Of a DNA stretch of 64,000 bases, positions 1 to 64,000 are shown piece after piece. The DNA comes from Umezawaea endophytica. GTDB lineage: Bacteria > Actinomycetota > Actinomycetes > Mycobacteriales > Pseudonocardiaceae. The stretch spans positions 266,434-330,433 of the forward strand of contig NZ_JANYMP010000006.1 of the NCBI RefSeq assembly GCF_025061645.1, read 5' to 3'. The number at the start of each line of letters is the position of its first letter. The first letter of the stretch is position 1. A program made the position numbers and the translations under genes. Under the pieces are notes generated by a model. It did not search any database, was not told the origin of the DNA, and saw nothing but the letters and a program-made list of their open reading frames with translations.

Positions 1-1
1 C

Positions 2-1036
2 ATCGCGACGATGCTGATCGGCCTGCTGCCCACGCACGCGGCCATCGGCGGGGCGGCGGGCGTGCTGCTCGTCGTCCTGCGGTTCGCGCAGGGCGTCGGC
101 CTCGGAGGCGAGTGGGGCGGCGCCGTCCTGCTGTCCAGCGAGTACGGCAACCCCAAGCAGCGGGGGTTCTGGGCCTCGGCGGCGCAGATCGGGCCGCCCG
201 CGGGGAACCTGATGGCGAACGGCGTGCTGGCGCTGCTGGGCGCGGTGCTCAGCGAGGACCAGTTCCTGTCGTGGGGCTGGCGGGTCGCGTTCCTGCTGTC
301 GGCGGTGCTCGTGGTGTTCGGCCTGTGGATCCGGCTGAAGCTGGAGGAGACGCCGGTGTTCAAGGCGATCCAGGAGCGCGGCGACCGGCCGACCGCGCCG
401 ATCAGCGAGGTGTTCCGCACCCAGCGCAGGCCACTGGTGGCCGCCGTCCTGTGCCGCGTCGGCCCGGACGTCCTCTACGCGCTGTTCACCGTGTTCGTGC
501 TCACCTACATCACCACGCAGCTCGGCCTGCCGCGCAACGCGGGCCTGACCGCCGTGCTGATCGCGTCGGGGTTCCAGCTCTTCCTGATGCCGCTGGCGGG
601 CTGGCTGTCCGACCGGGTCAACCGGCGAGTCCTCTACGCGGGCGCGGCCGTCTGCGGCGCCGTCTGGCCGTTCGTCTTCTTCCCGCTGATCGACACCGGC
701 TCACGGCTGTTCCTGGTGCTGGGCATCGTGGTCGGGCTCGCGTTCCACGCGTTCATGTACGGCCCGCAGGCGGCGTTCATCTCGGAGCAGTTCACGCCGC
801 GGCTGCGCTACACCGGCAGCTCACTGGCGTACACCCTCGCCGGCGTGATCGGCGGAGCCGTCGCGCCGCTGGTGTTCACCGCGCTGCTGGCGGCGTTCGA
901 CACCTGGACGCTGGTCGCGGTCTACGTCGCCGTCGCCTGCGCCGTCACGCTGACCGGCCTGTACCTCGGGCGCGACCCGGAGGTCGAAGAGGTCGATCAG
1001 GCCCCGAGCAGCACCTTGAGCGTGGACTCCAGGTGA
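2..1036 (+). CDS. MFS transporter, metabolite:H+ symporter type, 5' truncated by window edge
   Basis: Inner-membrane major facilitator of the MHS (shikimate/ProP-like) group, inferred from the loop RFAQGVGLGGEWGGAVLLSSEY near the visible N-terminus and the mid-protein loop PLAGWLSDRVNRRVLYAG. The reading frame is open from base 2, so the start and first membrane helices lie outside the window. About 344 residues are visible with roughly nine hydrophobic segments. The substrate cannot be told from sequence. Its 3' end overlaps the end of the convergent GntR gene by 40 bp. The amidase and regulator next door suggest uptake of a carboxylate or amide that they process or sense; that link is inference. 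Confidence 0.85.
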   Translation: MATMLIGLLPTHAAIGGAAGVLLVVLRFAQGVGLGGEWGGAVLLSSEYGNPKQRGFWASAAQIGPPAGNLMANGVLALLGAVLSEDQFLSWGWRVAFLLSAVLVVFGLWIRLKLEETPVFKAIQERGDRPTAPISEVFRTQRRPLVAAVLCRVGPDVLYALFTVFVLTYITTQLGLPRNAGLTAVLIASGFQLFLMPLAGWLSDRVNRRVLYAGAAVCGAVWPFVFFPLIDTGSRLFLVLGIVVGLAFHAFMYGPQAAFISEQFTPRLRYTGSSLAYTLAGVIGGAVAPLVFTALLAAFDTWTLVAVYVAVACAVTLTGLYLGRDPEVEEVDQAPSSTLSVDSR

Positions 1037-1626
1037 GCGGTGATCGCCGCGGTGGCCGCCCCCACGTCCCCGGACTCCAGGGCGGCCACGATCGACTCGT
1101 GCTCCAGCAGCACGGCGTCCTGCCTGCCGGTGGCGCGGAACAGCGCCACCACACCGGCCCGCACCTGCCGGGCGCGCAGGCCCTCGTACACCTTGGTCAT
1201 CAGCTCGTTCCCCGTCGCCCGCACCAGGAGCGCGTGGAACTGCCGGTCGACGTCGATGAACTCGCGCGCGTCCGCCATGCCCCGCAACGCGGTCTGGCGC
1301 TCGATCGCCTCGCGCATGGCCCGCACGGGCGCGGTCCCGGCTTCGAGCACGCGCTCGGCCGCGAACCGCTCGACCACACCCCGCAGTTCCATCAGCTCGG
1401 CCACCTGGCGCCCGGAAACCGGTGCCACGTAAGCACCCTTCTTCGGCACGAGCTGGACGAGGTCCTCGGCGGCGAGCAGCAGCAGCGCCTCGCGGATGGG
1501 CGTGCGGGACACGCCGATGCGGTCGGCGACGTCCTGTTCGCTGATGAACCGGCCCTGCATCTCCGGGTCGGCCAGAATGGTGTCCTTGAGGAACTCGTAG
1601 GCCTTCTCGCGACCGGACACCTGCAT
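997..1626 (-). CDS. GntR-family transcriptional regulator, FadR/FCD subgroup
   Basis: Cytoplasmic DNA-binding regulator of 209 residues. The N-terminal winged helix spans about residues 5-70 (EFLKDTILADPEMQGRF, then the recognition region ADRIGVSRTPIREALLLL). An all-helical FCD ligand domain follows (about 75-205), with the acidic/His pattern ELRGVVERFAAERV and DRQFHALLVRATGN expected for metal-dependent carboxylate sensing. It is divergent from the amidase with only 29 bp between start codons. A TCTG-N5-CAGA inverted repeat sits in that gap, so it probably controls itself and the amidase. The ligand is unknown. The ATG has no obvious ribosome binding site and may be leaderless. Confidence 0.88.
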   Translation of the reverse strand: MQVSGREKAYEFLKDTILADPEMQGRFISEQDVADRIGVSRTPIREALLLLAAEDLVQLVPKKGAYVAPVSGRQVAELMELRGVVERFAAERVLEAGTAPVRAMREAIERQTALRGMADAREFIDVDRQFHALLVRATGNELMTKVYEGLRARQVRAGVVALFRATGRQDAVLLEHESIVAALESGDVGAATAAITAHLESTLKVLLGA

Positions 1627-1630
1627 ACTG

Positions 1631-1643
1631 TCTGTATACCAGA
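1631..1643. promoter_or_regulatory. Candidate GntR operator between divergent starts
   Basis: TCTGTATACCAGA: arms TCTG and CAGA are inverted around TATAC, and GTATAC inside is itself palindromic. It is 5 bp from the GntR ATG and 12 bp from the amidase GTG, where bound repressor would block both genes. Assignment to this GntR protein is inference. Confidence 0.5.
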
Positions 1644-1655
1644 GAGGATCACGCC

Positions 1656-2435
1656 GTGCGCGTAGCGCTTTGCCAGATCAGCTCGACCACCGACCCCGCG
1701 GCGAACCTGGAGCTGGTGCGCGACGGCGTCCGCCGGGCCGCCGCCGCGGGGGCCCGCGTCGTCCTGTTCCCCGAGGCGACCCAGTGCCGCTTCGGGGTGT
1801 CGCTCAAGCCCGTCGCCGAACCGCTGGACGGCCCGTGGGCCGCGGCCGTGCGCGCGATGGCCGTTGAGCACGGCGTGGTCGTGGTGGCGGGGATGTTCAC
1901 CCCGACCGAGGACGGCCGGGTGACCAACACGCTGCTGGTCACGAGCGCGGACGTGCACCTCGGCTACGACAAGATCCACCTGTTCGACGCCTTCGGGTTC
2001 CAGGAGTCGAGCACCGTCGCGCCCGGTTCCAAGCCGGTGACCGTCGAGGTCGACGGCACGACGCTGGGCATCGCCACCTGCTACGACATCCGCTTCCCCG
2101 AGCTGTTCCGCGCGCTGGCCGACCAGGGCGCCTCGGCGGTGCTGCTCGGCGCGTCCTGGGGCTCCGGGCCGGGCAAGGTGGAGCAGTGGGAACTCCTGGT
2201 CCGCGCCCGCGCCCTGGACTGCACGTCCTGGGTGCTCGCCTGCGGCCAGGCCGACCCCGGCGACCTGGGGACCACGGCCCCGACGGGTGTCGGGCACAGC
2301 ATGGCGGTGGGTCCGCTGGGCGCCGTCGTGGGCCGTCTCGGGGGTGAGCCGGACCTGCTGGTCGTGGACGTCGACGCGGAGGCGGTCCAGGACGCCCGCC
2401 GCACGCTGCCGGTGCTCGCGAACCGACGGCTCTGA
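1656..2435 (+). CDS. Carbon-nitrogen hydrolase (nitrilase-superfamily amidase)
   Basis: 259-residue cytoplasmic amidase of the nitrilase fold. The Glu-Lys-Cys triad is visible: E40 in LFPEATQC, K106 in YDKIHLF and C142 in ATCYDIRFPEL. Length is typical of the Nit/omega-amidase branches that hydrolyse small omega-amides or deaminated glutathione; the exact substrate is not readable. The GTG start is preceded by AGAGAGG eight bases upstream. It is transcribed away from the GntR gene and ends at a hairpin shared with nadC. The pairing with a carboxylate-sensing regulator and an MHS transporter suggests a small inducible catabolic unit. Confidence 0.88.
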   Translation: MRVALCQISSTTDPAANLELVRDGVRRAAAAGARVVLFPEATQCRFGVSLKPVAEPLDGPWAAAVRAMAVEHGVVVVAGMFTPTEDGRVTNTLLVTSADVHLGYDKIHLFDAFGFQESSTVAPGSKPVTVEVDGTTLGIATCYDIRFPELFRALADQGASAVLLGASWGSGPGKVEQWELLVRARALDCTSWVLACGQADPGDLGTTAPTGVGHSMAVGPLGAVVGRLGGEPDLLVVDVDAEAVQDARRTLPVLANRRL

Positions 2436-2452
2436 CCAGGCGTTCCGGCCGA

Positions 2453-2483
2453 GGTGGCGGCGCCGGGGTCCGACGCCGCCACC
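2453..2483. terminator. Bidirectional hairpin terminator between amidase and nadC
   Basis: Perfect 10-bp stem GGTGGCGGCG / CGCCGCCACC with an 11-nt loop, placed between two convergent stop codons. There is no T tract, as is common in high-GC actinobacteria. Confidence 0.6.
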
Positions 2484-2487
2484 CGGT

Positions 2488-3315
2488 TCAGCGCAGGTCC
2501 ATCCCCAGGTCCAACGCGGGTGAGGAGTGCGTCAGCCCGCCGACGGCCAGGTAGTCCACACCGGTTTCGGCGTAGGCGCGGGCCACGGCCAGGGTGAGAC
2601 CGCCGGACGCCTCCAGCTCCACCCCACCGGCCCGGCGAACGGCCTCCGCGCACATCTCCGGCGTGAAGTTGTCCAGCAGCACCAGTTCCGCGCCCTCGGC
2701 GACGGCCTCGTCGAGCTGGTCGAGGCTGTCCACCTCGACCTCGCAGAACAGGTGCGGGGCGTGGGCGCGGACCGCCGCCATGGCCGCCTTCACCGAACCC
2801 GCCGCCAGGACGTGGTTGTCCTTGATCAGCACGGCGTCGCCGAGACCCATCCGGTGGTTCACCCCGCCACCGCAGCGCACCGCGTACTTCTCCAGCAACC
2901 TCAACCCCGGCAACGTCTTCCGCGAGTCCCGGACCCGCGCCCCGGTGCCCGCCACCGCGTCGACCCACGCCGCCGTGGCGGTCGCGACGCCGGACAGGTG
3001 GGTGAGGAAGTTCAACGCCGTGCGCTCGGCGGTGAGGAGGTCGCGCACCCGGCCCCGCACGACCAGCGCGGGTTCGCCGGGCACGGCCTTCTCGCCGTCC
3101 GCGCGCTGGGACAGGACCTCCACGTCGGGGCCGAAGACCTCCAGCGCCACCGGGATGCCTGCCAGCACGCCCGCGGCGCGCGGGGTCAGTTCCGCGACCG
3201 CGACCGCGTCGGCGGGCACGGTCGCCTCGGTCGTCGCGTCCGGGCCGTAGTGGAGGTCCTCCTCCAGCGCCACGGCGATGGCGCGACGGGCGTCCTCCAG
3301 ATCCAGGGTGTTCAT
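2488..3315 (-). CDS. nadC: Quinolinate phosphoribosyltransferase (nicotinate-nucleotide pyrophosphorylase)
   Basis: Converts quinolinate and PRPP to nicotinate mononucleotide in de novo NAD synthesis; cytoplasmic. 275 residues, the normal length. Diagnostic stretches are TERTALNFLTHLSGVAT, RDSRKTLPGLRLLEKYAVRCGGG, HRMGLGDAVLIKDNH and the C-terminal barrel strands ELVLLDNFTPE and ASGGLTLAVARAYAETGVDYLAVGGLTHS, including the conserved Arg/Lys residues that grip quinolinate. Last gene of nadA-nadB-nadC: its ATG overlaps the nadB stop (ATGA), so translation is coupled. Expected to be repressed with the operon by the divergent NrtR. Confidence 0.97.
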   Translation of the reverse strand: MNTLDLEDARRAIAVALEEDLHYGPDATTEATVPADAVAVAELTPRAAGVLAGIPVALEVFGPDVEVLSQRADGEKAVPGEPALVVRGRVRDLLTAERTALNFLTHLSGVATATAAWVDAVAGTGARVRDSRKTLPGLRLLEKYAVRCGGGVNHRMGLGDAVLIKDNHVLAAGSVKAAMAAVRAHAPHLFCEVEVDSLDQLDEAVAEGAELVLLDNFTPEMCAEAVRRAGGVELEASGGLTLAVARAYAETGVDYLAVGGLTHSSPALDLGMDLR

Positions 3316-4931
3316 GCCGCTCCCCGAGCCAGGTACGGGTCCGCGAGCACGGGCTGGCCGGACGGCGTGAGCCGGACGACCTGGCTGCGGTGCCAGCGTT
3401 CCTCGTCACGTGCGGTGAAGTCCGTGCGGACGTGGCAGCCGCGCGACTCCGTGCGTTCGGCGGCGGCGGCGATGAGCGCCCGCGCCGCGAGCGTCAGTGC
3501 CGCGTCCTCCACCAGCCGCCGGGTGTCCAGGACCCGGTCGACGGTGGACAGGTCGAGCACCGAGCCGACGACCGCGAGGCCCTCGGCGTCCCGGCCGATG
3601 GCCGCGTAGCGGCTCATGACCCGTTGCAGCGAGTCGCGGTCGGCGACCGGCGCGGTCGGCAGCACCGGGTCGAGCGCGGTCTTCGGATCGGCCAGCGCGC
3701 CGAGGGCCAGGTCGGCGGCGATGGCCTCGGCGGCCCGCGTGCCGACGACCAGGCCCTCCAGCAAGCTGTTGGAGGCCAAGCGGTTCGCGCCGTGCAGGCC
3801 GGTGCGGGCGACCTCGCCCGCCGCGTACAGGCCGGTGACCGCGGTGCGCCCGTCCACGTCGGCCACCACGCCGCCGCAGGCGAAGTGCGCCGCCGGCGCG
3901 ACCGGGATGGGGTCGCGCGCCGGGTCGATGCCCGCCGCGACGCAGGCCGCGTGGACCGTCGGGAACCGGGTCGCCATCGAGCCGAGGCCGGTGGCGTCCA
4001 GGAACACGTGGTCGTCGACGCCGCCGGGCTCGTTCGCCATGTGCCGGGTGATGGCCGCCGCGACCACGTCGCGGGGAGCCAGGTCCTCCAGCGGGTGCAC
4101 GCCCTTCATGACGCGCGCGCCGGTCGCGTCGACCAGCACCGCGCCCTCGCCGCGCACGGCCTCCGTCACCAGCGGGCAGCGGCCACGAGCGCCGCGCCCG
4201 GTGTACAGGACGGTCGGGTGGAACTGGACGAACTCGACGTCCGCCGCCATCGCGCCCGCCCGCATGGCCAGCGCGAGACCGTCGCCGGTCGCCACCTCGG
4301 GGTTGGACGTGGCCTGGTAGAGCTGGCCGAGACCGCCGCTGGCGAGCAGCACGGCGGGCGCGCCGATCGCACCGGGCACGCCGTTGCCGTCCAGCACCAG
4401 CAGCCCGCACACCGCGCCGAGCGGGGTGCGCAGCGCGTCGACCGCGACGTGCTGCTCCAGCACCGGGAGCCTGCCGTCGGTGGTCGCCGCGAGCAGCGCC
4501 CGTTCGACCTCGGCGCCGGTCGCGTCGCCGCCGGAGTGCACCACGCGGAACGCCGTGTGGCCGCCCTCGCGGGTGCGGGCCAGGTGGCCGTCGGGCTTCG
4601 AGTCGAAGACCGCGCCGCGCTCCCGCAGCCGCTGCACCGCCTCCGGACCACCGGAGATGACCGCCGAGACGGCGTCCTCGTCGCACAGGCCCGCGCCCGC
4701 GACGAGCGTGTCGGCGACGTGCGCGCCGACCGTGTCGCCCTCGTCGTGCTCACCGGGCAGCACGACGGCGACGCCGCCCTGCGCCCAGCGCGTGTTGCCG
4801 TCCGGCCCGCTGGCCTTGGTGACGACGAGGACCCGCAGGCCCAGCTCGTGGGCGCGCAGCGCGGCCGTCAGACCTGCCACGCCCGTGCCGACCACGACGA
4901 GGTCGGCGCGGGCCTCCCACTGGGCCTTCAC
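3312..4931 (-). CDS. nadB: L-aspartate oxidase
   Basis: FAD enzyme oxidising L-aspartate to iminoaspartate, the substrate of NadA. 539 residues from the GTG chosen here, which overlaps the nadA stop by 4 bp (GTGA). A longer open frame runs upstream but only mirrors nadA and is not coding. The FAD-binding motif [13 protein letters not shown] lies near residue 14. Active-site regions include [40 protein letters not shown] and [21 protein letters not shown]. Followed directly by nadC, also overlapping, so the three NAD genes form one coupled transcript. Confidence 0.97.
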
Positions 4932-5947
4932 TCGCCGCCGCCGGGCTTGCCGATCTCGATCATGCGCTGCACCGACGCCTGCGCCCGCTTCGCGGTCTCC
5001 AGGTCGACGTGCACCTCGTCCTTGTTCTCCCGCAGGCAGCGCAGCAGCGCGGTCGGGGTGATCATCTTCATGTACCTGCACGACGCCCGGTCGTTCACCG
5101 CGCGGAAGTCGATCTCCGGCGCGGCCTTGCGGAGCTGGTGCAGCATCCCGACCTCGGTCGCGACCAGGACGGACTTCGCCGTGGTGCCGCGGGCGGCGGT
5201 GATCATGTCGCCGGTCGAGAGGATGCGGACCTGGTTCGCCGGGACGATCCCCTCGCCCGCCAGGTAGAGCGCCGACGTGGCGCAGCCGCACTCCGGGTGG
5301 ATGAACAGGTCGGCCTCGGGGTCCTCGGCCGCGCGCGCCGCGAGTTCCGGGCCGTTGATGCCCGCGTGCACGTGGCACTCGCCCGCCCAGATGTGCAGGT
5401 TCTCGCGGCCGGTCTCGCGCTTCACGTGCGCGCCCAGGAACTGGTCCGGCAGGAACAGCACCTCGCGGTCGGCCGGGATCGAGGCGACGACGTCGACCGC
5501 GTTCGACGACGTGCAGCAGATGTCCGTCTCGGCCTTCACCTCGGCGGTCGTGTTCACGTACGACACGACGACCGCGCCGGGGTGCTCGGCCTTCCAGGCG
5601 CGCAGTTCGGCGCCGGTGATCGAGTCGGCCAGCGAGCAGCCCGCCCGCTCGTCCGGGATCAGCACGGTCTTCTCGGGCGCCAGGATCTTCGCCGTCTCGG
5701 CCATGAAGTGGACGCCGCAGAAGATGATCGTGGACGCGTCGCTGGCGGCCGCGATCCGGCTCAGCGCGAGCGAGTCGCCCGTGTGGTGGGCGATGTCCTG
5801 GATCTCGGGCAACTGGTAGTTGTGGGCGAGGATGACCGCGTCGCGCTGCCGGGCGAGTTCGAGCACCTCCGCGCGCCAGGACGCGTCGGCTTCGATGCCG
5901 TCGTACGCGCCGTCAGAGGTTCGCTCCACATATGCGGTAGCGACCAT
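4928..5947 (-). CDS. nadA: Quinolinate synthase (4Fe-4S)
   Basis: Condenses iminoaspartate with dihydroxyacetone phosphate to quinolinate. 339 residues. Cluster cysteines are visible in [10 protein letters not shown] (about residue 77), in the CCTSSNA segment (about 144) and in [15 protein letters not shown]. Substrate motifs [23 protein letters not shown] and [14 protein letters not shown] are also present. The ATG at 5947 is chosen because CGAGGAGGAC lies just upstream; an in-frame extension to 6073 would run across the operator and the nrtR start. First gene of the operon, with a 23-bp palindrome 26 bp upstream and a TACTAT -10 candidate beyond it. Confidence 0.97.
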
Positions 5948-5972
5948 GGGGTCCTCCTCGCGACTCTCCGAG

Positions 5973-5995
5973 GTTTTCGCCTTTGGGTCGAAAAC
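5973..5995. promoter_or_regulatory. NrtR operator candidate in the nadA-nrtR divergent promoter
   Basis: A 23-bp inverted repeat with perfect arms GTTTTCG (5973-5979) and CGAAAAC (5989-5995) separated by 9 bp. It has the GT...AC ends expected of an NrtR box and lies between nadA and the gene for the NrtR-type regulator, just downstream of the likely nadA start site. In this family ADP-ribose and related NAD metabolites release the repressor. Binding here is inference from position and symmetry. Confidence 0.8.
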
Positions 5996-6002
5996 GTGGC
6001 CG

Positions 6003-6009
6003 ATAGTAT
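6003..6009. promoter_or_regulatory. Overlapping divergent -10 elements for nadA and nrtR
   Basis: On the plus strand TAGTAT (6004-6009) ends 6 bp before the nrtR GTG, the spacing of a leaderless actinobacterial transcript. On the minus strand the same block reads TACTAT (6008-6003), placing the nadA start site next to the palindrome at 5973-5995. Confidence 0.5.
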
Positions 6010-6015
6010 CAGCCC

Positions 6016-6720
6016 GTGGGTCTCGCGGGACATGAGGTGTTGGCCGCAGTACTCCAGGTGAGAGCCGGATCACTCCAGGTCATGCTTTGGCGACGCGCTA
6101 GGGAGCCGCACGCTCACCGTTGGTCACTCCCCGGCGGAGCGCTCGGCGACCGCGAGGACATCGAGGCCTCCATCCGCCGCCAGCTCGCGGAGAAGGTCGA
6201 CGTCCGGCAGCTCTCCCACGTCGAGCAGCTCTCGGTCTTCAGCGCCCCGGACCGCGTCCCCGGACCACGGGTCGTCGCCACCGCGTTCCTCGGCCTGGTC
6301 CCCTCCGACATCGACCCCGTGGTGCCCTCGGACACCGGCTGGTTCCCCGTGTCGGGCCTGCCGGACACCGCGTTCGACCACCAGGCGATCATCCACAAGG
6401 CGCGGCACCGGCTGGGCTCGAAGCTCTCGTACACGAACCTCGGTTTCGCCTTGGCGCCACCGGACTTCACCATCTCCGCGCTGCGCGAGCTGTACTCGGC
6501 GGCACTGGGCTACCGGGTGTCCGCCACGAACCTGCAACGCGTGCTCTCCCGACGTGGCCTGCTGGAACCCACCGGCGACACATCACCCCCCGGCCCCACC
6601 GGAGGCCGTCCCGCCGCGCTTTTCCGTTTCAGCGCAAGGGGAATCCGGGTGACCGATCAGTTCGCCGTGCTCCGACCCCCGTCCGCGGGCCGTCCGGCGG
6701 GCACGACCGCCACGTCGTAA
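6016..6720 (+). CDS. nrtR: NrtR-type Nudix transcriptional regulator of NAD synthesis
   Basis: 234 residues: an N-terminal Nudix-fold sensor (about 5-145) and a C-terminal winged helix (about 150-220). The Nudix box ([25 protein letters not shown]) lacks the canonical REExxEE catalytic glutamates, as expected for a sensor rather than a hydrolase. The segment [47 protein letters not shown] matches NrtR DNA-binding regions. It is divergent from nadABC with a palindrome between, as in mycobacteria where the homologue represses nadABC. Probably leaderless. It may be co-transcribed with the next gene 10 bp downstream. Confidence 0.92.
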
Positions 6721-6730
6721 CGTTGGTCGC

Positions 6731-7411
6731 GTGACCGAGACGCTCCCGCTCTTCCCGCTGGGCACCGTCCTGCTGCCCGGAGCGTCACTGCCCCTGCACA
6801 TCTTCGAGCCCCGGTACCGGCAGTTGACCGTCGACCTGGTGACCGGGGTGCTGCCCGACCGGCAGTTCGGGGTGGTGGCGATCCGCGAGGGTTGGGCGAT
6901 GGGCACGGACAACGTCGCCTCGCTGCGGGACGTGGGGTGTTCCGCGTTGTTGCGGGAGGCCCGGCGGTTGAACGACGGGCGGTTCGACATCGTGACCAGG
7001 GGGGAGCAGCGGTTCCGGCTGCTGTCCGTGGATCACCGGTCCGCGCCCTATCTGGTGGGCGAGGTGGAGTGGTTGCCGGACTCGCCCACGCCTTCGCCGG
7101 TGGAGGAGGTGTTGCCGTTGATGGCGGATTCCGCTCGGGCCGCGCACCAGCGGTATTGCGCCGCGGCTTGGCATCAGGAGGATTGGGCGCCTCCTCCGGC
7201 TGAGACGACCCATGATCTTTTGTCGTACCTGTTGGCCGGGGATTGTTTGTTGGCGTTGGAGGATCGGCAGAGGTTGTTGGAGGAGACTTCGGCTGCTCGG
7301 CGGTTGAGGTTGGTGCGGAAGATGCTGCATCGGGAGGCCGGGATCTTGGATGCGCTGCATGCGGTGCCGGTGCCGTTGGCGGAGTTCGGGCATGTGCCGC
7401 ATCCGAATTGA
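6731..7411 (+). CDS. Lon N-terminal (substrate-binding) domain protein
   Basis: 226 residues matching the stand-alone Lon LAN/PUA-like domain: N-terminal LPLFPLGTVLLPGASLPLHIFEPRYRQLT and FDIVTRGEQRFRLLSVD. There is no AAA ATPase or protease domain, so it is not a Lon protease. A helical C-terminal part (about 120-215) resembles the Lon linker. The cellular role of such orphans is unsettled. The GTG start lies 10 bp after nrtR stop. Codon use drifts toward TTG leucine codons in its second half, unlike the CTG/CTC-rich neighbours. Confidence 0.85.
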   Translation: MTETLPLFPLGTVLLPGASLPLHIFEPRYRQLTVDLVTGVLPDRQFGVVAIREGWAMGTDNVASLRDVGCSALLREARRLNDGRFDIVTRGEQRFRLLSVDHRSAPYLVGEVEWLPDSPTPSPVEEVLPLMADSARAAHQRYCAAAWHQEDWAPPPAETTHDLLSYLLAGDCLLALEDRQRLLEETSAARRLRLVRKMLHREAGILDALHAVPVPLAEFGHVPHPN

Positions 7412-7437
7412 TCGAGTTCCGGGTTTTGGTGGTGGGT

Positions 7438-7551
7438 GGCCGATTTGACTTGGGGCCCCTAGATTTGCCCCTTCGCCGGGCAATAAGGGCGGAGGGTGAA
7501 GCTGCCGCCCGGCGCAAGTTTAAGGGGCAAATCCCCCAAGTAAAATCGGCC
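7438..7551 (+). repeat. Covarying hairpin element, copy A
   Basis: 114-bp element starting GGCCGATTTGACTTGGGG and ending CCCCAAGTAAAATCGGCC: 18-nt arms pairing except one conserved G-A mismatch. Inside are a CCCCTA bulge, a 12-bp stem (GATTTGCCCCTT with its exact complement), a CAAGTTT linker on the 3' side, an 8-bp stem (CGCCGGGC/GCCCGGCG), a 6-nt bulge AATAAG and a short apical hairpin with loop motif GGGTGAAG. It lies 27 bp after the Lon-domain gene. See copies at 20621, 32937 and 37543. Confidence 0.9.
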
Positions 7552-8279
7552 ACGGTTGGGTTGGCGGCGTGGCGTTGGGTGCGTGGTGGGGTGGGTGAGG
7601 GAAGGCAGTTGGGGCGGGGTTCTGACTGCTGGTTAGGGTCGTTTTTGTAGGTCTTCCGGGTTGAGCGAGACAGGTCCCTGGGAGGCATCGGCGGGCGGGG
7701 TACGCCCGAAGCATCGATGGTGTGCGGCGTGTTTGCTCCCGCTTCACACCTCCTTGCGCTGAACCACACCCGCAGCATGCGCGTCCTGCCGCGCCCACAT
7801 CACCTCACTTACCGCATCACCCTGCTCCACACCCGCATGACCTTGCCGCCCATCACCTTGCTCGCTCCACGCTGGCGTCCCATACGTCCCGCCACGCCCT
7901 CCGCACCTCTGCCCCAGCCGCTCCAACCCGCCCGTTCGCCCTCCACCGCCCTACCCCTGCCTGCCCACCGCTTGCCCTCTTTGCCTTGCCCCTGCCCTGC
8001 CTCGCCTTCTCTGCCCCACCTCGCCCTACCTGGCCTTTCTCCCTCTACCTGGCCTTCCCCCTCCCCTCGACCTCCCCCACCTGGCCTTTCTCCCTCCTTC
8101 CTCCCTCCTTCCTCCCTCCTTCCTCCCTCCTTCCTCCCTCCTTCCTCCCTCCTTCCTCCCTCCTTCCTCCCTCCTTCCTCCGCCTTCCCTCCCCCTCTCC
8201 TCCGCCTTCCCCAACCCTCCAGCACACACCCCCACGCCCCCGCACACCACCGGAACCTTCCACCGATTGCCCCATTGCC
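7552..8279. other. Non-coding region with a long polypyrimidine tract
   Basis: No supported gene. From about 7895 to 8235 the plus strand is almost entirely C and T. Open frames here are compositional (proline/serine on plus, glycine/arginine on minus) and have no domain or convincing start. The core is the 11-bp tandem repeat at 8098-8180. Such homopurine-homopyrimidine DNA can form triplexes or, on the G-rich strand, quadruplexes. Confidence 0.7.
8098..8180. repeat. 11-bp tandem repeat TTCCTCCCTCC, about 7.5 copies
   Basis: TT dinucleotides recur at 8098, 8109, 8120, 8131, 8142, 8153, 8164 and 8175, exactly 11 bp apart, with CCTCCCTCC between. The minus strand is GGAGGGAGGAA repeated. The array sits about 170 bp upstream of the MFS gene at 8353. 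Confidence 0.95.
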
Positions 8280-8296
8280 GGATTGTTCAACAATCC
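8280..8296. promoter_or_regulatory. Perfect 17-bp palindrome upstream of MFS-DUF1445 operon
   Basis: GGATTGTTCAACAATCC is a perfect inverted repeat around a central C, 57 bp before the MFS start. The core TTGTT-N-AACAA resembles GntR/FadR-type operators. No regulator gene is adjacent, so the binding protein is unknown; the GntR at 997-1626 is one candidate. Confidence 0.65.
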
Positions 8297-8352
8297 CCTA
8301 GTGTGTCCCACAGCACAACCATCCACGCTCACCACCACGCTGCGAGGTGCCC

Positions 8353-9600
8353 ATGAGCACGACCCCCGTTACCCAGACAACCTCCGAGGGCTGGTTCAGG
8401 TCGCTCGGTCAGCGCGGCAAGCGTGCCTTCGTCGGTGCGTTCGGCGGCTACGGTCTCGATTCGTACGACTACTGGATCCTGCCGTTGAGCCTCGTGGCGA
8501 TCACGTCGTTCTTCGGCATCTCCAAGGGGCAGGCCGGGTTGCTCAACACGGCCACGCTCGTCCTGTCCGCGCTCGGCGGGGCGGTGGCCGGGGTGTTGGC
8601 GGATCGGATCGGGCGCGTCAAGACGTTGTTGATCACGGTGATCACGTACGCGGTGTTCACGGTTCTGTGCGGGTTCGCGACGAGTTACGAGATGTTGTTG
8701 GTGTTCCGCGGGTTGCAGGGGCTTGGATTTGGTGGGGAGTGGGCGGCTGGGGCGATTCTGGTCGCGGAGTACTCGAAGCCGGAGTATCGCGGGCGGGCCG
8801 TGGCGTTCATCCAGAGTGCGTGGGCCGTGGGGTGGGGGCTTGCGGTTCTGGTCTACACGTTGGTGTTCTCGTTCGTGAGCGCGGACATGGCGTGGCGGGT
8901 GATGTTCTGGACCGGGGCGCTGCCCGCGGTGTTGATCCTCTACATCCGACGGACGGTGCAGGACGCGCCGGGAACCGTTGAGCAGCGGGAGAAGAGCAGT
9001 CGGGGGTTCTCCGCGATCTTCAAGGGCGGGCTGGGGCGGACGACGTTCTTCGCGGCACTGCTGGCCACCGGGGTCCAGGGTGGGTACTACACGTTGGCGA
9101 CCTGGCTGCCGACGTACCTGAAGACCGAGCGCGGGCTGACGGTCATCAACTCGACGGGCTACTACGCGTTCCTGATCTCCGGCGCGTTCATCGGGTACGT
9201 GTGCGGCGGGTTCATCACGGATCGCTTGGGGCGCAAGAAGACCTTCGCGCTGTTCGCCGTCCTGTCGGCGATCCTGATCATGCTCTACACGCAGATCCCC
9301 GTCGGGGCGAACACCGTCGTGCTGTTCCTCGGGTTCCCGTTGGGCTTCTGCGCCTCGGCGATCTTCAGCGGGTTCGGGTCGTTCCTCGCGGAGCTGTACC
9401 CGACGGACGTGCGCGGCACGGGGCAGGGCTTCACGTACAACTTCGGGCGTGCCGTTGGGGCGTTGTTCCCGGCGGGGGTCGGGTTCATGGCCGAGAGCAT
9501 GGGTGTGGGTGGGGCGATGGTGTTCGGGGCCGCGGCGTACGGGATCGCCGTGCTGGCGCTGCTCGGGCTGCCGGAGACGGTGGGACGTGAGCTGACGTGA
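8353..9600 (+). CDS. MFS transporter (sialate/aromatic-acid:H+ symporter-like)
   Basis: 415-residue integral membrane transporter with about 12 helices. Signature loops are [46 protein letters not shown] and, in the second half, [17 protein letters not shown] and [27 protein letters not shown]. These place it near NanT-like and aromatic-acid symporters. ATG at 8353 is preferred over the in-frame GTG at 8347, which would fall inside the ribosome binding site GAGGTG. Its stop overlaps the next start (GTGA), so the transporter is coupled to a DUF1445 enzyme and likely imports its substrate. Controlled, by position, through the palindrome at 8280-8296. Confidence 0.9.
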
Positions 9601-10352
9601 CACCGGACGAGGTTCGGGCCCGCGGCTGCGGGCCCACCTCGGGTCTGGCGCCGGGGTTCGCGCAGGCGAACCTGATCGCCGTGCCCGAGGACTGGGCGTA
9701 CGACGTGCTGCTGTTCACGCAGCGGAACCCCAAGCCGTGCCCGGTGCTGGACGTGACGGACGCGGGCGGCCACCGCACGGTCCTGGCGCCGGACGCGGAC
9801 CTGCGCACCGCGATCCCGCGCTACCGGGTGTGGCGGGACGGGGAACTGGTCGACGAACCCGGTGACGCGACGCCGTTCTGGCGCGACGACCTGGTGTCGT
9901 TCCTGATCGGGTGCAGCTTCACGTTCGAGGGCGCGCTCGTCGAGGCGGGCGTGCCGCTGCGGCACGTCGACCAGGAGCGGAACGTGTCGATGTTCGTGAC
10001 GAACCGCGAATGCCGGGCCGCGGGGCGGATGCACGGGCCGATGGTGGTGTCGCAGCGCTGGATCCCGCACGCACTGGTGGACACCGCTCGGCGGGTGAGC
10101 GGTCTGATGCCCGCGGTGCACGGGGCTCCGGTGCACGTGGGTGATCCGGCGGAACTCGGCATCGCCGACCTGTCCGCGCCGGACTTCGGGGAGGCGGTCG
10201 TGCCCGAGGAGGGTGACGTGCCGGTGTTCTGGGCGTGCGGGGTGACGCCGCAGGCGGCGCTGATGGCGTCGAAGCCGCCGTTCGCGATCACCCACGCGCC
10301 CGGCCACATGTTCGTCACGGACGTGCCGGACTCGACCTACCGGGTGGGCTGA
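9597..10352 (+). CDS. DUF1445 (YcsI-family) putative hydro-lyase
   Basis: 251 residues matching the DUF1445/YcsI family. Typical family landmarks are [100 protein letters not shown] and [33 protein letters not shown]. Family members often sit with 5-oxoproline or allophanate-hydrolase-like genes and are annotated as hydro-lyases. The reaction here is not established. The GTG start overlaps the transporter stop, indicating a two-gene operon for uptake and conversion of one compound. Confidence 0.9.
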
Positions 10353-10435
10353 CCAGCCCGTTTTGTCCGACTGGGGTGGGAACGTCCCACCTGGACCACC
10401 GGTACCGGGTGGTCCGAAAGCCCGCCTGAGACGAA

Positions 10436-10456
10436 TAAGGCAAGAAGGTTGCCTAA
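10436..10456. promoter_or_regulatory. Operator-like inverted repeat upstream of first chitosanase
   Basis: AGGCAA-gaagg-TTGCCT (10438-10454) inside TAAGGCAA...TTGCCTAA. The half-site GGTTGCCTAAT recurs upstream of the second chitosanase. Actinobacterial GH46 genes are known to be controlled through palindromic promoter operators by ROK-family CsnR; identity with that site is inference. Confidence 0.55.
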
Positions 10457-10578
10457 TCGCGATCCAGTGGTTTAGCGTGACCGCCATCACCCCCGGTCCC
10501 TGCCGGGTAGCTGACGGAAGACCGCAGACACCAGCCGCCGCAGCCGTGTGTCCCATCCCCTGTTTCGCGGAGGTTCCC

Positions 10579-11415
10579 GTGTTCATCTCAGGCAGGCTCC
10601 TGCGCCTGGCCGCGGTCACGACGATGTCGATCGCGCTCGTCTCGACGGCCACCGGCCCGGCGGCGCTCGCGAAGCCCATGGCCGCGGACGGCGTCACGGC
10701 GGCGGTCGACCTGACCGACGCCGCGAAGAAGGAGATCGCGATGAAGCTGGTCTCCAGCGCCGAGAACTCGTCGCTGGACTGGAAGGCGCAGTACAGCTAC
10801 ATCGAGGACATCGACGACGGCCGCGGCTACACGGCGGGCATCATCGGGTTCTGCTCCGGAACGCACGACATGCTCGAACTCGTGACCGAGTACACCAAGC
10901 GGTCGCCCAACAACATCCTGAAGAAGTACCTGCCCGCGCTGCGGAACGTGGACGGTTCGGACTCGCACGCCGGGCTGGACCCCAACTACACCAAGGACTG
11001 GAAGACCGCCGCGAAGGACCAGGTCTTCAAGGACTCGCAGAACTTCGAGCGGGACCGGGTGTATTTCAACCCGGCCGTGAACCAGGGCAAGTCGGACGGC
11101 GTCCGGACGCTGGGGCAGTTCATCTACTACGACGCGATCGTGATGCACGGCGACGGTGACGACAGCACCAGCTTCCGCAACATCCGCAAGCGGGCGCTGA
11201 CCAAGGCCAAGCCGCCGTCGCAGGGCGGCAACGAGACCACCTGGCTGCACGCGTTCCTGGACGCTCGCGTCTGGGCCATGAAGCAGGAGGAAGCGCACTC
11301 CGACACCTCACGGGTGGACACGGCCCAGCGGGTGTTCCTGAACGCCGGGAACCTGGACCTGAACACCCCGTTGAAGTGGAAGGTCTACGGCGAGAGCTTC
11401 TCGATCAACTCCTGA
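10579..11415 (+). CDS. Secreted chitosanase, glycoside hydrolase family 46 (copy 1)
   Basis: Endo-acting hydrolase of chitosan, exported by an N-terminal signal peptide (residues 1 to about 28: RLLRLAAVTTMSIALVSTATGPAALA). 278 residues. The GH46 catalytic glutamate is in SSAENSSLDWKAQY and the aspartate in YIEDIDDGRGYTAGIIGFCSGTHDM. Conserved YYDAIVMHG and ARVWAMKQEEAHSDTSRVDTAQRVFL follow. GTG at 10579 has GCGGAGG upstream; an in-frame extension back to 10363 crosses the promoter motif and lacks signal-peptide character. Followed by a terminator and a close paralogue, so the pair are separate transcription units. Confidence 0.93.
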   Translation: MFISGRLLRLAAVTTMSIALVSTATGPAALAKPMAADGVTAAVDLTDAAKKEIAMKLVSSAENSSLDWKAQYSYIEDIDDGRGYTAGIIGFCSGTHDMLELVTEYTKRSPNNILKKYLPALRNVDGSDSHAGLDPNYTKDWKTAAKDQVFKDSQNFERDRVYFNPAVNQGKSDGVRTLGQFIYYDAIVMHGDGDDSTSFRNIRKRALTKAKPPSQGGNETTWLHAFLDARVWAMKQEEAHSDTSRVDTAQRVFLNAGNLDLNTPLKWKVYGESFSINS

Positions 11416-11428
11416 TCCGCGCCACGGG

Positions 11429-11466
11429 ACGGGCCCTGTCGACCACGGTCGGCGGGGCCCGTTTTC
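11429..11466 (+). terminator. Intrinsic terminator after chitosanase copy 1
   Basis: Stem ACGGGCCC / GGGCCCGT with an inner GACC/GGTC hairpin, followed by TTTTCTG. It separates the two chitosanase transcripts. Confidence 0.8.
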
Positions 11467-11533
11467 TGTCCTGAGTAGACCGATCGATTTGTGGAAACCG
11501 TTGCCGGTAAACATGTTTTGCCGACGTTGTTGA

Positions 11534-11554
11534 TAGGGAAGGAAGGTTGCCTAA
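11534..11554. promoter_or_regulatory. Operator-like repeat upstream of second chitosanase
   Basis: TAGGGAA-ggaagg-TTGCCTAA: same right half-site as at 10436-10456, left arm with one mismatch and a spacer one base longer. It lies 76 bp before the GTG of copy 2; the first site lies 123 bp before copy 1. Confidence 0.5.
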
Positions 11555-11629
11555 TTGCGCGGGCCGGGGTTACGGTGGCCGCCGCACATCCGCCGCCGTG
11601 CTCCACTCCCTTGCTCCACGGAGGTATGC

Positions 11630-12463
11630 GTGTTGAAATCAGGCAGGTTCCTGCGCTTGGCCGTCGTCGCCGCCGCGTCCGTCGCGCTGGTGTCCGGCGG
11701 TGCCGGAACGTCCTCCGCGTGGCCGATGGCCGCGGACGGGGTCCGGGCTCAGGCCGTCGACCTGGATTCCCCGGCGAAGAAGGAGATCGCCATGCAGCTC
11801 GTGTCCAGCGCGGAGAACTCGTCGCTGGACTGGAAGGCGCAGTACGGGTACATCGAGGACATCGGTGACGGTCGCGGGTACACCGGCGGGATCATCGGGT
11901 TCTGCTCCGGGACGCACGACATGCTCGAACTGGTGGAGGAGTACGCGCGCCGGGCGCCGGGGAACGTGCTGGAGAAGTACCTGCCCGCGCTGAGGGAAGT
12001 CGACGGGTCGGATTCGCACGACGGCTTGGATCCGGGGTTCACCGGGGACTGGGCCGCCGCTGCCGGGGACCCCGTCTTCCAGGGGGCGCAGAACGACGAG
12101 CGGGATCGGGTCTACTTCACCCCGGCCGTGGACCAGGGCAAGTCCGACGGCGTCCGGACGCTGGGGCAGTTCATCTACTACGACGCCATCGTGATGCACG
12201 GCGGCGGGAACGACTCGACCAGCTTCGGCGGGATCCGGAACCGCGCCCTGTCGGTCGCCCGGCCCCCGGCCCAGGGCGGCGACGAAGCGGCTTGGCTGCA
12301 CGCGTTCCTGGACGCTCGCGTCTGGGCCATGAAGCAGGAAGAGGCGCACTCCGACACCTCACGGGTCGACACGGCCCAGCGGGTGTTCCTGAACGCCGGG
12401 AACTTCGGGCTGGACACCCCACTGGCGTGGCAGGTCTACGGGGACAGCTACCGGATCGGGTGA
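11630..12463 (+). CDS. Secreted chitosanase, glycoside hydrolase family 46 (copy 2)
   Basis: 277 residues, strongly similar to the upstream chitosanase over the mature domain (same SSAENSSLDWKAQY and GYIEDIGDGRGYTGGIIGFCSGTHDM catalytic segments, same AHSDTSRVDTAQRVFLNAGN tail). The signal peptide differs in sequence (LRLAVVAAASVALVSGGAGTSSA). GTG at 11630 follows GGAGGTATGC. The mature domain has more acidic and fewer lysine substitutions than copy 1 (for example EEYARRAPGNVLEKY against TEYTKRSPNNILKKY), suggesting divergence in charge after tandem duplication. Ends at a strong hairpin. Confidence 0.93.
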   Translation: MLKSGRFLRLAVVAAASVALVSGGAGTSSAWPMAADGVRAQAVDLDSPAKKEIAMQLVSSAENSSLDWKAQYGYIEDIGDGRGYTGGIIGFCSGTHDMLELVEEYARRAPGNVLEKYLPALREVDGSDSHDGLDPGFTGDWAAAAGDPVFQGAQNDERDRVYFTPAVDQGKSDGVRTLGQFIYYDAIVMHGGGNDSTSFGGIRNRALSVARPPAQGGDEAAWLHAFLDARVWAMKQEEAHSDTSRVDTAQRVFLNAGNFGLDTPLAWQVYGDSYRIG

Positions 12464-12476
12464 GACCAGCGGAACG

Positions 12477-12508
12477 CGAAGGGGGCCACCACCCGGCGGC
12501 CCCCTTCG
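12477..12508. terminator. Bidirectional hairpin terminator, chitosanase 2 / DUF2567
   Basis: Perfect 11-bp stem CGAAGGGGGCC / GGCCCCCTTCG with 10-nt loop between convergent stop codons at 12463 and 12525. Confidence 0.8.
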
Positions 12509-12524
12509 GCGTTCGTGCGCGGGT

Positions 12525-13124
12525 CTAGCCCAAGCGGCGGCCCAGGTCGTCCATGCCGTTCCACGCCGCGAGGCAGCCGTAGGCCAGTGCGGTGGCCATC
12601 GGCCAGGCGACCACGCCCCACCAGGTTTGCAGGGCCGGGGCGGTCATGATGGTGTCGCCGACGGCGAACTCGCCGGTCGGGGCGTAGTGGTCGGCCGCCA
12701 TGCCCACGCCGGTCTTCTGGCCCAGGTACGCCGCCAGTGCCGACCCCAGCACCGCCGCGAGCATGATGACCGGGCCTCGGCGTTCCCGCAGCAGCCACAC
12801 GGCTATGCCGGTCAGCAGACCCGCGCCCAGGCCGAGCAAAACGAAGACCATCAGCGCGTCCAGGGCGTGGTAGCTCTCGCCGCCCACCGGGATCAACTGG
12901 GCGCCGTCCTGGACGACCTTGTTCTGCCCCGGCGCCAGGCGGGACCACAGCCAGCCGAGCGGCAGTGCCAGCGCCGACAGGGCACCCGCCAGGCAGACGG
13001 CCGGGAGGAGGTCGCGCTTGACGACCACCCGCGGGCGTCGTGGGTGGAAGTCGAGCACCCACTGCGGCAGCACTGGTGGGATGCGCACCGGCACAGCCCT
13101 GTCGTCCACCGGTTGTTCCACCAC
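12525..13124 (-). CDS. DUF2567 membrane protein of the biotin cluster
   Basis: 199 residues with an N-terminal cytoplasmic arm and four hydrophobic segments (about 40-58, 88-110, 117-132, 165-187). Between the first two is an extracellular-type loop RLAPGQNKVVQDGAQLIPVGGESYHALDAL. It resembles actinobacterial DUF2567 proteins; the M. tuberculosis homologue Rv1591 likewise follows bioB and Rv1590. No function is established. Same strand as bsaP, 36 bp downstream of it. Start is GTG-GTG; either codon could be used. Confidence 0.8.
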   Translation of the reverse strand: MVEQPVDDRAVPVRIPPVLPQWVLDFHPRRPRVVVKRDLLPAVCLAGALSALALPLGWLWSRLAPGQNKVVQDGAQLIPVGGESYHALDALMVFVLLGLGAGLLTGIAVWLLRERRGPVIMLAAVLGSALAAYLGQKTGVGMAADHYAPTGEFAVGDTIMTAPALQTWWGVVAWPMATALAYGCLAAWNGMDDLGRRLG

Positions 13125-13160
13125 CCGCGACCTCCTCGTGAACCGAAGCTGACCCGGAGA

Positions 13161-13346
13161 TTACCGCGCCGACGTGATCTCGCCGTGACGACTGCACCTG
13201 GCCGTCCAGCCCGCGGGGGTGACCTGGACGACCATCCGGCGGGCGCACTCGGCGCAGTAGCGCGGCGGGTCGATGACCGAGAGGCGCTTCTGGCACGCCG
13301 CGTGGTCGCCGTCCGCCTGCTTCCCGCAGTAGGAGCAGTACGCCAT
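13161..13346 (-). CDS. bsaP: Biotin synthase auxiliary protein BsaP-like, small Cys-rich protein
   Basis: 61-residue protein with two CxxC pairs (CSYC near residues 4-7 and CAEC near 31-34) plus single cysteines at HAAC and ARCSRHGE, a zinc-ribbon or Fe-S pattern. Its ATG overlaps the bioB stop by one base (TGATG), so it is translationally coupled to bioB. This is the position and size of Rv1590/BsaP, reported to support BioB iron-sulfur cluster function in mycobacteria. Identification rests on cysteine layout, length and synteny. Confidence 0.82.
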   Translation of the reverse strand: MAYCSYCGKQADGDHAACQKRLSVIDPPRYCAECARRMVVQVTPAGWTARCSRHGEITSAR

Positions 13347-14374
13347 CAGAGCGTCTGGCTGAGCGCCTTGATGGGCATGCTCAGCTCGTCCAGCATCTCC
13401 AGGTCCTGCACGGCGGGGCGGCCCAGGTTGGTCAGGTAGTTGCCGACGATGATCGCGTTGATGCCGCCGAGCATGCCCTGCTTGGCGCCGAGGTCGCCGA
13501 AGGTCAGCTCGCGGCCACCCGCGAAGCGCAGGATGGTGCGGGGCAGGGCGAGCCGGAACGCGGCCACGGCGCGCAGCGCGTCCGCGCCCTCGACGACCGG
13601 GTAGTTCTCGTACGGGGTGCCGGGGTTCGGGATGAGGAAGTTCAGCGGGACCTCGTCGGGCTCCAGGGACGCGAGCTGCACGGCGAACTCGGCGCGCTGG
13701 GCGAGGGTCTCGCCCATGCCGATGATGCCGCCGCAGCAGACCTCCATGCCCGCGTCGCGGATCATCCGGAGGGTGTCCCAGCGCTCTTCCCACGAGTGGG
13801 TGGTGACCACGTTCGGGAAGTGCGACCTGGCCGTTTCGAGGTTGTGGTTGTAGCGGTGGACGCCCATCGCCACCAGCTCGTCGACCTGCTCCTGGGTGAG
13901 CATCCCGAGCGAGCAGGCGATCTGGATGTCGTTGCCGTCGTCGCGGATGGCCTTGATGCCGTCGCGGACCTGGGAGAGCAGGCGCTTGTCCGGGCCGCGC
14001 ACGGCGGCCACGATGCAGAACTCGGTGGCGCCCGTGTCCGCCGTCTGGCGGGCGGCCTTGACCAGGCCGGGGATGTCCAGCCACGCCGAGCGGACGGGCG
14101 ACGGGAACTGGCCGGACTGGGAGCAGAAGTGGCAGTCCTCGGGGCAGCCGCCGGTCTTGAGGGAGACGATGCCCTCGACCTCGACCTCGGGGCCGCACCA
14201 GCGCATGCGCACGTCGTGCGCGAGGGCGAGCAGATCGGAGATCCGGTCGTCGGGGAGTTCGAGGACCTCCAGCACCTGGGCTTCGGTCAGGCCGACACCG
14301 CGCTCCAGGACCTGCTCGCGGGCCACGTCCACGACGTCGGTGCTGCGGTCGACCTGCTCGGGTGCTGCGGTCAC
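13346..14374 (-). CDS. bioB: Biotin synthase (radical SAM)
   Basis: Inserts sulfur into dethiobiotin using two Fe-S clusters; cytoplasmic. 342 residues from GTG at 14374, which has GAAGGAGAA upstream; an in-frame start at 14407 has no such site. Radical-SAM cysteines C77, C81 and C84 are in [16 protein letters not shown]. The auxiliary cluster region includes [18 protein letters not shown] and [10 protein letters not shown]. The conserved [23 protein letters not shown] and [13 protein letters not shown] follow. Downstream of bioA and bioD on the same strand and coupled to bsaP. Confidence 0.97.
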
Positions 14375-14453
14375 GACTTCTCCTTCGGCAGACGGGCGTT
14401 CGAGCAAGTGTGCCGCACGGCACGGATCGAGTCCGCGCGACGAACGTCACCCC

Positions 14454-15170
14454 CTACACGTAGTGCGAGGCGAACGCTTCCGGGTCGAAGGTGCCGCCGA
14501 ACCAGGGTGACAGCGCGCCGCGGGCCACGTCGAGGAAGTCGGCCGGGTGCAGCCTGGTCACGCCGTTGGGCAGCACGCCGAGCAGCGGGCCGCCCGCGGC
14601 TTCCGGCAGGTCGGTGAGGTTGCTGCGGCACGCGAGGTCGGGCGCGGCGGGCCAGCGGCCGACGACGACGCCCAGCGATTCCAGGCCGCGGTGGAGGATC
14701 GCCTCGGCGGTCAGCGCGGTGGCGTTCAGCGTGCCCAGCCCGGCCGCCGCGACGACGAGCACGGGGGCGTTGAGCGCCCACGCCGCGTCGGCGATGGTCG
14801 TGCCCTTCTCGTCGAACCGCACCAGCAGCCCGCCCGCGCCCTCGACCAGCACGAGGTCGTGGGTCGCGTTCAGCTCGGTCACGGCGGCGGCGATCTCCGA
14901 CGGCGACACGGTGGGTCTGCCCGCGCGCCTGGCGGCCGTCGCGGGTGCCAGCGGGTCCGGGTACCTGGCCAGTTCACGGGTGGTGATGGCCGGACCCGCG
15001 AGGCGCAGGACCTCGTCGACGTCGCCGGGCTCGCCGGGCAGCAGCCCGGTCTGCGCGGGCTTGAGCACGGCGACCCGTCTGCCGTCGGCGGACGCGACCG
15101 CGGCCAGCGCGGCCGTCACGGCCGTCTTGCCGACCTCGGTATCGGTACCGGTGATCACGAGGACGCTCAC
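14454..15170 (-). CDS. bioD: Dethiobiotin synthetase
   Basis: ATP-dependent ureido-ring closure of 7,8-diaminononanoate to dethiobiotin. 238 residues. P-loop GTDTEVGKTAVTAAL at residues 8-22, the substrate region VLKPAQTGL, the acid motif VLVEGAGGLLVRFDEKGTTIAD and the nucleotide-binding LVVAAAGLGTLNATALT. GTG start. Lies between bioA (76 bp upstream) and bioB (79 bp downstream). Confidence 0.95.
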   Translation of the reverse strand: MSVLVITGTDTEVGKTAVTAALAAVASADGRRVAVLKPAQTGLLPGEPGDVDEVLRLAGPAITTRELARYPDPLAPATAARRAGRPTVSPSEIAAAVTELNATHDLVLVEGAGGLLVRFDEKGTTIADAAWALNAPVLVVAAAGLGTLNATALTAEAILHRGLESLGVVVGRWPAAPDLACRSNLTDLPEAAGGPLLGVLPNGVTRLHPADFLDVARGALSPWFGGTFDPEAFASHYV

Positions 15171-15246
15171 GGGGAACCACCCTACGCAGAAGCGGAGGGC
15201 ACTACCGGTTGACGGGTGTCCCGTGGCCGGGCCGGCGCCCGGATCG

Positions 15247-16486
15247 TTATCCCGCCTTCGCGGCCGCCACGACCGCCGCGCAGATGGCCGCCACGTCGTC
15301 GTCCGTGCAGACGAACGGCGGCATCGTGTAGACGAGGTCGCGGAACGGCCGCAGCCACACGCCGTGGTCGATCGCGGCGGCGGTCGCGGCGGCCATGTCC
15401 ACCTCGTGATCGAGCTGCACGACGCCGATGGCTCCGAGCACCCGCACGTCGCCGGGCGCGTCGGCGAGGCCCGCCTTCAGCCCCGCCTCGATCCGCCGCA
15501 CCTCGCCCCGCCAGTCCTGCGAGAGCAGCAGGTCGACGGACGCGGACGCCACGGCGGCGGCCAGCGGGTTGCCCATGAACGTCGGCCCGTGCGCCAGGAC
15601 CGGCACCTCGCCGCGGCTGATGCCGTCCGCCACCCGCTCGGTGCACAGCGCCGCGGCCATCGTCAGGTAACCGCCGGTCAGGGCCTTGCCGACGCACATC
15701 ACGTCCGGGCTGACGTTCGCGTGGTCGGCGGCGAACAGCTCGCCGGTGCGGCCGAAGCCGGTGGCGATCTCGTCGAAGACCAGCAGCACGTCGTTGGCCA
15801 GCGTCAGCTCGCGCAGCACGTGCAGGTAGCGCGGGTCGTGGAAGCGCATCCCGCCCGCGCCCTGCACCACCGGCTCCACGATCACCGCGGCCAGCTCGTC
15901 AGCGTGCTCCTCGATCAGGTCCGCGAGGTGCTGCACGTACGCGGTGTCCATCTCGGCGGGCGGCGCGTCGGCGAACACCTGCTCGGGCAGGACGCCCCGC
16001 CACAGCGAGTGCATCCCGCCCTCCGGGTCGCACACGGACATCGGCTGGAACGTGTCGCCGTGGTACCCGCCCCGCCAGGTGAGCAACCGCCGCTTGGCCG
16101 GTTTCCCCTGCGAGCGCCAGTACTGGAGGCACATCTTCACGGCGACCTCGACCGACACCGACCCCGAGTCGCACAGGAACACGTGCCGCAGCGGCTCCGG
16201 CGTGATCTCGACGAGCTTCGCCGCCAGCCGCACGGCGGGCTCGTGCGTGAGCCCGCCGAACATCACGTGGCTCATCCGGCCGAGCTGGCCGCGCACCGCG
16301 TCGTCCAGGACGGGGTGCCGGTAGCCGTGGATGGCCGCCCACCAGGACGACATGCCGTCCACCAGCTCACGGCCGTCGTCCAACCGCAGCCGGACACCCT
16401 CCGCGGACTCGACGACGAGCGGCGCGCGGGTGCCCGGCATCGGCCCGTACGGGTGCCAGACGTGCTCCCGGTCCAGTCTCAGCAGC

Positions 16487-16500
<14 letters not shown>
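15247..16500 (-). CDS. bioA: Adenosylmethionine-8-amino-7-oxononanoate aminotransferase
   Basis: PLP class III aminotransferase that makes 7,8-diaminopelargonate using SAM as amino donor. 417 residues, full length. Landmarks: HVWHPYGPM at the N-terminus, [73 protein letters not shown], and the PLP lysine in [17 protein letters not shown]. Its first 14 bp overlap the end of the upstream P450 gene, implying a shared transcript. Confidence 0.96.
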
Positions 16501-17716
<1,216 letters not shown>

Positions 17717-17734
17717 GACACCCCTCCCATGGTG

Positions 17735-17751
17735 AGTTAACTGTGTTAACT
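17735..17751. promoter_or_regulatory. Palindromic operator candidate upstream of P450-bio operon
   Basis: AGTTAAC-TGT-GTTAACT, perfect 7-bp arms, 19 bp upstream of the P450 ATG. AT-rich and symmetric in an otherwise GC-rich region. It could be the site for a biotin regulator or a TetR-type repressor; no regulator gene is adjacent. Confidence 0.6.
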
Positions 17752-17850
17752 GAACGTCCGGACATCCATCGGTGTCCCATGTTCTTGGTCTTGTCACTCG
17801 AATGGACGAGCCACTTCCGACAAACCCGGCGAAGCCCCACCGACCGTGTC

Positions 17851-19662
17851 TCAGAACGACAGCACCTCACGTTCCGCGGTCAACCGCTCATCCTGCGTCC
17901 ACGACTCGTCCGGCACGACCACGTCGAACTCCTCACCGCCGAACAGCCCGAGCTGCCCGCCCTCCTCGGCCAGGCTGGCGGCCACCACCGCGTCGAAAGC
18001 CCGCCCGTGCACCAGGTGCAGCCCCTTGCGCGGGTGCCCGAGCGAGTCGAACGCCCCCGCCTTCACCAGCGCCTCGACCGCCTTCCGGTCGCACACCCCG
18101 AGGTCCACCTTCCGCAGGAAGTCGAAGAAGTCCGCGAACCGGCCCCGCTCCTCCCGCGCCCGCACGATCGCGTCGACCACCTCGTCCGCGACGAACCGCA
18201 CCGCCCCCAGCCCGTACCGCACGTCGGACCCGACCGCCGTGAAGTCCCGGCGGGACAGGTTGACGTCCGGCGGCAGCACCCCGGCGCCCGCGGCCGACGC
18301 GGGCTCCGCCGTCACCACAGCGGCCAGGTGCTCGGCCGGGTAGCACTCGGCCAGGTGCCCGAGCCAGGAAGCGCGGGGCACGCCGCCCAGGTCCACCGCG
18401 GGCTTCCCGTTGAGCACGACGTTCCGCAGCAGGTCGGCGACCAGCGCCACCTCGGCGGAGCCGACCAGGTCCACCACCGAGAACCCCAGCGCCTCGCACG
18501 CCTCCCGGTCGAACTGCGTGACGAGGGCGCCGTCACCGGGTCGCGTCCAGAGCGGGACCCGCTCGACGAGCGCTTCCCCGGCCACGACCACCGCGACCGG
18601 GTCCACGCCCACGTCCCGGACCAGCCCCTCCAGGTCCGGGTGCGGCAGCCTCGCGGAACCCCTGATCCGCGCGAACGCCCCCACCCGCGCGACCCGGTCC
18701 CACCCCCACCGCTCCCCCAGGTGCCGCAGGACGTCCTCGCGACGGCGTTCGTCGACCTCAAGACCCTCGCCGACCAGCACCCCGCTGCCCGCGGCCCACG
18801 CCACGACGTCGTCGACCACGGACGGACCCGGCCCGCCCCGTGCGAACATCCCCGCCGGATCGACCCGCTCGGCCACCGCGAGCGTCCTCCGGCACCCCTC
18901 CTGCCAGGCGTCGGACGAGTCGAGCGCGTACATCTCCTCGGCCGACCTCAGGTGGTGGCCGGAGCCGCCGAGCCGGAACCGCGACGGGTCCCGCACCGTC
19001 TTCCCCGAGCCCAGCGACAGCAGCGCGTCCTGCACGGCGGCGTCCGAGGCCCGCACGTGGTGCACGTCGTTGGTCACCACGACCGGTGCGCCCAGCTTCG
19101 CCGCGACCCGCAGCAGCCCGTCCCGCACCACGCGCTCACCGGGGACGCCGTGGTCCACCAGTTCCACGAAGAAGTCGTCCGCCCCGAACACGTCCCGCCA
19201 CAGCGCCGCGACGTCGAGCGCCTCCCGCTCCCGCCCGGCCCGCAGCAGCGAGGCCACCTCGCCGGACGCGCACCCGGTCGTCCCCATCACGCCCGCCGAG
19301 TGCGCGGCGACCACCTCGACGTCCACGCGCGGCAGGCGCCCCACCCCCGCACTCGACAGCGCCAGCAGGTTCCGCAGCCCGCGCGCGTCCCGAGCCCACA
19401 GCGTCAGGTGCGCGCCCGCCCGGTCGACCTCGACCCCCGACGTCGGCGCGACGAACGCCTCGAGCCCCACGACCGGCGTGATCCCGGCGGCGACGGCGGC
19501 CCGGTGGAACTCGTGCGCGCCGTGCAGGACGCCGTGGTCGGTGATCGCCACGGCGGGCATGCCGAGCCGCGCGCACTCGGCCACCAGGTCCGGGACCCGA
19601 GCGGCCCCGTCCAGCACCGAGTACTCCGTGTGCACGTGGAGGTGCACGAACGAGCCCGTCAC
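17851..19662 (-). CDS. Shortened DnaE-like protein: PHP domain plus helix-hairpin-helix, polymerase core largely missing
   Basis: 603 residues from GTG at 19662 (VTGSFVHLHVHTEYSVLDGA, colinear with DnaE1 N-termini; an upstream GTG at 19725 is possible). The PHP domain is complete to about residue 290 with HLHVH, ITDHG, TGCASGE and TNDVHH, so its metal ligands appear kept. Then only fragments of polymerase remain: TQFDREACEALGFSVVDLVG, a short WLGHLAECYPAEHLAAVVT, and VLPPDVNLSRRDFTAVGSDVRYGLGAVR leading to DFFDFLRKVDLG, the HhH region. The palm motif with paired catalytic aspartates is not present and the protein is about half normal length. Probably not a polymerase; it could be a PHP nuclease or a clamp/DNA-binding repair factor. 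Confidence 0.8.
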   Translation of the reverse strand: MTGSFVHLHVHTEYSVLDGAARVPDLVAECARLGMPAVAITDHGVLHGAHEFHRAAVAAGITPVVGLEAFVAPTSGVEVDRAGAHLTLWARDARGLRNLLALSSAGVGRLPRVDVEVVAAHSAGVMGTTGCASGEVASLLRAGREREALDVAALWRDVFGADDFFVELVDHGVPGERVVRDGLLRVAAKLGAPVVVTNDVHHVRASDAAVQDALLSLGSGKTVRDPSRFRLGGSGHHLRSAEEMYALDSSDAWQEGCRRTLAVAERVDPAGMFARGGPGPSVVDDVVAWAAGSGVLVGEGLEVDERRREDVLRHLGERWGWDRVARVGAFARIRGSARLPHPDLEGLVRDVGVDPVAVVVAGEALVERVPLWTRPGDGALVTQFDREACEALGFSVVDLVGSAEVALVADLLRNVVLNGKPAVDLGGVPRASWLGHLAECYPAEHLAAVVTAEPASAAGAGVLPPDVNLSRRDFTAVGSDVRYGLGAVRFVADEVVDAIVRAREERGRFADFFDFLRKVDLGVCDRKAVEALVKAGAFDSLGHPRKGLHLVHGRAFDAVVAASLAEEGGQLGLFGGEEFDVVVPDESWTQDERLTAEREVLSF

Positions 19663-19748
19663 CCGCACCACCTCCACCCCGGCGGAGGCCTCGACAGTAA
19701 CCCCGGCCAGGGGTGGCGACCACACGGTGATCAGCGGCGACCGGTAGC

Positions 19749-20582
19749 GTGAGAATCGTGGTATCGCCTGATCCCGTTGACGCCCGCCTCCTCGCCATGA
19801 TCGCGGAGATGGGCCGTGCGGCCGTGCACGAGGTAGCCGCGAGGCTGGGCATGGACCCCCGCGAAGCCGCGTCGAGGTTGATCACGCTCTCCGGCAGCGG
19901 CCTCCCGCTGCTCGTGGGCGTCGAGTGCGATCCGAACGGAATCCGAACGGCACTGGCCAACAGCATGGCGTGGGGCAGCTACACCGGCCCGCCGAGGCCG
20001 TACCCGCCCTACCAGGCACCCCCGAGCGTGCCCTTCCCGGCTCAGCAGCCCCCCGGCCAGCAGCAACAACCGCAGCAGACCTGGGGTCCGCCCCAGTCGG
20101 CGGCGTGGGCCAGGACCGACCAGCAGCCGATGTTCGGCGGCTCGAAGGGCGCGACGGGCCAGCGCACGGGCAAGATCGGCACCTCGCTGGAGACCGAGGG
20201 CCTGGAGGGCGCCACCTTCTCGATCCAGTTGATCGAGGTCGTGGATCCGGCGGACTTCCTCTTCACCGCGGCGGGCTACAAGCTCGCGGACGGCGAACGC
20301 GCGGTGGTGGTGCACACGGAGCTCACCAACACCGGCACGATCCCGTTCAACTCGCTGCCGGACATGTACCTGGTGCTGATGGCCCGCACCGGCGAACCGG
20401 TGGCCAAGGCCCCGGTGTCCCTCTCGTCCCGCCCACCGCACAAGATCGGCGTCCAGCCGGGCGAGACGGCGGGCGGCCACACCGTCTACGTGCTGCCCGA
20501 GGACACCGTGATCACCGCGGTCCGGTGGAGCGCCCGGCCGGAGATCGACCTGAACACGCTGGTCTGGACGATCGACGACTGA
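19749..20582 (+). CDS. AsnC-type HTH protein with proline/glutamine-rich linker and DUF-like C-terminal domain
   Basis: 277 residues. N-terminal helix-turn-helix about 10-48 (LLAMIAEMGRAAVHEVAARLGMDPREAASRLITLSG), then a Pro/Gln-rich disordered linker (about 75-118, PFPAQQPPGQQQQPQQTWG), then a beta-rich domain (about 140-277: FSIQLIEVVDPADFLFTAAGYKLADGERAVVVHTELTNTG) of the DUF4352/immunoglobulin-like type. It resembles conserved Pseudonocardiales proteins annotated as AsnC family; function unknown. Divergent from the DnaE-like gene by 86 bp. GTG at 19749 is used; GTG at 19758 is an alternative. Confidence 0.75.
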   Translation: MRIVVSPDPVDARLLAMIAEMGRAAVHEVAARLGMDPREAASRLITLSGSGLPLLVGVECDPNGIRTALANSMAWGSYTGPPRPYPPYQAPPSVPFPAQQPPGQQQQPQQTWGPPQSAAWARTDQQPMFGGSKGATGQRTGKIGTSLETEGLEGATFSIQLIEVVDPADFLFTAAGYKLADGERAVVVHTELTNTGTIPFNSLPDMYLVLMARTGEPVAKAPVSLSSRPPHKIGVQPGETAGGHTVYVLPEDTVITAVRWSARPEIDLNTLVWTIDD

Positions 20583-20620
20583 TGGACGGCTGATCGACGC
20601 GGCCGTCCAACGATCGACAC

Positions 20621-20735
20621 GGCCGATTTTACTTGGGGGATTTGCCCCTTAAACTTGCGTCGGACGGCGGCTTCACCTTCCCGCCGTTTTGGTCCGACGA
20701 AGGGGCAAATCTAGGGGCCCCAAGTCAAATCGGCC
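20621..20735 (-). repeat. Covarying hairpin element, copy B
   Basis: 115-bp element in reverse orientation with the same 18-nt ends as the copy at 7438. The 12-bp stem equals copy A, but the 8-bp stem is CGTCGGAC/GTCCGACG, two compensated changes from copy A. The bulge is CAAAAC and the apical stem GGCGG/CCGCC with loop GAAGGTGAAG. It sits exactly between two convergent stop codons (20582 and 20743). Confidence 0.9.
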
Positions 20736-20742
20736 CCGCGGC

Positions 20743-21672
20743 CTATCCCTCGGCTCGCAACAGCTCCAGCGCGTCGGCCAGGTCGGCCGGGTACTCGGAC
20801 GTGAACGACACCCACTGGCCGTCGGCCGGGTGGTGGAAGCCGAGCGTCCTGGCGTGCAGCCACTGGCGGGTGATCTTCAAGCGCTTCGCCAGCGTGGGGT
20901 CCGCGCCGTACGTCAGGTCGCCGACGCACGGGTGGTGCAGCGCCGAGAAGTGCACCCGGATCTGGTGCGTGCGCCCGGTCTCCAGGTGGACGTCCAGCAG
21001 CGACGCTGCCCGGAACGCCTCGACGACCTCGTAGTGCGTGATGCTGGGGCGCCCGTTGGCCATCACGGCGAACTTGTAGTCGTGCTTGGGGTGCCGGTCG
21101 ATGGGGGCGTCGATGGTCCCCTTGATCGGGTCCGGGTGCCCCTGGACCAGCGCGTGGTACAGCTTGTCCACGGTCCGTTCCTTGAACGCGTGCTTCAACG
21201 CCGAGTACGCGTTCTCCGACTTGGCCACCACCATCACGCCGGTGGTCCCGACGTCGAGCCGGTGCACCACGCCCTGGCGCTCGGCGGCACCGGAGGTGGC
21301 GACGTGGATGCCCGCGCCCGCCAACCCGCCGACAACGGTCGGGCCGGTCCAGCCGGGGCTGGGGTGGACGGCGACCCCGACGGGCTTGTCCACCACGATG
21401 ATGTCGTCGTCCTGGTACAGCACGACGAGGCCCTCGACCTTCACGGCCTGGATCTCCACCGGCCGGGGCGGCTCGGGCAGGGTCACCTCGAGGGTTGACC
21501 CGGCCATCAGCCGGTCCGACTTCCCGGCGGGCTGACCGTCCAGCACCACGTCACCGGACTCGGTCAGCGCGGCGACGGCCGTCCGCGACAACCCGAGCAG
21601 CTTCGCCAGTCCGGCGTCGACGCGCATCCCGTCGAGACCGTCCGGCACGGGCAGGGTGCGATACCCGCTCAT
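20743..21672 (-). CDS. rluD: RluD-type 23S rRNA pseudouridine synthase
   Basis: Isomerises uridines in large-subunit rRNA. 309 residues: an N-terminal S4-like RNA-binding domain (about 10-80, [32 protein letters not shown]) and a RluA-family catalytic domain with the aspartate in [16 protein letters not shown], and [26 protein letters not shown] at 21672 overlaps the lspA stop (ATGA), so the two genes are coupled, an arrangement common in bacteria. Copy B of the hairpin element lies 7 bp past its stop. Confidence 0.94.
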
Positions 21673-22223
21673 CCTTTTTCCTTCTTCACAGCACGAGTGC
21701 CGTCGTAGTCGCGCTGGAGCAGCGCCATCGTCACGATGAGCACCCCGCCAACGCAGATGGCCGAGTCGGCGAGGTTGAACACCGGCCACACCCGGCCGTA
21801 GGGGTCGAACAGGGACAGGAAGTCCACCACGTGCCCGCGCAGCGGCCCCGGCGCCCGGAAGATCCGGTCGCCCAGGTTGCCGAGCGCGCCGCCGAGCACC
21901 AGCCCGAGGCCGACGGCCCACGGTCCGGACCGCAGCTTCCGCGCGATCCACACGATGAACCCGACCACGCCGAGCGAGATCAGCGCGAGCACGGCGGTCC
22001 AGCCCTCGGCGAGCCCGAACGCGGCGCCGCCGTTGCGGATCAGCGGCAGGTACAGCACGCCACCCAGCAACTCGACCGGCTCACGGCCTTCCAGGAAGGC
22101 GACCGCGGCGATCTTGCTGAACACGTCCGAGCCGAGCACCAGGATGGCCACCACCGCGAGCAGCACCAGCCGCCGCCGAGGCAGCGCGGCAGGCGTCACG
22201 TCGACATCGGGTTGGGTGGACAC
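21669..22223 (-). CDS. lspA: Lipoprotein signal peptidase II
   Basis: Aspartic membrane peptidase that removes the signal peptide of diacylated prolipoproteins. 184 residues, four membrane helices. Conserved motifs: [27 protein letters not shown] (first catalytic Asp) and [21 protein letters not shown] (second catalytic Asp). Start GTG ([11 protein letters not shown]) at 22223. Coupled to rluD downstream. Confidence 0.95.
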
Positions 22224-22246
22224 CCACCCATTGTCCCAGCAGCCGC

Positions 22247-23581
22247 TCAGGACAGGAACGGCGGGAGCGGGCGCGAGTCGTTTTCCGGCACCCAGCGCCC
22301 GTCGCGCTGGACGTAGCTCCACTTCGGCCCCTCGGCCACGAGGGAGCGCAGGGCCGCGACCAGCCGGTCCACGTGGTCCTCGGTGCTGCCCAGGCCCAGC
22401 GACGCGCGCAGCGCCCGCTGCTCGTGCGCGCCGGCCTCGTCCAGCAGCCGGGTCACGGCGACGTGGGCGCAGAACGCCCCGTCCCGGACGCCGATGCCGT
22501 GCTCGGCGGACAGCGCGGCGGCGACGTACCCGGCGTCGTGGCCGCTGATGGTGAAGCTGACGACGCCGACCCGGTCGTGGTCGGCCCCGAACAGGCTCAG
22601 CTCGCTCAGGCCGGGGATGGTCGCCAGCCCGGCGCGCAGCCGGGCGAGCAGCACCCGCTCGTGCTCGACGGTCTGCTCCCAGTGGCGCCCGAGCACGTCG
22701 CAGGCCACGGCCAGCGCGTGCACGCCGACCACGTTCGGCGACCCGGCCTCGTGCCGCTCGGGCACCGCGGACCAGGCCACGCCGAGGCGGTCGCCGTGGT
22801 CGGTCACGAGCTTGGTGGCGCCACCGCCGACGAGGTACGGCTCCGCGGCCTGCAACCAGTCGGACCGGCCGACGAGCACGCCGGAGCCGAAGGGGGCGTA
22901 GACCTTGTGGCCGGAGAACACGGTGTAGTCGACGTCCAGCGCCCGCACGTCCACCGGGCGGTGCGGGGCGAACTGCGCGGCGTCCAGCGCGATCCGCGCG
23001 CCGTGCCTGCGGGCGACCTTCGCGAGTTCGGCGACGGGCCACACCTCGCCGGTCACGTTCGACGCGCCGGTCACCACGACCAGGCGCGGGCCGACGGGGC
23101 AGGACGCGAGTTCGCGGTCCAGCACGGCGACGGCGGCCTCGGCCGACGACGGGGTGGCGATCCGGCGCACGTTCGGGCCGCGCCACGGCAGCAGCGCCGC
23201 GTGGTGCTCGGCGTCGAACAGCACGACCGAGGTGTGCCGGGGAAGGCTGCGCGCCAACAGGTTCAGCGCGTCGGTGGTGTTGCGGGTGAACACGACGGCC
23301 TCGGTGGAGCGGGCGTTCACGAAGCGGCGCACGGAGTCCCGCGCCTGCTCGTACACCCGCGTCGACACCTGCGAGGCGAAGCCCGCGCCGCGGTGCACGC
23401 TGGCGTACCAGGGCAGCAGCTCGTCGACCGCGTCCCGCACCTGCTCCAGACAGGGCGCGCTGGCCGCGTGGTCGAGGTTGGCGTACTCCACGCGTTCCCC
23501 GGTCACCAGGGGCACGCTCAGGGAGGACCCGACAACACCGGGGATGGCGGGAGCGGTGCTGCGGGGGATGGCGATGGTCAT
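22247..23581 (-). CDS. Class V aminotransferase / cysteine desulfurase-like protein under SAM-IV control
   Basis: 444-residue PLP enzyme of fold type I. Landmarks: NLDHAASAPCLEQVRDAVDE, VVFTRNTTDALNLLARS, VVVTGASNVTGEVWPVAELA, ALDAAQFAPHRPVDVRALDVDYTVFSGHKVYAPFGSGVLVG with the PLP lysine in SGHK, and GVRDGAFCAHVAVTRLL with a cysteine in the desulfurase position. ATG at 23581; the open frame extends to 23740 only because it crosses the riboswitch. The leader implies a role in sulfur or methionine metabolism repressed when SAM is high. Exact reaction not established. Confidence 0.88.
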   Translation of the reverse strand: MTIAIPRSTAPAIPGVVGSSLSVPLVTGERVEYANLDHAASAPCLEQVRDAVDELLPWYASVHRGAGFASQVSTRVYEQARDSVRRFVNARSTEAVVFTRNTTDALNLLARSLPRHTSVVLFDAEHHAALLPWRGPNVRRIATPSSAEAAVAVLDRELASCPVGPRLVVVTGASNVTGEVWPVAELAKVARRHGARIALDAAQFAPHRPVDVRALDVDYTVFSGHKVYAPFGSGVLVGRSDWLQAAEPYLVGGGATKLVTDHGDRLGVAWSAVPERHEAGSPNVVGVHALAVACDVLGRHWEQTVEHERVLLARLRAGLATIPGLSELSLFGADHDRVGVVSFTISGHDAGYVAAALSAEHGIGVRDGAFCAHVAVTRLLDEAGAHEQRALRASLGLGSTEDHVDRLVAALRSLVAEGPKWSYVQRDGRWVPENDSRPLPPFLS

Positions 23582-23650
23582 GGTGACGGCCCTTCGGGTC
23601 CCGGGGACCCGGCGTGGGCCCGCGCTTGCCCGGACGCGCTGCGCGCCGGG

Positions 23651-23735
23651 CCAGGTCTTCACCGTGGGCACCCCACCGCGGAGGAGGGTTGCCGGCCAGC
23701 TAGCACGGGCTTCGCGCTGGCACTCATGACCTTTC
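23651..23735 (-). ncRNA. SAM-IV riboswitch
   Basis: The minus-strand leader reads GGTCATGAGTGCCAGCG, then a short variable hairpin, then GCTGGCCGGCAACCCTCC, GCGGTGGGGTGCCC and GGTGAAGACC. This is the conserved order of the SAM-I/SAM-IV core with the SAM-IV type 5' GGTCATGAGTGCCAGC segment. P1 is GGTC (23731-23728) with GACC (23657-23654). The 3' edge is about 70 bp before the aminotransferase ATG. A short open frame beginning at the ATGAG inside the aptamer is a by-product of the structure. Confidence 0.9.
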
Positions 23736-23779
23736 GTCAACGACGTTAACCGACGGGCACGCCGTCCGTCGAGCCCCGC

Positions 23780-25327
23780 TCAGATACTGGGAAACGCCGG
23801 TTTCCCGCCGTCCTCGCCCTTCCACCGGGCGTACCGGCCCGCCCGGTCGATCGACCGCAGCCTCTTCTCGGCGGCGTCGCGGGCGGCCTCGGTCGACACC
23901 ACGAGCAACTGGTCGTCCACCTGGAGGCGGGTGGTCGGCTGGGGCGTGAAACCCTTGCCGCCACGGGCGATCAGGCTCACCACGGCCCCCGGCGGCAGGC
24001 GGAGTTCCGACAGGTACACGCCGTGCAGCTTCGACCCCTGCTGGATCCGCACCTGGAGCAGTTCCGCGCCCAGTTCGTCCAGTGGCGCCGAGTCCACGTG
24101 CACCTCGTGCGCCTCCCCCGCGCGCACCAACCCGAGCAGCTTCGCCAGCGCGGGCAAGGTGCTGCCCTGCAACAGGGTCAGCACGACCACGAGGACGAAC
24201 ACCGCGTCCACCAAGGCCTGCGAGCCCGGCACGCCCTGGATCACCGGGATCAGCGCGAACACGATGGGCACCGCGCCGCGCAGACCGGACCAGGAGATGA
24301 ACACCTGTTCCCGCCACGGCACCTTGAACGGGATCGCGGCCAGCGCCACCGACAGCGGCCGGGCCAGCAGCACCAGCACCGCCCCGGCGACCAGCGCGGG
24401 CACCAGGGCGTCCAGCACCCGGCCCGGCGAGGCGAACAGGCCGAGCAGCACGAACAGCCCGATCTGCGCCAGCCAGCCGAGGCCCTCGGCGAACGACAGC
24501 GTGTCCGACCGGTGGGGCAGGCGCGAGTTCCCGAGCACCAGCGCGGCGATGTACACGGCGAGGAAGCCGGACGCGTGCGCCAGGTCCCCGGCGGTGTAGG
24601 CGAACACGCACACGGCGACGGTCGCCAGCGGGTACAGGCCGGTGGCGGGCAGCGCGGCCCGGCGCAGCGCGGCGGCACCCATCCAGCCCAGCGCCACCCC
24701 GATCAGCCCACCGAGCACGAGTTCGTAGACGAGCAGCAGCGGCGCGGTCCAGGTGATCGGGTCCGGCGACGCGAGCAGCACCACGGCGATGTACACGGGC
24801 GCGTCGTTGATGCCGGATTCGAGTTCCAGCGCACCGGTCAGGCGTTTGCTCACGCCCACCGCGCGCAGCACGCTGAACACGGCCGCCGCGTCGGTGGACG
24901 ACAGCACCGCGCCCCACAGCAGGGCCATCCGCCAGTCGAGGCCCAGCAGCAGGTGCAGCGCGGCGCCGGTGACCGCGACGCTCACGCCGACGCCCACAGT
25001 GGACAGTGCGATCCCCAGGCCCAGAGCCGGTTTCACGGCCGTCCACCGCGTGGTGAGACCACCTTCGGCGAGGATCAGGACCAGTGCGACGGTGCCGAGC
25101 GACCGGGTCAGGTCGGCGTCCTCGAAGTCGATCCCGAGCACGCTCTCACCGAGCACCACGCCGATGCCGAGGTACAGCAGCAGCGACGGCAGGCCGAGCT
25201 TCGTCGACAGCCTCACCGCGATCACCGAGACGAGGAGGACGGCCGCGCCTATGCCCAGGATGGCCGTGATTCCCAACGCGACCTCCCGGACCTGCTCGAC
25301 GGTGACGCCATTGTTCCCCGCCGCCAC
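23780..25327 (-). CDS. Potassium/proton antiporter, CPA1 family (CvrA/NhaP2-like) with C-terminal TrkA-C domain
   Basis: 515 residues. About 12 membrane helices to residue 395, with the core motif LWGAVLSSTDAAAVFSVLR and the CPA1 region LESGINDAPVYIAVVLL, followed by ISWSGLRGAVPIVFALIPV. Residues about 425-495 form a TrkA-C/RCK-C regulatory domain (LLQVRIQQGSKLHGVYLSELRLPPGAVVSLIARGGKGFTPQPTTRLQVDDQLLVVS). Likely exports K+ or Na+ in exchange for protons in pH and osmotic balance. Start GTG at 25327. Stands alone on the minus strand. Confidence 0.92.
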   Translation of the reverse strand: MAAGNNGVTVEQVREVALGITAILGIGAAVLLVSVIAVRLSTKLGLPSLLLYLGIGVVLGESVLGIDFEDADLTRSLGTVALVLILAEGGLTTRWTAVKPALGLGIALSTVGVGVSVAVTGAALHLLLGLDWRMALLWGAVLSSTDAAAVFSVLRAVGVSKRLTGALELESGINDAPVYIAVVLLASPDPITWTAPLLLVYELVLGGLIGVALGWMGAAALRRAALPATGLYPLATVAVCVFAYTAGDLAHASGFLAVYIAALVLGNSRLPHRSDTLSFAEGLGWLAQIGLFVLLGLFASPGRVLDALVPALVAGAVLVLLARPLSVALAAIPFKVPWREQVFISWSGLRGAVPIVFALIPVIQGVPGSQALVDAVFVLVVVLTLLQGSTLPALAKLLGLVRAGEAHEVHVDSAPLDELGAELLQVRIQQGSKLHGVYLSELRLPPGAVVSLIARGGKGFTPQPTTRLQVDDQLLVVSTEAARDAAEKRLRSIDRAGRYARWKGEDGGKPAFPSI

Positions 25328-25425
25328 TGAATTGGACTAATCAGACAGGTGATCTTTCCTCACTTCAGTGCGCAGGGTCACGGACGATTCGGCCGTCGCG
25401 GCACGAACCAGCCGAACGAACCTAG

Positions 25426-27089
<1,664 letters not shown>

Positions 27090-27092
27090 GGT

Positions 27093-27110
27093 CCATACGC
27101 TACCGTATGG
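27093..27110. promoter_or_regulatory. TetR operator candidate between TetR and sigma-factor genes
   Basis: CCATACG-CTAC-CGTATGG, perfect 7-bp arms with a 4-bp spacer, 3 bp from the TetR GTG and 13 bp from the first possible sigma-factor start. Size and position are typical of TetR autoregulation. Confidence 0.7.
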
Positions 27111-27123
27111 TCGGCTCCGCACG

Positions 27124-27717
27124 GTGCCGTTCGGATGGTGGTGGACGTTGATCGAGACCCCTGACACCCCGTGGGAAGACCTGACCGGGATCGACCGGCA
27201 CGCGGCGTGCCTCCAGGCCGCGCGCGGCGGCGACCGCAAGGCCCTGGACGCTCTCGTGGCCGACCTGACACCGCTGCTCTGGCACGTCGCCAGGGGCAAC
27301 GGCCTCGACCGGCAGGCGGCGGAGGACGTGGCGCAGAACGTGTGGCTCGGCTTCCTGCGGCACCTGCACCGCATGCGCGAACCCCGTGCCCTGGTCGCCT
27401 GGCTGGTCGTGACGGCCCGCCGCGAGTCCCGCCGCACGTGGCCCGAGTCGAAGCGGGTCACCGTCGGGGAGACCGAGGAGGTGCCGTCGGACTTCGGCCT
27501 GCCCGAGGTCGAGGCGCTGCGCGACGAGCGCGACCGCACCCTGTGGGCCGCGTTCGGCCGCCTCCCCCGCCGCTGCCAGGAACTGCTGCGCCTCACCGTG
27601 CTGGAGGGGCGGGCGCAGTACGAGGCCGTGTCCCGCGCGCTGGTGATGCCGCGCGGCAGCATCGGCCCCACGCGCGGCCGGTGCCTGAAGAACCTGCGGG
27701 CGGAACTGGAGCGCTAG
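27124..27717 (+). CDS. Small RNA polymerase sigma-70 family factor
   Basis: 197 residues if GTG at 27124 is used; TTG at 27148 (LIETPDTPWEDLTG), with GGATGG upstream, is equally plausible. Region 2 spans about 35-95 (ALDALVADLTPLLWHVARGNGLDRQAAEDVAQNVWLGFLRHLHRM) and region 4 about 138-190 (FGRLPRRCQELLRLTVLEGRAQYEAVSRALVMPRGSIGPTRGRCLKNLRAEL). No anti-sigma factor is adjacent. The promoter is shared with the divergent TetR gene. Its stop overlaps the end of the next TetR gene by 4 bp. Confidence 0.88.
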   Translation: MPFGWWWTLIETPDTPWEDLTGIDRHAACLQAARGGDRKALDALVADLTPLLWHVARGNGLDRQAAEDVAQNVWLGFLRHLHRMREPRALVAWLVVTARRESRRTWPESKRVTVGETEEVPSDFGLPEVEALRDERDRTLWAAFGRLPRRCQELLRLTVLEGRAQYEAVSRALVMPRGSIGPTRGRCLKNLRAELER

Positions 27718-28301
27718 TCCGGCCTCAGCCCCCGGAGGAGCAGCGCGACCAGGGTGCGGGGGTCGTAGCGCGGGTCGCCGTCACGTCCGGCGCAGAGGTT
27801 GCCGATGCCGCGCATCAGCTCGTAGGCCTGGATGCCGGGCGTGACCTCGCCCGCCTCGACCGCGGCGTCGAGCATCCGCACGCACACGGGCCCCAGCCGG
27901 TCGAGGAAGTACGCGTGCAGCGCCGCGAAGCCGCTGCTGTCGGACTGCATGGCGTTGGCGAGGCCGTGCTTGGTGACCAGGAAGTCGACGAACAGGTCGA
28001 CCCACTGGCGGAACGCCTCGAACGGGGAGTCGGTGGCGGCCAGCAGCGCGGGCCCGGCCTCGGCGCACGCCTCGACCTGGTGGCGGTAGACCGCGACGAC
28101 GAGGTCGGCCCGCGTCGGGAAGTGGCGGTAGATCGTGCCCATCCCCACGCCCGCCCTGGTGGCGATCTCCCGGATCGGCGCGTCGACGCCGGAGGTGACG
28201 AACACCGCCGCCGCGGCGGTGAGCAGCGTCTGCTGGTTGCGCACCGCGTCGGCCCGCTTGCTCTTGGCGGGCAGTTCCCCTGATGGGCTCGCTGTCGACA
28301 C
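27714..28301 (-). CDS. TetR-family regulator divergent from alpha/beta hydrolase
   Basis: 195 residues. HTH at about 22-65 (QTLLTAAAAVFVTSGVDAPIREIATRAGVGMGTIYRHFPTRADLVVAVYRH), the GxGMGTIYRHF helix being standard. The C-terminal domain resembles the SbtR-like group (VDLFVDFLVTKHGLANAM). GTG at 28301 is chosen, 7 bases after GGAGGAG. Divergent from the hydrolase gene with a 15-bp palindrome between, so it probably represses that gene. Confidence 0.9.
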   Translation of the reverse strand: MSTASPSGELPAKSKRADAVRNQQTLLTAAAAVFVTSGVDAPIREIATRAGVGMGTIYRHFPTRADLVVAVYRHQVEACAEAGPALLAATDSPFEAFRQWVDLFVDFLVTKHGLANAMQSDSSGFAALHAYFLDRLGPVCVRMLDAAVEAGEVTPGIQAYELMRGIGNLCAGRDGDPRYDPRTLVALLLRGLRPD

Positions 28302-28332
28302 CACGCTCTCCTCCCGACGGTCGTTGACAAAG

Positions 28333-28347
28333 CGGAACGACGTTCCG
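28333..28347. promoter_or_regulatory. TetR operator candidate upstream of alpha/beta hydrolase
   Basis: CGGAACG-A-CGTTCCG, perfect 7-bp arms. A second weaker half-site pair, GGAAC and GCTCCG, follows in the same divergent promoter. Confidence 0.65.
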
Positions 28348-28426
28348 TATCGTAACTGGAACAACGCTCCGCTTACCTCGTGGTCGGCACGACCACCCGC
28401 GAAGCCTACGGAAGGGAACTCCCATC

Positions 28427-29353
28427 ATGGGTGAAGCGACCCCCGCACCCGTCCTCTCGGTCAGCCCGGTGGTGCTGCCCGCGCCCGGCCGCGCGGTGGA
28501 CCTGCGGCTCCGGGTCTCCGCCCCGACGACCGGCGGCGACCTGCCGATCATCCTGCTCTCGCACGGCCAGGGGCACTCGAACCACCTCTCGTCGCTCAAC
28601 GGCTACGCGCCGCTCGTCGACCACTGGGCGGCGCACGGCTTCGTCGTCATCCAGCCCACCCACCTCAGCTCCCGGACGCTGGACCTCGGCGACAACCCCG
28701 ACGAGCCGCTGCACTGGCGTTCGCGGGCCACGGACATGACGCTGGTCCTCGACCGGCTCGACGCCGTCGAGGAGGCCGTGCCGCAACTCCGCGGACGCCT
28801 GGACCGGAGTCGGGTCGCCGTGGCCGGGCACTCGATGGGCGGGCACACCGCGAGCCTCCTGCTGGGCGCGCGGCTGACCGACCGGACCGGTGTCGTCACC
28901 CTGGCCGACCCCAGGATCAAGGCGGGCGTGCTGCTGGCCGCGCCCGGCCGGGGCGGCGACGCCGTGACCGAGTTCGTGGCCGAGCACTACCCGTTCTTCC
29001 TGACCATGGACTTCTCCGAGATGAGCGCGCCCGCGCTGGTGGTCGCCGGTGACAAGGACACCTCCACCCACCTGACGGTCGCGGGGCCGGACTGGCATGC
29101 CGACCCGTTCCACCTCTCGCCCGGTCCCAAGACCCTGCTGACGGTGTTCGACGCCGAGCACGGGTTGGGCGGGATCTCCGGGTACGACGTCGCCGAGACC
29201 ACGGACGAGAACCCCGCGCGGGTGACCGCCGTCGCCCGGCTCACCGCCGCCTACCTGCGTGGGGAGCTGTACCCCGGTGACACCGCCTGGCAGGACGTGG
29301 CGTCTGTGTTGACCACGGGTCCCGACGCGATCGGGCGGGTCGAGTCCAAGTAG
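28427..29353 (+). CDS. Alpha/beta hydrolase, chlorophyllase/dienelactone-hydrolase-like
   Basis: 308 residues, no signal peptide. The nucleophile is in VAVAGHSMGGHTAS (GxSxG), the acid in VVAGDKDTSTH and the histidine in DAEHGLGG. The oxyanion strand is IILLSHGQGHSNH. The pattern is that of the chlorophyllase-like/PET-hydrolase-like esterase group; the substrate is unknown. ATG at 28427 follows GGAAGGGAAC. Likely controlled by the divergent TetR. Ends at a strong hairpin. Confidence 0.9.
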   Translation: MGEATPAPVLSVSPVVLPAPGRAVDLRLRVSAPTTGGDLPIILLSHGQGHSNHLSSLNGYAPLVDHWAAHGFVVIQPTHLSSRTLDLGDNPDEPLHWRSRATDMTLVLDRLDAVEEAVPQLRGRLDRSRVAVAGHSMGGHTASLLLGARLTDRTGVVTLADPRIKAGVLLAAPGRGGDAVTEFVAEHYPFFLTMDFSEMSAPALVVAGDKDTSTHLTVAGPDWHADPFHLSPGPKTLLTVFDAEHGLGGISGYDVAETTDENPARVTAVARLTAAYLRGELYPGDTAWQDVASVLTTGPDAIGRVESK

Positions 29354-29399
29354 CCGGTCGGGTTGGGTGTTGGGGAGGACGCCCTGGTCGAGCGCTTCC

Positions 29400-29439
29400 A
29401 CGACGAAGGGCGCCTGCCGGAGCAGGCGCCCTTCGTCGT
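29400..29439. terminator. Bidirectional hairpin terminator, hydrolase / ileS
   Basis: Perfect 18-bp stem (29400-29417 with 29422-29439) and a CGGA tetraloop, between convergent stops at 29353 and 29449. Confidence 0.9.
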
Positions 29440-29448
29440 GCGAGCGGA

Positions 29449-32400
29449 TCAGCTCCGGGTGACGTGCACCCGGACCTTCACGCCATCGCCGACGACGCCG
29501 TCGGAACCCTCGGCGACCTCGCCGTGGGCGACCGTGTCGGCCAGGGTCTCGCCCGCGAGGAACGCCTCGTGCGTGCGGACCGCGCCGACGACCGACTCCG
29601 GCACCTGCAAGGTCAGCACGATCCGGTCCGACACGTCCAGGTCGGCGTCCTTGCGGGCCTGCTGGACCACGCGGACCAGGTCGCGCGCGACGCCCTCGTC
29701 GGCCAGCTCGGGGCTGACGACGGTGTCGAGCACGACCAGGCCACCGCCGCCCGGCAGCGCGGCCGTGGCGGCCGGGTCGGTGGCGACGAGCCGCTGCTCG
29801 TACTCCTCCGGGAACAGCTCGATGCCCGCGGCGACGATCGCGCCGGACTCGGTCGTCGTCCAGTCACCGGCCTTCACGGCCTTGATCACCGTCTGCACCT
29901 CGCGCCCGATCCGGGGACCGGCCGCGCGGGCGTTGACCGCGAGCTGGAAGTGGCCGTGCGCGTCGACGTCCGTGGTCAGCTCGACCGCCTTGACATTGAC
30001 CTCGTCGCGCAGGATGCCCGCGAACGGCTCCAGCGACGCGACCTCGTCGGCGGCGATGACCAGCTTCGCCAGCGGCAGCCGGACGCGCAGCTTGTTCGCC
30101 TTCCGCAGCGACGACGCCGTGGACGCGATCTGCCGCACCCGGTCCATCGCCGTGACCAGCGCGGCGTCGGCGGGCAGGTCGGCCGCGACCGGGAAGTCGG
30201 CCAGGTGCACCGAACGGCCACCGGTCAGCCCCCGCCAGACGACCTCGGTCGTCAACGGCAGCAGCGGCGCGGCGACCCGGCTCACGACCTCCAGCACGGT
30301 GTGCAGGGTGTCGATCGCGTCGGCGTCACCGGCCCAGAAGCGGTCGCGCGACCGGCGCACGTACCAGTTGGTCAGCACCTCCAGGAACTCGCGGATCTGC
30401 GCGCACGACCCGGAGATGTCGTACACGTCCATCGCGGCCTGCACGTCCCGCACGAGGTCGTGCGTCTTCGCCAGGACGTACCGGTCGAGCACGTTCTGGG
30501 AGTCCGTGCGCGAGGTGCCCTCGCGGCCCGCGGCGTTGGAGTACAGCGCCAGGAAGTACCAGGAGTTCCACAGCGGCAGCACGGCCTGGCGGACGGCGTC
30601 GCGGATGCCCCGCTCCGTCACCACCAGGTCGCCGCCGCGGAGGATCGGCGAGGACATCAGGAACCAGCGCATGGCGTCCGAGCCGTCGCGGTCGAACACC
30701 TCGTTGACGTCCGGGTAGTTCTTGCGCGACTTGGACATCTTCTGCCCGTCGTCGCCCAGCACGATGCCGTGCGCCAGCACGTTCACGAACGCGGGCCGGT
30801 CGAACAGCGCCGTGGCCAGCACGTGCATCGTGTAGAACCAGCCGCGCGTCTGGCCGTTGTACTCGACGATGAAGTCACCGGGGAAGTGGTCGTCGAACCA
30901 CTCGGCGTTCTCGAACGGGTAGTGGACCTGGGCGAACGACATCGAGCCGGACTCGAACCAGCAGTCCAGCACCTCGGGCACCCGGCGCATGGTCGACTTC
31001 CCGGACGGGTCGTCCGGGTTCGGGCGGGTCAGCAGGTCGACGTGCGGGCGGTGCAGGTCCGTCGGACGCGTGCCGAAGTCGCGCTCCAGCTCGTCCAGCG
31101 AGCCGTAGACGTCGACACGCGGGAACTCCGGGTCGTCCGACACCCACACGGGCAGCGGCGAGCCCCAGAACCGGTTGCGCGAGATGTTCCAGTCGCGCGC
31201 GTTCTCCAGCCACTTGCCGAACTGGCCGTCCTTGATGTGCTCGGGCACCCAGTTGATCTGCTGGTTGACCTCGACCATCCGGTCCTTGAACCGGGACACG
31301 GCGACGAACCACGCCGACACGGCCCGCTGGATCAGCGGGTTGTCGCAGCGCCAGCAGTGCGGGTACGGGTGGTCGTAGGTCTCGTGGCGCAGCAGCAGAC
31401 CGGCGGCCTTGAGGTCGCGGATGATCGCCTTGTTCGCCTCGAACACGTGCACGCCCTGGTACGGCGGCACCTCGGCGGTGAACTCGCCGTTGGGGCCGAC
31501 CGGGACGACGACCTCGATGCCCGCGGCGTCCGTGACGACCTTGTCGTCCTCACCGAACGCGGGGGCGATGTGCACGATGCCCGTGCCGTCCTCGGTGGTG
31601 ACGTAGTCCGCGGCGAGCACCTGGTGGGCGTTCTCGCGGCCGACGAAGAAGTCGAACGGCGGCGCGTACTTGCGGCCGACCAGGTCCGCGCCCTTGATCC
31701 GGGCGACGACCGGCGGCTCCTCCCCCAGCTCACGGGCGTACGCGGGGACGCGGGCCTCGGCGAGGAGGTAGCGCTCGCCGTTCGCCTCGACGGTCACGTA
31801 GTCGACGTCCGGGTGCACGGCCGCGGCGAGGTTGCTCGGCAACGTCCACGGGGTCGTCGTCCAGATGAGGGCCAGCTCGCCCGTCTCCAGGCGCAGGCCG
31901 ACCGTGACGGCCGGGTCCTGGCGGTCGCGGTAGACGTCGTCCATCTTGGTCTCGGTGTTGGACAGCGGCGTCTCGCAGCGCCAGCAGTACCAGAGCACGC
32001 GGAAACCCTCGTAGATCAGCCCCTTGTCGAACAGCGACTTGAAGGCCCACATGACGGACTCCATGTAGTCCAGGTCGAGGGTCTTGTAGTCGTTGTCGAA
32101 GTCGACCCAGCGGGCCTGGCGGGTCACGTAGTCGCGCCACTGGTCGGCGTACTGGAGGACCGAGGTGCGGCAGGCGTCGTTGAACTTCTCGATGCCCATG
32201 GCCTCGATCTCGCTCTTGTGCGAGATGCCGAGCTGCTTCTCCGCCTCCACCTCGGCCGGGAGGCCGTGGGTGTCCCAGCCGAAGCGGCGCTCGACGTGCT
32301 TGCCGCGCATCGTCTGGTAGCGGGGGACGACGTCCTTCACGTAACCCGTGAGGAGGTGGCCGTAGTGCGGGAGGCCGTTGGCGAAGGGAGGGCCGTCGTA

Positions 32401-32559
32401 GAAGACGAACTCGTTCCCGCCGTTGTCGCCCGCGGGGCGGTGGTCGACGCTGGCCTGGAAGGTGCCGTCGGACTTCCAGTAGGCGAGAACGTCCTGTTCC
32501 ACCTGGGGGAAGGAAGGCTGGGACGGGACTGAACCCTCGCCCGCCTTGGGGTACGCCAT
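29449..32559 (-). CDS. ileS: Isoleucyl-tRNA synthetase, eukaryote-like (IleS2) type
   Basis: 1036 residues. Charges tRNA-Ile and edits valine. Class I signatures: the HIGH variant in [13 protein letters not shown] (HYGH, near residue 55) and KMSKS in [16 protein letters not shown]. The CP1 editing region includes [13 protein letters not shown] and [15 protein letters not shown]. Tryptophan/cysteine-rich zinc-like pairs [10 protein letters not shown] and [10 protein letters not shown] are visible. Length and HYGH place it with the long IleS2 form, associated in other bacteria with low mupirocin sensitivity. ATG at 32559 has GAGGAG upstream; the frame extends further only through the T-box. Confidence 0.97.
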
Positions 32560-32584
32560 GGTGCTGCTCCTCGCGCGTCGATCC

Positions 32585-32752
32585 GGCTCACGGGGACGAC
32601 GCACCTGCTCGGCGCACCGCGGTACCACCCCGCTTGCCGACGCTCGCGCGACGGCCACTCTGTGACGGCTGTGACGGGCCGATCCCGTCCGGTTCTACTG
32701 AGGCTGGTGGGCCCGTTCTTCCGGAAGCTCCCCGGTGATGGCCGGATCAGTG
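32585..32752 (-). ncRNA. Ultrashort T-box leader of ileS
   Basis: The minus strand carries GATCCGGCCATCACCGG with the isoleucine specifier ATC (32739-32737), a GAAGAACGG segment, CAGTAGAACCGGACGGG linker features, then the T-box bulge sequence GGGTGGTACCGCGG (32630-32617) and the closing GTCGTCCCCG. This is the compact actinobacterial ileS T-box that controls translation by binding uncharged tRNA-Ile. Boundaries are approximate. Confidence 0.88.
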
Positions 32753-32936
32753 CCTGGGTTGAGTTTAACGCTTGGGGGGAAGGGGGTTGTTCCCGGATGG
32801 GGGGAGGTGGATTTTGGTGCTGGGGGTTGTGGGGTGGTCACGTGGGGGTGGCTGCGGGTTCCAGCGTGGTCGGCGGGTGGATCGCTGCGGTTCCGGCGTG
32901 GTGTGGCGGGTGGGTGGTCACGTTCCAGCGTGGTGT

Positions 32937-33050
32937 GGCCGATTTGACTTGGGGCCCCTAGATTCGACCCTTCGCCGGGCACTTAGGGCGGAGGGTGAAG
33001 CTGCCGCCCGGCGAAAGTTTAAGGGTCGAATCCCCCAAGTAAAATCGGCC
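32937..33050 (+). repeat. Covarying hairpin element, copy C
   Basis: 114 bp with the same 18-nt ends, CCCCTA bulge and 8-bp stem as copy A, but the 12-bp stem is GATTCGACCCTT with partner AAGGGTCGAATC: two substitutions, each compensated. The 6-nt bulge is ACTTAG and the linker AAAGTTT. It lies between the ileS leader and the 3' end of the 177-residue membrane protein gene. Confidence 0.9.
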
Positions 33051-33436
33051 ACGGTTCTAGGGCGGTGGCTTCGTTTTTGCTGGTCAAGTGGCTTTCATGC
33101 GCGTGGGTGGGCGCGGTGGGCAGGCACCGTTGGCGGCGCCACTACCGGCCAGTGCAGTTAGTGGGCTAGCCAGCTAGTGGGCTAGCGCTTCCAGCGGCTC
33201 AGCCGCCAACGTGAGCAGCCCTTCCAGCGGCCCATACCGCCAAGCCCATCTGTGCGGTCGGTGCTTCCGGCGGTCGGTCCCACCAAAGCCATCTGCGTGA
33301 TCAGTCCCCACCAGCGCCTGGCGTGTCCTCGCTGGCTGTCTCCCCGGCCCCTCCCGCCCCCTGTCACCTTTGCCACCCGATCGAGTGAACCGTTTGGCGT
33401 CGGGGCTCGTGTTCTGGGTGGAGGTGAGAGTGGGTG
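33051..33436. other. Non-coding region
   Basis: No supported gene. It contains short repeats of GCTAGC/GGGCTAGCCAGCTAGTGG near 33160-33186 and CCAGCGG-type repeats to 33240. The G/T-rich stretch at 32760-32936 ahead of copy C is also without a gene. Confidence 0.6.
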
Positions 33437-33970
33437 CTACGAGCGGCGTTGGGTGCGGTGGGCTTCGGCGAGGGTGTTGTCCGGGGTGCAGAGGGCGCAC
33501 GGGGTGAAGCCGAGTTGTCTTGCCTCGTTGATTGGGAGTGGCAGGGTTGGGCGGTTGGCCAGCCACTGGCAGGTTTCGAGGTGGTACCTGGGGCGCTCGT
33601 CGAGTACTCGTACCTCGGTGGTGAGGTCGGTGACTGTGAGCAGGTCGGCCGCGTCGGTGTCTTCCTCGAGCGGCTCGGTGCCCTGATCGGGCGAAATGGT
33701 GGGGGCGGTGGGGGCCCGGTCCTGCCGGTCTTGATCATCAGCGCTAATCTTTTGATCAATGACAGCGGTACTGGCAGCCTTCGGGGTGGACGCGGTGTCG
33801 TGGGGCGAGCGGCGGCGGAGCCACCAGTCGAGTACCAGGACGCACGCGGCCGCTCCGCTCGCACCCACGGACAACCACGCCCAGACGTGCTGGGCGGTGG
33901 TCAGCGCGGGGACGAGCAACCCGAGGGCTGCCAGTACCAGCAGTAGAACTGTGTAGAGCACGATCCGCAC
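33437..33970 (-). CDS. Two-helix membrane protein with C-terminal His/Cys metal-binding-like motif
   Basis: 177 residues. Hydrophobic helices at about 3-24 and 28-49, a short basic stretch (DWWLRRRSPHDT), then a polar, acidic linker and a C-terminal motif YHLETCQWLANRPTLPLPINEARQLGFTPCALC. The His-x3-Cys...Cys-x2-Cys spacing resembles Ada-like metal-binding domains and similar small domains at the C-terminus of actinobacterial membrane proteins. Function unknown. It lies downstream of wag31 on the same strand, 33 bp after it. Start GTG at 33970. Confidence 0.75.
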   Translation of the reverse strand: MRIVLYTVLLLVLAALGLLVPALTTAQHVWAWLSVGASGAAACVLVLDWWLRRRSPHDTASTPKAASTAVIDQKISADDQDRQDRAPTAPTISPDQGTEPLEEDTDAADLLTVTDLTTEVRVLDERPRYHLETCQWLANRPTLPLPINEARQLGFTPCALCTPDNTLAEAHRTQRRS

Positions 33971-34003
33971 CCTAGTTCAGCGCGGTACGCCTTTTGTGGA
34001 TGA

Positions 34004-34828
34004 TCAGCCCGCCTCGGCGCGCGCGCCGAACGAGTAGCCCTGCTGGCCACCGGCGCGACCGTCGGACGGCGCGGCGGGGCCGCGGTCCTGGAGGTCGCGC
34101 AGAGAGGATTCCAGCATGGTCTTGAGCCTCGTGCGGTACTCGCGCTCGAACGTCTGCAACTTGTCGATCTGCTTCTCCAGCGCGTTCTTCTCCGACGTGA
34201 TGTTGCCCATCACCTCGGCGTGCTTGCGCTGGGCGTCCCGGTCGAGCGCGCTGGCCTTCTCACGGGCCTGCCGCTCCAGCGTCTCCGAACGCGTACGGGC
34301 GTCGTTCAACATGGTCTCGGCACGCGTGCGCGCCTCGTTGACCATGGTGTCCGCCTTGGCCCGCGCCTCGGACAGCAACTGCTCGGACTTGGTCCGGGCC
34401 TCCGACAGCATGCCGTCGGCTTCGGCCTTCGCCTCGCCGGTCAGCCTGTCGGCCATCTCCTGGGCCAGCCCGAGGACCTTGGCCGCCTGGACGTGGTGGT
34501 CACCACCGCCGCCAGGGGAGGTCTGCTCCATGACCGAGGGCGGGGGCACCGGCGCAAGGCGACGGGGCTCCTCCACGACACGGCTGGGGCCGACGGGACC
34601 GGCCGAGACCTTGGCACGGGCGTCATCGAGGTCGGCACGCGCAGTCTCGACCTGCTGGTCGAGCTGTTCGACCTGCTGGCGCAGCTCGTTGTTCTCCTCG
34701 ATCAGGCGGGCGAGCTCGCCCTCAACCAGGTCGAGGAACGCGTCCACCTCGTCCTCGTTGTAGCCCCGCTTGCCAATCGGTGGCTTGCTGAATGCAACAT
34801 TGTGCACGTCAGCGGGGGTCAACGGCAT
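34004..34828 (-). CDS. wag31: DivIVA/Wag31 polar growth protein
   Basis: 274-residue cytoplasmic coiled-coil protein that marks cell poles and directs apical growth. The N-terminal DivIVA membrane-binding domain is clear ([39 protein letters not shown], 1-39), followed by a coiled coil, a Pro-rich linker (about 80-103) and a long second coiled coil (about 112-245) with [40 protein letters not shown] repeats. Follows the usual place downstream of sepF-yggT. Confidence 0.96.
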
Positions 34829-34874
34829 CAGATCACCTCACGCACTCCTGGGCTGTTGGCATCCCTGGTCCCCG

Positions 34875-35159
34875 TCACCTGGGATCTGCCGTTCGCATCA
34901 GAATGATAACGAGCAGCAACAGCACAATAATGGACAAGTCCAGCCCGATGCCCCCGATCCGCACCGTCGGTATGACCCGGCGGAACAAGCGGATCGGTGG
35001 ATCGGTCACTGTGTACACGGTCTCCAGGGCTACCGCGACCCCTCCGGCCGGACGCCACTCCCTGGCGAACGACCGGACGAGCTCGACCACGACACGTGCC
35101 GTGAGCAGCAGCCAGAACGAGAACAGCAGGTAGTACAGCACGAACAGGAGGACATCCAC
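34875..35159 (-). CDS. YggT-family membrane protein
   Basis: 94 residues with two membrane helices (about 3-27 and 72-90) flanking the conserved loop VYTVTDPPIRLFRRVIPTVRIGGIGLDLS. YggT proteins sit between sepF and divIVA in many Gram-positives; a role in membrane-associated division or ion homeostasis has been proposed but not settled. GTG start. 19 bp after sepF. Confidence 0.92.
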   Translation of the reverse strand: MDVLLFVLYYLLFSFWLLLTARVVVELVRSFAREWRPAGGVAVALETVYTVTDPPIRLFRRVIPTVRIGGIGLDLSIIVLLLLVIILMRTADPR

Positions 35160-35178
35160 CCCTCAACTGTGCCACCAC

Positions 35179-35823
35179 TCAGGTGAGACTTCCGAACCCA
35201 CCCTCGGCAAGACGCCTGCGGTCCTCCGCGGTGACGTCGATGTTGGGCGGTGAGAGAAGGAACACCTTGTTCGTGACCTTGTCGATCGAGCCCCTCAGCG
35301 CGAAGGCCAGCCCGGCCGCGAAGTCCACGAGCCTCTTCGCGTCCGCGTCGTCCATCTCGGTGAGGTTCATGATCACCGGGGTGCCGTCGCGGTAGTGCTC
35401 ACCGATGGTCCGCGCCTCGTTGTAGCTGCGCGGATTCAACGTCGTGATGCGCCCCAAGGGGTGGCCCGTCTGCTCTGCCGCAGGCCTGGGCCTGCTGATC
35501 GGCTCGCGCACCGGCTCGACAGCCAGTGCACCGTGGACGGGTGCGTCGGTGTTCCAGCTACGGCGAGTGGTCCGCGACCGGGCCTCCGGCTCGAAGTCGT
35601 CGGACTCGTCGAGCTCCGACCGGTACTCCGACCTCGTCCCGCTGAACACGCGACGACGCCCTCCACGCTCAGGGTACGGGTCGTACTCGTCGGCCTCGGC
35701 GCCGTACTCGGACCGGTAGTCGGCTTGGTAGCGGCCGCGCTCGTCCTCGTACGCCCCAGGGTCGTCCGCGTACTCGGCGGGAACCATCCCGAAGTAGGCC
35801 TTCAGCTTGTGAAATCCACTCAT
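35179..35823 (-). CDS. sepF: Cell division protein SepF
   Basis: Membrane anchor that binds and bundles FtsZ, essential in actinobacteria lacking FtsA. 214 residues: an N-terminal amphipathic helix ([14 protein letters not shown]), a long acidic/arginine-rich linker with many Tyr ([32 protein letters not shown]), and the C-terminal SepF domain (about 120-205: [70 protein letters not shown]). ATG at 35823 follows GGAGGAAGGG. Confidence 0.96.
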
Positions 35824-35893
35824 TGCCAGGGGACCCTTCCTCCGCGATTCCCACCACCAAGGACGGTGCGGCCACCCCTGAGGTTCCATACAG

Positions 35894-36601
35894 TTACGGC
35901 GAGGCTAGCCTTCGGCCTCCCAGCAGCGCCGTTCCGACACGCACGCAGGTACTTCCGTGCGCGATCGCATCTTCCAGGTCCCCGCTCATGCCCGCTGAGA
36001 CAACAGTCGCAGCGGGATGATCACGGCGCAAGCGGGATACCTCATCCGCGAGCACGGAAAACGCGGTCGAAGGGTTCATCTGGATCGGTGCGACGGCCAT
36101 CACACCCCGCAGAAAAAGTTCACCCGATCCGGCGACGTGATCGGCGAGGTCCCGGACGTCCGGGAGCGGGCAGCCGCCCCTGGCGGGGTCGCCGTCGATG
36201 CTGACCTGGATGAGGACGTCCAGCGGCCTGCCCCGCTGGGCCGCCGCCTTGGCCAGCGCGTCGGCCAGCCGGACGGAGTCGAGGGTGTCGACGCGGTCGG
36301 CCCAGGAGACGACCGAGCGGGCCTTGTTGCGCTGGACGTTGCCGACCATGTGCCAGGTGGGTGCCACGCCGGGGCGCAGGGCGCCGAAGTCGACGACCTT
36401 CGCCGACGCCTCCTGGTCGCGGTTCTCGGCGAAGGCGGAGAGGCCCAGTTCGCTCAGCAGGGCCACGTCGGAGGCCGGGAAGGTCTTGGTGACCGCCAGC
36501 AGGTCCACTTCGGCTGGTGACCGGTTTGCGGCCTCGCACGCGGCATCGATGCGGGCACGGACGTCGGCGAGGTTCGCCGCCAGGTCGTCACGACGGGTCA
36601 A
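35894..36601 (-). CDS. yggS: YggS-family PLP homeostasis protein
   Basis: 235-residue single-domain TIM-barrel protein that binds PLP but has no known catalytic role; it buffers PLP and amino-acid pools. The PLP lysine is in [18 protein letters not shown]. Other landmarks: [43 protein letters not shown], and [28 protein letters not shown]. The TTG start at 36601 overlaps the pgeF end by 14 bp. Usual position between pgeF and sepF. Confidence 0.93.
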
Positions 36602-37295
36602 CCCAGATCACCCCTCCCAGGCGGCCGGTGCCGGGCTCGCGGCGGTGGCTGAAGAGCGTGCGCTCCTCGAAGGTGCAGCGGGGGTCCACGCCGAGCTTGC
36701 CGATGCCGAGGGCGGCCAACTGGGCCCAGAGGCCTGCTCGGAGGTCCAGCGCGGGTTTGGCGGCGCGGGACTTGGAGGCGCTGCCGGGGAGGTGCTTCTC
36801 GACGTCGGCCATCATCGCGGCGGGGACCTCGTAGCACTTGCCGCAGACGGCTGGGCCCAGGAGGACTTCGATGTTCTCGGGTTTCGCGCCGAGGTCTGTC
36901 ATGGCTTTGACGGCGGCTGGGACCACGCCTACTCGGGCGCCTACTCGGCCTGCGTGTACTGCGCCGATGACGCCGGTGGTCGGGTCGCCTAGGAGGACGG
37001 GGACGCAGTCTGCCGTGAGGACTACCAGGGCGAGGTTGGGTTCGGCGGTTACCAGGGCGTCGGTGGCTTCGGCCGGGGAGTCCAGGGGGGCGGTGACGGT
37101 GGTGACCGTTCGGCCGTGGACCTGTTCCATCCAGACCAGGCGGGTGGGGTCGAGTCCTATGCCCTCGGCCAGGCGTTCGCGGTTGGCGGATACGGCGGTG
37201 GGGTCGTCGCCTACGTGGTCGCCGAGGTTGAAGGAGTCGTAGGGGGCGGTGGAGACGCCGCCTTCGCGGGTGGTCAGGACTCGACGGATGCGCAC
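36588..37295 (-). CDS. pgeF: Peptidoglycan editing factor PgeF / YfiH-family purine nucleoside phosphorylase
   Basis: 235 residues of the DUF152 laccase-like family. Zinc-site residues: His in WMEQVHGRTV, Cys in LTADCVPVLL and His in GAVHAGRVGARVG, the last differing from the commoner HAGWRG. GPAVCGKCYEVP is also conserved. Family members are reported both to edit peptidoglycan precursors and to phosphorolyse or deaminate purine nucleosides. First gene of the pgeF-yggS-sepF-yggT-wag31 run. GTG start at 37295. Confidence 0.92.
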   Translation of the reverse strand: MRIRRVLTTREGGVSTAPYDSFNLGDHVGDDPTAVSANRERLAEGIGLDPTRLVWMEQVHGRTVTTVTAPLDSPAEATDALVTAEPNLALVVLTADCVPVLLGDPTTGVIGAVHAGRVGARVGVVPAAVKAMTDLGAKPENIEVLLGPAVCGKCYEVPAAMMADVEKHLPGSASKSRAAKPALDLRAGLWAQLAALGIGKLGVDPRCTFEERTLFSHRREPGTGRLGGVIWVDPS

Positions 37296-37401
37296 GGGGA
37301 CAGCTTTTCATGGGGTGGGGGGAGGGTGGGGGTGGGTTGGGTGGGTCCTGGGGGGTCCGGTGGGTGGGGTGGTGGGTCGAGTCGGTGGGTGGGTCCGGTG
37401 G

Positions 37402-37510
37402 GTAAGTGCGGGAGGTGGGTCCGGGGGGTAAGTGCGGGAGGGTGGGTCCCGGGGGTAAGTGCGGGAGGGTGGGGTGTCGGGGGTAAGTGCGGGAGGGTGG
37501 GGTGTCGGGG
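37402..37510. repeat. G-rich 26-28-bp tandem repeat, four copies
   Basis: GTAAGTGCGGGAG recurs at 37402, 37428, 37455 and 37483 with G-rich spacers (GTGGGTCCGGGG-like, then GTGGGGTGTCGGGG). The whole 37310-37540 stretch is G/T-rich with many GGG and GGGG runs, able to form quadruplexes. No gene is present in 37296-37780. Confidence 0.85.
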
Positions 37511-37542
37511 GTGGGGTGGATGTTTGGGGTGGTCCTGGGGGC

Positions 37543-37653
37543 GGCCGATTTGACTTGGGGCCCCTCTTTTTGGCGCTAGTCGGGCCAAAACGGCAGGTGG
37601 GAAGCTTGCCGCCCGACTGAGTTTAGCGCCAAAAACCCCAAGTAAAATCGGCC
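37543..37653 (+). repeat. Covarying hairpin element, copy D
   Basis: 111 bp, most diverged copy. The 18-nt ends are unchanged, the bulge is CCCCTC, the 12-bp stem is TTTTTGGCGCTA with exact partner TAGCGCCAAAAA (five compensated differences from copy A), the next stem is GTCGGGC/GCCCGAC, the bulge CAAAAC as in copy B, and the apical stem GGCA/TGCC with GGTGGGAAGCT loop. It lies between ftsZ and pgeF. Confidence 0.9.
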
Positions 37654-37728
37654 TGACGGTGCGGTGGGTGGCGGTGAGTTGGTGGTCGCCTTTACTGCGT
37701 TAAGGGCAAGGGAAAGAAGAGAATAAAA

Positions 37729-37765
37729 AACGAAGGCCCCTCGCGGTTTGCGAGGGGCCTTCGTT
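37729..37765 (-). terminator. Intrinsic terminator of ftsZ
   Basis: Perfect 16-bp stem AACGAAGGCCCCTCGC with its complement, 5-nt loop, followed on the minus strand by TTTTATTCTC, 16 bp after the ftsZ stop. Confidence 0.92.
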
Positions 37766-37780
37766 GGTTTCAGGCTGCTG

Positions 37781-39082
37781 TTAGCGGCGCATGAACGGGG
37801 GGACGTCTACCTCGTCGTCCGGGTCGTCCGTTACCGGCAGGGGGCGGCTTGGTAGTGAGGAGCCTGTGCCGTGCTGGTTTGGCAGGTTGCTCTGCGGGAA
37901 CGTCCTCGGCATCGTTGGCTGTGGGGTTTGGAACGCCCCGGTGTTCTGGACCGGCTGTGCTTGCTGGGGTACTGCTGCCGGGCGGGGCTGGATTGGTGGG
38001 GGGGCCTGTTCCACCGGTGGTTGCTGTTGGGGTGTTGGTGGTGCTGGTTGGCTCAGTTGGCCTGACTGGCCGGTTACCACTGTTCCTCGTTGTGGGGAGC
38101 TGAGGACCTGTGGTTCCAGCTTCTTGTGGGTTGGGCCGCCGCTGTCGAAGCCCGCCGCGATCACCGTGACCCGGACCTCGTCGCCCAGTGAGTCGTCGAT
38201 GACCGTTCCGAAGATGATGTTGGCGTCCGGGTGGGCGGCTTCCTGGACCAGTGAGGCCGACTCGTTGATCTCGAACAGGCCCAGGTCGGAGCCGCCCGCG
38301 ATCGACAGGAGGACGCCGTGGGCGCCTTCCATGCTCGCTTCGAGCAGGGGCGAGTTGATCGCCTTCTGCGCGGCGGTGACCGCTCTTCCCTCGCCCCGTG
38401 CGGAGCCGATGCCCATGAGGGCGCTGCCCGCGCCGGACATGACGCTCTTCACGTCGGCGAAGTCGAGGTTGATCAGACCGGGGGTCGTGATCAGGTCGGT
38501 GATGCCCTGGACACCGGACAGCAGCACCTCGTCCGCGGAGCGGAAGGCGTCCATCAGGCTGACGCCGATGTCGCCTAGCTGGAGCAGCCTGTCGTTCGGG
38601 ATGACGATGAGGGTGTCGCACTCGTTGCGGAGCTGCTGGATGCCCTCTTCGGCCTGCTTCGCGCGCCGCTTCCCCTCGAAGGAGAACGGGCGCGTGACCA
38701 CGCCGATCGTCAGCGCGCCCTGCTTGCGCGCCATGGCCGCGATGACGGGCGCGCCACCGGTGCCCGTGCCGCCGCCCTCACCGGCGGTCACGAAGACCAT
38801 GTCGGCGCCCTTGAGGACTTCTTCGATCTCTTCGCGGTGGTCTTCGGCAGCCTTGTGGCCGACGTCGGGGTTCGCCCCGGCGCCGAGTCCGCGGGTCAAC
38901 TCGCGGCCGATGTCCAGCTTGACGTCGGCGTCGGACATCAGCAGTGCCTGTGCATCGGTGTTGACCGCGATGAACTCGACGCCCTTGAGCCCGACCTCGA
39001 TCATGCGGTTGACGGCGTTCACGCCGCCTCCACCGATACCGACGACCTTTATCACCGCGAGGTAGTTGTGCGGGGGCGTCAT
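37781..39082 (-). CDS. ftsZ: Cell division GTPase FtsZ
   Basis: Tubulin-like Z-ring protein, 433 residues. GTP-binding core: [25 protein letters not shown], the tubulin signature [16 protein letters not shown] near residue 106, and the T7 loop [16 protein letters not shown] Pro/Gln-rich linker (about 325-412) leads to the conserved tail [11 protein letters not shown] that binds SepF. ATG at 39082 follows GGAAGGCGG; an in-frame ATG at 39115 is less likely. It ends at a strong terminator, isolating it from pgeF. Confidence 0.98.
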
Positions 39083-39174
39083 CGGATCCGCCTTCCTGAT
39101 CGTGTTCGTGCCCATGCGCTGGATGGTGGTCGCCGGGTCAGCCCGGAAGGACCTCCACCCGGATTGAAACCCTC

Positions 39175-39205
39175 GACCTCAACCAGAGGTCCAGAGTTAT
39201 GTCAA
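39175..39205 (-). promoter_or_regulatory. ftsZ promoter region with GACCTC/GAGGTC inverted repeat
   Basis: On the minus strand GGTTGACATAACTC is followed by GACCTC-TGGTT-GAGGTC. TTGACA is a -35 match and the region is similar to conserved actinobacterial ftsZ upstream sequences. The -10 is not clear. Confidence 0.45.
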
Positions 39206-39300
39206 CCCCGTATGTTGTTGCTGGACGGTATGCACCGGTGGTGCGTCAGTCCAGCGGCCACGCCGTAGGCCGCGACACCTATCAGCACTGTGCGCTACCA

Positions 39301-39807
39301 CTACTCGCCGGTCAGACCGTCCAGCAGCTCGCGCACGACGTCCAAGTGCCCTGCGTGCCGACCGGTCTCCTCGACCATGTGGATCAACACCCAGCGCACG
39401 GAAACAGTGCCTTCGCCCCGGAACGGAACCTCGTGGTCGAGGTCAAGGTCCGCGGCGATCCCGCGACTCACTTCGCACTGCGCAGCGTAGTCGTTCAGCA
39501 ATCCGGAGATCGTCTCGCCCGTCTCGACGCGCCAGTCCGCGTCCGGATCGGAGTCCGTGTACGGCGCCGCGTCGGGCTTGCCGAGGAGCACCGTTTCGAA
39601 CCAGTACGCCTCCACCCACCGCAGGTGCTTCACGATTCCGGCCGCCGTGAGCAGTGGTGAGGGCAGCGTCGACCGCGCCGCCTGCTCGTCGGAAAGGCCT
39701 CGGCATTTGTACCCGATCGTGCTACGGAGGTAGTCGAGAAAACCGGTCAACTGGTCGCGTTCGGGGCCCGCGAGGGGCGGGTCGATCCTCGGATCGGTGA
39801 TTTCCAT
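39301..39807 (-). CDS. DinB-family protein inserted between ftsQ and ftsZ
   Basis: 168 residues of the DinB/DUF664 four-helix metal-binding superfamily. Putative ligands: His in AAGIVKHLRWVEAYWFE and HMVEETGRHAGHLDVVRELLDG (H-x8-H-x2-H). Members include thiol-dependent S-transferases (mycothiol- and bacillithiol-linked), so a mycothiol link is possible but unproven. ATG at 39807. Same strand as the division genes, 53 bp after ftsQ, and absent from the textbook ftsQ-ftsZ order. Confidence 0.88.
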   Translation of the reverse strand: MEITDPRIDPPLAGPERDQLTGFLDYLRSTIGYKCRGLSDEQAARSTLPSPLLTAAGIVKHLRWVEAYWFETVLLGKPDAAPYTDSDPDADWRVETGETISGLLNDYAAQCEVSRGIAADLDLDHEVPFRGEGTVSVRWVLIHMVEETGRHAGHLDVVRELLDGLTGE

Positions 39808-39860
39808 GCCCGAAGTATCAATGCCGGGCGGTCGATTCACGACGGGTTTTCCCGAGCTGG

Positions 39861-40625
39861 TCAGGACACCGTCGGGAGTTCCGGGCTGGACACGTCGAAG
39901 ACGGTTCCCTCCCTGGTCAGCAGCACTTCCAGCACGGCGGCCTTGCGCGGGGTGTCGTTGAGGTTGCCCCACCGCACCTCGCGGCCCCCCGCCAGCGCCA
40001 GCTTCACGTCGGCGCCGGTTTGCGCCGACAGGGTCAGCACCTCGGCCCGCAGCTTTTCCGGCAATTGCGTGAGGATGCCGACCGCCGATTTCACCGCGGG
40101 GCGTGCCTCGACGGGCAGCAGCAATTCCGGCAGGCCGATCGGGGGCATCGCCACGGTCGCGTAGTCCTTGGCCGTGGCGTCGACGAGGTGGACGCCGTCG
40201 CCCGCTTTCACGAACGCGACCGGCGAGCGTTCCACGATGGTGAGGCGAACCGTGCCGGGCAGGCTGCGGGCCACCTCGACCGACTCGACGCGCGGCAGTT
40301 CGCGCACCCGGTCGGCGATGCCGTGGACGTCGACGCGGACGAGCGGCGACCCGGACTTGATGGCCGCCTTTGCCCTGACCTGCTCGACCGTGAGCTCCTT
40401 CGCGCCGCGGACCTCCACGTCGTCGACGCCGAGCATCGGGGTGAAGAAGACCCCGACGACGAGCCCGACGACGCCGAAGATCACCAGGAGGGCGACAACT
40501 CGCCGCCTCACCACTGTTCGGCGTGTCACCCGGCCGGGTGTGCGCCGGGCCCGGCGCGCGCGAGCCCGGTCCGCGGCCGTCGTCGTCCCGGTGCGGGGTG
40601 GGCGACCGCGGACCGGCGTGCTCAT
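39861..40625 (-). CDS. ftsQ: Cell division protein FtsQ
   Basis: 254-residue bitopic divisome protein. Arg-rich cytoplasmic N-terminus (1-42), one membrane helix (about 43-63, [19 protein letters not shown]), then the POTRA domain ([73 protein letters not shown]) and the FtsQ beta domain. ATG overlaps the murC stop (ATGA). Confidence 0.95.
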
Positions 40626-42031
40626 GCCCGCTGCCCCAGCTCGCTGACGATCTCCGGGCCCAGCATCGTGACGTCGCCCGCACCCATCGTGACGACCAGG
40701 TCACCGTCGGCGACCAGGCTGGACACCAGCGCGGGCACGCGGTCGAACGACGGCTCGTAGTGCACCTTCTCCGGCGCCAGCGGGACGGCCTCGGTGACCA
40801 GCGCGCCGGTCACGCCGGGCTCCGGGTCCTCGCGAGCCCCGTAGACGTCCAGCACCACGACCTCGTCGGCCAGGCCGAGCGCGGCCCCGAACTCGGTCGC
40901 GAACGTGCGGGTGCGCGAGTACAGGTGCGGCTGGAAGACGACGACGAGCTTGCCCTCCCCCGCGACCGGGCGGGCCGCCGTGAGCTGCGCGGCCACCTCG
41001 GTCGGGTGGTGGGCGTAGTCGTCGTAGACGCGGACGCCCGCTTCGCGGCCCTTGAACTCGAACCGCCGCCGGACGCCGCCGAACGCCGCCAGCCCCTCCA
41101 GAAGGCCCTCGCGGTCCGCGCCCAGCTCCAAGCCCGCGAGGAGCGCCGCGAGGGCGTTGCCCGCCATGTGCTCGCCGGGGACGGCGACCTCCACCTCCAC
41201 GGTGTCGACCGCCGCGCCCGTGTCCAGCTCGACCGTCGCCAGACCACCGCCGCCGTGCGGGCGGAAGTCGATCAGGCGCGCGGACCCCTTGCCGGACGCG
41301 GTGCGGCCGTACGGGCGGACCCGGATGCCGAGCTTGCCCGCGCGCTCCGCCAGCGCCGCGGCACCGGGGTCGTCGACGCACACGACGAGCACGCCGTCGG
41401 GTTCGATGCGCTCCAGGAACGAGTCGAACACGGCCACGTACGCCTCGACGGTGCCGTGGTGGTCGAGGTGGTCGGCCTCGACGTTCGTCACGACCGCCAC
41501 CGACGGCGAGAAGTACAGGAACGAGCCGTCGCTCTCGTCGGCCTCGGCCACGAACACGCCACCGGTCCCCTGGTGGGCGTTGGCGCCGGACTCGTTCAGG
41601 TCACCGCCGATCGCGAACGACGGGTCGACCCGGCAGTGCTGGAGGGCGACGGTCAGCATCGACGTGGTCGACGTCTTGCCGTGCGTCCCCGCGACGCAGG
41701 CGACGCGGTGGTCCAGCATCAGCGCGGCCAGTGCCTCGGCCCGCCGCAGCACGGTGACGCCGCGCTCGCGCGCCTCGACCAGCTCGGGGTTGTCCTCGCG
41801 GATCGCGGTGGACACCACGACCGCCGTCGGACCGCCGTCGAGCTGGTCCAGGTTCTTCGCGTCGTGGCCGATCGCCACCAGCGCGCCCTGCGCGCGCAGC
41901 GCGAGCACCGTGCGCGAGTCCTTGGCGTCGGTCCCCGACACCTGACCGCCGCGGGCGAGCAGGATGCGGGCGATGCCGCTCATCCCCGCCCCGCCGATGC
42001 CGACCAGGTGCACCCGTTCCAGCGTGCTCAC
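40622..42031 (-). CDS. murC: UDP-N-acetylmuramate-L-alanine ligase
   Basis: Adds L-Ala to UDP-MurNAc. 469 residues. Rossmann start [19 protein letters not shown], the Mur ligase ATP loop [14 protein letters not shown], the metal site [24 protein letters not shown], and the C-terminal [18 protein letters not shown] at 42031 overlaps the murG stop (GTGA); the longer open frame is a shadow of murG. Confidence 0.97.
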
Positions 42032-43140
42032 TTCTTGATCACCTCGAGGACCATCCTGGCGAGCACCTCGTCGGCTTCGCGGCGACCGGTGCCCAGCGTG
42101 GCGGCGCTCATCGCGGCCAGCCTGCCGCGGTCGGCCATCAGCGGCACGATCTCGCGGACCACGCGCTCGGAGGTCAGGTCGGAGTCCGTGATCATGATGC
42201 CGCCGCCTGCGGACACCACGGGACCCGCGTTGAACGCCTGCTCGCCGTTGCCGATCGGCAGCGGCACGAACACCGCGGGCAGCCCGACCGCGGACACCTC
42301 GGCCACGGTCATCGCGCCGGAGCGGCACAGCACCGCGTCGGCGGCGGCGTAGGCGAGGTCCATCCGCTCCAGGTACGGCACGGCGACGTACGCCGGGGCA
42401 CCGGCCATCGCCTGCACGGCGAGCGTGTGCTTGGGGCCGTGCGCGTGCAGCACGCCGATGCCCGCCGAGGCGAACGCCGACGCCGCGCCGGACACGGCCT
42501 TGTTGAGCGAGCCCGCGCCCTGCGAACCGCCGAACACCAGCAGCGTCGGGGCGTGCGGGTGCAGCCCGAAGAACTGGCGGGCCTGCGCCCGCAGCGCCAT
42601 CCGGTTCAGCCCGGTGATCGACTGCCGCAGCGGGATGCCGATGATCTCGGCCTCAGCCAGCCCCGAGTCGGGGACGGCCGCGGCGACGCGCTCGGCGAAC
42701 TTGGCGCCGACCTTGTTCGCCAGCCCCGCCTTCGCGTTCGCCTCGTGCACGATGATCGGCACCCGACCGCGGGCCGCCAGGTACGCGGGCAGCGCCACGT
42801 AACCGCCGAAGCCCACCACGACGTCCGCGTGGTACCGCTCCAGGATCTCCCTGGTCTGCCGCACCGAGTCGCGGACCTTCAGCGGCAGCTTCAGCAGGTC
42901 GGCCGTCGGCTTGCGCGGCAGCGGCACCGGCGGGATGAGTTCGAGCTGATAACCCCTGGCGGGCACCAACCTGCTCTCCAGACCGCGTTCGGTGCCGAGC
43001 GCGATGACCCGCGCGTCCGGCCGCAGCCTCATGACCGCGTCGGCCAGGGCCAGTGCGGGCTCGATGTGCCCCGCGGTGCCGCCCCCGGCGACCACCACGC
43101 ACGGTCCGCCTCGTTGGGGAACCCGGTCCTGCCCCGTCAC
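42028..43140 (-). CDS. murG: MurG, lipid II-forming N-acetylglucosaminyltransferase
   Basis: GT28 enzyme converting lipid I to lipid II at the inner membrane face. 370 residues: [20 protein letters not shown] near the N-terminus, [43 protein letters not shown], and the UDP-GlcNAc site [37 protein letters not shown] at 43140 follows AGGAGG. Coupled to murC. Confidence 0.97.
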
Positions 43141-43175
43141 GCGTTTCCTCCTAGTTCGACTGCACGGGTGTGCGA

Positions 43176-44639
43176 CTAGCGCCCGTCACGACCGGTTCGC
43201 CGGTTGCGGGCTGATCTGTCCTGGGTCGCCTTGCGCGATTCGCGGCGACGGTACTCCGACGGCGGAGCGGACCTCCCGGCCATCCGCCGTTCCTCCGGCG
43301 GCTGCGGCGCGGCGGCCCGCCTGCCCGGCGCGCGCGGCGGCGACGACGGCCGCACCGGCTTGCGCTTGGGCGGTGGCTTGTACGCCTCCGGCGCGGGCAG
43401 CCGCAGCACGCCGCCGACCCGGCCGGGACCGATGTGCCGCAACGCGGACACCGCCTCCGCCTCGTGCCGCGCGCAACTCGCCAGCAGGCCGAACACGACC
43501 ATGGTGATCACCACGGACGTGCCGCCGGAGGAGATCATCGGGAGGGTGATGCCGGTGACCGGCAGGAGCCGCACGACGTAGCCGATGTTGATCGCGGCCT
43601 GCGCGACCAGCCACACGGTCAGCGTCGCGGCCACCATCCGGATCCACGGATCGGTGTTGCGGGCGGCGATCCTCAAGCCCACCACGGCGAGCATGGCGAA
43701 CAGGCCGAGGACCATCGCGCAGCCGACGAAGCCCAGTTCCTCGCCGATCACCGCGAAGATGAAGTCGCTGTGGACGTTCGGCAGGTAGTCCCACTTGGAG
43801 CTGGCCTGGCCGAGCCCCTTGCCGAACAGCCCGCCCTCGGCGAGCGCGTACTCCGCCTGCGTCGCCTGGAGCCCCTTGCCCAGCGGGTCGGCCTCGGGGT
43901 CGAGGAACGACACCAGCCGGTCGAGCCGGTAGGAGGCGCCGATGCCGAGCACGACGGCGCCGCCGACCGCGCCGAGCAGCAGCACGCCGAACACCCGCAT
44001 CGGGGCGCCGACGAACCAGAGCAGGCTCAGCAGCACCACGCCGAGCGTGATCGTGCCGCCGAGGTCGGGCTGGAGCATCACCAGCGTGAAGATCCCGAGA
44101 CCGACCGGCACCACGGGCACCAGCAGGTGCCGGTACTGGTTGAGCAGCGCCCTCTTCGTCACCAGGACGTGCGCGCCCCACAGCGCGAGCGCGAGCTTGG
44201 CCGCCTCGACGGGCTGGAACGAGACCGGCCCGACGACGAACCAGGAACGGGTGTCGTTGATGTCCGTGCCCAGCGGCGTCAGCACCAGCACCAGGAGCAG
44301 CACGCACACCAGCATCGCCATCGTGCTGAGGTGCCGGACCTGGCGCAGCGGGATCCGCAGCGCCACCCAGAACAGCACCGAACCGACGACCACGTAGGTG
44401 AACTGCTTCTGGAACACCGAGTACGCCGAGCTGCCGACGGCGACCTCACCGGGCACCGAGGCCGACAGCACCATCACGAGCCCGATGGCGGTCAGCAGGC
44501 CGAAGATCGCCAACAGCAGGTGGAAATCGGCCAGCGGCCTGCTCAGCCACGCCGTCAACGACCCCTTGACCCCGGTCACCCGCCGTCGGCGGGGCTTGGC
44601 GGCCTTGACCGCTCCCGTCGGCCTGTCCACCACCGTCAT
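43176..44639 (-). CDS. ftsW: FtsW, septal peptidoglycan glycosyltransferase (SEDS)
   Basis: 487 residues, about ten membrane helices between residues 33 and 400, flanked by basic cytoplasmic tails ([14 protein letters not shown] at the N-terminus; a long Arg/Pro tail after 410). SEDS landmarks: [68 protein letters not shown] and [20 protein letters not shown] overlaps the stop of the spacer ORF at 44636. Functions with FtsI. Confidence 0.96.
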
Positions 44640-44962
44640 CCACCCACCACCGCAGTCATGACCTCACTGTGACATGGCCGCTCCTTCGGAGGCGGCAGGC
44701 TCGGCCGCCTGTAGTCGGCAGGTCGGCGCCGATTTTTTCCAAGCCGGGCAGAGACTTCGTCACCGCCCGGCTTGGAAAAAATGGGAACCGACCTCCCGAC
44801 GCGGCCTCGCGTGGTGGTCAAGTCGGTGGTGGTCGGCTTGGTGGTGATCGACTTGGTGTTGGTCAGCTTGGTGTTGGTCAACTTGGTCGTCGACTTGGTG
44901 GTGGTCGTCGGCTTGGTGGCCGGGCTGGTGGTCGTCAGGCCGGTGGTGGGCTTGGTGGTCAT
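44636..44962 (-). CDS. Thr/Lys-repeat spacer ORF bridging murD and ftsW
   Basis: 108-residue open frame. Its ATG overlaps the murD stop (ATGA) and its TGA overlaps the ftsW ATG (ATGA). Residues 1-50 are low complexity (TTKPTTGLTTTSPATKPTTT, TTKLTNTKLTNTKSITTKP), from repeated ACC/AAG codons. Residues about 60-78 (PIFSKPGGDEVSARLGKN) come from a perfect 18-bp inverted repeat. No domain, no signal peptide. It may be only a ribosome relay keeping ftsW coupled to murD after DNA insertion, or a real small protein. Coding status uncertain. Confidence 0.5.
   Translation of the reverse strand: MTTKPTTGLTTTSPATKPTTTTKSTTKLTNTKLTNTKSITTKPTTTDLTTTRGRVGRSVPIFSKPGGDEVSARLGKNRRRPADYRRPSLPPPKERPCHSEVMTAVVGG
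44714..44800 (-). repeat. Long inverted repeat inside the murD-ftsW gap
   Basis: Perfect 18-bp arms ATTTTTTCCAAGCCGGGC (44732-44749) and complement (44765-44782) with a 15-nt loop, extended by outer pairs GGTCGG/CCGACC and GTCGG/CCGAC. The AT run is out of keeping with the region. On the minus strand the apical part contains GGTGACGAAG, recalling the GGTGAAG loop of the hairpin family, but the stems are unrelated. Confidence 0.85.
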
Positions 44963-46347
44963 GTGATCTGGCCGGTGCGCTCGTGCTCTACCAGGCGCAG
45001 CACCGCTTCGGTGAAGGCGTGGCCGCGGTGGGCGTAGTCGGTGAACATGTCCATGGACGCGGCGGCGGGCGCCAGGAGCACCACGTCGCCGGGTTCGGCC
45101 AGTTCGCGCGCGGCGTGCACGACCGTTGCCATGGCGTCCCGGTCCGTCGCGTCGACCACGGCGCACGGGACGTGCGGGGCGTGGCGGCGCAGCGCGGCGG
45201 CGATCTCGTCGCGGTCCTCGCCGAACAGGACGACGGCGCGCAGCCGGTGCGCTTCGGCGGCGACCATGTCGTCCACCGAGGCACCCTTGAGCAGGCCGCC
45301 CGCGAGCCACACGACGCTGGCGTGCGAACGGAGCGAGGCGACGGCCGCGTGCGGGTTCGTGGCCTTGGAGTCGTTGACGTAGGTGATGTCGTCCGACGTG
45401 GCCACCACGACCGCGCGGTGCGCCCCTGGCCGGAAGGCCAGCAGGCCCCGGCGCACCGACTCGGCCGGGACGCCGTAGGCGCGGGCCAGCGCCGCGGCGG
45501 CCAGCGCGTCGGCCAGTCCGGGAGGACCGGCGGGGAGGACCTCGTCGACCTCGACCAGGTCCTCGTCCGGGGCGAACGCGCGGTCGACCAGCCTGCCGCC
45601 GACGATGCCAAGCTGCCCCTCCACGGGCTCGTGGAGGGTGAACCCGACGTGCCTGGCCGACGGCGAGGCCTTGAGCAGCGCCGCCACGAGCGGGTCGTCG
45701 ACGCCGCCCACGGCGATCTCGCCGGACAGCACGCGCGCCTTCGCGTCGGCGTACGCCGTCATGCCGCCGTGCCAGTCGAGGTGGTCCTCGGCCAGGTTGA
45801 GCAGCACACCCGCGAACGGCCGGACGGACGGCGACCAGTGGAGCTGGAAGCTCGACAGCTCGACCGCCAGCACCCGGTGGCCCGCCAGCAGCGCGTCCAC
45901 GACGGGCAGGCCGACGTTGCCGCACGCGACCGCGTCGATGCCCGCGGTCCGCAGGATCGACTCCAGCATCCCCACGGTCGTGGTCTTGCCGTTGGTGCCG
46001 GTGACCGCGAGCCACACGGGCGGGTCGGCCAGCTCGGCGGCCATCCGCCAGGCCAGCTCGACCTCGCCGATGACCTCGATCCCCACGGCGGTGGCGGCGG
46101 CGAGCAGCGGGCTCTCCGGCCGCCAGCCGGGACTGGTGACGACCAGGTCCGTGCCCCGCGGCGGCTCGGTCAGACCGGGCACCAGCGCGACGCCGGACAG
46201 CAGCGTCTCCAGCGCGAGCAGCCGGTCGGCCGAGCCGTCCGTGACGGTCACCTGCGCACCGGCGGCCAGCAGGGCTTCGGCGGCGGAGCGGCCGGTGACG
46301 CCCGCTCCCGCCACCAGGACGTGCTTGCCGTCGAGGAAGGTGGCCAC
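44959..46347 (-). CDS. murD: UDP-N-acetylmuramoylalanine-D-glutamate ligase
   Basis: Adds D-Glu. 462 residues. N-terminal VLVAGAGVTGRSAAEALLAAG, the ATP loop LAVTGTNGKTTTVGM, ELSSFQLHWS, NLAEDHLDWHGGMTAYADAKARVL, the ligand region VNDSKATNPHAAVASL and the C-terminal LLAPAAASMDMFTDYAHRGHAFTEAV. GTG start, 4 bp after mraY. Its stop overlaps the start of the spacer ORF. Confidence 0.97.
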   Translation of the reverse strand: MATFLDGKHVLVAGAGVTGRSAAEALLAAGAQVTVTDGSADRLLALETLLSGVALVPGLTEPPRGTDLVVTSPGWRPESPLLAAATAVGIEVIGEVELAWRMAAELADPPVWLAVTGTNGKTTTVGMLESILRTAGIDAVACGNVGLPVVDALLAGHRVLAVELSSFQLHWSPSVRPFAGVLLNLAEDHLDWHGGMTAYADAKARVLSGEIAVGGVDDPLVAALLKASPSARHVGFTLHEPVEGQLGIVGGRLVDRAFAPDEDLVEVDEVLPAGPPGLADALAAAALARAYGVPAESVRRGLLAFRPGAHRAVVVATSDDITYVNDSKATNPHAAVASLRSHASVVWLAGGLLKGASVDDMVAAEAHRLRAVVLFGEDRDEIAAALRRHAPHVPCAVVDATDRDAMATVVHAARELAEPGDVVLLAPAAASMDMFTDYAHRGHAFTEAVLRLVEHERTGQIT

Positions 46348-46351
46348 CGGG

Positions 46352-47440
46352 TCAGCTCCCGACCGCGGTCAGCCACTCGCTGTAGAACAGGCCGAGGCCG
46401 AGCATGCAGCAGATCCCGCCCAGCAGCCAGAACCTGATGATCACCGTGGTCTCGGCCCACCCGGCGAGTTCGAAGTGGTGGTGGAACGGGGCCATGCGGA
46501 AGAGCCGCCGTCGGGACGTGCGGAAGACCGCGACCTGGAGCACCACCGACAGGGCCTCGACCACGAACAGGCCGCCGATGACGACCATGAGCAGCTCGGT
46601 GCGGGTGGCGATGGACAGACCCGCCACCAGACCGCCGAGCGCGAGCGAGCCCGTGTCACCCATGAAGATCTTGGCGGGCGCGGCGTTCCACCACAGGAAG
46701 CCGATGCAGCCCGCCATCGCGGCGGCGGCGACGAGCGCGAGGTCCAGCGGGTCGCGCACGTCGTAGCAGCCCGCGAGCGGCGAGGTCGAGCAGTTGTAGC
46801 GGAACTGCCAGAAGCTGATGACCACGTAGGTGCCGAACACCATCGCCGAACTGCCGCCCGCGAGGCCGTCGAGGCCGTCGGTCAGGTTCACGGCGTTGGA
46901 CCACGCGGAGATCGCGGCGTAGCAGAACACCACGAAGCCGACGACGCCGAACGACACCACGGAGATGTCGCGGACGAACGACAGGTTCACCGACGCGGGC
47001 GTGATGCCCTCGCGGTTCGCGAACTGCATGACCAGCACCGCGAAGATGATGGTCGCGACGAACTGGCCGACCAGCTTCGCCGTCTTGTTCAGGCCCAGGT
47101 TCCGCTGCTTGCGGATCTTGATGAAGTCGTCGAGGAAACCCACGATCCCGAGCGACGTCGTCAGCATCAGCACCAGCAGGCCGGACGCGCTGGGCGTCTG
47201 GCCCTGCGCGGAGTCCGACATGGCGTTCACCGCGTGCGCGCCCAGGTACCCGGCCCACATCGCGACCAGGATCGCCACACCACCCATGGTGGGCGTGCCG
47301 CGCTTGGTCTTGTGGCTCTGCGGACCCTCTTCGCGGATCTCCTGGCCGAAACCCTGCCGGGAGAAGACCTTGATCAGGTACGGCGTCAGCATGATCGAGA
47401 CGAGCAGCGCGATGGCCGCTGCGATCAGGATGCTCTTCAC
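46352..47440 (-). CDS. mraY: Phospho-N-acetylmuramoyl-pentapeptide transferase
   Basis: Polytopic enzyme making lipid I from UDP-MurNAc-pentapeptide and undecaprenyl phosphate. 362 residues, about ten helices. Signatures: [46 protein letters not shown] (Asp-Asp site), [37 protein letters not shown] and [20 protein letters not shown] overlaps the murF stop (GTGA). Confidence 0.97.
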
Positions 47441-48918
47441 TTGGTGCCCCCCTCCAGCAGCGCGTCGGCGACCCGCCACAGCGCGGCGGCATTCGATGCC
47501 TTCACCAGCACAACGTCATCTCCCCGCAGCTCCTCGCGCAGTAGCGCGACAGCCGCCTCGACGTCCGGCACCAGCACCGACTCCTCTCCCCACGAACCTT
47601 CGAGGTTCGCGCCCTGGTGCGTCGGCCTCGCCTGCTCGCCGACCACAACCAAACGACTGATGTCCAAGCGGACCGCCAAGCGCCCGATCTCGTCGTGCGC
47701 CGGGACGGAGTTGTCCCCGAGCTCGCCCATGGCGCCGAGCACCGCCCAGGCGCGACGCCTGGGGTTGCCCGCGCGCGCCATCGTGGCGAGCGTCTTCAAA
47801 GCGGCGCTCATCGACTCCGGGTTCGCGTTGAAGGAGTCGTTGAGCACGGTCACCCCGTCGGGGCGGGTGGTGACCTCCATGCGGCGATCGGATCGCCGCC
47901 GAGCGGTGGAGAGCCACTCCGCGACCTGCGCGGTCGTGGCGCCCAGTTCCAGCGCGACCGCGGCGGCGGCCAGCGCGTTGCCGACGTGGTGGACGCCGTG
48001 CAGGCCGAGTTCGACCGGCGCGCTGCCCTCCGCCGTCACCAGCGTGAAGCGCGGGTGGGCCTGGTCGTCGAGTTCGACGTCCTCGGCGCGCACGTCGGCC
48101 TTGGACTGCTGGCCGACGAACACGACGCGCGCCCTGGTGCGGTCGGCCATCGCGGCGACCAGCGGGTCGTCCAGGTTGAGGATCGCCACGCCGTCCTCGG
48201 GCAGCGCCTCGACCAGTTCGCCCTTGGTCCTCGCCACGACCTCCCGCGACCCGAACTCGCCGACGTGCGCGGTGCCGACGTTCAGCACCACGCCGATGCG
48301 CGGCGGCGCGGCGCGGCAGAGCGAGGCGATGTGGCCCGGCCCGCGGGCCGACAGCTCCAGCACCAGGTGCTTCGAGCCCTCGTCCGCGCGCAGCACCGTC
48401 CACGGGTGGCCCAGCTCGTTGTTGAACGAGCCGGGGGGCGCGACCGTCGTGCCGAGCTGTTCGAGCAGGTGGGCGATGAGGTCCTTGGTGGAGGTCTTGC
48501 CGGACGAGCCGGTGACGGCCACGACGGCGAGGCCCTCCGCGGCCAGCGCGTCCGTCACGTGGCGGGCCAGCTTGGCCAGCGCGGCGAGCACGGCGGCGCC
48601 CGAGCCGTCGGTGTCGCCGGTCAGCGCCACCGCGCGCAGGTGCGCGTCGTCCACCGGCGGCACGACCACGGCGGGGGCGTCGACCTCGCGGGCCGCCAGC
48701 ACGCCCACCGCGCCCGCGGCGACGGCTTGGGCGACGAACTCGTGGCCGTCGACCCGGACACCGGGCAGCGCCACGAACAGGCCGCCGGGCCGGATCTCGC
48801 GGGAGTCGTACTCGACGGACGAGGTGACGGTGACCTCTTCCGCGTTCACGTCCCTGGCGGGCACGTGCACCGTCCCGCCGACGATCGTCGCGATCTCGGC
48901 GAGGCTGAGTCGGATCAC
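47437..48918 (-). CDS. murF: UDP-N-acetylmuramoyl-tripeptide-D-alanyl-D-alanine ligase
   Basis: Adds D-Ala-D-Ala. 493 residues. ATP loop [90 protein letters not shown] and the C-terminal [22 protein letters not shown] overlaps the murE stop by 4 bp and its end overlaps mraY. Confidence 0.97.
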
Positions 48919-50456
48919 GGGCGGGCTCCCCTGATCGCGGCGGTGAGCGCGTCCACGTCGGAGAACGGCTGGATCACACCTGCCACCTCCTGCCCGGTCT
49001 CGTGTCCCTTGCCCGCGACGACGACGACGTCACCGGGACGGGCCTGTGCGACGGCGTGCGCGATGGCGGCCCCGCGGTCGCCGATCTCCACGACCTCACC
49101 ACGCTCGGCCTCGGGCACCGCGAGCGCCCCCGCCAGCATCGCCGCCCGGATGACGGCCGGGTCCTCGCTGCGCGGGTTGTCGTCGGTGACGACCAGCAGG
49201 TCGCTGCGGCGCGCGGCCTCCTCGCCCATCAACGGGCGCTTGGCCGTGTCGCGGTCGCCGCCGCAGCCGAGCACGGTGATGACCCGGCCGGCGACCTGCT
49301 TGCGGACGGCGTCCAGCGCCAGCGCCACGGCGGCGGGCTTGTGCGAGTAGTCGACGACGGCGGTGAACGCCTGCCCCTCGTCGACGGGCTGCATCCGGCC
49401 GGGCACCCGGACGGCCGAGAGGCCCGCCTGGATGTCGGCGGGCGCGACCCCGGCGGCGTGCAGGCAGCCGATGGCCAGCAGGGCGTTGGCGACGTTGAAC
49501 GAGCCGGGCAGCCGCAGGGTGATCGGCAGCGCGAGCCCGTCCGGGCCGTGCGCGGTGAACGACTGCTCGCCGGTCGCCGTCACGGACACCTCGCCGGACG
49601 TCCACGCGGCGTCGGTCGTCATGGCCACGGTCACCGTGTCCGGCGTGACCAGGCGGCGGCCCCACTCGCCGTCCACGCAGACGACCTCGGTGCGGGCGCG
49701 GCCGTCGAACAGCTTCGCCTTCGCCCGGAAGTAGTCCTCCATGTCCGGGTGGAAGTCCAGGTGGTCCTGCGACAGGTTGGTGAACGCGCCGATGGCGAAC
49801 TCGGTGCCCGCGACCCGACCGAGGTCGAGCGCGTGGCTGGACACCTCCATCACGACGTCGAGCACGTCGCGCTCGACCATGACGGCGAGCAGCGCCTGGA
49901 GGTCGGGGGCTTCCGGCGTGGTGAACGCGCTGTCCAGGCGCTCACCGGCGATGCGGGTCTCGACCGTGCCGATGAGGCCGGTGCGGTGGCCCGCGGCGCG
50001 CAGCGCGGACTCGACCAGGTAGCTGGTCGTCGTCTTGCCGGACGTGCCGGTGATGCCCCAGACGGCGAGCTTCGTGGACGGGTAGCCGTAGATGCGGGCG
50101 GCCAGCAGGCCGAGGACGCCGCGCGGGTCCGGGTGGACCAGCACCGGCACTCGCGCGTCGCGCAGCGCGGGCCGGGAGGCGCCCGCTTCGTCCGTGAGGA
50201 CGGCGGAGGCCCCCGCGGCCAGCGCGCCCTCGACGAAGTCGGCGCCGTGCGCCCGCGCGCCCGGCAGGGCGGCGAACAGGTCTCCGGGGACCACGTGCTG
50301 GGCGCGCAGCGTCGCGCCGCTCACCCGCACGTGGGCGTAGGTGGGCGTGGTCAGGTGCGCGTCGACCACCGAGGCGAGCTCGGACACGGCGACAGGCTGG
50401 ATGCGGGAAGGGCGAGGCGGGGCGGTCGCGACCTTGCCCTGGAGCTTGGCAGGCAC
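48915..50456 (-). CDS. murE: UDP-N-acetylmuramoyl-tripeptide synthetase (diaminopimelate-adding)
   Basis: 513 residues. ATP loop GITGTSGKTTTSYLVESAL, MEVSSHALDLGRVAGTEFAIGAFTNLSQDHLDFHPDMEDYFRAKAKLF, and the meso-diaminopimelate specificity motif DDNPRSEDP, so the third stem residue is meso-DAP. C-terminal GKGHETGQEV. GTG at 50456 (VPAKLQGKVA) is chosen; an 85-codon upstream extension is Arg-rich and lacks homology-like features. Coupled to murF. Its promoter, if any, lies in the 364-bp gap to ftsI. Confidence 0.95.
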   Translation of the reverse strand: MPAKLQGKVATAPPRPSRIQPVAVSELASVVDAHLTTPTYAHVRVSGATLRAQHVVPGDLFAALPGARAHGADFVEGALAAGASAVLTDEAGASRPALRDARVPVLVHPDPRGVLGLLAARIYGYPSTKLAVWGITGTSGKTTTSYLVESALRAAGHRTGLIGTVETRIAGERLDSAFTTPEAPDLQALLAVMVERDVLDVVMEVSSHALDLGRVAGTEFAIGAFTNLSQDHLDFHPDMEDYFRAKAKLFDGRARTEVVCVDGEWGRRLVTPDTVTVAMTTDAAWTSGEVSVTATGEQSFTAHGPDGLALPITLRLPGSFNVANALLAIGCLHAAGVAPADIQAGLSAVRVPGRMQPVDEGQAFTAVVDYSHKPAAVALALDAVRKQVAGRVITVLGCGGDRDTAKRPLMGEEAARRSDLLVVTDDNPRSEDPAVIRAAMLAGALAVPEAERGEVVEIGDRGAAIAHAVAQARPGDVVVVAGKGHETGQEVAGVIQPFSDVDALTAAIRGARP

Positions 50457-50820
50457 GCGCGGAAGGCTACCGGCGCACGGAGCGTGGCCGACCAGCGCAT
50501 GCGCGTTCGGCGGATGATCAGCCAAGATCGAACTCTCCGACCGCTCGGTGGGCTCAGGTGGACATCCGGTCGTGCCGACCGGGAACACCGCCGCCGGAGG
50601 GGCGCTCCGACGGCCGCCAGGGCTCCGACCGAGACCGGATCCCCTGGCAGCACAACACTTGTGACGTCCGCGGGGACGCCTCCGTCGCGCCCCCGACGAC
50701 GGTGTCCTCATCGGACCCCCGGCAGGTTCGCCGGGGACATCCGGTCACCGTTCGGGGTGGACGGTACAGCCACCGAGCCCGTTCGGTGGGACGCAGATCA
50801 CGGCGAGTAGCGCGCCGTGC
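50457..50820. other. Gap between murE and ftsI, no gene
   Basis: 364 bp without a supported gene, the longest break within the mraZ-to-murE run. The repeat GGACATCCGGTC occurs at about 50561 and again near 50738. A secondary promoter for murE onward is likely here but no clear -10/-35 pair is identified. Confidence 0.5.
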
Positions 50821-52719
50821 TCACGGGGTGAGCGTGATCAGCGGGGACTGCTCCGCCGACAGCGGCACCTGGTAGCGCTGGGCCAGGTACGAGGCGATGT
50901 CGTGGAAGAGCGGCGCCGCGGAGCTGCTGAACTGCGTGCCGGACGGCCTGTCCAGCATGATCCCCACGACGTAGCGCGGGTTGTCCGCGGGCAGGATGCC
51001 CGCGAAGGTGATCCAGTACAGGTTGCTGCTGTAGTTGCCCGTGTTGGGGTCGACCTGCTGCGCGGTGCCGGTCTTGCCCGCGATCTGGTAGCCCGGCAGC
51101 GCGGCCGCGGCACCGGTCCCGGTCTGACCCGGCGAGTTCTGCACGACGGCGCGGAACATCTCCCGCACGGTCTTGGCGGTCTCCGGGCTCACCACGCGGA
51201 CGCCCTCGGGCCGGTCGGCCTCCTTGCGGGCGCCGTTGTCGTCGACCTCGGCGCGGATGATCCGCGGCGGGACGCGCACGCCGTTGTTCGCGATGGTCTG
51301 GTAGATGCCGGTCATCTGGAGCAGCGTCATGCTCAGGCCCTGGCCGATCGGCAGGTTGCCGAACGTCGACCCCGACCACTGGTTCTGCGGCGGGACCACG
51401 CCCGCCTCCTCGCCGGTGAGCCCGGAGCCGGTGCGCTTGCCGAGCCCGAACAGGTCCAGCAGCTCGGCGTAGCGGTCCTCGCCGAGCCGCTGGGCGGCCA
51501 TCAGCGTGCCGACGTTGGAGGACTTGCCGAACACCCCCGCGAACGTCATGTCGAGGTCGCCGTGCACCCACGCGTCGTTGATCCTGCGGTCGGCGACCTG
51601 GATGCTGCCCGGCACGGTGAGGACCTCGTACGGCTGGAAGAGCCCGGCCTCGATCGCCCCGGCGGCCGTGATGATCTTGTTCACCGAGCCCGGCTCGTAC
51701 ACCGACGTGACCGCGATGTTGCGCTTCTCGTCCTCGGTGGCCTTGCCGAAGTCCGCCGGGTCGAACGTCCTGTCGTTCGCCATCGCCAGGATCTCGCCGG
51801 TCTTGCTGTCCAGCACCACGGCCGAGCCGCTCTTCGCGCCGCTCTTGGCCGTGTAGTCGGTGACCATGTTCTGCACGACGTACTGGGTGTCGATGTCGAG
51901 CGTCAGCTCCAGGCTCTTGCCCGGTGTCGCGGGTTCCAGCTCCCGGTCGCGGTCCGCGCCGGGGATCACGATGTCGCCGCCCTGGATGGTGTCCACGACG
52001 CGGCGGCCGTTGCGGCCCGCGAGCAGGTTGTCCTGCGAGCTCTCCAGCCCGAGCTGGCCGTGCGTCGCGCCGGGCGTCATGTCCTTGCGCCAGTTCGCCG
52101 CGCCGACGATGTTCGACGCCAGCTTGCCGTTCGGGTACACCCGGACCGCGCGGAACTCCGAGCCGATCTCGTTGAACCGCTTGCGGATCGCGGCGGCCTT
52201 CGTCGGCTCGACGTTGTCCACCAGCTCGATGTAGGTGGTGTCCTTCAGCAGCTTGTCGGTCATGGTCTTCTCGTCGGTCTTCTGACCGTCGACCTCGGTG
52301 CCGAGCACCTCCTGGATCGCCACGCCGATGGCCTTGGCGTGGTCCTCGAAGCTGCCGATCGACGAGTCCTTCGCCAGCGCGTCGGCCCAGTTCTTGCGCA
52401 TCAGCTTCGGCACGGCGTAGATCGCCCGCGCCTCGATGCTGAACGCGAGCTGGTTGCCGTTGCGGTCCAGGATCGCCCCGCGCTCGGCGGGGATGTCCTG
52501 CGGGGTGGCGCGCTGCTGCTGGGCCTTGAGCGACAGCTCGGCCGAGTCGAAGCCCTGCACCTGCACGAGCTTGATCCCCGCCAGCAGCAGCGCGCTGACC
52601 AGCAGCAGCCTGCCGACGGTGAGCCGGACGCGGGCGTTGGCCCCGCGCCGCTTGGCCGGTCGGGTCGCCCGCACCGACAGCGGACGTCGAGCTGGCCTGC
52701 CGCTGCTGGGCCCCGGCAT
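50821..52719 (-). CDS. ftsI: FtsI/PBP3, septal transpeptidase (class B PBP)
   Basis: 632-residue bitopic protein. Arg-rich N-terminus, membrane helix about 34-50, a dimerisation/pedestal domain beginning ERGAILDRNGNQLAFSIEARAIYAVP, then the transpeptidase domain: SxxK serine in VYEPGSVNKIITAAGAIE, SxN in FGKSSNVGTLMAAQRLG and KTG in YQIAGKTGTAQQVDP. Crosslinks septal peptidoglycan made by FtsW. 63 bp downstream of the ftsL-like gene. Confidence 0.97.
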   Translation of the reverse strand: MPGPSSGRPARRPLSVRATRPAKRRGANARVRLTVGRLLLVSALLLAGIKLVQVQGFDSAELSLKAQQQRATPQDIPAERGAILDRNGNQLAFSIEARAIYAVPKLMRKNWADALAKDSSIGSFEDHAKAIGVAIQEVLGTEVDGQKTDEKTMTDKLLKDTTYIELVDNVEPTKAAAIRKRFNEIGSEFRAVRVYPNGKLASNIVGAANWRKDMTPGATHGQLGLESSQDNLLAGRNGRRVVDTIQGGDIVIPGADRDRELEPATPGKSLELTLDIDTQYVVQNMVTDYTAKSGAKSGSAVVLDSKTGEILAMANDRTFDPADFGKATEDEKRNIAVTSVYEPGSVNKIITAAGAIEAGLFQPYEVLTVPGSIQVADRRINDAWVHGDLDMTFAGVFGKSSNVGTLMAAQRLGEDRYAELLDLFGLGKRTGSGLTGEEAGVVPPQNQWSGSTFGNLPIGQGLSMTLLQMTGIYQTIANNGVRVPPRIIRAEVDDNGARKEADRPEGVRVVSPETAKTVREMFRAVVQNSPGQTGTGAAAALPGYQIAGKTGTAQQVDPNTGNYSSNLYWITFAGILPADNPRYVVGIMLDRPSGTQFSSSAAPLFHDIASYLAQRYQVPLSAEQSPLITLTP

Positions 52720-52782
52720 GACTAACCTCCTGGCACCGCTGACGACTCGTGGCTTCCGCCTGCCGTCAGGGGATCGTTGCGA

Positions 52783-53382
52783 CTAACCCGCGGGCGAGGT
52801 CGCCGTGGGCTGGGCGGTCGTGGTGGTCGGGGACGAGCTGGGCCCGGCCGACGCCGACGTGGGCGCCTCCACCGCGGACGGCTTGCCGTAGACCTCGACC
52901 GAGCCGTCGGGGAGCTGCTTGAGCTTCGCCGGGTCGCCCGCCAGCACCAGTCCGAGCTTCGCCGCGGCCTCGGCCAGCTTGGTCGGCGACTCGGCGAGCG
53001 CGACCTCCTGGCGGAGCTGCTCGACCCGCAGGGAGAGCTGCGTGGCCTGGTTGTGCGCTTCCTGGAGCTTGTACGAGTCGGCGGCGGCCTGCGTCGACAG
53101 CCACATGATCGTGGCCAGGCCGACGATCAGCATCGCCATCACCATGATCACGAACGGCGCCTTGGACACTGTGCTCGGCTGGCGCTGCGGCGCGGCGGTG
53201 GCGCCACCCCTGAGGTTCTGGTTGCGCTGCGCGCGCCGGGCGTACGCGCGCTCGGTCGCGGCCGAGCGGGAGCGCGGCGAACCGGCGGGCGCGGGAACGG
53301 ACTTGAGGGCGCGCTCGCGCGGCTTGTCCGAGCGGGGCCGGGGGTTCGGTGAGGTGCCACCCGCTCTTGCCGGTGCGGTCAT
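52783..53382 (-). CDS. ftsL: FtsL-like divisome protein
   Basis: 199 residues. A long basic, disordered cytoplasmic arm (1-73), one membrane helix (about 76-96, [20 protein letters not shown]), a heptad-rich coiled coil ([26 protein letters not shown]) and a Ser/Thr/Pro tail. Size and topology fit the poorly conserved FtsL; the position between rsmH and ftsI supports it. Its start overlaps the rsmH stop (ATGA). Confidence 0.85.
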
Positions 53383-54335
53383 GACGCCTCCTTGATCCGT
53401 TCCGCGGCCCGCAGGCGCACCGGGGCGGCCCTCGGGTTCTCCTCGATCTCCTGCTCGTTCGCCAGCTCGGCACCCTTGGTGACGAGCTTGAACTCGGGCC
53501 CGTAGCCGGGCAGTTCCACCGGCAGCCCCTGCGGGCTGCGCGACACCGACACCGCGGCGATGGCCCGTTTCACCATCCGGTCCTCCAGCGACTGGTAGGC
53601 CTCGACGACGAGCCGACCACCCATGCCGAGCACCGACAGCGCCGCCGGGAGCGCGAGCCGCAACGACTCCAGCTCCTCGTTCACCTCGATGCGCAGCGCC
53701 TGGAAGGTCCGCTTGGCGGGGTGGCCGCCGGTGCGCCTGGTCGCCGCGGGCACGGCCGCGTACAGCAGCTCCACCAGCCGTCCGCTGTTCGTGAAGGGCT
53801 CGCGCTCGCGCTCCCTGACCACCGAGCTGACGATCTTCTTGGCGAACCGCTCCTCGCCGTAGTCGCGCAGGATCCGCACCAGGTCACCGGGCGGGTACGT
53901 GTTCAGCACGTCCGCCGCGGTCTGGCCGGTGCCCGCGCTCATCCTCATGTCCAACGGCGCGTCCCTGGAGTACGCGAACCCGCGCTCCTGCGCGTCGAGC
54001 TGCAACGAGGACACCCCGAGGTCCATCAGGACGCCGTCCACGTGGGACAGGCCGAGGTCCTCGACGGCTTCCGCGATGCGGTCGTAGGTGACGTTGACGA
54101 ACTTGACGCGGTCGCCGAAGCCCGCGAGCCGCGCGCTCGACAGCTCGATGGCCTGCGGGTCGCGGTCCAGGCCGATCAGCGTCAGCCGCGGGTGCGCCCG
54201 CAGCAGGGCCTCGGCGTGGCCGCCGAGCCCGAGGGTCGTGTCCACCACCACGGCGGGGCGGTCGGTGATCGCGGGGGCGAACAGCTCGAGGACGCGGTTC
54301 AGCAGGACCGGTACGTGCTGTGGTCGCTCCGCCAT
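53379..54335 (-). CDS. rsmH: 16S rRNA (cytosine-1402-N4) methyltransferase
   Basis: 318 residues (MraW). SAM-binding [20 protein letters not shown] near residue 30, [12 protein letters not shown], then [83 protein letters not shown] and [14 protein letters not shown] at 54335 after AGGGAGGGGC. A 172-bp gap separates it from mraZ. Confidence 0.97.
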
Positions 54336-54507
54336 CTCAAGCCCCTCCCTCTGCTTCGTGATCGACCGCCACAACGTGGAGATCGGGTGTCGTCAGGTCC
54401 CCGCCCGCCCGTCGAACCTGGCGCCGGGGAAGGTGCGCCAGGGCCGAAAGCCGAGCGGACCGAGGCCTCACGGCACCCGAACCACGTCGTGCTCTAGTCA
54501 CGGCCGA

Positions 54508-54939
54508 TCAGAAGACGCCAGGGAGGACCTCCTCCCGCACTTCGGCGTAGCTGCCCTCATGGGCTTCGAGGTAGCGCTGCCAGGCCTGGGAGTCCCAGAT
54601 CTCCAACCGGTTGACCGCGCCGATGACCGCGCACTCCTTGGTCAACCCGGCGTAGTTGCGCAGCTCCTGGACGATGGAGATGCGACCCTGGCCGTCCGGT
54701 CGCTGCTCGTCCGTGCTGGCGAACAGGTAGCGCTGGTAGGCGCGGACCGACTCGTTGGTGAACGAAGCGGCCGCGACCTTGGTGGCCATCTGCTCGAACT
54801 CCGCCCGTGGGAACACGAAGAGGCAGTGGTCCTGGCCCTTGGTGACCATGACACCCCCCGCTAGCGCATCCCGGAACTTCGCGGGCAGCGTCAGCCGACC
54901 CTTGTCGTCCAGCCTGGGGAGGTGCGTGCCGAGGAACAT
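54508..54939 (-). CDS. mraZ: Transcriptional regulator MraZ
   Basis: 143-residue AbrB-like DNA-binding protein that forms rings and regulates the dcw operon. Two SpoVT/AbrB-type halves: [26 protein letters not shown] and [48 protein letters not shown] (each with the DxKGR/DxxGR turn). ATG at 54939 follows AGGAGGTGGAGG. Its own promoter carries phased TGGGG-type repeats. Confidence 0.96.
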
Positions 54940-54983
54940 GGCACCTCCACCTCCTGCCGACCGGACTCCGAGCGGCAGTGGAG

Positions 54984-55035
54984 CCCCCGTCAGCCCCACC
55001 GGGCGCCACAGTACCCCACTTTTCACCACAGTCAA
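54984..55035 (-). promoter_or_regulatory. mraZ promoter with four MraZ boxes at 10-bp spacing
   Basis: Minus strand: -35 TTGACT (55035-55030), 16 bp, -10 TACTGT (55013-55008). Repeats GTGGGG (55019-55014), GTGGCG (55009-55004), GTGGGG (54999-54994) and CGGGGG (54989-54984) begin exactly 10 bp apart, the spacing of known MraZ boxes. They start in the spacer and run through the -10, so binding should repress the dcw operon. Confidence 0.85.
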
Positions 55036-55394
55036 CGCTGAAACAGGTGTTTCCGCAGCGTGCCGTTTCCTATTTCCGCAGGTAGAAGACTTTCAGGCGG
55101 CGTGGAGCGCGGTGGGGGAAGCGGACGACACCCACCTCCCCGAGTGAGCCAGGATGCCCGTTTTGCCACCCGGATGGACCAGCAAAACCGCCGAAAACAG
55201 CTTCACGTACGCCGGTGGTGGGGGATCGTGGAGATGGGGGGAAAATGAACCGCCGTGCAACCCCGCACGTCGTAGTTACCGTCAGGATCCTGTCGAATCG
55301 GGGGTAGGGCACTTCGCCCTGGTTTGACACACTGCGTGAAACGCTCACCGCTTCCGTGCACCGGTCGCGGGCGAGCCCCGCTCCAGGAGGTCGA
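55036..55394. other. Divergent control region between mraZ and moxR
   Basis: 359 bp, no supported gene. TTGACACACT near 55324 is a -35 candidate for the moxR operon. The minus-strand open frames here are antisense or compositional. Confidence 0.5.
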
Positions 55395-56501
55395 GTGACC
55401 CCGAGTACCCAGCCAGCAGCACTCCCGGACCACGCGTTCGGGCAGGGCGCGCCAGCCGTGAAGCCCACGGTGACCGGCGCTGCCCACTCCCCGCAGACGC
55501 GACCTGACGACGTGCTCGGAGAACTGCACACCGCAGTCCAGCGGATCGCCGCCAACGTGGAGAAGGTCCTCGTCGGCAAACCCGACGTGGTCCGGATCTC
55601 GCTCGTCGCCCTGCTCGCCGAGGGCCACCTGCTGGTCGAGGACGTCCCCGGCGTCGGCAAGACGTCGCTGGCGAAGGCGTTGGCCCGGTCGATCGACTGC
55701 ACGGTCAGCCGCATCCAGTTCACCCCCGACCTGCTGCCGAGCGACATCACCGGGTCGTCGATCTACAACCGGCAGGGCAACGAGTTCGAGTTCCGGCCCG
55801 GTCCGGTGTTCGCGAACATCGTGGTCGGCGACGAGATCAACCGCGCCTCCCCCAAGACGCAGTCCGCGCTGCTGGAGTGCATGGAGGAGCACCAGGTCAC
55901 CGTCGACGGGAAGACCTACCCGCTCGGCGCGCCGTTCATGGTGATCGCGACCCAGAACCCGATCGAGATGGAGGGCACGTACGCGCTGCCGGAAGCCCAG
56001 CGCGACCGGTTCACCGCGCGCGTCTCCATCGGCTACCCGGACCCGGCCGCCGAACTGGCCATGGTCGACGAGCACGCGGGCACCAACCCGATGGACGAGC
56101 TGCGCCCGGTGTCGGACGCCGCCCAGATCCTGAAACTGGTGCAGACGGTCCGCCGCGTGCACCTGTCGCAGGAGATCCGCCGGTACGCCGTGGAACTCGT
56201 GTCGGCCACCCGCAGGCTGCCCGAGCTGCGGCTCGGCGCGTCCCCGCGGTCCACGCTGCACCTGGTCCGCGCGGCTCGCGCGCAGGCCGCGCTGGCGGGT
56301 CGCGACTTCGTCGTCCCGGACGACATCCACGCCGTCGCGGTCCCCGTGCTGGCGCACCGGCTGGTGCTGACCGCCGAGGCGCAGGCCGCCCGCCGCTCCC
56401 CCGCCGACCTGGTCCGCTCGCTGATCCAGCGGGTGCCCGTGCCGCAGGCGACCCCGTCGCCGAACGGCCAGTACACCCAGAACGCAGGGACGAACCGCTG
56501 A
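55395..56501 (+). CDS. MoxR-family AAA+ ATPase
   Basis: 368 residues. A short disordered N-terminus, then the AAA core: Walker A LVEDVPGVGKTSLAKALA near residue 96, Walker B FANIVVGDEINRASPKTQSALLECMEEHQV, sensor 1 MVIATQNPIEMEGTYALPEAQRDRF, and the lid (RLPELRLGASPRSTLHLVRAARAQAAL). GTG at 55395 follows CCAGGAGGTCGA. First gene of a MoxR-DUF58-transglutaminase operon; MoxR proteins act as chaperones for assembly of partner complexes, here probably the DUF58 and transglutaminase proteins. Confidence 0.95.
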   Translation: MTPSTQPAALPDHAFGQGAPAVKPTVTGAAHSPQTRPDDVLGELHTAVQRIAANVEKVLVGKPDVVRISLVALLAEGHLLVEDVPGVGKTSLAKALARSIDCTVSRIQFTPDLLPSDITGSSIYNRQGNEFEFRPGPVFANIVVGDEINRASPKTQSALLECMEEHQVTVDGKTYPLGAPFMVIATQNPIEMEGTYALPEAQRDRFTARVSIGYPDPAAELAMVDEHAGTNPMDELRPVSDAAQILKLVQTVRRVHLSQEIRRYAVELVSATRRLPELRLGASPRSTLHLVRAARAQAALAGRDFVVPDDIHAVAVPVLAHRLVLTAEAQAARRSPADLVRSLIQRVPVPQATPSPNGQYTQNAGTNR

Positions 56502-56502
56502 G

Positions 56503-57768
56503 ATGCGCGGAGCCCTCTCCGGCCTGACGACCCGCGGTCGCTGCCTGCTCGCCGCAGGTTTCGCGGCAGGCCTGTGCGCGCTCGTCCTCAACGAGCGCGA
56601 CCTGCTCCGGGTGGCGGCCTTCGTGGTCGCACTGCCGCTGCTCGCCGCCTGGCTGGCCACCCGTGCCCGCGTCGGGCTGCACGCGTCCCGCTTCCTGCAC
56701 CCCAGCCGGGTGCCCGTCGGCTCCGCCACCGAGGTGCGCGTCGAGCTGCGCAGCACCGGCCGCCTCCCGACCGGCGGCCTGCTCCTGGAGGACAACGTCC
56801 CGTACGCGCTCGGCAGCAGGCCCCGGTTCGTGGTGGAGCGGCTACCGCGCAGCACCGCCACCGCGCTGCGGTACCCGCTCAAGCCGGTGATGCGGGGCAT
56901 CCAGCAGGTGGGGCCGCTGATGGCCCGGATCACCGACCCGTTCGGGCTGGTGGAGTACGACCGCGAACTCGCGGGCCGCAGCAGGCTGGTCGTGGTACCC
57001 CGGATCACCGGGCTCAACGGTCTGCCCAGCGGCTCCGGCATGGGCGCGGGCGACGACGGTTCGATCCGGCTGCGCAGCGGCCAGGGCGAGGACGACGCGA
57101 TCGTCCGCGAGTACCGGCACGGCGACGACCTGCGCAAGGTGCACTGGCGCTCGACCGCCCGCCGCGACCAGCTCATGGTGCGCGTGGAGGAACGCCCGTG
57201 GCGCGGCGGCACGACCGTGCTGCTCGACCACCGGCTGACCGCGCACCGCGGCAGCGGCCCCGGCGCGAGCCTGGAGTGGGCCGTGTCGATGACCGCCAGC
57301 ATCTGCCTGCACCTGCACCGCTTCGGCCACCAGGTCAAGCTCGTCGCCGAGGACGGCCGCGTCCTCGCGGGCGGCTCCGGCGACGGCGGCCACAGCGACG
57401 CCGTGGTCCTCGACTCGCTGGCCGCGCTCCAGCCCTCGCACCGCAAGGAACTAGCCGCGGGCCTCGACCCCGGCGCGGGCCAGGAGGTCATCGCCATCCT
57501 CGGCGCGTGCACCCCGGCCGTCGTCGACGGCCTCGTCCGCTACCGCCCGCGCGGCATGCGCAGCCTCGCCGTGCTCCTCGACGTCGCCGAGTGGGCGAGC
57601 CCGACCGAGGACCCGGCCCCCGACGTGACCGAAGCGCAGCGCCTGCTGCACATCGCGGGCTGGGGCGTCTCGATCGCCAAGCCGTCGAGCCCGATGAACC
57701 AGGTCTGGCAAGAGCTGTGCCACAGCGCGGGCAACCGCGGCCCTGTGGTGCGCACGGAGGTTGGCTGA
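56503..57768 (+). CDS. DUF58 protein, MoxR partner
   Basis: 421 residues. Two N-terminal membrane helices (about 13-30 and 37-53), an Ig-like/extracellular segment, then the DUF58 motif GEDDAIVREYRHGDDLRKVHWRSTARRDQLMVRVEE near residue 205 and a von Willebrand A-like C-terminal domain (TTVLLDHRL onward). Begins 1 bp after moxR stop. The last residues VVRTEVG and stop lie in a DNA segment duplicated 338 bp downstream. Confidence 0.92.
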   Translation: MRGALSGLTTRGRCLLAAGFAAGLCALVLNERDLLRVAAFVVALPLLAAWLATRARVGLHASRFLHPSRVPVGSATEVRVELRSTGRLPTGGLLLEDNVPYALGSRPRFVVERLPRSTATALRYPLKPVMRGIQQVGPLMARITDPFGLVEYDRELAGRSRLVVVPRITGLNGLPSGSGMGAGDDGSIRLRSGQGEDDAIVREYRHGDDLRKVHWRSTARRDQLMVRVEERPWRGGTTVLLDHRLTAHRGSGPGASLEWAVSMTASICLHLHRFGHQVKLVAEDGRVLAGGSGDGGHSDAVVLDSLAALQPSHRKELAAGLDPGAGQEVIAILGACTPAVVDGLVRYRPRGMRSLAVLLDVAEWASPTEDPAPDVTEAQRLLHIAGWGVSIAKPSSPMNQVWQELCHSAGNRGPVVRTEVG

Positions 57769-58118
57769 TGGCCGGAGCACGCCACCTGCCAGCCCCGGAC
57801 GCCTCGCTTCTGGGCGGCACCTACCAGGCTCGCGGCGCGCACGGAGGCTGGCCGATGGCCGCGGACGCCTCGCTCCCAAGTCGCGCGGACCAGGCTCGCG
57901 GTGCGCACGGAGGCCGGCTGACGTCCTTGGCACGACCAGCCCCGGACGCCTCGCTCCCAAGTCGTAGCAACCAAGCCCGCCGCGCACGCGGAGGCCGACC
58001 GATGTCCGCGGCACGACCAGCCTCGACCCCGGTCGTCTCGATCACCAAGCCCTTGAGCCGCGCGGGTCACGCCCGCGGCCCCGCGGTGTGCACGGAGGTT
58101 GGCTGATGGCCGGAGCTT
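57750..58118. repeat. Degenerate tandem repeats of an operon junction
   Basis: Five units centred on a CGGAGG core (about 57757, 57842, 57911, 57988 and 58092), each in the setting GCGCACGGAGG-TTGGCTGATGGCC or a decayed form. CCGGACGCCTCGCT occurs three times. The first and last units are nearly identical over about 30 bp and carry the real stop/start pairs of the flanking genes. Confidence 0.85.
57768..58106 (+). CDS. Repeat-built spacer ORF between DUF58 and transglutaminase genes
   Basis: 112-residue open frame starting with TGATG overlap at the DUF58 stop and ending with TGATG overlap at the transglutaminase ATG. It encodes repeats such as ARGAHGGWPMAADASLPSR and ARGAHGGRLTSLARPAPDAS and ends CTEVG, the same residues as the DUF58 terminus RTEVG. 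No domain or signal. Best explained as expansion of the junction by duplication that kept the frame and coupling. May not yield a functional protein. Confidence 0.45.
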   Translation: MAGARHLPAPDASLLGGTYQARGAHGGWPMAADASLPSRADQARGAHGGRLTSLARPAPDASLPSRSNQARRARGGRPMSAARPASTPVVSITKPLSRAGHARGPAVCTEVG

Positions 58119-60586
58119 TCCAGCAGAGACCGCCCGTCGCGGCGCCGCCCGGTCGTCCCGCGGCCGTCGGCGGGGACTGGACGGGGTCGGTGACGCCCGC
58201 TGTCGCCGCGTTGGCGGTGGTGTGCTCCGCGACGGCGCTGTCCGGCGTCGTCACCGGCGGGCTGTGGATCTTCTACGTGCTGATCGCGGTCGCCGTGGTC
58301 ACCGGGACCGGCCTGCTGCTCCGCGCGGTCAAGCTGCCCGCGCCGCTGGTGGGCATCGGCCAGATCTTCGCGCTGCTCTGCCTGCTGGTCACGCTGTTCA
58401 CCAGGACCGGGTTCCTGGTCGTGCTGCCCGGCCCGGACTCGCTGAACGACCTGTGGACGGTGCTCGGCAACTCGATCAGCGAGGTCCAGACCGGGGTGCC
58501 GCCGGTGGCGGAGAGCCCCGCGATGCGCTGCCTGATCATGCTCGCGATGGGACTCGTCGCGGTCCTCGTGGACACCCTCGCGGTCGGCGCCGCGGCACCG
58601 GCGGCGTCCGGACTGGTGCTGCTGTGCGTGTTCGCCGTGCCCGCTTCGCTGGCCGACGAGATGCTGCCGCTGTGGACGTTCGTGCTGGGCGCGGCGGCGT
58701 TCGCGCTGCTCCTGGTGGTCGACGGCCAGCACCGCCACGAAGCGTGGCGCGGGCGGATGAGCGGCACCGGGGGCAGCAGCTCCGGCGGCGCCGCGACCGC
58801 CGTGGCGGGCATGGCCGTGGTGATCGCCCTGTTCGCCGGGGCCACGTTCACCCTGATCGGCACCGTCGGCAGGCTGCCCGGCACGGGTACCGCCGCGGGC
58901 GGCGGCGCGGACGGGCTCGGCCTCAAGCCGTTGACCGAGCTGCGCGGCATGCTCAGCCAGGGTGAGACCAGGGAGATGTTCCACGTCCGCGGCCTGCCGG
59001 ACTCGGCGTACCTGCGCGCGATGACGCTCCAGCAGTACGACCCCGCCAGCGGCGAGTGGTCCGTCGGCGGCGCACTGTCCGAGGGCAGCCCGGCGAACGG
59101 CGACCTGCCCCCGCAGCCCGGCGACCCCGGCGACGGCAAGACCACCAAGGTCGAGATCGACCCGGTCGGCTGGAACGACGTGTGGCTGCCCGTCTACGGC
59201 AAGCCCCGCAAGATCGAGAACACCGACGGCACGTGGCGGTTCGACAACGCCCGCGGCATGATCTACAGCCTCAAGAAGCACAAGGTCGGCCCGTACACGC
59301 TGGAAACCGTGCTGGAGAACCCGTCGGCCGACGAGCTGCGGCGGGCCAACGGCAGCGCCGAGGGCGTCGACCCGGTGTACTTCAAGATCGACGGCATCGA
59401 CCCGTCGATCACGACGCTGGCCAGGTCCATCACCCAGAACGAGGGCACGAAGTTCGACAAGGCCACGGCGCTGTACAAGTACTTCACCGACGGCACGAAC
59501 GGCTTCAAGTACTCGACGAAGACCGAGGGCGACTCGAACGCCGACGCGCTGGTCGACTTCGTCGTCAACAGCAAGACCGGCTTCTGCCAGCAGTACTCGG
59601 CCGCCATGGCCGTGATGGCCCGCTCCATCGGCCTGCCAGCGCGGGTAGCCATCGGCTTCACCGGCGGCTACCCGACCGAGGACTACAAGACCATCACCAG
59701 CCTGGACGCCCACGCGTGGGTGGAGGTCTACTTCGCGGGCCACGGCTGGATGACCTTCGACCCGACCCCGCTCACCGACGGCCGCGGCGTCATCCCGTCC
59801 TACATCGGCGGCACCGGCGACGACGGCCAAGCCCAGGCCCCCGACGCGGGCGACGAGTCGTCGTCCGCGGCCGCCTCGTCGGCCGTCACCTCCAGTTCCG
59901 CCGCCCCGGTCACCGACACCCAGGACCTGGCGGGCACCGCCCCGGTCGAGGTGACCCCCGGCTGGCACTGGATCGCACTCGTCGTGTCCGGCGGCTTGGC
60001 GGCACTCCTCACCGCCCTGCTCCTCCTGATGCCCCGCGTAGGCGCGCTGGCCACGTTCAACCGCCTGCCCCTCGCCAGACCGGGTGTGGCAGCGGCGGCA
60101 GCCGTCTGCTGGGCCCTCACCGCCACCCTGCTGATAGCCCTGTTCTCCTGGTGGCTGGCCGTGCCCCTGTTCCTGCTGGCGGTGGCGGCGTCTCCCGCAG
60201 TCGTCCGCGCCGTCCGACGGCACAACCGCTTGCAGTCCATCGCGGGCCTCGGCGCCCAGGCCGCGAACGCCGCGTGGGAAGAACTCATCGCCGAGTCCGT
60301 GGACCGCGGCACCCGCATCCCACCGACCGAAACGGTCCGCGTGGCCGCCCGCCGCATGGCCCGCGCCCACAACCTGGACGAACAAGGTCGCGACGGCCTG
60401 CGTTCCGTGGTCGGCGCCATCGAACGCTCCTGGTACAGCGATCGAGCCGAGGCGGACCCGCAACTGCCGAAGGCGGTTGAGGACGTCCGCCGAAGCCTCA
60501 GCCGCAACGCCCCGCTGGCCCTGCGGGCGAAGGTCCTGCCGCGGTCGGTGCTCCAACCGACCGTGCCGGACGAGTCAGACGACTGA
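58106..60586 (+). CDS. TgpA-like transglutaminase-domain membrane protein
   Basis: 826 residues. Six N-terminal membrane helices (about 28-260), an extracytoplasmic region, and a transglutaminase core near residues 475-560: Cys in KTGFCQQYSAAMAVMARSIGLPARVAIGFTGG, His in SLDAHAWVEVYFAGHGW and Asp in MTFDPTP. A Ser-rich linker, two more helices (about 618-700) and a C-terminal DUF4129-like tail (NAAWEELIAESVDRGTRIPPTETVRVAARRMA) follow. The triad appears intact. Works with MoxR and DUF58, probably on cell-surface proteins. ATG at 58106 follows CGGAGG. Confidence 0.93.
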   Translation: MAGAFQQRPPVAAPPGRPAAVGGDWTGSVTPAVAALAVVCSATALSGVVTGGLWIFYVLIAVAVVTGTGLLLRAVKLPAPLVGIGQIFALLCLLVTLFTRTGFLVVLPGPDSLNDLWTVLGNSISEVQTGVPPVAESPAMRCLIMLAMGLVAVLVDTLAVGAAAPAASGLVLLCVFAVPASLADEMLPLWTFVLGAAAFALLLVVDGQHRHEAWRGRMSGTGGSSSGGAATAVAGMAVVIALFAGATFTLIGTVGRLPGTGTAAGGGADGLGLKPLTELRGMLSQGETREMFHVRGLPDSAYLRAMTLQQYDPASGEWSVGGALSEGSPANGDLPPQPGDPGDGKTTKVEIDPVGWNDVWLPVYGKPRKIENTDGTWRFDNARGMIYSLKKHKVGPYTLETVLENPSADELRRANGSAEGVDPVYFKIDGIDPSITTLARSITQNEGTKFDKATALYKYFTDGTNGFKYSTKTEGDSNADALVDFVVNSKTGFCQQYSAAMAVMARSIGLPARVAIGFTGGYPTEDYKTITSLDAHAWVEVYFAGHGWMTFDPTPLTDGRGVIPSYIGGTGDDGQAQAPDAGDESSSAAASSAVTSSSAAPVTDTQDLAGTAPVEVTPGWHWIALVVSGGLAALLTALLLLMPRVGALATFNRLPLARPGVAAAAAVCWALTATLLIALFSWWLAVPLFLLAVAASPAVVRAVRRHNRLQSIAGLGAQAANAAWEELIAESVDRGTRIPPTETVRVAARRMARAHNLDEQGRDGLRSVVGAIERSWYSDRAEADPQLPKAVEDVRRSLSRNAPLALRAKVLPRSVLQPTVPDESDD

Positions 60587-61055
60587 CCCGACGCCGACCG
60601 CGAGGTGCCGGTTCTCCGTTGGAGGCCCGGCATTTTGCGTGGGGGGGGGTGGGCCTCAGGTGGAGTGAGGCTCGGCTTGGGGAGGTGGATCTCAAGGTGG
60701 GGAGTTGGGCCATGGGTTGGTGGGTGGGCCGCCAGTAGGTGGGCCGGGCGTCGAGCAGGTTGGTCGCGAGCAGATCAGTCGAGCGGATCGCGGCGACTGC
60801 CAGCAACGTGCCCGGCAGCCGGAATCACGCGGCAATCAGCATCCCGTGGCGGCTGGGATCGGGTGGCGGTTGGCATCGCGCGGCAACCACCATCGCGCGG
60901 CGGCCGGGGTCGGGTGGCGGTTGGCATCGCGCGGCGGCCTGGATCGAAGTGGCAGCCAGCATCACGTGACAGTCGGCATCAGGTGGCGGGTGGCGGGTGG
61001 CGGCCAGCGTCGGGTGGCGGCGGTGGTGCTGGTGGGTCGGTTTGGGCGCGTGAAG
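60587..61055. other. Non-coding region with degenerate direct repeats
   Basis: No supported gene. The block TCGGGTGGCGGTTGGCATCG followed by CGCGGC occurs twice (about 60859 and 60911), with several weaker GTGGC(A/G)...CATC variants between 60835 and 61020. G-rich runs occur at 60640-60730. Confidence 0.65.
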
Positions 61056-61094
61056 ACACCGCGGCCCGCCCCTGGTGGGGCGGGCGCGCGGTGT
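61056..61094 (-). terminator. Hairpin terminator of the DUF3040 gene
   Basis: 17-bp stem: ACACCGCG + GCCCGCCCC pairing with GGGGCGGGC + CGCGGTGT, one bulged G, loop TGGT; 19 bp after the DUF3040 stop. Confidence 0.85.
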
Positions 61095-61113
61095 GGTTCT
61101 TCGGTTCGGAGTT

Positions 61114-61503
61114 CTACTCGTCCTCGAAGCGGCGACGGAAACGTTCTTCCATCTTTTGTGAGAACGAGCTGCGGCTGCGGCTGGGCCGGCTGCCTTCCTG
61201 ATCCACTTCTTCGGCACCCTGATCACCTCGACGAAGTGTCGTCAGTGTGATCAGCACGCCGAAGAACATCAACAGGAAGCCGACCACGCTCACCACCGGG
61301 ATACCAGCGAGCTTCGGCAACATCACACCCGTTACGAGCAGTGCCACACCCACGGCGAACAAAGCGATGCCCTGGATGCGACGCCGTCGGGACGGCTTGC
61401 GCAGCTTGGCGCCGCGCACGGTAGATGCGAACTTCGGGTCCTCGGCGTAGAGCGCGCGCTCGATCTGGTCGAGCAGTCGCTGCTCGTGCTCGGAGAGTGG
61501 CAT
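61114..61503 (-). CDS. DUF3040 membrane protein
   Basis: 129 residues: N-terminal MPLSEHEQRLLDQIERALYAEDPKFAST typical of actinobacterial DUF3040, two membrane helices (about 43-62 and 67-90), and a Ser/Arg-rich C-terminal tail ending in RRRFEDE. Function unknown; such genes are common near cell-envelope genes in actinobacteria. ATG at 61503 after GGAGGAG. Confidence 0.92.
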   Translation of the reverse strand: MPLSEHEQRLLDQIERALYAEDPKFASTVRGAKLRKPSRRRRIQGIALFAVGVALLVTGVMLPKLAGIPVVSVVGFLLMFFGVLITLTTLRRGDQGAEEVDQEGSRPSRSRSSFSQKMEERFRRRFEDE

Positions 61504-62494
61504 GGCTCCTCCTCCGGCACAGCGGTCGCGGGCGCCGGGTGTTCACGGTTGCCGCCGGTCCCGGCGGACGCCCCCCCTGGGGGCGTCATCCCCCAGGATA
61601 CGATCCGCAGAGCCCGCCGACTACCCAGTCCGGGGTCCCAAGCGGTTGGTTCTGTCACCATCATCCTCACGGGTCAATGGTCAGACCGCCGTGAGGTGAC
61701 TCGCAGGACCTGTATCGAAACCGCGCGTAACCGCATTTGTGCAGGTGTAGCCCCTTCTTCGCATCTGGAACCGGTGAACCGGGTCGACTACTGAGCCCAC
61801 GTCGGCAGGTCACCCCGATGGCGTAACGGCGACAACTTCCGCCGAAAAATTGATCGCAGGTCGGCGCGATCTTGCCGTGAGTGGCCAGCGGGTCGGGTCT
61901 GCGAGGTCGAATCGCGGCTGCGGGAAAGCTTGGGGAGATCACCTCCGGTTGGTTTGGGGTGTTGGTCGGCAGGCCAGGTTCGGGGCGGTAGGTGGGTCGG
62001 TGTCGGTGTCGGTGTCGACGTCTTCGTGGTGGCCCGAGGCGATTGGCAGGGTCGAGGTGGTGGCCGGTGGGTGAGCCATGATCCGCAGTGGCCTGGGCGG
62101 GTGGCGGCATCACGGGTGGCGGCCAGTGGGGCAGACATGATCGACGGTGGCGAGGTCGGGTCACGGCGGCAGTCAGTGGGTCGGCCATGGCTTGTAGCGG
62201 CCAGGTTGGGTGACGGCAGCGCGGCGACGGTCAGTGGGCTGGCCGGGAGCTGTCGCGGCCAGGTTGGCGGTGAAGGCAATCAGCCCAGGTGGGTCGGTGG
62301 CTGGTCAGCCAGGTGGGTCGGTGGGTGCTCAGCCCAGGTGGGTTGGTAGCTGGTCAGCCCAAGTGGGTTGGTAGCTGGTCAGCCCAAGTGGGTTGGTGGG
62401 TGGGCGCCTCTCTGCGGTTGGTGGGGTAGGTCGGCGGGCGCGGGCATCGCGGACGTTGTGGGAAGCGGTTGGTGGCGGTGGGCGTTGGGGGCGC
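61504..62494. other. About 1 kb without a supported gene
   Basis: Upstream of DUF3040 there is a short TGGGGG/CCCCCA inverted repeat near 61580. From 62080 on the sequence is G/T-rich with tandem repeats (62281-62400). Open frames on both strands are compositional. Confidence 0.6.
62281..62400. repeat. About 25-bp tandem repeat, five copies
   Basis: Unit GTGGGTTGGTAGCTGGTCAG with CCCAA and variants (GTGGGTCGGTGGCTGGTCAG, GTGGGTCGGTGGGTGCTCAG). The last two full units, starting at about 62338 and 62364, are identical. Intergenic, downstream of the AbiEi-like gene. Confidence 0.85.
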
Positions 62495-63349
62495 TCAGCC
62501 TGCGATGACGTCTGGGCGGGGGCGGGTGGTGGCTTGGGTTGCTGCTCGGTGTAGTTGGGCGGCTACTGAGGCCGGTGGTTGGTTTGGGGTGGTGCGGACC
62601 ACCAGTACTCCTGCTGCTGTGAGGTGGTCCGGTCTGGTGGGGGTGCGGAACTGCCAGGCGAGGCCGAGGGTGTTCCACCACGCGTCTGCTGTGCCCAGTG
62701 GGCGGCCGTCTGAGGTGTGCAGTGGGATGTGCCATCGCGGTAGGGGTAGGCCGGATCTGGTGATGGCTTCCGTTGGGCCTGGGGGTAGGGCGGTCAGTGC
62801 TGCTCGAACGGTGGGGCTGGCTCTGGGGTGCAGGGTGGTGGGGTCTGTGCCTGCTCGGATGGTTTCGGCCAGTACTGCCCGTTGGGCTGCTGGTGTGAGG
62901 TGGCGGGCCGCGTCCAAGGCTGCTCTGGCTGGTGGGGCGGTGAGGAAGTTGTTGCGCAGCATCGGGTTCGGTAGGCCGCGGGTGCGGGTGACGCGGAGTT
63001 CCGGTGGTGCTTGGATTCGGCGGCGGTGGTGGATCAGGACGTGGACGGGGCCTGTGGCTGGGACGGCTCGGATGCCGTGCAGGTGCAAGGCGTCCAAGCC
63101 GGTGAGGAGGGTGTGCGGGCCCGTGTAGCGGAGGGCCGCTTGGACTCGTTGCGTTCTGGTCGGTGGTGAGCCGCTGAGCAGCAGGATGCCCGGTAGGAGG
63201 TACTGCCACGGGCCGCCGCGACCGCAGCGCAGGTGCAGGAGGGTGGAGGACAGGCCGAGGTGGAGGAGTTCCACGACGGTGGCCACGCCGTGGCGGAACA
63301 GCGTGGCCAGTGCGTCCAGGTCGATCAGTGTTCGGTTCGTGGGGGGCAT
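62495..63349 (-). CDS. AbiEi-antitoxin-like winged-helix protein
   Basis: 284 residues. N-terminal pattern LATLFRHGVATVVELLHLGLSSTLLHLRCGRGGPWQYLLPGILLLSGSPPTRTQRVQAALRYTGPHTLLTGLDALHLHGI matches the wHTH/AbiEi_4-type N-terminus seen in many actinobacterial proteins. The remainder has RVTRTRGLPNP and a C-terminal nuclease-like relic (SDGRPLGTADAWWNTLGLAWQF) without clear catalytic residues. No AbiEii-type nucleotidyltransferase toxin is next to it, so it is probably an orphan. ATG at 63349 chosen; GTG at 63385 possible. Confidence 0.65.
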   Translation of the reverse strand: MPPTNRTLIDLDALATLFRHGVATVVELLHLGLSSTLLHLRCGRGGPWQYLLPGILLLSGSPPTRTQRVQAALRYTGPHTLLTGLDALHLHGIRAVPATGPVHVLIHHRRRIQAPPELRVTRTRGLPNPMLRNNFLTAPPARAALDAARHLTPAAQRAVLAETIRAGTDPTTLHPRASPTVRAALTALPPGPTEAITRSGLPLPRWHIPLHTSDGRPLGTADAWWNTLGLAWQFRTPTRPDHLTAAGVLVVRTTPNQPPASVAAQLHRAATQATTRPRPDVIAG

Positions 63350-63436
63350 GGGTCTACTTTCGGCCGGGGTTGTTCTGCCGTCCACTGGGTCTTGGCGAAC
63401 TGTGGATAAGTGGTGGGGCTGTGGACAACTCGGCCT

Positions 63437-63664
63437 TCATGAGTTGACGAGATCGCGTTCCTCGGTCATGTCCTTCGAGGTGGTGTTGCGGAACTCGCGC
63501 CACGCGTCGTGCACGGCCACCAGCCCGCCCGCCATCACCAGGGCCGCTGCTGCGGCGAGGATGCCGGACGCGTTCAACTGCACGAGGAGCACGACGGTCG
63601 CGCCCACTTGCAGGATGGTGAAGATGATCGTGGTGGCCAGTCGTTCGATCTGCTGCCTGGTCAT
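63437..63664 (-). CDS. Small two-helix membrane protein
   Basis: 75 residues with helices at about 8-30 and 34-52 and a charged tail (HDAWREFRNTTSKDMTEERDLVNS). Conserved-looking small actinobacterial membrane protein of unknown function. ATG at 63664. Same strand as the flanking genes, 87 bp after the Crp-type gene end. Confidence 0.65.
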   Translation of the reverse strand: MTRQQIERLATTIIFTILQVGATVVLLVQLNASGILAAAAALVMAGGLVAVHDAWREFRNTTSKDMTEERDLVNS

Positions 63665-63751
63665 GTCGGGAGACCCCCTGGGTTCGGTGACTCCCTTGTT
63701 TCTAGGCTCGAATCGGCGGAGGTTCCGCGTCAGATGCCGCAGAACGTGGGA

Positions 63752-64000
63752 TCAGCCGACCAGGTCGTAGAGGCGGTCTGGGGCGAGGATGTCGATTCGG
63801 CGCCTGCCGGTGCGGACGATGCCCTGTTGGCGCAGCAGGCGGAGGACGCGGACGAGGGATTCTCGGGATGTGCCCGCGGCGCTCGCCAGTTCTTCCTGGC
63901 TGAGTGCGACCGCGCCTGCTGAGCCGACGCCTCGGTGGAGCGCTACGTCCAAGAGGACGGCGGCCACGCGTTGGGTGGAGGTGCCGCTGAACTGGATGCG
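63752..64000 (-). CDS. Crp/Fnr-family regulator, C-terminal part only (cut by window edge)
   Basis: 82 residues visible, open to the right edge. Start of the HTH domain: QFSGTSTQRVAAVLLDVALHRG, then the Crp recognition region ALSQEELASAAGTSRESLVRVLRLLRQQGIVRTGRRRIDILAPDRLYDLVG. The cyclic-nucleotide-like sensor domain lies outside the window, so the ligand class is unknown. Confidence 0.85.
   Translation of the reverse strand, partial: RIQFSGTSTQRVAAVLLDVALHRGVGSAGAVALSQEELASAAGTSRESLVRVLRLLRQQGIVRTGRRRIDILAPDRLYDLVG

What the first reader, a model, noticed from the sequence alone, without database searches (positions are those of the whole stretch)
7438..37653. Family of four intergenic elements with constant ends and covarying internal stems: candidate new structured RNA or mobile hairpin
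Copies at 7438-7551 (+), 20621-20735 (-), 32937-33050 (+) and 37543-37653 (+). All start GGCCGATTTGACTTGGGG and end CCCCAAGTAAAATCGGCC, keeping even the single G-A mismatch. The 12-bp stem is GATTTGCCCCTT in A and B, GATTCGACCCTT in C and TTTTTGGCGCTA in D; in each copy the 3' arm is its exact complement. The next stem is CGCCGGGC (A, C), CGTCGGAC (B) or GTCGGGC (D), again exactly matched. That gives about ten compensated double changes and no uncompensated one. Unpaired parts keep sequence: CCCCT[A/C], AGTT, CAAAAC in B and D, and GGTGAAG or GGGAAG in the apical loop. Conserved asymmetric loops plus covariation argue for selection on RNA folding rather than simple palindromic DNA. Alternatives are a MITE/REP-like element or a specialised terminator.
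Basis: seen in the sequence. Interest (0 to 1): 0.9.

Follow-up and report, generated by a model that had tools for sequence, protein, structure and literature searches.

The report
Mobile DNA hairpins with mutation halos
The four repeats are copies of a mobile, self-complementary DNA hairpin present more than 80 times in this soil bacterium's genome, and the genes around such hairpins have mutated on one strand far more than on the other, which is surprising for a bacterial repeat.

Summary
The family is larger: 83 full-length copies in the 11 Mb genome, none inside a called gene among 82 checked, with species-specific subfamilies in two congeners. "Structured RNA" is not supported: paired positions switch between Watson-Crick pairs, G.T mispairs are as rare as A.C (7 against 6 over two stems), neither strand is favoured, and Rfam has no match. 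Best reading: a REPIN/MITE-like mobile DNA hairpin. The Y1 transposase that defines REPINs is absent. In Kibdelosporangium the same hairpin brackets DUF222-HNH endonuclease genes; this genome has none.

Unexpected: coding sequence within about 1.5 kb of a hairpin shows strand-asymmetric substitution in the lineage that bears it, oriented with the hairpin (C>T 3.5-fold, C>G 2.1-fold; G>A and G>C not raised), decaying with distance. A prediction written beforehand held in a new region (9 copies, P 0.0003). Three biased islands lacking this family held a second hairpin family with a similar apex. I propose one-strand nicking at the hairpin, gap formation and error-prone filling; insertion into already skewed sites is not excluded. 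New variant of a known kind, with a possibly new mutagenic property.

The parts
7438..7551 (+). Hairpin copy A (family 1): ends GGCCGATTTGACTTGGGG / CCCCAAGTAAAATCGGCC, 114 nt
20621..20735 (-). Hairpin copy B, 115 nt, between two convergent gene ends; the unaligned interval there is 17 nt in G060 and 89 nt in G022. Halo weak (192 changes to G/T against 112 to C/A versus G022)
32937..33050 (+). Hairpin copy C, 114 nt; no hairpin at the site in G060, another family-1 hairpin in G022. Halo 127 against 64 versus G060, 101 against 80 versus G022
37543..37653 (+). Hairpin copy D, 111 nt
32834..32939 (+). Degenerate 32-bp G/T-rich tandem repeat (unit with GGTTCCAGCGTGGTGT) running up to copy C
37313..37518 (+). 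G/T-rich low-complexity stretch on the 5' side of copy D, GC skew up to 0.71
36043..39153 (+). Strand-asymmetric substitution halo around copy D (221 changes to G/T against 43 to C/A versus G022; both congeners have an opposite-facing family-2 hairpin about 0.3 kb away)
5938..9051 (+). Strand-asymmetric substitution halo around copy A (254 against 41 versus G022; both congeners have an opposite-facing family-2 hairpin about 0.2 kb away)

Best explanation
Shown: a repetitive DNA hairpin (about 110-150 bp) without a gene of its own in this genus, with fixed ends and an interchangeable middle, present in species-specific sets in intergenic DNA; of 68 copies with both neighbours called, 63 have at least one gene 3' end facing them. 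Shown: its arms are kept complementary by Watson-Crick rules, with no sign that RNA wobble pairing matters. Shown, in two regions compared: DNA around it carries a strand-asymmetric excess of substitutions, oriented with the hairpin, strongest next to it and fading over about 1-1.5 kb on both sides. Inferred: a trans-acting enzyme recognises the folded hairpin, probably at its conserved asymmetric apex, and nicks one strand. The nicked strand is cut back both ways, which leaves the hairpin's + strand single-stranded over about a kilobase. Its cytosines, and to a lesser degree adenines, are damaged or misread during gap filling, giving the halo. Fill-in across the hairpin copies one arm from the other, which gives compensated changes without intermediates. 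Occasionally the hairpin is pasted or converted into another intergenic site. The enzyme in this genus is unknown; an HNH nuclease like the DUF222-HNH proteins bracketed by the same hairpin in Kibdelosporangium is the best lead. My estimates: mobile DNA hairpin 0.9; complementarity kept at DNA level 0.8; halo real and oriented 0.9; hairpin causes halo 0.5; nick-and-gap mechanism 0.3.
For: Copies: 83 full-length; 76 distinct elements among 80 pattern matches in G022. Sites not shared. Divergent gene pairs avoided: 5 of 68; 0 of 82 inside a called gene (home-made caller). Wobble test. Halo: prediction written before the sequences were examined (note). The nine registered copies give mean oriented log2(toGT/toCA) 0.83, 6 of 9 above zero, P 0.0003 against places drawn anywhere in the region. 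Both regions together: 15 of 19 positive, mean 0.90, 0 of 100000 resamplings as high. With the second hairpin family taken into account: family 1 18 of 19 comparisons positive, mean 1.03, none below -1; family 2 9 of 11 positive, mean 0.95; 1463 random places sd 0.40, 2.3% beyond +-1. Polarised spectrum and distance decay. All codon positions raised, on either gene strand, the third most. HNH link.
Against: No enzyme was found: no Y1_Tnp in G000, G022 or G060; no DUF222 in G000, though G022 has six weak C-terminal matches; no gene family recurring beside the copies; no gene bracketed by an inverted pair within 5 kb among the 76 elements of the complete genome G022. Copies in large identical groups sit in flanks at least as skewed as singletons do, so the skew can be older than the present hairpin sequence. 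Hairpins recur at the same sites in congeners (4 of 6 against 0.49 expected for uniform placement), which fits insertion into pre-existing hot spots. In the new region two G022 hairpins first counted as unique gave -0.21 and -1.30. No neighbour-base preference points to a deaminase. The persistent G-A mismatch is not what arm-to-arm copying alone predicts.
Confidence: 0.5

Rival explanations
1. Same mobile DNA hairpin, but passive: it inserts, in a fixed orientation, into sites that already undergo strand-asymmetric mutation (for example R-loop-prone or persistently single-stranded intergenic DNA). The hairpin marks the halo and does not cause it.
For: Identical, presumably recent copies have flanks at least as skewed as singletons. 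Sites are reused by different hairpin families in different species. Strongly skewed stretches without a family-1 hairpin exist, and not every biased window was traced to a hairpin.
Against: All three biased islands without family 1 that I opened held another hairpin, and orientation followed in the further family-2 sites (6 of 8 comparisons positive). Substitution peaks beside the hairpin on both sides in polarised lineages. Young-looking copies can also arise by gene conversion between copies.
Confidence: 0.35
2. Structured non-coding RNA family under selection for RNA folding.
For: Strong folding and covariation; conserved bulge and apical sequences, which make the + strand distinct.
Against: G.T as rare as A.C; similarly few G-U pairs on both strands; no Rfam match; presence differs between congeners at the same loci; no gene family recurs beside the copies.
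Confidence: 0.06
3. Specialised transcription terminator spread as a repeat.
For: Many copies have a gene 3' end facing them; very stable hairpin.
Against: Only short T runs near the 3' side (such as ACGGTTTTAGGG). A pattern scan around the four window copies calls no terminator on the hairpin stem itself, and a separate strong one lies at 37765-37729 (-) beside copy D (the scan allows loops of 3-8 only). Distances to the nearest called gene run to over 1 kb. It does not explain the halo.
Confidence: 0.05
4. A classical MITE moved by a DDE transposase that recognises these ends.
For: Short, inverted ends, many copies; one family-2 insertion in G060 repeats TAG at both junctions.
Against: The end matches listed come as hairpin pairs, apart from a few degraded or contig-end ones (about 105 of 178 matches listed); in G022 all 80 matches were listed and none frames a gene within 5 kb. 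No constant target duplication seen by eye around 82 copies. In Kibdelosporangium each end of the gene-bearing unit is a complete hairpin, not a half.
Confidence: 0.06

Closest known systems
REPINs (REP doublets forming hairpins) with RAYT transposases
   Same: Extragenic hairpins, two invariant ends of 16 bp, variable middle with common compensatory changes, many copies (PMC3116915, abstract and passages).
   Different: No Y1 (RAYT) gene found in this genome or its two congeners; different end sequences; strand-asymmetric mutation halo; in another genus linked to DUF222-HNH genes instead.
MITEs
   Same: Short repeats with inverted ends and no gene of their own (recalled definition).
   Different: No autonomous parent with the same ends seen in this genus; no constant target duplication seen; self-complementary almost throughout, with covarying middle.
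DUF222-HNH (13E12 repeat family; REP13E12 of mycobacteria)
   Same: In Kibdelosporangium the same hairpin brackets such genes in inverted pairs. REP13E12/HNH endonuclease/DUF222 is listed among repetitive elements in mycobacteria in PMC10589994 (passages). That DUF222 proteins are the 13E12 family is recalled.
   Different: The window's genome has the hairpins without any DUF222 match. Whether mycobacterial REP13E12 has hairpins was not examined.
Integron attC sites (recalled)
   Same: Single-strand folded recombination sites whose structure is kept while sequence varies.
   Different: No attC boxes or integrase were looked for. Recalled comparison only.

Membership tests
REPIN / REP | Extragenic, high-copy, hairpin-forming unit with invariant ends | tested here: met
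REPIN / REP | RAYT (Y1_Tnp, PF01797) gene in the genome | tested here: not met
   0 matches in G000; 0 in each of G000, G022, G060 at E up to 1; control genomes rang in both calls
REPIN / REP | GTAG or CGTC tag at one end (from title and abstract start of PMC3733652) | tested here: not met
   by eye: ends GGCC, GGTC or GTTC, with GT before and AC after in most copies
MITE | Shares ends with an autonomous transposon of the same genome | tested here: not met
   none seen; G000 is a draft of 65 contigs, G022 is one contig
MITE | Constant target-site duplication | tested here: inconclusive
   none seen by eye in 82 family-1 copies; TAG repeated at one family-2 junction
Rfam structured RNA | Match to a curated family | tested here: not met
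Rfam structured RNA | Covariation with wobble-tolerant intermediates on one strand | tested here: not met
Rfam structured RNA | Transcript of defined strand | not testable with these tools
   no RNA-seq available
DUF222-HNH hairpin element | DUF222-HNH gene between inverted hairpins | tested here: not met
   met in G146 and G065, not in the window's genome
Intrinsic terminator | Stem followed at once by a T run | tested here: inconclusive

The most novel reading that the evidence does not exclude
A bacterial repeat that directs strand-specific hypermutation of its neighbourhood: two hairpin families with a similar apex act as landing sites for a nicking enzyme that repeatedly exposes one strand, remodelling the neighbouring genes' composition over about a kilobase each side, in the orientation of the hairpin.
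Probability: 0.4. Interest if true: 0.93.

Novelty: new variant of a known kind. Interest (0 to 1): 0.78.

Why it matters
If the hairpins cause the halo, a class of repeats usually treated as inert would be a directed local mutator that changes the ends of ordinary genes, and local GC-skew islands in GC-rich actinobacteria would have an explanation. It would also give the DUF222-HNH proteins, whose Pfam domain is still of unknown function, a testable substrate. Even if the hairpins only mark such sites, they locate a strand-asymmetric mutational process in a bacterial chromosome that can be tested by removing one hairpin.

Tried and rejected
RNA reading: rejected on the wobble test and Rfam. 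RAYT: searched, absent in the genus; Y1_Tnp does occur in G092 and G146, not pursued. A mobilising gene beside the copies: 209 proteins from 72 loci gave three clusters of three loci each, ordinary host genes by eye. Exact insertion borders: most sites could not be aligned to the base because intergenic DNA diverges. Target motif: TTCC[A/G]GCG[T/G]GG[T/G]GT and ACGGTT[C/T]TAGGG turned out to travel with the element (25 of 27 and 21 of 21). Mutation context: no clear neighbour preference. Distribution: 22-mer with up to 2 mismatches in 7 of 200 family genomes, own included, 3 of 46 genera; exact 19-mer in 0 of the 395 other genomes of a phylum sample, which held no further genome of the own family; viral contigs 0. 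Solved structures: no convincing relative of the DUF222-HNH protein (one hit, E 0.008). Literature: I found no paper describing these repeats or such halos in searches (listings seen; passages read only of PMC10589994 and PMC3116915); most subscription journals and bioRxiv are not held.

Limits and errors. The home-made gene caller misses strongly skewed genes (it missed the likely gene 6731-7411 left of copy A), so its neighbour counts are rough. One search used wrong minus-strand coordinates. One search, the only genome-contig scan, had an N too many and so missed the common form. One search timed out. Searches treated sites as hairpin-free that hold family 2; the test was redone with family 2 included, after seeing the first result. 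One search dropped hairpins with fewer than 800 aligned columns and set aside 27 comparisons in which the other genome has a hairpin near the site; of these, 11 of 17 (family 1) and 7 of 10 (family 2) were positive, range -1.30 to 2.60. Its 19 family-1 comparisons hold 17 distinct elements, with three orthologous pairs; its 11 family-2 comparisons hold 10, with one orthologous pair. The family-2 orientation rule was set from three islands; without those three, 8 comparisons remain, 6 positive. One search left out columns near two hairpins of opposite orientation.
Full report
WHAT IS THERE. The four elements are at the stated positions with the stated arms, bulge and apex. They fold far better than shuffles as RNA on their + strand; copy A's - strand folds almost as well. 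A covariance model from 11 copies finds 83 full-length copies in the window's 11.02 Mb genome (149 rows because both strands score), plus degraded or gapped ones (for example one interrupted by Ns). I extracted 82 with flanks (one search printed 83 rows, one copy in both orientations). They make 43 distinct sequences, with identical groups of 13, 5, 4, 4 and 4. Five close inverted pairs occur 74-145 bp apart.

WHERE IT SITS. With a home-made gene caller, 0 of 82 copies lie inside a called gene. Of 68 with both neighbours called, 26 have both neighbours on the hairpin's minus strand, 22 lie between convergent genes, 15 have both neighbours on the plus strand and 5 lie between divergent genes. 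The caller misses strongly skewed genes, so these counts are rough. Flanks are G/T-rich on the hairpin + strand: GC skew 0.46 in the first 50 nt on the left and 0.33 on the right (83 rows). Of the 82 copies, 70 have left skew above 0.2 and none below -0.2. Flanks resemble each other within subfamilies and fade gradually.

MOBILITY. Two congeners (G022, G060; longest matching blocks 86-90% identical) are syntenic with the window. They carry their own subfamilies (76 distinct elements among 80 pattern matches in G022). Copy B's unaligned interval is 17 nt in G060 and 89 nt in G022; copy C's site has no hairpin in G060 and another family-1 hairpin in G022. Exact borders could rarely be set. The 22-mer end, with up to 2 mismatches, occurs in 7 of 200 genomes of the family, in 3 of 46 genera. 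G146 is taken to be Kibdelosporangium aridum DSM 43828 because a hairpin-bearing contig has the same length, 717,233 bp.

RNA OR DNA. Across 71 distinct elements from at least three genera the 18 outer positions give 1208 Watson-Crick, 3 G.T, 4 A.C and 63 other cells (60 of these at the mismatch position). In the first ten pairs of the middle stem of 57 distinct elements of the genus the counts are 564, 4, 2 and 0. Several positions carry three different Watson-Crick pairs. Folded as RNA, G-U pairs make up 1.8% (+) and 2.2% (-) in G000, 3.4 and 4.6% in G022, 2.4 and 5.3% in G060, 7.1 and 8.5% in other genera. G.T wobbles would be harmless steps for an RNA of one strand, yet they are as rare as A.C. 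This points to maintenance at DNA level: selection on a DNA hairpin, or arm-to-arm copying. No Rfam family matches the elements.

THE ENZYME QUESTION. Y1_Tnp is absent from G000, G022 and G060. Among the 76 elements of the complete genome G022 no inverted pair within 5 kb brackets a gene. In G146, 11 hairpins of the same family were seen. Ten form five inverted pairs around DUF222-HNH sequences: three around a full-length gene, one around a gene in two pieces, one around two copies with a run of Ns between them. The eleventh lies about 0.2 kb from a broken fragment with weak similarity. Pfam confirms DUF222 for the one protein scanned; its HNH match is just below Pfam's cut-off. A 75% identical gene in G065 is bracketed by a co-diverged hairpin. 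Of 30 fetched loci with matches to that protein, 13 show inverted repeats of about 100-380 nt on either side of the gene, and in one more (L082) the hairpin pair lies beyond the stretch compared. Nine of these repeats are not long hairpins (one arm of L070 was not retrieved). G092 also has two lone hairpins without a DUF222 match beside them. The window's genome has no DUF222 match; G022 has six weak ones covering the C-terminal part. So this protein is unlikely to be the mobiliser here.

THE HALO. Neighbouring coding DNA differs from congeners' orthologues in a strand-biased way. I wrote down a prediction for a new 200-kb region before examining it. The nine registered copies gave 1.82, 0.88, 0.00, -0.81, 1.77, 1.06, 2.59, 0.16 and -0.04: mean 0.83, P 0.0003 against places drawn anywhere in the region. 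With roles swapped, two G022 hairpins first counted as unique gave -0.21 and -1.30. Both regions together: 15 of 19 positive, mean 0.90. Three lineage-specific biased islands without this family each held an insertion with another hairpin. This family 2 has a constant core such as GTCAAGGCGGGAAAGATGCCTTGAC or GTCAAGACGGTGAAGCTGTCTTGAC and variable, mutually complementary outer arms. A 21-mer from its end is found 1, 86 and 129 times in G000, G022 and G060 and not in four genomes of other genera. With both families placed, and only sites where the other genome has no hairpin, family 1 gives 18 of 19 positive (mean 1.03, none below -1) and family 2 gives 9 of 11 (mean 0.95); 1463 random places have sd 0.40. 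The negative copy and two of the three near-zero copies of the new region have an opposite-facing family-2 hairpin within 0.4 kb; the third, and the -1.30 case, face a hairpin in the other genome. This explanation was made afterwards. Not every biased window was traced to a hairpin.

SPECTRUM AND SHAPE. Polarised with three genomes, near (up to 1.5 kb) against far (over 3 kb) rates on the hairpin + strand are C>T 3.5, C>G 2.1, A>T 2.1, G>T 1.8, A>G 1.6, C>A 1.5, A>C 1.4, T>A 1.4, T>G 1.3, G>A 1.0, T>C 0.88, G>C 0.74. In the G022 and G060 lineages changes to G/T fall from about 70 per kb beside the hairpin to 18-28 at 1-1.5 kb, while changes to C/A stay at 7-21. In the G000 lineage, where ancestor and descendant cannot be fully told apart, the excess is broader (50-98 against 14-33). 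All three codon positions are raised, the third most, whichever strand the gene is on, as a mutational cause predicts. There is no clear neighbour-base preference. Inside the hairpins, rare types differ from the nearest common type by 37 changes to G/T and 19 to C/A. In other genera the hairpin flanks have more T than A in 17 of 17 hairpins, while GC skew is near zero or mixed.

HOW IT MAY WORK. Same-sign asymmetry on both sides fits exposure of one strand across the hairpin, for example a nick on the other strand with gap widening, rather than two-ended resection, which would give opposite signs. Fill-in copying one arm from the other would give compensated changes without intermediates. This is inference. 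Against it: copies in identical groups sit in skew at least as strong as singletons (0.50 and 0.35 against 0.42 and 0.25, left and right), and congeners reuse the same sites (4 of 6, expected 0.49, P 0.0006 for uniform placement; placement limited to intergenic DNA would expect more). So hairpins may enter sites already being mutated; or copies may be homogenised by conversion after arrival. Removing or adding a hairpin would decide.

CLASS. It works like a REPIN (form, copy number, compensatory changes; PMC3116915), but fails the RAYT test and the tag test, so I do not file it as one.

Noticed in passing
window 23617-23731 (-): SAM-IV riboswitch, also present in the syntenic stretches of both congeners.
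   Followed up: no
window 54375-54484 (-): mraW RNA motif.
   Followed up: no
window 7994-8247: Pyrimidine-rich tandem repeats (CCTTCCTCCCT about 10.8 copies) about 0.5 kb to the right of copy A, with skew opposite to the hairpin's.
   Followed up: partly
window 37729-37765 (-): Strong terminator-like hairpin with a T run, about 75 nt from copy D and separate from it.
   Followed up: no
L057, L060, L065, L069, L070, L074, L076, L077, L083: DUF222-HNH-like genes of the Kibdelosporangium group lie between 100-210 nt inverted repeats that are not long hairpins; part of them carry a GCTGGAACGTAACCAAC-like motif.
   Followed up: partly
L164:3152-3312: Actinocrispum wychmicini carries a family-1-like hairpin with fully paired ends just after a gene that looks like a polyketide synthase.
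   Followed up: no
L145:3087-3149, L146:8309-8365, L181:2117-2171 and others: Second hairpin family with the opposite design: constant core, variable but complementary outer arms; 86 and 129 end matches in G022 and G060, 1 in G000.
   Followed up: partly
G060:C4:281909-282250 (in L151): Family-2 insertion at a TAG stop, apparently shared by two convergent genes, with TAG repeated at both junctions; in the adjacent coding DNA many C's of the congeners read G or T.
   Followed up: partly
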